Shown here one piece after another: positions 1-21,528 of a stretch of 21,528 nucleotides of DNA; the first letter of the stretch is position 1, and every line of letters begins with the position of its first letter. The DNA is taken from IMG/VR virus record IMGVR_UViG_3300025645_000539, positions 1-21,528 of that record. The stretch is one strand, 5' to 3'. Position numbers and translations under genes: made by a program. This DNA is from a virus. Below the pieces are notes generated by a model. That model was not told where the DNA came from and made no database searches. It saw only the letters and a program-made list of their open reading frames with translations.

Positions 1-405
1 ATCAGTTAATTGGAAGTAACCTGGTTCATCTTCTTTAGATCTTAATCCTTCAATGAAAGTACATAATATACGTAATGCTTTCTCTCTTAACTCATTCTCA
101 TCAGTCAAGTCTTCATCAATCTCATTAAGTGTATCATTCTGAGTGTTAAAGTTAGTATTAACTTCATAACTCAATGTACCTGTATCAACTGATACTTCAT
201 TACATGTTAATGATAGATTGAATGTCAATGATAATGTATCAGCTTCTTCTCCTGCGACTACACTATAAGGATATGTAACTCTCAATGCAGGATATTGGAT
301 ATTAGAATCATTACTCTCATGAGCAAGACCTGTATAGAATCCATTTATCTCAACATGGTCGTTAGCCAAATCTCTTAGCAATATAGTTATATCTTGTAGG
401 GTCAT
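1..405 (-). CDS. Truncated phage protein, possibly tail terminator/neck-type (3' end outside window)
   Basis: I translated this from the sequence. It is an open frame starting at the ATG complementary to 403-405 and still open at base 1, giving 135 residues beginning MTLQDITILLRDLANDH. It starts two bases after the stop of the preceding gene, as in a tightly packed operon. The early segment (HVEINGFYTG, then QYPALRVTYPYSVV) followed by a beta-rich stretch and an acidic helix (NEIDEDLTDENELREKAL) resembles small tail-terminator or head-tail joining proteins of Bacteroidota phages. That resemblance is from memory and weak. There is no signal peptide or membrane segment. The C-terminus is cut by the window edge. 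The reading frame is secure; the function is tentative. Confidence 0.6.
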   Translation of the reverse strand, partial: MTLQDITILLRDLANDHVEINGFYTGLAHESNDSNIQYPALRVTYPYSVVAGEEADTLSLTFNLSLTCNEVSVDTGTLSYEVNTNFNTQNDTLNEIDEDLTDENELREKALRILCTFIEGLRSKEDEPGYFQLTD

Positions 406-407
406 AT

Positions 408-1301
408 CTATTGTTTATTTTGTAGTTTCATATCCTCTGCTTCAGCTGTATCTTTAGATATTGAACAGTTTAAATATTCAAGCACATCAAATAGTGAAGA
501 TTGTTTTACTTCTTTATATGTTCCGAAGACTCCTTTCTCACTTAGATTAGTAAGAGTACCAAGCCAACCAAAGTCTTCATTATGTTTTAACATGTTAACA
601 CTACTGGTTCTTTGACCTCCTTCGGCATTATAGATAAAGTTATGTTTCTTCTTTACCTGATTTATTATATACAATATACGAATATAAATTGGATAGGTTG
701 TCGTAAACGATCTTTGTTTGTTAAATAAATTAAACTTATCATCAAAGTCTTTCATTGACTCTTCCCATTCACCATAGAATAAAGGTAATATAAATCTATT
801 TCCTTTAATCAATTGGATGATCTTTCCATCCTCACCCTTCTCTTGTGAACCTTTACTCATCAATATCTCTAATGTAACCCACTTATAGAAACACCATTCA
901 TTCAATGGTTGTACTTTAAGCTTCGTGTCATTAAGTGTAAAGATAGGGAATTCATTTTCATCATCTATATCAAACGATGTATTTATGTTATTAACTTCAT
1001 TAAATACAGGTTCAAGATATCCTATCAATTCTTTAATTACCTCATCATCTTTAGTATATTTCAATGGTAGGTTAGATAACAGCTTTACAATCTTCCTATA
1101 TAAGTTAATTATAAACTCATCATCTCTCTCAGTCTTAGGTCGTGGTTCTTTTCTATTGACTACTTCTTTACTATGTTGATCAACATAAGTATCATACTGA
1201 TCCTCATTAAGTATATCAGCTACATCTAAGTAATCCATTAAAGTTATCTCATCAATCTTATATCTATAAAGATATACCTTATCATTAATAGTTATTTCCA
1301 T
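408..1301 (-). CDS. Phage protein of unknown function, downstream of terL (tail chaperone-like C-terminus?)
   Basis: A 297-residue soluble protein, acidic in its first third, with no membrane segment. I do not recognise the family with certainty. The last 70 residues contain a pattern (GWLGTLTNLSEKGVFGTYKE, then a segment ending DVLEYLN) that recalls tail-assembly chaperone-like proteins, in which a Trp-containing helix precedes a 'fGsyeeV' segment. This is inference only. It starts one base after the terL stop codon and ends two bases before the next start, so it is almost certainly co-transcribed with terL. The start ATG has an A-rich leader (AAAGATAAT) typical of this genome. No catalytic motif is visible. 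Alternatives are a head-tail or morphogenesis protein. Confidence 0.72.
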   Translation of the reverse strand: MEITINDKVYLYRYKIDEITLMDYLDVADILNEDQYDTYVDQHSKEVVNRKEPRPKTERDDEFIINLYRKIVKLLSNLPLKYTKDDEVIKELIGYLEPVFNEVNNINTSFDIDDENEFPIFTLNDTKLKVQPLNEWCFYKWVTLEILMSKGSQEKGEDGKIIQLIKGNRFILPLFYGEWEESMKDFDDKFNLFNKQRSFTTTYPIYIRILYIINQVKKKHNFIYNAEGGQRTSSVNMLKHNEDFGWLGTLTNLSEKGVFGTYKEVKQSSLFDVLEYLNCSISKDTAEAEDMKLQNKQ

Positions 1302-1302
1302 A

Positions 1303-2541
1303 TTATCTTTGGGTTGTTCTTTTAAATGTTTGAGGTATTATATTAACTATCTTATTTCTATTAAAATTACATATAGCTAACGACATAACACTATCATCAT
1401 GATAACCATTAGATCCTCCATATGATGCATTACCATTCTTATATTCAACAGAGAATGCATCTAACTCATCCTTCAAGTAATCTACACCTAATATAGATAT
1501 GTTATTAGTATTAAAGTCTAATATAAGCTTCTGTATGATATCATTCTTACTCTTCTGTGTTGTAACCCATGGTTTAACTTTACTATACTTCTTCAGTAAT
1601 GTTTCATAAGGCATCTGTCCTACTCCATTAGTTTCAACCCAACATACAGGTGAACCATACTTCTTCAATTCAATTATAACTGAATCAAGTATTATATTCC
1701 ATTCTTGTTTAGTCCATCTATTGATATGTATCAAGTTACCATCACCATCCATTATAGTTAATACAGTGTAGTCTTCCTTGGCCCCTAAGTCTAACCCGGC
1801 AGTAACTCCTTTGGTTCCTTTGTTATCTTTAATACAAGGTATATATCTAAACAATCCATTACCTGCATCAAGGAATTCACCCATATATTCATTCATCCAT
1901 ACAGCTTCAGGTATTCTTTTCTTTATCCTATTTAATATATCTTTAGATATAATACCTCCTTCTTCTGATGTAAACCTTGTTATGAATGAACGATCATCTT
2001 CTATCATTACCATATTGTAAAACCAATTCTTACTCTTAGGTGTAGATGTCAATAAGACCTTACCAAAGTTACCACCTACACCATTGATATCTAACTTACT
2101 TAATGATACTGCGACGGTAGGTTCTATAGCTTCTTGCCATATAATATCTTTTACGAAACAAGCCTCATCCACAACGATGGCATCAAATGTAAAACCACGA
2201 CAATTATCATTTTCAGATGTAAAGAATTGAACAGTAGAACCATTAAACAACGTGATAGTATAACTTACTTTATTAAATTTAACATTATCTTCAAATCCAG
2301 ATAACATCTTCTTCATTCTATTGAATACATTACTACATTGTTTATGCGTTGGTAGGAAGAATCCTACATTATAGTTTTCTTCACTTACCATCCATTTGAA
2401 TGTAGCTAATATATCAGTAGTAGTTTTAGTAGCTTGTCTACCTGTACAAGCTATTACATATTGAATACCGTTACCTAACGTACAAGCTTCTAATATCTCT
2501 ATCTGTTTAGGTGTTAATGTTATACTTAGTTCTATATTCAT
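1303..2541 (-). CDS. terL: Terminase large subunit (packaging ATPase-nuclease)
   Basis: A 412-residue protein with both halves of a TerL motor. The ATPase half has a Walker A-like loop GRQATKTT (about 34-41), a Walker B VVDEA with catalytic Glu126, and a coupling motif TSTP (165-168). The RNase H-like nuclease half has Asp251 in AGLDLGAKEDYT, Glu303 in WVETNGVG, and Asp382/Asp383 in YHDDSV. It pumps phage DNA into the prohead and cuts concatemers. Length is normal for the family. The Walker A loop lacks the usual Gly before Lys (ATK instead of xGK). Its ATG overlaps the stop of the upstream HNH gene as ATGA, which suggests translational coupling. A putative small subunit lies just upstream of that HNH gene. 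The next gene starts one base after the stop. Confidence 0.95.
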   Translation of the reverse strand: MNIELSITLTPKQIEILEACTLGNGIQYVIACTGRQATKTTTDILATFKWMVSEENYNVGFFLPTHKQCSNVFNRMKKMLSGFEDNVKFNKVSYTITLFNGSTVQFFTSENDNCRGFTFDAIVVDEACFVKDIIWQEAIEPTVAVSLSKLDINGVGGNFGKVLLTSTPKSKNWFYNMVMIEDDRSFITRFTSEEGGIISKDILNRIKKRIPEAVWMNEYMGEFLDAGNGLFRYIPCIKDNKGTKGVTAGLDLGAKEDYTVLTIMDGDGNLIHINRWTKQEWNIILDSVIIELKKYGSPVCWVETNGVGQMPYETLLKKYSKVKPWVTTQKSKNDIIQKLILDFNTNNISILGVDYLKDELDAFSVEYKNGNASYGGSNGYHDDSVMSLAICNFNRNKIVNIIPQTFKRTTQR

Positions 2542-3050
2542 AATGTTTGTAATTTACTTTGATAAGCATAATGAGCATCTACTTCATCTACATAAGATCC
2601 TAAATATACTTTATCACCATTTATTCTAATTGTACTGACCCATTTGTTTGACTTCTTACATTTATGAACTCCTGTATATATAGATGTCTTTTTTACATTA
2701 CTCTTAGATGTATTTAACCTTTGTGATACTGATTGTAGATTATTAATATTATTATTAAGTTTATTACTATCAATATGATCAACTACTAAATTATATCCGT
2801 TAATACTATGGTTTAGGAACGTTAAGGCTATTAATTGATGCACCCTAAAAGTCTTACGTTTACCATTTACTTTTAAATCTACCATATAATAACCAGAAGG
2901 ACATATACGCTTACTTAATACTTTACCTTTTATATTATATATTCTACCATCATTATATATAATTTGTCTATTAATTGATCTTATTTCACCTAAATTAGAA
3001 ACTTCATGCGTGTCTACATATCCAGGTACTCCTTTCCATATTTCATTCAT
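2538..3050 (-). CDS. HNH homing endonuclease (NUMOD4-HNH-AP2)
   Basis: A 170-residue free-standing homing endonuclease with three recognisable modules. An N-terminal NUMOD4 DNA-binding segment begins EIWKGVPGYVDTHEVSNLGE. An HNH nuclease core has His71, VDH (90-92) and the downstream Asn-rich stretch NNNINNLQSVSQRLN. A C-terminal AP2-type domain (about 123-164) has the SIYTGVHKCKKSNKWVSTI and YLGSYVDEVDAHYAY signatures. Such enzymes cut DNA lacking the gene and promote their own spread. It sits directly 5' of terL, overlapping its start by four bases (ATGA), and follows a hairpin terminator. Free-standing HNH genes commonly invade terminase regions. It looks intact. The cleavage target is unknown. 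Confidence 0.92.
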   Translation of the reverse strand: MNEIWKGVPGYVDTHEVSNLGEIRSINRQIIYNDGRIYNIKGKVLSKRICPSGYYMVDLKVNGKRKTFRVHQLIALTFLNHSINGYNLVVDHIDSNKLNNNINNLQSVSQRLNTSKSNVKKTSIYTGVHKCKKSNKWVSTIRINGDKVYLGSYVDEVDAHYAYQSKLQTL

Positions 3051-3067
3051 TGTTTTGATATTTATAT

Positions 3068-3121
3068 GTTTTGATAATGTTTAAGAAAGAGGAGTTGCAA
3101 CTCCTCAATCTCTATCAAAAC
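3068..3121 (-). terminator. Hairpin terminator between putative terS and the HNH gene
   Basis: A perfect 18-base palindrome, GAGGAGTTGCAACTCCTC (3089-3106), is followed on the minus strand by the T-rich TTTCTT. An outer inverted pair GTTTTGATA/TATCAAAAC (3068-3076 and 3113-3121) encloses it, and another direct GTTTTGATA lies at 3052-3060 just before the HNH start. It is in the right place to reduce read-through into the HNH-terL genes. The T tract is short and interrupted, so it may attenuate rather than stop transcription. Confidence 0.65.
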
Positions 3122-3127
3122 AGTGTA

Positions 3128-3397
3128 TTAAAATTGTAATGTTATTGTTTTGTTTCTTACTTCTGTTACTGTTGGTAAATTGAACCCTTCCATTACGCAA
3201 ATTTGCTTTATTGCAGATATCTTTTCTGCTGCTTTAACACCTTCAACGCCTGTATTATAATCCAATATTACATCATATAGTTCTTGTAACATCAATTTCT
3301 TGGTGATCTTAGGCTTAACCATCCTCATCTTAGGAGGTGCAATCTCAATCTTATCAACTGAATCTAAGTCATCTTCATTATATTTATCGTCTTTCAT
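3128..3397 (-). CDS. Putative terminase small subunit
   Basis: An 89-residue charged protein. The N-terminus is acidic (KDDKYNEDDLDSVDK), followed by a basic stretch (KMRMVKPKITKK) and a helical region (MLQELYDVILDY, then AAEKISAIKQICVMEGFNLP). The 'AAEKISAIKQI..MEGFN' segment resembles the end of small terminase subunits, where a 'KLKALELLGK..G' helix recurs. Its position in the same operon just ahead of terL, separated only by the HNH gene, supports the assignment. I see no decisive HTH motif, so this rests mainly on context. It starts one base after the stop of the 150-residue gene. Confidence 0.55.
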   Translation of the reverse strand: MKDDKYNEDDLDSVDKIEIAPPKMRMVKPKITKKLMLQELYDVILDYNTGVEGVKAAEKISAIKQICVMEGFNLPTVTEVRNKTITLQF

Positions 3398-3398
3398 A

Positions 3399-3851
3399 TT
3401 ATTCTTTTATAATGTATCGATTATCTAATTCTTTTAACTTTTCAACGATAAGTTCCCACTCATAGAAAGGTCTAAACATCTCATTGAGTAACATCCTCTT
3501 GATGATAGTAGTATTGAATATATCAATGACATACCTTTCATTACTAATGTTACTTTCAACCCATACAGTATATTGTTTATCTTTTAGATCTTCATCATAG
3601 ATTAAGAACTGACAGTATATACCTGAAGCTTCATCAATAACATCAATCAAGTTATCACCTCTATGTGATACTTTCAAATCTATTTGATCAATCTTATCTG
3701 TTAGTATATTACTCTTATGTTCAACATATTGATAAAACAATTCTTGTCCATCTAAGAGTGTGAATGCTAATTCATATTGTTCTGCATTCATTAGGTAGTC
3801 TATCTTGTCGAATACATCTTGTAATGTATCTTCTTTAAAATCGTATTTCAT
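3399..3851 (-). CDS. Acidic protein of unknown function
   Basis: A 150-residue acidic, soluble protein I do not recognise. It is helical at both ends (DVFDKIDYLMNAEQYELAF; LIVEKLKELDNRYIIKE) with a beta-rich centre (YCQFLIYDEDLKDKQYTVWV). There is no signal peptide, membrane segment or catalytic motif. It lies between the GIY-YIG gene and the putative small terminase with a one-base gap to the latter, so it belongs to the terminase operon. Its start codon directly follows the ten-base motif TTAACACGAT, shared with two other genes in this window. Confidence 0.75.
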   Translation of the reverse strand: MKYDFKEDTLQDVFDKIDYLMNAEQYELAFTLLDGQELFYQYVEHKSNILTDKIDQIDLKVSHRGDNLIDVIDEASGIYCQFLIYDEDLKDKQYTVWVESNISNERYVIDIFNTTIIKRMLLNEMFRPFYEWELIVEKLKELDNRYIIKE

Positions 3852-3861
3852 ATCGTGTTAA
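3852..3861 (-). promoter_or_regulatory. TTAACACGAT leader motif, copy 1
   Basis: The minus strand reads TTAACACGAT immediately before the ATG of the 150-residue gene. Exact copies precede two other starts (5177-5186 and 17339-17348). No Shine-Dalgarno sequence is present. It may be a translation-enhancing leader or a protein-binding element. The role is inferred only from recurrence and position. Confidence 0.45.
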
Positions 3862-3869
3862 TTTTATTT

Positions 3870-4457
3870 TTAATATGCATGTTTCCAAATATATCCAGCA
3901 CAGAAAAGTCTTCTACCTGTACAGACCGCTGATATATTAGAGGCAGTTACGTTTACTTCTTTTGCGGCGTGTTTTATTGATTCAAACTCTCTAATAAATA
4001 CATTGTCTTTTGTATATTGTAACACTGATTTGTACTTTAAAGCTCTTGTTTCATTAGATACTATCCTACCTATGTTAGCATTACGTATTTTACTCTTTGT
4101 CTTATTAGACGTCTTATAGTGACTTTTACTTACACCTCCTGTTGTTAAATTATAACCAGAATTAACAGTGTCATAGTGATCTATAATCTCTATTTCTTTA
4201 CATCTTATAATATCCTTTAGTATTGCTTTGTCTATGCTTTCAAACCTAAATAAAACTTCGTAAATAAAGTTGTCATATCCGTACTTACGGATTGCATTAT
4301 AAAACTTAGACTTAAAGTTTTTGAAGTTTACAGTAGCACTATATAAGTGCATATACTTCCTTTTATCCTCATGTATAGTCTCTCCTATATATTTCTTGCC
4401 GTTAATTATATTAGTATAAGAATAAACTATTCCTTCGTGAACTTCTATTACTTTCAT
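3870..4457 (-). CDS. GIY-YIG homing endonuclease (GIY-YIG, NUMOD3, NUMOD1)
   Basis: A 195-residue free-standing homing endonuclease. The catalytic domain has a divergent GIY motif (VYSYTN, 11-16) and the YIG motif (KYIGET, 22-27), basic residues near 32-34, and the family's downstream acidic helix (CKEIEIIDHYDT) ending in GYNLTTGG. It is followed by a NUMOD3-like segment (TKSKIRNANIGRIVSNETR, about 120-138) and a NUMOD1 DNA-binding domain (about 143-193, with VLQYTKDNVFIREFESIKHA and GRRLFCAGYIWKHA). The arrangement is that of I-TevI- and Seg-like enzymes. Its start overlaps the stop of the upstream restriction-like gene by one base (TAATG), so the two are probably translationally coupled. 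It appears intact. Confidence 0.92.
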   Translation of the reverse strand: MKVIEVHEGIVYSYTNIINGKKYIGETIHEDKRKYMHLYSATVNFKNFKSKFYNAIRKYGYDNFIYEVLFRFESIDKAILKDIIRCKEIEIIDHYDTVNSGYNLTTGGVSKSHYKTSNKTKSKIRNANIGRIVSNETRALKYKSVLQYTKDNVFIREFESIKHAAKEVNVTASNISAVCTGRRLFCAGYIWKHAY

Positions 4458-5170
4458 TATAAATTTATTGTAGGGATTTCTTTAGATTTAAATTGGTTTA
4501 ATGTTTTTTGAATTAATGGTTGTTTCTGGATTATATTATTACTATCATAATAAACATAAACCACAGGCTTACCATATAATATATTCTTATCTAAATTTTG
4601 TTTTACAACAGGATGGTTTTCAGCAAAGTTTAAATAAGTCAACGGCTTAACCTGTACTGCGAATATTTCATTATTATTATCATCGTATATGCTCAAATCT
4701 ATAGCATATTTAAAATCCGCAACACTGCTTGCAAGTTCTGCTTTAAAATTGTAACCTAATCTTTTTATAAGACTTTGTAGATTATTCAATACATCGTTCT
4801 CTACCATATTACCTCGTAAAGAGTTACTTACAAATAATGAGTGCATGAAAGTATAGCAGTCTTCCCAATCCTTATATTCAACGTTATTATCTACTTTCTC
4901 CTTGAACGTGTTATATGCCTTAAATAAGCGATCTGCGAACGTTTTAACTGTTCCGGCACTCTTACACCCGCAAGGACAGTTAGCGTGTATATGGCCATCC
5001 TGATGGCTCTCAATCAATGCTGTGAGTTCTGCCTGTTGTTTAGGTGCATGAAATCTAATTAATGCTTGAATAGGAATGGTACGTCGTTTTTGATTACATC
5101 CGTAACGTTCATTTATCATATTCAATACTCCTTTAGTTCCTTCTTGTTTTTTGTGTTTTAAAGTTTTCAT
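4457..5170 (-). CDS. PD-(D/E)XK nuclease resembling MjaI-family restriction endonuclease
   Basis: A 237-residue protein with a plausible PD-(D/E)XK core: Glu124 in RGNMVENDVLNNL, Asp158 in FKYAIDLSIYDD, and Gln173-Val-Lys175 in EIFAVQVKPLTY. The flanking beta strand (KPVVYVYYD, 201-209) fits the fold. The arrangement resembles MjaI-type Type II restriction enzymes, whose prototype cuts CTAG. This family call is from memory and needs a profile search. A CPCGC cluster (65-69) with nearby His may bind zinc. The chosen ATG lies about 37 bases after a good promoter and follows TTAACACGAT; an internal Met18 is a less likely start. No methyltransferase is visible in the window, and CTAG is absent from all of it. 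A Holliday-junction or repair nuclease role is an alternative. Confidence 0.75.
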   Translation of the reverse strand: MKTLKHKKQEGTKGVLNMINERYGCNQKRRTIPIQALIRFHAPKQQAELTALIESHQDGHIHANCPCGCKSAGTVKTFADRLFKAYNTFKEKVDNNVEYKDWEDCYTFMHSLFVSNSLRGNMVENDVLNNLQSLIKRLGYNFKAELASSVADFKYAIDLSIYDDNNNEIFAVQVKPLTYLNFAENHPVVKQNLDKNILYGKPVVYVYYDSNNIIQKQPLIQKTLNQFKSKEIPTINL

Positions 5171-5176
5171 AATTAT

Positions 5177-5186
5177 ATCGTGTTAA
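5177..5186 (-). promoter_or_regulatory. TTAACACGAT leader motif, copy 2
   Basis: An exact copy on the minus strand, six bases before the ATG of the MjaI-like gene and within the predicted 5' leader that starts near 5207. See copies at 3852 and 17339. Confidence 0.45.
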
Positions 5187-5214
5187 GTATATGTGTATTA
5201 TCATTTCGTTAATA

Positions 5215-5245
5215 CAAATATACGTAATAATATAATTACAAACGT
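5215..5245 (-). promoter_or_regulatory. Promoter of the MjaI-like/terminase unit
   Basis: The minus strand has ACGTTTG, then the perfect Bacteroidota -7 box TATATTTG (5222-5215), with 17 bases between the hexamer ACGTTT and the box (TTTG-N16-TAnnTTTG). Transcription should start near 5207, giving a leader of about 37 bases. The 31-base layout matches four other gaps in this window. Confidence 0.7.
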
Positions 5246-5330
5246 AATAAACAATCTAAACTTGTTTTACAATTAATTCGTATTATAAAATATTGATTTA
5301 ATTTTGGTAGTCAGTTTTACAAAAAAGAAA

Positions 5331-5373
5331 GTGTCTACTTTTTTATTAAAGAAATTAACAACAAAGTGTCTAC
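5331..5373 (+). repeat. Paired GTGTCTAC octamers, 35-base period (intergenic copy)
   Basis: GTGTCTAC occurs at 5331-5338 and 5366-5373, exactly 35 bases apart, each preceded by AAA and followed by T-rich DNA. The spacer contains TAAAGAAA. The same arrangement, in the opposite orientation, lies inside the primase-helicase gene at 19780-19822. It lies in the 370-base gap 5171-5539, which has no convincing ORF but also holds two inverted repeats and a promoter. It is a candidate binding site for a phage replication or regulatory protein. Confidence 0.6.
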
Positions 5374-5420
5374 ATTTTACAATATATCACCTGCAACTAT
5401 TTATGAATAATGCAGAATAA

Positions 5421-5455
5421 CCACATCTCCTATATATATACTATAGGACATGTGG
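5421..5455. repeat. Inverted repeat, 14-base arms
   Basis: Arms CCACATCTCCTATA (5421-5434) and TATAGGACATGTGG (5442-5455) pair with one mismatch around a 7-base loop. Neither strand has a T tract after it, so it is a poor intrinsic terminator. It lies in the noncoding gap between the HTH-protein gene and the MjaI-like gene and may be a cis element such as an origin dyad, a packaging site or an RNA hairpin. Confidence 0.6.
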
Positions 5456-5483
5456 TATTTGAGCAGTTATGAATTTATGTTAC

Positions 5484-5534
5484 TTTTTTGGTACACGGAT
5501 CCACTTATACGAAGTCACCTGTGTACCAAAAAAA
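5484..5534. repeat. Inverted repeat TTTTTTGGTACAC / GTGTACCAAAAAA just after a stop codon
   Basis: Perfect 13-base arms (5484-5496 and 5521-5533) enclose 24 bases, within which ACTT/AAGT can form an inner stem. On both strands the T tract precedes and the A tract follows the GC-containing stem, so it does not look like a standard terminator on either strand. It begins five bases beyond the stop of the 339-residue gene and may protect or end that mRNA, or be a DNA-level site. The core GTGTAC also occurs at 6914-6944. Confidence 0.6.
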
Positions 5535-5539
5535 GAACA

Positions 5540-6559
5540 CTATTTATTATGTTTCTTCAATTGTGAATTAACATAACCTCTTGTCACGTCGTAATGCTTG
5601 GCGATATTAATCACGCTGATATTATCTTCCTTGCGCATACGATAAGCTTCGACTACATCAAATTTAATTGATTCAATTTTCTTAGGATTGTCGCTGACCA
5701 TTTTAACGTTTTTACCAAAGAATGAATCTATTTCTTCAGCTTTAATTTCAACAACTTCCTCAACTTTAACTTCTTCGATTACTTCAACTTTAACCTCTTC
5801 AACCAATACTTCTACCGGTTTAATAACTTCAACTACAGGGATAACTTCAACCTGTTTAATTGGTTCTTTGATTGATTGTAAATCTTGTAAGGTTAACATC
5901 TTACGATCAGTGATATACTTCTCAAGTGTAAGTAGGTCTACAGTAACTAAATGTAATGCTTCACTTAAACCTTTACTTTTATACATCTTAGCTTCAGATC
6001 TCATCTTACTTAATGTTTGCATAAGCTTATCATAAGTAAAGAATGGTACATTAAATGTATAGAACTCATCTGCATATTTACCTGAATAGAACATAATTGG
6101 TTCAAATAGATAAGGATATTCAACTTTAACTGCATTCAATATAACTCTTTGGAAGTCGTTGTGGACTCTTGATAAAGTAGTTGTACAATTAGCACATAGT
6201 TTGATACCTGTTACTTTAACAAAGTAATCTTTATAAGGTACTGCGCTGATTAGTTTATTTTCATACTTGTTGACTGTGGCAAAAGCTTCGATTAATTCCT
6301 TCTTTGTTAATGTTCTCATTGTATTTATTTTATAATTATATAAAGCGTTAGCTTGGTTATGTATTATTTTATTTAATTTGAATGGTTTCAACACAAAGTT
6401 GATTAACCATATTAACTTATTAGATGACTCCTTGGTTAATTCATCATATAACAAGTCATTTATGTTATCATTATATAACTTCTCCTTTAAGTCTTGATTC
6501 TCTATAAGAAGGCTATATACTTGTTCTATTAATTGTTCTTTAGTTTTTCTTTTTATCAT
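5540..6559 (-). CDS. Coiled-coil/HTH protein with VEV-rich linker, unknown function
   Basis: A 339-residue protein, not assignable to a family. The N-terminus (1-60) is a charged coiled coil (KEQLIEQVYSLLIENQDLKE). A middle part (about 81-235) contains CANC (122-125). A low-complexity Pro/Val/Glu linker (about 236-282, repeated VEV, VEE and PVEV units) follows, and the last 45 residues look like a helix-turn-helix (DNISVINIAKHYDVTRGYVN). It overlaps the upstream membrane-protein gene by 20 bases and shares its promoter. A second in-frame ATG at codon 81 (6317-6319) opens MRTLTKKELIEAF and could give a shorter product. Likely a DNA-binding protein; the linker suggests two separately folded parts. 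Confidence 0.75.
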   Translation of the reverse strand: MIKRKTKEQLIEQVYSLLIENQDLKEKLYNDNINDLLYDELTKESSNKLIWLINFVLKPFKLNKIIHNQANALYNYKINTMRTLTKKELIEAFATVNKYENKLISAVPYKDYFVKVTGIKLCANCTTTLSRVHNDFQRVILNAVKVEYPYLFEPIMFYSGKYADEFYTFNVPFFTYDKLMQTLSKMRSEAKMYKSKGLSEALHLVTVDLLTLEKYITDRKMLTLQDLQSIKEPIKQVEVIPVVEVIKPVEVLVEEVKVEVIEEVKVEEVVEIKAEEIDSFFGKNVKMVSDNPKKIESIKFDVVEAYRMRKEDNISVINIAKHYDVTRGYVNSQLKKHNK

Positions 6560-6860
6560 GTCTTTTTATTATTAAATACATTACTAATGATATAGGTATG
6601 CTTATGAATATTGATAATATGCATGATGTTAGTATAAGAGTTAACCAGAATGAATGACAAGGTCTACATATGAATACCTTACTATAAGATATATTCATTA
6701 TCTTATCTTTGATGTTATCTGATTTGATACGATCAATAACCCAATAGGTTAAATCACTAAACCATATATGATTACCTATTGTTGTATAGATGGTCAAAGG
6801 GTATATGATAAAGTATGATATAATCATCACACCTATAATTGGAGTTGTATATACTATCAT
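6540..6860 (-). CDS. Small membrane protein with C-x2-C-x2-FW motif (DUF1360-like?)
   Basis: 106 residues from the ATG at 6858-6860. An N-terminal hydrophobic helix (IIGVMIISYFIIYPLTIY), a soluble stretch, then CRPCHSFW leading into a second long hydrophobic region (LTLILTSCILSIFISIPISL) and a basic tail RHDKKKN. The C-x2-C-x2-FW plus transmembrane layout recalls DUF1360-type proteins; that is an analogy, and the function is unknown. A longer frame beginning with TTG at 6890 is rejected because that codon lies inside the predicted -7 box. The 3' end overlaps the next gene by 20 bases, suggesting coupled translation. It would sit in the host membrane. Confidence 0.75.
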   Translation of the reverse strand: MIVYTTPIIGVMIISYFIIYPLTIYTTIGNHIWFSDLTYWVIDRIKSDNIKDKIMNISYSKVFICRPCHSFWLTLILTSCILSIFISIPISLVMYLIIKRHDKKKN

Positions 6861-6887
6861 GTTGGTATGTTTAAATGAATCAATATA

Positions 6888-6918
6888 CAAATATACAACA
6901 ATTATTTAACTAAGTGTA
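6888..6918 (-). promoter_or_regulatory. Promoter of the membrane/HTH-protein unit
   Basis: A perfect TATATTTG box (6895-6888, minus strand) is preceded by TACACTT, with the upstream element one base closer than in the other five promoters of this window. A start near 6881 gives a leader of about 20 bases to the ATG at 6860. The upstream part overlaps the first of two GTGTACAC palindromes. Confidence 0.6.
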
Positions 6919-6944
6919 CACAATAACTTAAAAAGAGTGTACAC
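6914..6944. promoter_or_regulatory. Two GTGTACAC palindromes, candidate operators
   Basis: GTGTACAC occurs at 6914-6921 and 6937-6944, 23 bases apart and each preceded by A. The first touches the promoter's upstream element; the second is part of the tape-measure terminator stem. Spacing of about two helical turns suits binding of a dimeric regulator. No such regulator is identified. Confidence 0.4.
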
Positions 6945-6964
6945 CTATTGATATACACTCTTTT
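6931..6964 (-). terminator. Terminator of the structural operon
   Basis: On the minus strand, arms AAAAGAGTGTA and TACACTCTTTT form an 11-base perfect stem with a 12-base loop, followed by another T. It lies 22 bases after the tape-measure stop and just before the next promoter. Confidence 0.8.
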
Positions 6965-6986
6965 AATTAGTTAGTTATTATATTGA

Positions 6987-9900
6987 TTATATGTTAGTTA
7001 CGCTTGTAACTCTTGCTTGTCTACCTTGCATGTTCGTAATATCAGTAACAGTGACATATAATGGTTGTGAACTTAATGACTGTATCTGTCTACGTTGACT
7101 ACCACTAAGAGCATCAGACATTGCGCCGAAGTTAGGTAATGAACCACCATCAGCGAACAAGGCTTTAGATCCTGTAGACTTCTGCATTTGATTCAACTCA
7201 TTGCCATACATTGCAACTGTTCGTCTACTCATTATAGCTTCTCCACCTTCAGCTTCAAAACCTGGTTGACCATCTATAGTGAATGGTATTCCTCCATTAG
7301 CATGTGAAGCTCCATTTAACATACCACCATCGGCAAATTGTTGTTTCTCTATAGTTGCGATCTCAAAACCTGTAACTACACCAATAGCTGCTGTTTGTAC
7401 AGCCGCTATAATTGCTCCAGCTACACCTAATGACGCATAACCTGCCCAAGTACCTGTGATAGCTACAGCTCCATTGATAAGAGCTTGAGCGATTGCTGCA
7501 GCTTTACGTTCATCACCTGCTTTCTTCTCAGCACGACGTAACTCTTCTTCTAATTCAATCTTCTTAGCTACTAATGTAGCTTCTCTTTCCTTCTCTATTT
7601 CAATACCTCTAAGTAATGCATCACGTCTACCACTTCTTTTACCTTCTAAATCAGATTCTAATGAATCAATTTTACTTGTTGTTTCACTTAACTCAGTATC
7701 AATATACTCTAATTGTTTAGATATCTTATCTATTGCAGCTTGAGCAACAGCGTCTTGGAATGCTATGTATGCATTGAATACATCTGCAAATGCATCTGTT
7801 GTTGCATTTACATAACCATCAACATCACTTGCTACATCCTTCCATCCTTTCTTTGTCTCATCACCTATACTGTCAATTCCTTTTCGGGCTATCATTTGAA
7901 GTTCAAGCCAATGTGCAAAACTAATCTTTTTCGATGTTAAGTTATATTCAGCTTCTAATTCAGTTATATCTAAACCACTTTGCTTAAGATCATCTAACTT
8001 TGCAGCATATGCACCAAACCTTAAGTGTTCTTCTTGTTTGAAACGATCGTCTTCTAAATTCTTTATCTTATCAACTTGTTCATTGATAATATCTATCTCC
8101 TGTTCGTTAATATCTCTATTTTCAGCAATAGCTCTATTAGCAAAATTCTCTTTAGTGTCTTCTAACACTTGTTCTGCAATTTTAATATCTAACTCTTTAT
8201 CCTTTAATTGTATCTCAAGTTGATCACTTTCTTCAGCAAACTGTTTTTTAAATGCTTCAAACCTTTCTTTAGCTGAAGTCTTATCTAAATTATCTAAATC
8301 AACTTTAAATTTCTCCTCAACCTTTAATATTTCATCATTCTTTAGTTCAGTTAATCGAACTAATGTCTGAGCATCTAATCCTTGAGTTTGTAATGCTTGA
8401 CGCTCTTCCTCTAACTTACTAACTTCCAGGTTTTTCTTCTTCTCTAAAAGGATAAATTCATCTCGTTGGGTAAACTTATCAAGATTCATCTTCTTAAACT
8501 GCTCAAGTGCTCTTATTTCAGCTTCTTCAGCAGCTTTGAGATTAACTGCTCTCTTATCATTAAGGTCTTTTCGAGCTTTTTCAATTTGTTCACCGCTTAT
8601 TTCAGTGTACTTAGCAGCTTCAAAACCTGCATCTTCAATTATTTTTTTTTGTTTAGTAATTTCACCTTCAATAGCATTCTCCTCATCTATAGTAACTTCT
8701 AAAAGTTTGAATGTAGGTGATGAAAAACCTTTTGCTTTCAATGCAATTACGTTATCGTAGATACCTTTTGCTTGATCAAATGTTTTCTTAAATACATCTT
8801 CTGCTTTAGCTGCATCAAAAACACCATCAACTGTAGCACCTTTTAATATATCTACTTCATATAATATACCTGAAGTAAGTTCAGTTAATTCGGCGCTAAG
8901 TTTCCGACTCACTTCCAACCGTTCCTTCTCCATGTCAAGTACAGTCTTCTTACCTTGAGCTTGAGAATCTGTGATATCTTTCAATTCCTTCTGAGCAGTC
9001 ACCATCAACTCTATTGTATGAAGAGCATCGTCTAACTCATTAGCACCAAGTTGTATATAAAAGTCTTTTACTAACTCACCAGTAAGCTCACTAAGTGAGT
9101 CAAGCTGACCTTTTATAATAGTCTCTATTGTTAATGTAGTACTACCTGTTTTAACACCATCTAAGACAGCTTCATCACCTTTACTATCAGCATTAAACTT
9201 TGTTCTAAGTTTTAATACAGTACCTGAGAAACTTTTAATATCTGATTGAAGTATATCTGCTTCATCTTGTAATTCAGATAGTCGTTTTTTTGATAATATA
9301 CCTTGACCCTCATCAATTTCAGTAAGTTTATTAGCGTATTTTAGTTTTTCAATAGCTAACAACTTCTCCTTCTGTAGTAAAACCAACTTATCTCTTGACA
9401 ATTGCTTACCTTCTTTGATAGCTGTATTCAACTCTTCTTCTGTAGTAAGACTATCAGCTTTAGTTAATAACAATTCACTATTATCTTGTTGGATTGTATC
9501 ATACAGTGCTATCTTTTCTTCTAATGTTAAATTCTCATCTTCTAATAATGCAAGTTGACTCTTCAAATTATCACTAATGATAAGTTGACTATCTTGTGTT
9601 TCCTGTGTGGTTTCTAACAGCTTCTTTTGTAAGTCTACTTGTGCTGCTAATATCTTTAATTGTTGTTCCCCTGCTTTATTAATAATTTGAGCAGTGTCTT
9701 TTATAGCCTGTTGAGTCTCACTAAGTTGTGTATTTGCAAAACCTAACATGTCTAATATCTTACTATAAACAGCTACAAATGGTGCCAATAAACCTATAAC
9801 TTTAAGGAATACAAAAGATAATACAGATCCTACTTGTTTTATAAAACCAGCAATCTTACCAGCACCTTCATTTACCTCTTTATTTTGGTCGATGACGTTA

Positions 9901-10259
9901 CTCATAGCGCGAATGATTGTACCTATGATCTCAACAGCAGCTCCACCAACAGTAATACCTGCTGTGATTTTACCTACTGATTTAAAACCTCTCTTCATTC
10001 GACCTGCTCTATGTGCATCGTCAGCTTCTTTCTTCTTGTTAGCTATTGATTCAGCTTTCTGTATATCTTTAACAGCATCAATCATAGACTTACGATAAGT
10101 ATGAGCAGTTTGTTTCAACTCCTTCTCATTACCTTTGAATCCTTGTTTCTTCAAGGTCTTCTCAATCTGTAGGATCTCTTTTTCTACTTGTTTGGTAGTT
10201 GATAAGAACTTCTCAATTCCATCAACTTCTATTTTAATTGTACTCTTTAACTCTGCCAT
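6987..10259 (-). CDS. Tail tape measure protein
   Basis: A 1090-residue protein with the tape measure layout. The charged helical N-terminus (about 1-85) leads to hydrophobic helices at about 95-120 and 143-168 (VGSVLSFVFLKVIGLLAPFV). Several hundred residues of Lys/Glu-rich coiled coil follow. A small-residue hydrophobic segment (about 920-970, with AGAIIAAVQTAAIGVVTG) comes next, then a C-terminal region with ADGGMLNGASHANGGIPF and EAEGGEAIMS, characteristic of tape measures in Bacteroidota phages and prophages. It sets tail length and helps DNA entry across the membrane. It is last in the structural operon, 37 bases after the baseplate-type gene, and is followed by a strong terminator. Its presence argues for a long-tailed virion. 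Confidence 0.93.
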   Translation of the reverse strand: MAELKSTIKIEVDGIEKFLSTTKQVEKEILQIEKTLKKQGFKGNEKELKQTAHTYRKSMIDAVKDIQKAESIANKKKEADDAHRAGRMKRGFKSVGKITAGITVGGAAVEIIGTIIRAMSNVIDQNKEVNEGAGKIAGFIKQVGSVLSFVFLKVIGLLAPFVAVYSKILDMLGFANTQLSETQQAIKDTAQIINKAGEQQLKILAAQVDLQKKLLETTQETQDSQLIISDNLKSQLALLEDENLTLEEKIALYDTIQQDNSELLLTKADSLTTEEELNTAIKEGKQLSRDKLVLLQKEKLLAIEKLKYANKLTEIDEGQGILSKKRLSELQDEADILQSDIKSFSGTVLKLRTKFNADSKGDEAVLDGVKTGSTTLTIETIIKGQLDSLSELTGELVKDFYIQLGANELDDALHTIELMVTAQKELKDITDSQAQGKKTVLDMEKERLEVSRKLSAELTELTSGILYEVDILKGATVDGVFDAAKAEDVFKKTFDQAKGIYDNVIALKAKGFSSPTFKLLEVTIDEENAIEGEITKQKKIIEDAGFEAAKYTEISGEQIEKARKDLNDKRAVNLKAAEEAEIRALEQFKKMNLDKFTQRDEFILLEKKKNLEVSKLEEERQALQTQGLDAQTLVRLTELKNDEILKVEEKFKVDLDNLDKTSAKERFEAFKKQFAEESDQLEIQLKDKELDIKIAEQVLEDTKENFANRAIAENRDINEQEIDIINEQVDKIKNLEDDRFKQEEHLRFGAYAAKLDDLKQSGLDITELEAEYNLTSKKISFAHWLELQMIARKGIDSIGDETKKGWKDVASDVDGYVNATTDAFADVFNAYIAFQDAVAQAAIDKISKQLEYIDTELSETTSKIDSLESDLEGKRSGRRDALLRGIEIEKEREATLVAKKIELEEELRRAEKKAGDERKAAAIAQALINGAVAITGTWAGYASLGVAGAIIAAVQTAAIGVVTGFEIATIEKQQFADGGMLNGASHANGGIPFTIDGQPGFEAEGGEAIMSRRTVAMYGNELNQMQKSTGSKALFADGGSLPNFGAMSDALSGSQRRQIQSLSSQPLYVTVTDITNMQGRQARVTSVTNI

Positions 10260-10296
10260 GATTATTATATATTATAGGTTAATTTATATTGTGTTA

Positions 10297-13092
10297 TTAA
10301 ATCTCTTTAAGTAGATTGATACTACATAGTCTATTGTCTTTAGGTGAATAGTCACTTATGTTCATCAACCTATATATATTATCATCGAATCTAATCCTCT
10401 TTGATCCAGTCATATTGATCCAATCTATAGCTCTCATTGACATCTTCAATGTAAGTTGTTCAGACTTATTATATAAGTCTAATAGGTTCTCAAAGTAAAT
10501 GTTATACATTCCGAACTCAGTATCATATCTCAATGTAGGATAATCAATACCAAACTGTAAGTTCTCATGATCAAACTGACTAATTGTTGGTCTAAACCAA
10601 TGTTGAGGTTCTCTTATATAATCAGTTGCTCTTGGGTTACCAAACAATACTTGTTTACCTGGATCATAAATTATAGGATCTATTTGAGATGCAGTACCTA
10701 AATGATATAACAATCGAGGTGTGTAATTGTAATCATAAGTTAAATCACCAAGTCTCGTTTGATTATAAGAACTTAAACTTTGAATAGATGGAACATCCCA
10801 ACTCCAATTTAATCCAGGCGCAATCCCCCAACTTGGGCCTTTAGTTAATACGTATCCTGATACAGGGTCAGTTGAAGTTGGCCAACTTAATATTGTACCT
10901 GCAAATAATGTAACATCAAAAATAGCTGATGTAAATACAGTTGAAGAGAATATATTATAATCTAATGACTCTCCTGTTGCGTATACATTATCATTAAGTA
11001 CTGTAACATTACCATAAGATGATAAGTCATTGGTTGAATTAATACAACCTACATTGACATTAGTTAAGAATCTATCACTATTATCAATCTTATACCCAAC
11101 ACTCCATTTACTACTTACATCAATTGGATTAGCTTCCCAATCATTTGCTTGAACTCTTGAAGTTATATCATAAGTAGTAGGACTTCTAAATTGTCTTCCG
11201 GGAGTAAAGTAAATAGATGAATCATTTACAGTTAAATGTAAATTGAATTGTCTAATGAATGAAGCTATAAAGTCTTTACCATTTATTGCAGGTAAGTTCT
11301 GTGCTAAGTCTAAGTCTTCCTCACCACAATTATAAGATATACCATAAGATGATGGAGTAGCAGTTCCACTAAGTACATTATTTCCCTCTTGTTCTTGCCA
11401 TTCACATGACTCAAATCTGATAACAGCATCAGGACCACTTATAATATCAGCTAATGAGACCCAAAGTATTTCAACTCTTTCGTTCTTTAACATATCTAAT
11501 GTTACATTGAATATACCTTGACTTACAGCACTCTTTTGTCCTCCTGTTCCGTCAGTGTTAACTGTTACTACATGTTGGTAATTACCTGTTATATTGACTT
11601 CAGATTGCCAATCTGTAATTGGTGAACCATACGCTTCTTTAATATTAGTTATAAAGCCGTTGTCATAACATTTATGTCTCTTAGGTGAATAATATGCAAT
11701 AACATCAGATGGTTGTTCAATGAAGTCTTTATTCTCACCACTCATCCATTCATATAACTTCTTCATTGTATCTTGGTAAGATAATGCATCAGCAGCATTC
11801 TTTCTTAATACAATCATAACATTATCATCCCAACCATAAGCTCTATCCTCTTGCGTTACACCAGTACCACTATTAACTTCTTGAGTTGCATATGCATTAA
11901 AATTAACCCAACCCTCAAATGAGAAGAGTGGAAGAAGGTCTTCATAAATAAAATCTTTTCTTAAGCTTGTAAATCTATCTGAAATATCAATTGTATATTG
12001 ACCACTTGCTGGGCAAATATATTGACCTTCATTATTGAATGAATTAACTGCATTTATCTTATCAGTTATTACTGTTACATCGTCATGTTTAACCATGCTG
12101 AATAATTGATATGTAGCTTCAGGTTCAAATAAAGGTAAAAATCCAGGAGATGTAATGTTTGTTATCTCAAGGTCTTCAAGGTATTGAATCTCATCTCTAT
12201 CATCAGTAGATGGTGAATCATAATATTGATAATCTAATGTTAAATCCCCTTCAACACTTGCAAGATTCTTCCAATTATAAAGATAACCTCCACCTGTATA
12301 AGCCATATATAATTTATTAAACCAATCTTCAGTGAACAAAGAACAATCTACAGTCATACCTATTTCTTCAAACACTTTAATTATTAAAGTCTTATACCAT
12401 ATAGCAGGAGGGAAGTCTTCAAATGTTAAACCATACCTATTACCGAAATATCCTGTTTGAGTCTTGAAGTCATTAGGGTAATCGCCGGCACTTCTTGTTC
12501 TAATAGGAGGGTCAGCTAAAGGTAGTTCAAATGTACCCCATATATCATTATCAGTTAAGTCAGTATAATCAGCTAATGGAGTATTGTTATACACTAATGT
12601 AGGGCATATGAAGTCAGTTGTAAGTATTGTTCCTTCATTCAATGTGTTGAAGTCAATTGGTCCGTCGAATGGTACTAACCAAGTAGGTAATCCATCAACA
12701 TAACCTAACTGATTAAGTTTTACATCACTTAATCTATCAACCCAATCTATATCTTCATCATAGAATGTACCTGTATAACCATCTGATGCAATCAGTTCTA
12801 ACTTAAATGATCCCTTCATGACAAGTACACCGTTCTCTAACAATGAAGCTGTATAATTCTTTACTATGTTAAACTTATTCACACTCTTTATATCAGTCTT
12901 ACCTATGAATAGTTTATTATTCAACTTACTATCTGCTAACTTAATTTGAGTACTAAATGAACCACCTAAACTCTTTAATCTATCACGTGAAACACTGAAA
13001 GCAGTTCTATTTAACCTATATGGGAAGTCAAGTATATCAACTGATATTGATACACCTTGTTGTGTCTTTATTATTAGTTCTACTTTGTTCAT
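10297..13092 (-). CDS. Large tail tip/baseplate-type structural protein
   Basis: 931 residues from the ATG at 13090-13092 (MNKVELIIKTQQGVSI). The frame is open back to 13188, but that extension lies inside the upstream gene and has an unlikely composition; the chosen start leaves a one-base gap after the upstream stop. The N-terminus (NRTAFSVSRDRLKSLGGS, then TQIKLADSKLNNKLF) resembles Bacteroidota phage tail proteins in which a 'sFtIpaTk.Nn' segment begins a hub or distal-tail fold. The rest is aromatic and beta-rich, without coiled coil or transmembrane helix. Its position directly before the tape measure suggests a tail tip or baseplate component that may contact the cell surface. The exact role is inferred. 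Confidence 0.8.
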   Translation of the reverse strand: MNKVELIIKTQQGVSISVDILDFPYRLNRTAFSVSRDRLKSLGGSFSTQIKLADSKLNNKLFIGKTDIKSVNKFNIVKNYTASLLENGVLVMKGSFKLELIASDGYTGTFYDEDIDWVDRLSDVKLNQLGYVDGLPTWLVPFDGPIDFNTLNEGTILTTDFICPTLVYNNTPLADYTDLTDNDIWGTFELPLADPPIRTRSAGDYPNDFKTQTGYFGNRYGLTFEDFPPAIWYKTLIIKVFEEIGMTVDCSLFTEDWFNKLYMAYTGGGYLYNWKNLASVEGDLTLDYQYYDSPSTDDRDEIQYLEDLEITNITSPGFLPLFEPEATYQLFSMVKHDDVTVITDKINAVNSFNNEGQYICPASGQYTIDISDRFTSLRKDFIYEDLLPLFSFEGWVNFNAYATQEVNSGTGVTQEDRAYGWDDNVMIVLRKNAADALSYQDTMKKLYEWMSGENKDFIEQPSDVIAYYSPKRHKCYDNGFITNIKEAYGSPITDWQSEVNITGNYQHVVTVNTDGTGGQKSAVSQGIFNVTLDMLKNERVEILWVSLADIISGPDAVIRFESCEWQEQEGNNVLSGTATPSSYGISYNCGEEDLDLAQNLPAINGKDFIASFIRQFNLHLTVNDSSIYFTPGRQFRSPTTYDITSRVQANDWEANPIDVSSKWSVGYKIDNSDRFLTNVNVGCINSTNDLSSYGNVTVLNDNVYATGESLDYNIFSSTVFTSAIFDVTLFAGTILSWPTSTDPVSGYVLTKGPSWGIAPGLNWSWDVPSIQSLSSYNQTRLGDLTYDYNYTPRLLYHLGTASQIDPIIYDPGKQVLFGNPRATDYIREPQHWFRPTISQFDHENLQFGIDYPTLRYDTEFGMYNIYFENLLDLYNKSEQLTLKMSMRAIDWINMTGSKRIRFDDNIYRLMNISDYSPKDNRLCSINLLKEI

Positions 13093-13093
13093 A

Positions 13094-14830
13094 TTATCGT
13101 GAGATTGAATTGTTAGATGTTGTGTAATTGAATGTAATTGAAACTGAATCAGATGTACTAATAGTATTATTGACAAAGTCGAATTCACTCAATAGAATGC
13201 TTCTATATTTATTATAACTTGGATCCCAAATGTAAACGGCAGATGATTCACCTAACTTCTTAATCCATTCTATATGACTATCATTGATCAATCCTGATCT
13301 AAGTGTATAATTAGAACGAACATATGTGTTTATATTCAATGATACTTCATCAGATACTGCATCTAAAGTGTTTGCATTATATGGTAAGACTCTTTCAATT
13401 GATAATACATCTCTATCAAGACCTTCAGTTATCTCTCCTCTAAATTCAAGTGAATCCCATCCACCAAACTCATTCAAGAAGATAACTTGTTTCTTATTAT
13501 CATAACAGGTTCTATCCATTACATAAGTCTTCTTGATATTATACCTTTCGTTAGTACCATTAGAACTCCACTTAATTTGTATTGAATAGTTGTCAATCAA
13601 TTTACCTTGAGCAGCTTCGATAGTAGCAAGACCTAATATAGCAGGTGATACATCCATGCTTACATTGCCGGCCAATCCAGCATATGCAAATGATGTTTTA
13701 TTCTCTGTATATGATGTACCATCGTAGAAGTTATATCGTACATACAAGTTGAATGAATGGTTAACTACTGTCTGTTTAACAATCATTTGAACAAACTCAT
13801 GAGAATCATAACTGACTGTCTTTAAGTTCGGACAAGATGATAAGAATCTAAACGACTTAGTTGAATTAGGTATGAAAGTATAATCATTCATATTATAAGG
13901 AAGTAACTTATCGAATGCTCCTAATTGGACCCACTTCATTTCAGATACACCTCTTATATATTTCTTACGTTGGCCATTGGTAACATACTTAAATGAATCA
14001 CCATAAGCTACAAAGTAAGGTCTTAACATTAACTTAGTATTACCAAATGCATCTACATTACTGATCACTGCACCTGTATCAGTCAATCCTTGATCCATTG
14101 CAAAGTAGTTAGTTGTATAAGATGTCAGTATCTTATTAGGTGTTATAGGTTCAACAAAATTACCAACGACAGGTATATTAACATTAACACTGTTCAACTC
14201 TGTATCAAGTATATAATCATCAACCAAAGTACATTCATACTTATCAACTATACCTGCATAAGGGTAACTACCTATATAGACTTCACAGAAGCCTTGATAG
14301 TCTATTACATTTTGTGATTCAAATTCAGATGTTCCGGCCACTGTATAAGTAACTAAACCTGTTGATGTATCACTTGCGGTGAAGTCATATAGATCACCAT
14401 ATTGTTTAGCAGTAACGACAACATTATAACCTAACAATTCAATGTCATAGTTATTATTGAATGAAACTGATTGAGTTAATGCATCAGCTATAGAAGCAGC
14501 TACTTGACTTAAGTAGGCCGGAGTATTGATTGATACTGATTCAGTATAAAACTCATTAGATGATGGTGTACTACTTGCTGTTAAAGTAACTGAAGCCAAT
14601 GTACTTGTAATAGTTACAGTATCTCCAACACTTACATAGTCAATAGTATTGATCAATACTGAAGCTTTAGTAGGTGCTATAGGTGAAGTTAATGGTTCGA
14701 ATGAGAAGTTATTAATGTTCTCTGAAAGTGTTATTTCACTTGGAGAAGCAGTTAAAGATGTATAAGCTCCAGTAATTTCATTAGCTGAGTTGTCAGTAGC
14801 CCATGATGTATTAGGAAGTAAAATTGACAT
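13094..14830 (-). CDS. Tail-associated structural protein
   Basis: A 578-residue Ser/Thr/Asn-rich, beta-rich protein beginning MSILLPNTSWATDNSANE, typical of virion proteins. The C-terminal third has IFLNEFGGWDSLEFRGEITE and NYTLRSGLINDSHIEWIKKL, then SSAVYIWDPSYNKYRSILL. This pattern is familiar from tail or baseplate proteins located beside the tape measure in Bacteroidota phages, though I cannot name the family. It starts three bases after the stop of the gp10-like gene and ends one base before the next start. It probably forms part of the distal tail with its 931-residue neighbour. No enzymatic motif is seen. Confidence 0.8.
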   Translation of the reverse strand: MSILLPNTSWATDNSANEITGAYTSLTASPSEITLSENINNFSFEPLTSPIAPTKASVLINTIDYVSVGDTVTITSTLASVTLTASSTPSSNEFYTESVSINTPAYLSQVAASIADALTQSVSFNNNYDIELLGYNVVVTAKQYGDLYDFTASDTSTGLVTYTVAGTSEFESQNVIDYQGFCEVYIGSYPYAGIVDKYECTLVDDYILDTELNSVNVNIPVVGNFVEPITPNKILTSYTTNYFAMDQGLTDTGAVISNVDAFGNTKLMLRPYFVAYGDSFKYVTNGQRKKYIRGVSEMKWVQLGAFDKLLPYNMNDYTFIPNSTKSFRFLSSCPNLKTVSYDSHEFVQMIVKQTVVNHSFNLYVRYNFYDGTSYTENKTSFAYAGLAGNVSMDVSPAILGLATIEAAQGKLIDNYSIQIKWSSNGTNERYNIKKTYVMDRTCYDNKKQVIFLNEFGGWDSLEFRGEITEGLDRDVLSIERVLPYNANTLDAVSDEVSLNINTYVRSNYTLRSGLINDSHIEWIKKLGESSAVYIWDPSYNKYRSILLSEFDFVNNTISTSDSVSITFNYTTSNNSISR

Positions 14831-14833
14831 ATG

Positions 14834-15253
14834 TTATTTATTTTTAAATGTTTGTGTTAATTCTTTGTTTAATTGAGCATACATATACCTAAGAGTTATA
14901 TCTGTAACCTCTTCATGTAACTTATCAAGGAACGGTTTAGGTTTTATACCTTTCTTACTTATACTCTTAGCTATTGCCCAGGCTACCTGTTCTAATGTAG
15001 AACCACTTGGCGCACTAATACCTTTATCCTGCATCCATTTAACTATGTCATTAACAGGTGGCATCCTACCTTTCTTTCGTCCTTTATCTACATAGTCTGC
15101 ATAATCACCCATTGATATGTTAATAGTCTCATCTTTAAATGTAAACTTACTCTTCTTAACTAAGTCAGATGAATCAAGATCTATCTTCTTCATAACAAAG
15201 ACGAAAGTATCCTTCAATGTATCTAACAATCTATTTATCTCTAATTCATCCAT
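14834..15253 (-). CDS. HK97 gp10-like tail/neck protein
   Basis: A 139-residue protein with the HK97-gp10 pattern: GDYADYVDKGRKKGRMPP (49-66), a helix IVKWMQDKGI, then QVAWAIAKSISKKGIKPKPF (89-108) and a C-terminal helix. Family members act at the neck or tail completion of siphoviruses and myoviruses. It is the first gene after an internal hairpin in the structural operon and is followed three bases later by the 578-residue tail gene. The leader (ACTTAAGTAAAG) is A-rich with no Shine-Dalgarno sequence. Confidence 0.8.
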   Translation of the reverse strand: MDELEINRLLDTLKDTFVFVMKKIDLDSSDLVKKSKFTFKDETINISMGDYADYVDKGRKKGRMPPVNDIVKWMQDKGISAPSGSTLEQVAWAIAKSISKKGIKPKPFLDKLHEEVTDITLRYMYAQLNKELTQTFKNK

Positions 15254-15272
15254 CTTTACTTAAGTTTAATAA

Positions 15273-15298
15273 AAGGGACCACTTTTACATGATCCCTT
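15273..15298 (-). terminator. Internal terminator/attenuator after the 132-residue gene
   Basis: The minus strand has AAGGGATCA and TGGTCCCTT, a 9-base stem with one G-U pair and an 8-base loop, followed by TTATTAA. The T tract is modest. No promoter of the shared type lies after it, so it probably lowers expression of the tail genes relative to the two appendage genes rather than ending the operon. Confidence 0.6.
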
Positions 15299-15321
15299 AT
15301 ATATGTTTAATGATTAAATGC

Positions 15322-15720
15322 TTATGCTATATAAGCAACTGCATGCCATACAAACCCATCGCAATACAAAGTAACTGCTTCATATTGAGTTGCAAGACTG
15401 TAGGTAGTAGCGCCATCAATAGTTTCAGCTACATCATCAGGAGTAACAACAACTGATTTAGCAGGACTATCTACTTTCTTAACGGTAATGTAAGCTCCAA
15501 GGCTATCAGCAGCAACAGGAAGTGTAATTACTAAGTTAGAAACTGCACCTGTAGTACCAAGTACGATGTCTCCATCAGCAGCAGTCAAAGCTATATCAGT
15601 AGCGAAAGCAACTGGATTCAATGCTACTATTTGATCAGTTAACACTTGAAGTAAAGTGTAAAGACTTCTTGTATTATTGTTTGTGTTTGTAGAAGGCATT
15701 CCACTGTTTATCTTTGCCAT
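15322..15720 (-). CDS. Small beta-rich virion appendage protein
   Basis: A 132-residue protein. The N-terminal segment (MPSTNTNNNTRSLYTLLQVL) matches the N-terminus of the 422-residue upstream protein (LPATNTATNTKSNYTLIQLL), suggesting a shared virion-anchoring motif. The remaining part (VITLPVAADSLGAYITVKK, then TIDGATTYSLATQYEAVTLY, ending CDGFVWHAVA) is a beta-sandwich pattern often seen at the end of tail or head fibre proteins. It has a 69-base leader with repeated TGTTTAA units and is followed by a hairpin. A decoration protein or a minor fibre are both possible. Confidence 0.72.
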   Translation of the reverse strand: MAKINSGMPSTNTNNNTRSLYTLLQVLTDQIVALNPVAFATDIALTAADGDIVLGTTGAVSNLVITLPVAADSLGAYITVKKVDSPAKSVVVTPDDVAETIDGATTYSLATQYEAVTLYCDGFVWHAVAYIA

Positions 15721-15789
15721 AATGTTTATTGTTTAATGTTTAATGTTTAAATAAAATAATTGTTGTTATTGTAAAAATTATAGTATGAA

Positions 15790-17058
15790 TTATTTAATTT
15801 CAGTTACCATAAAATGTACATCTGTTAAAGTTATATCATTAGCCCCTGTTGTATTAGCACAATGTACTTCTGCATAATCCAAATTAGACATAGTACTTAT
15901 ACATAAAATAGATACGCTCTCAGCACGACCAGATGCGTTACCAGTAGCTTTAGTAACTGATGGTAGACATATACCCGCCTCACTACTAAGATATATACCG
16001 AACTCACATATATTACCATTACCTGAGTTAAATGATATGGTAGCTTGTATTAAATACCTTCTACTAATTGTAGCATCACATGTTAATCTGTTGTCAGTAG
16101 CAGTAAACTTACTATTGTTTGGCCCTAATGTATAAGTACCTGCTGCTTTATAGAATGTATCTATAAGAGATATAGTAGTTGGAGTAATATTATCATTAAT
16201 ATACACTTGTCCTACAGATGCTGTGTTGGCAATAGGGAAGCAGTTAGTGAACAATGCTTTGTCAGATGTATTAATAATACCACTAACATATGTTCCACCT
16301 CCACTAAAGTTAATTGTATCTAAGATATATGATTCAGAAGGTATAGTGGCAGAAGGATCTACATAGATTGCAGTAGTACTTCCAAATGCTACAAAGGATG
16401 AGTAGATAAATCTAATACGTCTTGATACTATTGCTGTATCATTTACACTTATGATATTGTTAGCGGATCCATCTCCAACAAACAAACAACCTGAAACACC
16501 AACAGTACTCATTGTGCCATCAAATATAAACCCATTACTATTTAATATTGCTCCATTAATATAAATAAAGTTTTCGAAGTTCTTTACTACCCCAATTGAA
16601 GGTATGTTTTCAAAGTTTAATGCTTCCCAATCTAATGCACATGTATTACCAAACCCATCAATATCTAAACAAGTATCTACATCCTTAAATGTAATATACT
16701 TTAGAACTATTGTGTTATCACATGTAATAAGTGGTACTCCAACTCCTAATCCTGTAGATGTTATTGAACAGTTCTCAGATGAGTAACCTGTGATAACATT
16801 TGTTGTACCACAAACTATCCTGCAACCCAATAAGTCTATGTTATTAGTTACAACATAAGTCATCCCATCTACAAGAGTGATTACATTTGCAACTTCTTCG
16901 GGGAGATCTTCCTTAGTGTTAACTACAGTTAGGAATGCATCGCTTGTACTTATAGCTCCTTGAAGGAGTTGTATTAATGTATAATTACTTTTTGTATTAG
17001 TTGCTGTATTCGTGGCCGGTAAAGTACCAATATCCACGCCGTTGATTACAATTCCCAT
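15790..17058 (-). CDS. Putative tail fibre/appendage protein (beta-helix plus C-terminal jelly-roll)
   Basis: A 422-residue virion protein in three parts. Residues about 13-34 carry the LPATNTATNTKSNYTL motif shared with the next gene. Residues about 50-285 look like a right-handed beta-helix: short repeating hydrophobic strands with Asn/Asp/Gly turns such as SITSTGLGVGVPLITCDNT and LDIDGFGNTCALDWEALNF. Residues about 291-422 look like a C1q/TNF-type jelly-roll (FYKAAGTYTLGPNNSKFTA, then YLIQATISFNSGNGNICEFG). Such proteins usually bind receptors or surface polysaccharide. No catalytic residues can be assigned. It is first in its unit, about 70 bases after a predicted transcription start. Confidence 0.78.
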   Translation of the reverse strand: MGIVINGVDIGTLPATNTATNTKSNYTLIQLLQGAISTSDAFLTVVNTKEDLPEEVANVITLVDGMTYVVTNNIDLLGCRIVCGTTNVITGYSSENCSITSTGLGVGVPLITCDNTIVLKYITFKDVDTCLDIDGFGNTCALDWEALNFENIPSIGVVKNFENFIYINGAILNSNGFIFDGTMSTVGVSGCLFVGDGSANNIISVNDTAIVSRRIRFIYSSFVAFGSTTAIYVDPSATIPSESYILDTINFSGGGTYVSGIINTSDKALFTNCFPIANTASVGQVYINDNITPTTISLIDTFYKAAGTYTLGPNNSKFTATDNRLTCDATISRRYLIQATISFNSGNGNICEFGIYLSSEAGICLPSVTKATGNASGRAESVSILCISTMSNLDYAEVHCANTTGANDITLTDVHFMVTEIK

Positions 17059-17109
17059 GTTTATATGTTTAATTTATTATGTTAATTATCTATAGTTATT
17101 ATTCATTAT

Positions 17110-17119
17110 ACCGTGTCAA
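17110..17119 (-). promoter_or_regulatory. Degenerate TTAACACGAT motif in the 422-residue gene leader
   Basis: The minus strand reads TTGACACGGT (8 of 10 matches), followed by ATAATG; that ATG would open a six-codon frame MNNNYR. It may be a leader element or an upstream micro-ORF. Evidence is weak. Confidence 0.25.
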
Positions 17120-17134
17120 GTAATTAACGATGAT

Positions 17135-17165
17135 GTAATATACGATATTTATTTTACATAACGGT
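17135..17165 (-). promoter_or_regulatory. Promoter of the structural operon
   Basis: The minus strand has TGTGACCGTT, 17 bases, then TATATTAC. Geometry is identical to the promoters at 20745, 20939, 21315 and 5215. It shares TTTGTGAC with the 21315 promoter and AAATATCGTAT with the 20939 promoter. It lies between the terminator at 17193-17226 and the 422-residue gene. Confidence 0.6.
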
Positions 17166-17192
17166 CACAAACGATCAGGATCCTTAATATAC

Positions 17193-17226
17193 ATTAAAAA
17201 CAGGATACCTTTTAAAGTACCCTGTT
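17193..17226 (-). terminator. Rho-independent terminator of the replication unit
   Basis: On the minus strand AACAGGGTAC and GTATCCTGTT form a 10-base stem (one G-U pair) around an 8-base loop, followed directly by TTTTAATG. It lies ten bases after the stop of the 32-residue gene. Confidence 0.78.
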
Positions 17227-17235
17227 GTAGTTATA

Positions 17236-17334
17236 TTACCAATTAATTGTTACATCGTCAGGTAATTGTATTGTTTTAATTATAAATTGATCAAAGTTAT
17301 AATCATCATCATCATTATCTTTATCCTTTTTCAT
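17236..17334 (-). CDS. 32-residue acidic small protein
   Basis: An ORF I translated directly: it begins MKKDKDNDDDDYNFDQF and ends TINW. It is strongly acidic near the N-terminus and has no membrane segment. Support comes from context: the ATG follows an exact TTAACACGAT motif by four bases, the frame ends ten bases before a strong terminator, and it follows another small gene with a 30-base gap. No homologue is known to me. The Asp run could mimic nucleic acid, but this is speculation. Confidence 0.5.
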   Translation of the reverse strand: MKKDKDNDDDDYNFDQFIIKTIQLPDDVTINW

Positions 17335-17338
17335 TGTT

Positions 17339-17348
17339 ATCGTGTTAA
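17339..17348 (-). promoter_or_regulatory. TTAACACGAT leader motif, copy 3
   Basis: An exact minus-strand copy, four bases upstream of the ATG of the 32-residue gene, matching copies at 3852 and 5177. Confidence 0.45.
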
Positions 17349-17364
17349 GTGTTATATGTATTAA

Positions 17365-17514
17365 TTAAGCTAAGTATTTGTTTAATATATCTAAAGATTC
17401 TGTTAACTTCCTGATCTTTTTCATCAGTTTAGGTTGCTTATGTACTTGTAAATATAATGATTCTATCTTAAAGATTAATTGCTTACGTTTCCATTCAATG
17501 TATATCTGTCTCAT
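17365..17514 (-). CDS. 49-residue basic helical small protein
   Basis: An ORF I translated directly: it begins MRQIYIEWKRKQLIFKIES and ends TESLDILNKYLA. It is Lys/Arg-rich and predicted all-helical, with heptad-like Leu/Ile spacing. The leader contains repeated TTAACAC/TTAAACAC units, similar to other starts here. It lies between the primase-helicase gene and the 32-residue gene in the same unit. The function is unknown; a small nucleic-acid-binding or dimerising protein would fit the composition. Confidence 0.55.
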   Translation of the reverse strand: MRQIYIEWKRKQLIFKIESLYLQVHKQPKLMKKIRKLTESLDILNKYLA

Positions 17515-17561
17515 GTGTTAAGTGTTTAAGTGTTAATAATTAATTGTTTATATATATGGGC

Positions 17562-17589
17562 CGGACTCAGCTTGTTAAGGCCAAGTCCG
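17562..17589. repeat. Hairpin just after the primase-helicase stop
   Basis: CGGACT (17562-17567) and AGTCCG (17584-17589) pair, with an inner CTTG/CAAG. On the minus strand no T tract follows, so it is not a clear terminator; on the plus strand ATTTTATTT follows. It may stabilise or partly end the helicase mRNA. Confidence 0.4.
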
Positions 17590-17599
17590 ACTATTTTAT

Positions 17600-20473
17600 T
17601 TAGAAAGGACAGAAATCAAACTCTTCTTGTTTAGTTTTAATGTATAAGTCAGTGTTTATTGTTAAGTTAGTAGGATTGTCGTTAGTTATTACGAAGTTAT
17701 GAACTACTTTACCATTTGCTCTGACTGATTTGCGTGTTAATGTAAAGAATGTATTAAGTATTTGATTAGCTTTTGTCTTAGTAACATTTGATTTAACTGG
17801 AAAGTGTTTATCAAGGATAATGTTCAACATAGATTGTAACTCGTCTGAAGAATAAGAAGAACCTACATTGAAAGTGTTATAAACATCATTAATATAGTTA
17901 CTTAATTCATTGTTTGTATTTGAAATGAAATCAGACTTAGTACGTAATTTTTGAATATTGATTGCTTTTGTAAATGAAGTCCAAGCTTGTTTAGATAAAG
18001 TAATATTGTCAAGCATTGTGATTGCATTTTTGATGTCTTTATCACCTGAATAGTTAGCTATAACACTTACTTTATAACGAATATCTTTTTCAACTTTATC
18101 GGTGATTGTATTTGATTCAATTATTGATTCATTCGTCCAGATAGATTCAGTACTTAATTGATTCATGATAGCTTCGATGTGTAACTTTTTAGTAGATTTG
18201 TTAAGCTCAACAATGTTTGTGATAACTTGTTTATCTTCTTCAGTCATAACTGTTGTATTATTAACAATGGTAGAAGAAACCCAATCAAATCTTTTCATGT
18301 ATTCAGCCATATAATCAAAGTCAGTGTTAGCAGCATCTTTCTCTAAATTGAATACAACGTTAGACATTGCTAAGTAATCTTCAACTATTTTACCATCAAC
18401 TCTACGGAAATAAAACTTATCAAGGTCATTCATAACTCTCAATTGCTCTTTCATAACATACTTAGAAGATTCAATTGAATTACGTAAAGAAGCATGTTGT
18501 TTAGCTAAGTTAGCAACTTCTTCACAAGCTTCAGTTAAAGAGAATGAACAGAAACCATCAGTTGATTTGTCAGATTTCATCAAGTAAATGTTAACTTCTG
18601 TAGTTACTCTAAAACGAGAAGCGAATTGATTTAGTTCAGCAGGGTGAAAGTTACCATCGACAAAGATATTGATAAGTTTAGCATGCTTTGTGATTGAATT
18701 ACCTTCTTTAATAACTGTAGTTGCAATAATACCTTGACACTTACTCATATCACCGTCGATAGCTATTTCGATGAATGAATCATCATCTTTCTTAGTTGCA
18801 TTGATTGTAACTGTATTGAAGTTGTTAAGACAAGCTTGAATACGACCTAATCTTGTAGTTTCATCAGTATTGTTAGAAAGAACAACGAATTGACCATCTT
18901 TATTTACTGTATCTTGAACACCATCTTGTAATGTTTTATAGAAGTCACTGTAACGAATATCATGTACAACTTTAGTTATTGTAGATGGTTTGGTTACGTT
19001 GATTAACTTCAAGTTATTTAATGTAGGATGAAAGTTAAACAATGGAGTAGCAGTTAACAAGTGGAAGTTTTTAAAGTTACCAAGTAAATCAACTACTTCA
19101 TTAAGTTCTTTCAATAAGAAAGTATGTGATGTAGATGAAGATGTGTTGTGAGCTTCATCAACAAAGAGAGTATAATCAGATATGTTGATTAATTTACAAA
19201 GGTTACTGAATGATTTGTAAGTAGTTACGATAAAGTTTCTGTTAGTCAATTCTTTAGCATCAGCATAAAAAGGACAAGCAGCATATTCTTGAGCAAATTG
19301 TTTTACTAAAGATTGAGTAGGGACAACCATTACACGATTCATTTCTAATTTAGAACCTACATAAAATGATTTACCAGAACCTGTTGGTGATTGAATGATT
19401 GAATTAACACTCAAATCTAAATCTAAATCAGATAACATTTGATCAGCTTGTAATTTGAATGAATCATTTACACTATATTTAATATTTTCGATATTATAGC
19501 TAACTTCAGCAGTACCAAATGAATCAGAGTAAAGGTTGTACATATCATTCAATGATTTACTACGTTTGTCAGTCATATCAAGTGAGTGACCTTTAGTAAT
19601 CAAATAATTATAAGCATCTTTATACTCAACACCGAAAGTAATAGTTGAACCAGCATAAGATTGTAGGAATGTAGTATCGACAATTGAACCGCGTCTTTTA
19701 CATGCAGAGTTATAAGCTATTTTCAAAGCTTTGTCAACTTGAGTTTTTGTAAGAGTTGAGAAATTGAATTTAGAATTTTGTAGACACTTTTTTGAGGGTT
19801 TCTTTATATTAAATGTAGACACTTTTTTTGAAAAACTCCCTACTATATTAAATGTGTCTGCTTGCTCATTTACAAATACTTGATTATCAATGAATAAATA
19901 TACTGGTTGGGATGCACCGACAACATCAAAATAAGAAGCTGGCATATTAATATCATTTGATACTTTTTCGATAACTTCTTTTAAAGCATTTAAATGATTA
20001 GCTTTATCTAAGTTAGAAGTTCTAATTAAAGCTTTAACACCAACCCCTGATGGGCTGATACCTGCCAAAATAACGTAAGGTAATTTAGATAATGATTCTT
20101 TTACAGTTAAAGCTATTTGATCACCGAACTCTTCTTTTGCATCAAAATCTAATTGAACAACACCATTATATTGAAGGTCTTTATTGTTATGACCAACTGC
20201 TTGATATCCACTGAATAAAAAGAATGGAAGGTTAGTTTTTAATGGTGCGATTTCAGCTTTAATATCCTTAATATTACGGCCTTTATTTAGTCCTGTAATA
20301 GTTATGTCGGATATTGATTTATACGAGCTTGTTGGTACTGTATCTTTGATTATAGATACCATTTCAGCTAAATTAATAGCCTGGTTTTTACTGAAAGGAT
20401 TCGTTACTGTTGATGTAGAGTAAGCGAAGGTTAAATTTAAAGTTTCCATTGTTGTATTTTTTGAAGTTTGCAT
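17600..20473 (-). CDS. Primase-helicase fusion (BT4734/VirE-N-like primase domain plus SF2 helicase)
   Basis: 957 residues. The N-terminal third looks like a BT4734/VirE N-terminal domain of the archaeo-eukaryotic primase type: LDFDA (108-112) supplies the acidic pair, SPSGVGVKALI (140-150) the 'SGxGxK' motif, and FDVVGASQPVYLF (182-194) the downstream signature. After a Lys-rich linker (about 205-240) comes a superfamily 2 helicase: Walker A SPTGSGKS (362-369), FVDEAHN (437-443), LTATP (473-477) and QFASRFR (615-621). The last 300 residues are unassigned. It probably primes and unwinds phage DNA. The linker contains the tandem peptides DTFNIVGSFSKK and STFNIKKPSKK, encoded by DNA holding two GTGTCTAC sites. 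A second ATG eight codons in is an alternative start. Confidence 0.85.
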   Translation of the reverse strand: MQTSKNTTMETLNLTFAYSTSTVTNPFSKNQAINLAEMVSIIKDTVPTSSYKSISDITITGLNKGRNIKDIKAEIAPLKTNLPFFLFSGYQAVGHNNKDLQYNGVVQLDFDAKEEFGDQIALTVKESLSKLPYVILAGISPSGVGVKALIRTSNLDKANHLNALKEVIEKVSNDINMPASYFDVVGASQPVYLFIDNQVFVNEQADTFNIVGSFSKKVSTFNIKKPSKKCLQNSKFNFSTLTKTQVDKALKIAYNSACKRRGSIVDTTFLQSYAGSTITFGVEYKDAYNYLITKGHSLDMTDKRSKSLNDMYNLYSDSFGTAEVSYNIENIKYSVNDSFKLQADQMLSDLDLDLSVNSIIQSPTGSGKSFYVGSKLEMNRVMVVPTQSLVKQFAQEYAACPFYADAKELTNRNFIVTTYKSFSNLCKLINISDYTLFVDEAHNTSSSTSHTFLLKELNEVVDLLGNFKNFHLLTATPLFNFHPTLNNLKLINVTKPSTITKVVHDIRYSDFYKTLQDGVQDTVNKDGQFVVLSNNTDETTRLGRIQACLNNFNTVTINATKKDDDSFIEIAIDGDMSKCQGIIATTVIKEGNSITKHAKLINIFVDGNFHPAELNQFASRFRVTTEVNIYLMKSDKSTDGFCSFSLTEACEEVANLAKQHASLRNSIESSKYVMKEQLRVMNDLDKFYFRRVDGKIVEDYLAMSNVVFNLEKDAANTDFDYMAEYMKRFDWVSSTIVNNTTVMTEEDKQVITNIVELNKSTKKLHIEAIMNQLSTESIWTNESIIESNTITDKVEKDIRYKVSVIANYSGDKDIKNAITMLDNITLSKQAWTSFTKAINIQKLRTKSDFISNTNNELSNYINDVYNTFNVGSSYSSDELQSMLNIILDKHFPVKSNVTKTKANQILNTFFTLTRKSVRANGKVVHNFVITNDNPTNLTINTDLYIKTKQEEFDFCPF
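19780..19822 (-). repeat. Paired GTGTCTAC octamers, 35-base period (copy inside primase-helicase gene)
   Basis: Minus-strand GTGTCTAC at 19815-19822 and 19780-19787, exactly 35 bases apart, with TAAAGAAA in the spacer as in the gap copy at 5331-5373. A third, inverted and imperfect copy (GTGTCTGC on the plus strand) starts at 19854. The DNA encodes a Lys-rich interdomain linker, where coding constraint is low, so the sequence may be kept for a DNA-level role. Confidence 0.6.
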
Positions 20474-20484
20474 TTTGAATTGTT

Positions 20485-20709
20485 TTATTTTGTTAATTGC
20501 GTAAGCGTTTGTTTTATAATCTCAATTGTATAATTATTCAATTCTATTTTATCTATCTTATCAATCCCTCCAGCTTTATATAGCTTTGATCTAAAAGTAT
20601 CTATATTCATTCCTATAACGAATGCTGCACCGTATTGGCTTGATATGATATTGTTTTCGACTTTATAATATACGTCTTTCATTGTTGATTGTGTTATTTG
20701 TGGATACAT
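20485..20709 (-). CDS. 74-residue small protein, paralogue of the 62-residue protein; HTH-like
   Basis: Residues about 24-66 (SQYGAAFVIGMNIDTFRSKL, then YKAGGIDKIDKIEL) align without gaps to the 62-residue protein at 21013-21201. Shared features are a helix, 'f/lR.Kl/i', GG(I/V).K(I/L)D and a final IxIIK/VKIVK strand. The 'igm..dtfRsKLyk.GG' portion looks like a small helix-turn-helix. It has its own promoter (20745-20775) and ends 11 bases before the primase-helicase gene. A DNA-binding regulator is plausible but not shown. Confidence 0.65.
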   Translation of the reverse strand: MYPQITQSTMKDVYYKVENNIISSQYGAAFVIGMNIDTFRSKLYKAGGIDKIDKIELNNYTIEIIKQTLTQLTK

Positions 20710-20744
20710 GAGTTATTAATTTAATTAATGTTTTTATGATACTA

Positions 20745-20775
20745 TAAAGATAAGGATTTAATTTTTAATAGATGT
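20745..20775 (-). promoter_or_regulatory. Promoter of the 74-residue/primase-helicase unit
   Basis: The minus strand has TGTAACATCT, 17 bases, then TATCTTTATAG. The predicted start near 20738 gives a leader of about 30 bases. It shares TATCTTTATA with the promoter at 20939 and ACATCT with that at 21315. Confidence 0.62.
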
Positions 20776-20811
20776 TACAATCACTCCAAAGTAGAAATTT
20801 AATTGTCTTTA

Positions 20812-20849
20812 GTTTAAAATAAAGGTGAGAATATTTCACCCACCTTTAT
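20812..20849 (-). terminator. Terminator of the candidate small RNA
   Basis: On the minus strand ATAAAGGTG and CACCTTTAT form a 9-base stem (extendable by G-U and G-C pairs) followed by TTTTAAAC. It lies about 85 bases after promoter 20939, with no ORF between. Confidence 0.75.
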
Positions 20850-20932
20850 AAAAATATCAACTGGAAATGATTAGGTAGTCATCACTCTATTATTCCTAAC
20901 CTTTATTTTTTAATGTATTATTATCTCTTTCT
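20812..20932 (-). ncRNA. Candidate small RNA, about 100-120 nt
   Basis: The promoter at 20939-20969 points into this segment and a terminator closes it at 20812-20849. No frame between them exceeds nine codons; the only ATG opens MTT then a stop. The predicted RNA has a 5' stem GGTTAGG/CCTAATC (7 pairs, one G-U) around a 19-base loop, then the terminator hairpin. It lies between the two paralogous small-protein genes. Alternatively it is only a leader or trailer region of its neighbours. It is inferred from sequence only. Confidence 0.5.
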
Positions 20933-20938
20933 ATAATA

Positions 20939-20969
20939 TAAAGATACGATATTTAAATTAAACAAATGT
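20939..20969 (-). promoter_or_regulatory. Promoter of the candidate small RNA
   Basis: The minus strand has ACATTTG, a spacer, then TATCTTTATA (TTTG-N16-TAnnTTTA, one mismatch to the Bacteroidota consensus). Geometry is the same as the four other 31-base promoters. Confidence 0.65.
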
Positions 20970-21012
20970 CGGTCATTTCAAAAAGTGATGAAATAATTAC
21001 ATTTATTTTCAT

Positions 21013-21201
21013 TTATTTATAGAATTTAACTATTTTCACCTCTTTTTCACCTATTGTAAAACTATCCAACTTCCCAACTCCACCTAAACGATGTATTTTT
21101 GTACGTAATGCTGAAGGTGTAATAGATACAGCGTGCGCCAAAACTACTTGGTTAGGATAGTATGAGCGTCCTATTTTATATAATGTTCCTATGAGTTCCA
21201 T
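21013..21201 (-). CDS. 62-residue small protein, paralogue of the 74-residue protein; HTH-like
   Basis: Starts MELIGTLYKIGRSYYPNQVV. The segment LAHAVSITPSALRTKIHRLG looks like a helix-turn-helix with SITPSALR as the turn and start of the recognition helix, followed by GGVGKLDSFTIGEKEVKIVK. It aligns without gaps to the 74-residue protein downstream. Its start overlaps the end of the 26-residue peptide gene by 13 bases, so translation is probably coupled, and both use the promoter at 21315. Likely a small DNA-binding regulator; this is inference. Confidence 0.62.
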   Translation of the reverse strand: MELIGTLYKIGRSYYPNQVVLAHAVSITPSALRTKIHRLGGVGKLDSFTIGEKEVKIVKFYK

Positions 21202-21269
21202 TCTTTAATCTTTTTTTCAAGGTAAGTAAATATGAATAATGCTAAAACGATGTCGATAATGATTGCCAT
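21189..21269 (-). CDS. 26-residue hydrophobic peptide
   Basis: An ORF I translated directly: MAIIIDIVLALFIFTYLEKK followed by IKEWNS. It has one hydrophobic helix of about 16 residues and a charged C-terminal tail, as in small single-span membrane peptides. The ATG lies about 40 bases after a predicted transcription start and the stop lies inside the next gene. It could be a real small membrane protein or a leader peptide whose translation opens the 62-residue gene. Confidence 0.5.
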   Translation of the reverse strand: MAIIIDIVLALFIFTYLEKKIKEWNS

Positions 21270-21314
21270 GATAATTAATTTAATAATGTTATTGTTCTGT
21301 GTTTTATTGTACCT

Positions 21315-21345
21315 CTAAGATACAACATATTTGTAATACAGATGT
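21315..21345 (-). promoter_or_regulatory. Promoter of the 26/62-residue unit
   Basis: The minus strand has TTTGTGACATCT, 17 bases, then TATCTTAG. TTTGTGAC is shared with the promoter at 17135 at the same distance from its -7 box. Confidence 0.6.
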
Positions 21346-21377
21346 CACAAAGAATTAAAACATGTAATATAAATTGA

Positions 21378-21524
21378 TTATTTACAATAAAACTTATGAC
21401 GCGCCTTGATTAAGAATTTAGATTTAATATGAGGAGGACGGTTATAATACCTTTTGAATGAATGGAAATATAACACGTCATTGTCAAGCTTGTATTCGGC
21501 CGGTATTACGTCGTATATGACCAT
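21378..21524 (-). CDS. Small or truncated basic protein at the window edge
   Basis: A 48-residue frame from the ATG at 21522-21524: MVIYDVIPAEYKLDNDVLYF, then HSFKRYYNRPPHIKS, ending KARHKFYCK. The frame is open to the window edge, so it may be the C-terminal end of a longer gene. The C-terminal half is strongly basic and aromatic, suggesting nucleic-acid contact. It ends about 30 bases before the next promoter. I do not recognise a family. Confidence 0.45.
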   Translation of the reverse strand: MVIYDVIPAEYKLDNDVLYFHSFKRYYNRPPHIKSKFLIKARHKFYCK

Positions 21525-21528
21525 ATAA

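Follow-up and report, generated by a model that had tools for sequence, protein, structure and literature searches.

The window analysed here is an entire IMG/VR record of 21,528 bases, a linear fragment of a tailed-phage genome; larger related records reach 28–33 kb. The best cellular matches of its terminase lie in Flavobacteriaceae and Chitinophagaceae MAGs, and the phage probably infects a member of the Bacteroidota. Its main features are collected in Table 1. The start of the GIY-YIG gene overlaps the stop codon of the MjaI-family nuclease gene (TAATG), and the HNH gene overlaps the start of the terminase gene. A search for a group I intron or other known RNA family beside the homing endonuclease genes found none, and no family match was found for the tape-measure candidate.

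Table 1 Features of the CTAG-free phage contig.
Feature	Position	Strand	Basis
CTAG-free phage contig	1..21528		0 CTAG vs 48–74 expected
Terminase large subunit, 412 aa	1303..2541	−	Pfam Terminase_6N; PHROG 2, E 8e-34
HNH homing endonuclease-like protein with NUMOD4	2538..3050	−	Pfam NUMOD4, 45.6 bits; HNH_3
GIY-YIG-type homing endonuclease-like protein, NUMOD1 / I-HmuI NUMOD	3870..4457	−	NCBIfam TIGR01453, 63 bits; Pfam NUMOD1
Putative lone restriction endonuclease of 237 aa, a divergent RE_MjaI-family (PF09568) nuclease of PD-(D/E)XK type	4457..5170	−	Pfam; hhalign
Tape-measure protein, 1090 aa, probable	6987..10259	−	Length, composition and position
Primase/helicase-like protein, BT4734-like N-terminal domain	17600..20473	−	Pfam PF08800, 37.6 bits

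As the original prediction had it, CTAG is absent from the window, with no match on either strand. The prediction's figure of about 50 sites expected by chance agrees with the 48.3 given by a maximal-order Markov model using tri- and dinucleotides (z = −8.1); base composition gives 60.4, and dinucleotide shuffles give 74.4 ± 8.5. Synonymous codon permutation ruled out codon usage or protein content as the source of the gap, as the 17 coding sequences would be expected to hold 31.7 ± 4.8 CTAG, with a minimum of 18 over 500 permutations. All other palindromic tetramers are present, including the seven that the prediction had named, and CTAG is the sole missing tetramer of the 256; the runner-up in depletion among palindromes is CATG, seen 46 times against 82 expected. 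The near neighbours described earlier as common are indeed so (CTAA 145, CTAC 79, CTAT 147, TTAG 139, GTAG 83), and ATAG occurs 108 times. For the three endonuclease genes only 1.9 CTAG are expected (P(0) = 0.12), too few to judge the adaptation of these mobile-looking genes alone. Because the window is a fragment, both a CTAG-free ‘whole genome’ and the lack of a methyltransferase are statements about these 21.5 kb.

The predicted 237-residue nuclease had been said to resemble MjaI, and it does, remotely. It gives a weak match to Pfam RE_MjaI (PF09568), with 26.8 bits against a gathering cut-off of 22.7, where most Bacteroidota members score 80–236 bits. Comparison with Bacteroidota subfamily B by hhalign gave a full-length colinear match (95%; 23% identity over 183 columns). 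The catalytic residues D158 and K175 are retained together with P176, and the D...(Q/S)xK-P motif of RE_MjaI is present. A structural comparison had been proposed; the AlphaFold model has low confidence (mean pLDDT 52.9; core 66–83). It shows the strand and helix order of a PD-(D/E)XK core, and the PDB entry that it matches best is restriction-endonuclease-like (E 0.027, prob 0.90); searching solved structures by sequence with the nuclease family gave chance-level hits only. Judged by its sequence, the protein is a remote member of the RE_MjaI family, sharing full-length colinearity, catalytic residues and, in the model, core order with a group whose prototype is the CTAG-specific MjaI of Methanocaldococcus jannaschii. 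It differs from that family in its low score, in a Cys-rich insert (HANCPCGCK), in the absence of a methyltransferase from the window, and in the loss of residues that are otherwise well conserved. V-G and W-x3-Y are kept in 95–100% of 44 RE_MjaI members, with the W and the Y present in all 44 homologues compared; here the W and Y are replaced by L49 and I53, which makes this the only one of 45 sequences without them, and the N-terminal V-G is replaced by T31-I32. As these family-invariant residues are missing, the CTAG specificity of the protein is uncertain, and its nuclease activity and use are likewise predicted. No close relative of the nuclease, terminase or helicase emerged when each was scanned singly against viral and genome collections, and the nuclease matched no annotated phage or plasmid.

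Related phages were found through the terminase large subunit, giving 80 contigs, several of which are near-copies of one another. Zero CTAG is seen in 34 of these 80, including five records of 29.9–33.2 kb that were read whole, and none of the 80 carries PF09568. A profile of the window nuclease, run without a positive control, matched nothing in 38 of the relatives. CTAG is the tetramer most often purged in this set (35 of 70 testable relatives), followed by GATC (17), ACGT (16), TCGA (14) and CATG (13), and the CTAG-free state changes at least 13 times on well-supported branches of the tree. The relatives are distant (terminases share 41% identity at best, and the end branch leading to the window measures 2.8), so ‘same clade’ is to be read loosely. 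Equal depletion in relatives without the enzyme, which the prediction had named as grounds for its own refutation, is thus found. This means that the nuclease is not needed to account for the loss, and that CTAG absence raises the odds of nuclease-driven loss only about two-fold. A causal tie between nuclease and CTAG loss is therefore unsupported in this phage.

Avoidance of host CTAG systems, which had been named as the alternative, is the better fit. PF09568 is carried by 62 of 395 sampled Bacteroidota genomes (16%), in three diverged subfamilies that are each linked to CTAG depletion. Carriers have a CTAG observed/expected ratio of 0.19–0.26, whereas genomes without the family have 0.55 (P 4e-4 to 2e-3, not phylogeny-corrected); this comparison is not clean, since CTAG is also low in some PF09568-negative Bacteroidota, and 55% of prokaryote genomes contain less of it than expected whatever their restriction-modification (R-M) (PMC4687349). 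Host pressure would be a sufficient cause of CTAG loss. We consider it probable that the absence of CTAG reflects restriction-site avoidance against host CTAG nucleases, and that the lone nuclease could then be carried safely. Nucleases that cut CTAG, chiefly the PF09568 R-M systems of Bacteroidota hosts, would have acted on the lineage as it evolved until every CTAG was gone. In this CTAG-free background, a divergent nuclease without a methyltransferase, beside a GIY-YIG gene, would be safe to carry. If it still cuts CTAG, the phage genome would be immune because its sites have been erased, and the enzyme could attack host or competitor DNA. We infer that the loss came first and that the nuclease arrived later or independently.

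There is an appreciable, if lesser, chance that the pairing is coincidental: the enzyme may have another specificity or be inactive, for instance as a homing or host-DNA nuclease of MjaI-type descent, with CTAG lost through host restriction. The replaced W, Y and V31/G32, the low Pfam score, the frequency of CTAG loss in nuclease-free relatives and the homing-type endonucleases next door are all in keeping with this. It fits less well with an intact open reading frame that retains the D..(V)K motif and aligns colinearly over its full length with subfamily B.

On another reading, CTAG loss was brought about, or is still enforced, by the nuclease: an active lone enzyme would kill any progeny with CTAG and serve the phage as a weapon, with self-immunity by site erasure. 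This seems to us unlikely for the window phage, but the idea has a putative precedent in Synechococcus phage S-SM2. The complete 190,789-base genome of S-SM2 has zero CTAG and encodes a canonical subfamily A PF09568 enzyme (SSM2_066, 158.9 bits), and a search for the three main methyltransferase families found none. The enzyme of this lineage is under purifying selection (dN/dS 0.07–0.11). Cyanophages with both enzyme and methyltransferase have CTAG observed/expected ratios of 0.11–0.22, and six cyanophages without the enzyme have ratios of 0.74–0.92. This series of zero, partial and normal CTAG in cyanophages favours nuclease-driven loss and makes the site-erasure idea directly testable; family membership with catalytic D and K, and the link of all three Bacteroidota subfamilies to CTAG depletion, also point this way. 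Against it stand the CTAG-free relatives without nuclease and the missing invariant residues. The S-SM2 lineage also represents a single event, as the six lone-enzyme viral records, which we rejected as six separate cases, share one common locus, and two metagenomic sister contigs hold 2 CTAG each. Viral scans with PF09568 subfamilies B and C found nothing. The original prediction is thus supported in part: the proposal that a CTAG-free phage can carry a lone nuclease gains a strong precedent, while a causal link in the window phage is not supported. No report of CTAG in cyanophages, or of lone phage enzymes with absent sites, was found in a literature search that left subscription journals largely outside.

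A complete R-M system, with the cognate methyltransferase encoded beyond the sequenced fragment, is improbable. The window is indeed only part of a genome, related records reach 28–33 kb, and nuclease and methyltransferase occur together in hosts and in most phages of the family. However, a methyltransferase motif lies near the nuclease in 39 of 41 PF09568 loci of Bacteroidota hosts, and a methyltransferase does so in 27 of 27 methyltransferase-bearing phage records, whereas both flanks of the window nuclease are sequenced and neither holds one. Phages with the methyltransferase also usually keep some CTAG. No methyltransferase domain was recognisable in the window ORFs searched, so the claim of a nuclease without a methyltransferase stands within the 21.5 kb. 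The window shares its nuclease family and presumed host phylum with the Bacteroidota CTAG R-M systems (PF09568 plus a TSPPY methyltransferase) and differs from them in this missing partner. General CTAG avoidance, structural or mutational and unrelated to restriction, is disfavoured and very improbable: among tetramers, bacteria avoid CTAG the most (PMC4687349), but total loss is not general, the terminase relatives span 0 to 1.2 of expectation and change state repeatedly, a related Flavobacteriaceae MAG has 37 CTAG against 40 expected in 20 kb, and some relatives miss up to eight palindromes at once, a signature of restriction avoidance.

A close parallel is S-SM2, which likewise combines a phage-borne PF09568 enzyme, no methyltransferase and a CTAG-free sequence; it differs in its canonical enzyme, its complete 190.8-kb genome and its enzyme-free comparators, which keep the site where those of the window do not. 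Among bacterial enzymes, PacI recognises a rare 8-bp site, while the window case concerns a 4-bp site in a phage. PacI is a solitary restriction enzyme of Pseudomonas alcaligenes, tolerated without a methyltransferase because the genome lacks its sites (PMC3488263). Restriction enzymes alone are normally lethal and are rare in phages, with 12 in 831 phage genomes (PMC4176335). Phages that avoid restriction sites similarly lose a palindrome that host R-M systems recognise (PMC6286503); here the loss is complete, and the phage encodes a relative of the would-be cutter.

The lone enzyme and zero CTAG of S-SM2 mean that the idea of a self-safe phage nuclease deserves a test, with the window as a possible second example, in divergent form, of that arrangement. 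Immunity by site erasure, with all CTAG removed and a methyltransferase-free CTAG nuclease serving as a weapon against the host and co-infecting phages, is a tentative and rather doubtful reading here. If true, it would be the second independent instance after S-SM2, in a different phage group, host phylum and nuclease subfamily, and genome composition would take over the role of a modification enzyme. Having erased a 4-base site throughout its genome, a phage that then held on to the nuclease for that site would need no such enzyme for its protection, and it could turn restriction against its competitors. In the terminase relatives, the way in which CTAG loss recurs and switches preserves a natural record of the restriction pressure that environmental Bacteroidota phages face.

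Across its 21,528 bases, the window contains no CTAG. The counts of CTA, TAG and TA predict 48.3 copies (z = −8.1), base composition predicts 60.4, and dinucleotide shuffling yields 74.4±8.5. The absence reported in the original prediction is thus confirmed, and CTAG is the sole missing tetramer among all 256. As the window is an entire IMG/VR record but a linear fragment, the zero count holds for the fragment and cannot be extended to the complete genome. Permutation of synonymous codons in 17 coding sequences gave 31.7±4.8 CTAG sites and never fewer than 18 over 500 permutations, which rules out codon usage and protein content as the cause.

We infer a host in the phylum Bacteroidota from the BT4734-like N-terminal domain of the helicase, the cellular sequences that best match the terminase (two contigs of one Flavobacteriaceae MAG and one Chitinophagaceae MAG) and the lack of Shine-Dalgarno motifs in the start regions inspected. 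Of 395 Bacteroidota genomes sampled, 62 carry the RE_MjaI family (PF09568), which forms three subfamilies there, A (~195 aa), B (~215 aa) and C (~232 aa). In 39 of 41 loci, a TSPPY methyltransferase motif lies no more than 2.5 kb from the gene. In 39 non-carriers the observed/expected (O/E) CTAG ratio is 0.55, whereas stretches of carrier genomes have 0.19 for A, 0.26 for B and 0.20 for C (Mann-Whitney P = 2e-3, 4e-4 and 8e-4, respectively, statistics that ignore phylogeny). This depletion supports CTAG specificity across the family, although CTAG is low in many genomes irrespective of restriction-modification (PMC4687349). In A and B carriers, almost no other palindrome falls below the non-carrier level. 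Several are low in C carriers, including GATC, GGCC and AGCT in the genome stretches L196-L210, which suggests either several restriction-modification systems acting together or a lineage effect.

Nuclease and homing-type endonuclease genes of the window
Feature	Position	Strand	Remarks
RE_MjaI-family nuclease, 237 aa	4457-5170	minus	Pfam RE_MjaI, 26.8 bits
Homing-type endonuclease, GIY-YIG/NUMOD1	3870-4457		overlaps the end of the nuclease gene, sharing TAATG
Homing-type endonuclease, HNH/NUMOD4	2538-3050		overlaps terminase gene

The window nuclease clears the Pfam cut-off of 22.7 bits, and in profile comparisons it matches subfamily B with 95% probability (183 colinear columns, 23% identity) and subfamily C with 73.5%, with no real match to subfamily A. 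An alignment of 45 sequences shows that the window protein retains D158, K175 and P176; along with the helix and strands ahead of them, these residues resemble a PD-(D/E)XK core. Alone among the 45, the protein replaces a Trp and a Tyr that are 100% conserved in the others (by L49 and I53), and a Val-Gly pair is also missing (T31 and I32 instead). AlphaFold gives a model of poor overall quality (pLDDT 52.9) that is better in the core (66-83), where helices and strands follow the expected order; the model's top PDB match, a restriction-endonuclease-like protein, is below significance. Given the weak family match, the lost residues and the poor model, the claimed likeness to MjaI stands as remote family membership, while CTAG cutting is putative. 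The expected lack of a partner was borne out, with no methyltransferase domain in the window ORFs searched. The two homing-type endonuclease genes have inserted in the neighbourhood of the nuclease and terminase genes; group I introns and other known RNA families were not detected beside them.

It had also been proposed that CTAG loss was tied to the nuclease. This tie is weakened by 80 viral contigs retrieved in a terminase-alignment scan (32-39% identity): PF09568 was matched in none of the 80 whole records, yet 34 contigs have zero CTAG, within a range of 0 to 1.2 of expectation. Five such records (29.9-33.2 kb) read end to end also contain none. The original prediction had named comparable CTAG loss in nuclease-free relatives as grounds for refuting the link, and that is the pattern seen here. 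CTAG is the most frequently purged palindrome, below 10% of the composition expectation in 35 of 70 testable contigs, and GATC, ACGT, TCGA, CATG and others are likewise missing from some. On well-supported branches of the terminase tree, the CTAG-free state requires at least 13 changes. With about 40-50% of the group CTAG-free without the nuclease, its co-occurrence with CTAG absence in the window is weak evidence (a factor of ~2).

Some of these relatives show wider purges. IMGVR_UViG_3300046167_000134 (L018 and L344, 31,168 bases), which has no MjaI-type nuclease, lacks 8 of 16 palindromic tetramers outright (ACGT, CATG, CCGG, CGCG, CTAG, GATC, GGCC and TCGA). IMGVR_UViG_3300032220_000468 (L070 and L350, 30,055 bases) lacks CATG, CCGG, GATC and GTAC, with ACGT, CTAG, TCGA and TGCA nearly absent. 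In the CTAG-free contigs L022 and L040 (with L346-L348), CTA and/or TAG are so rare that a Markov model expects ~8 CTAG versus ~112 by composition, so avoidance there reaches beyond the tetramer.

Taken as a whole, the causal reading is partly supported. Cyanophages provide a natural experiment. A subfamily A scan gave 34 viral contigs with MjaI-type enzymes; 27 carry a PF01555 methyltransferase, with CTAG O/E from 0 to 1.1. Six without it hold 4 CTAG versus 75 expected, but share one locus and so count as one lineage (a seventh, L329, ends at the enzyme and was left out). Its representative, Synechococcus phage S-SM2, has no CTAG in its complete 190,789-base genome (GU071095.1, 1-190789; stretches L330, L332, L333, L342 and L343), against 287 expected over 190,000 bases, and no PF01555, PF02086 or PF00145 methyltransferase. 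Two metagenomic sister contigs have 2 CTAG each. Within the S-SM2 lineage, purifying selection acts on the enzyme (SSM2_066; dN/dS 0.07-0.11, dS 0.3-0.8). In 50-kb stretches, CTAG O/E is 0.11, 0.22 and 0.15 for S-RIM32, S-CAM3 and S-H9-2, which have both enzyme and methyltransferase, and 0.74-0.92 for six cyanophages without the enzyme. Its absence from these six is judged by tblastn, in which the S-SM2 enzyme, used as query against the collection, listed only S-SM2 and the three phages just named. S-SM2 is arguably a cleaner case of a lone enzyme with zero CTAG than the window; we found no published account of it in the literature searched, coverage of which was partial. S-SM2 also retains CCGG at 35-52% of expectation, unlike the nine other cyanophages examined (L331 and L334-L341, 50-kb stretches), which have 0-1.

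Host restriction is the most likely cause of CTAG loss in the window phage, and site avoidance by phages is well documented (PMC6286503). A genome freed of CTAG in this way could then carry an MjaI-type enzyme without a methyltransferase, on the same principle by which the bacterial lone enzyme PacI is tolerated where its own sites are absent (PMC3488263). If the window enzyme still cuts CTAG, its targets would be host DNA and competing phages, and CTAG is abundant in several of the latter (e.g. contig L013, 63 CTAG in 10.8 kb).
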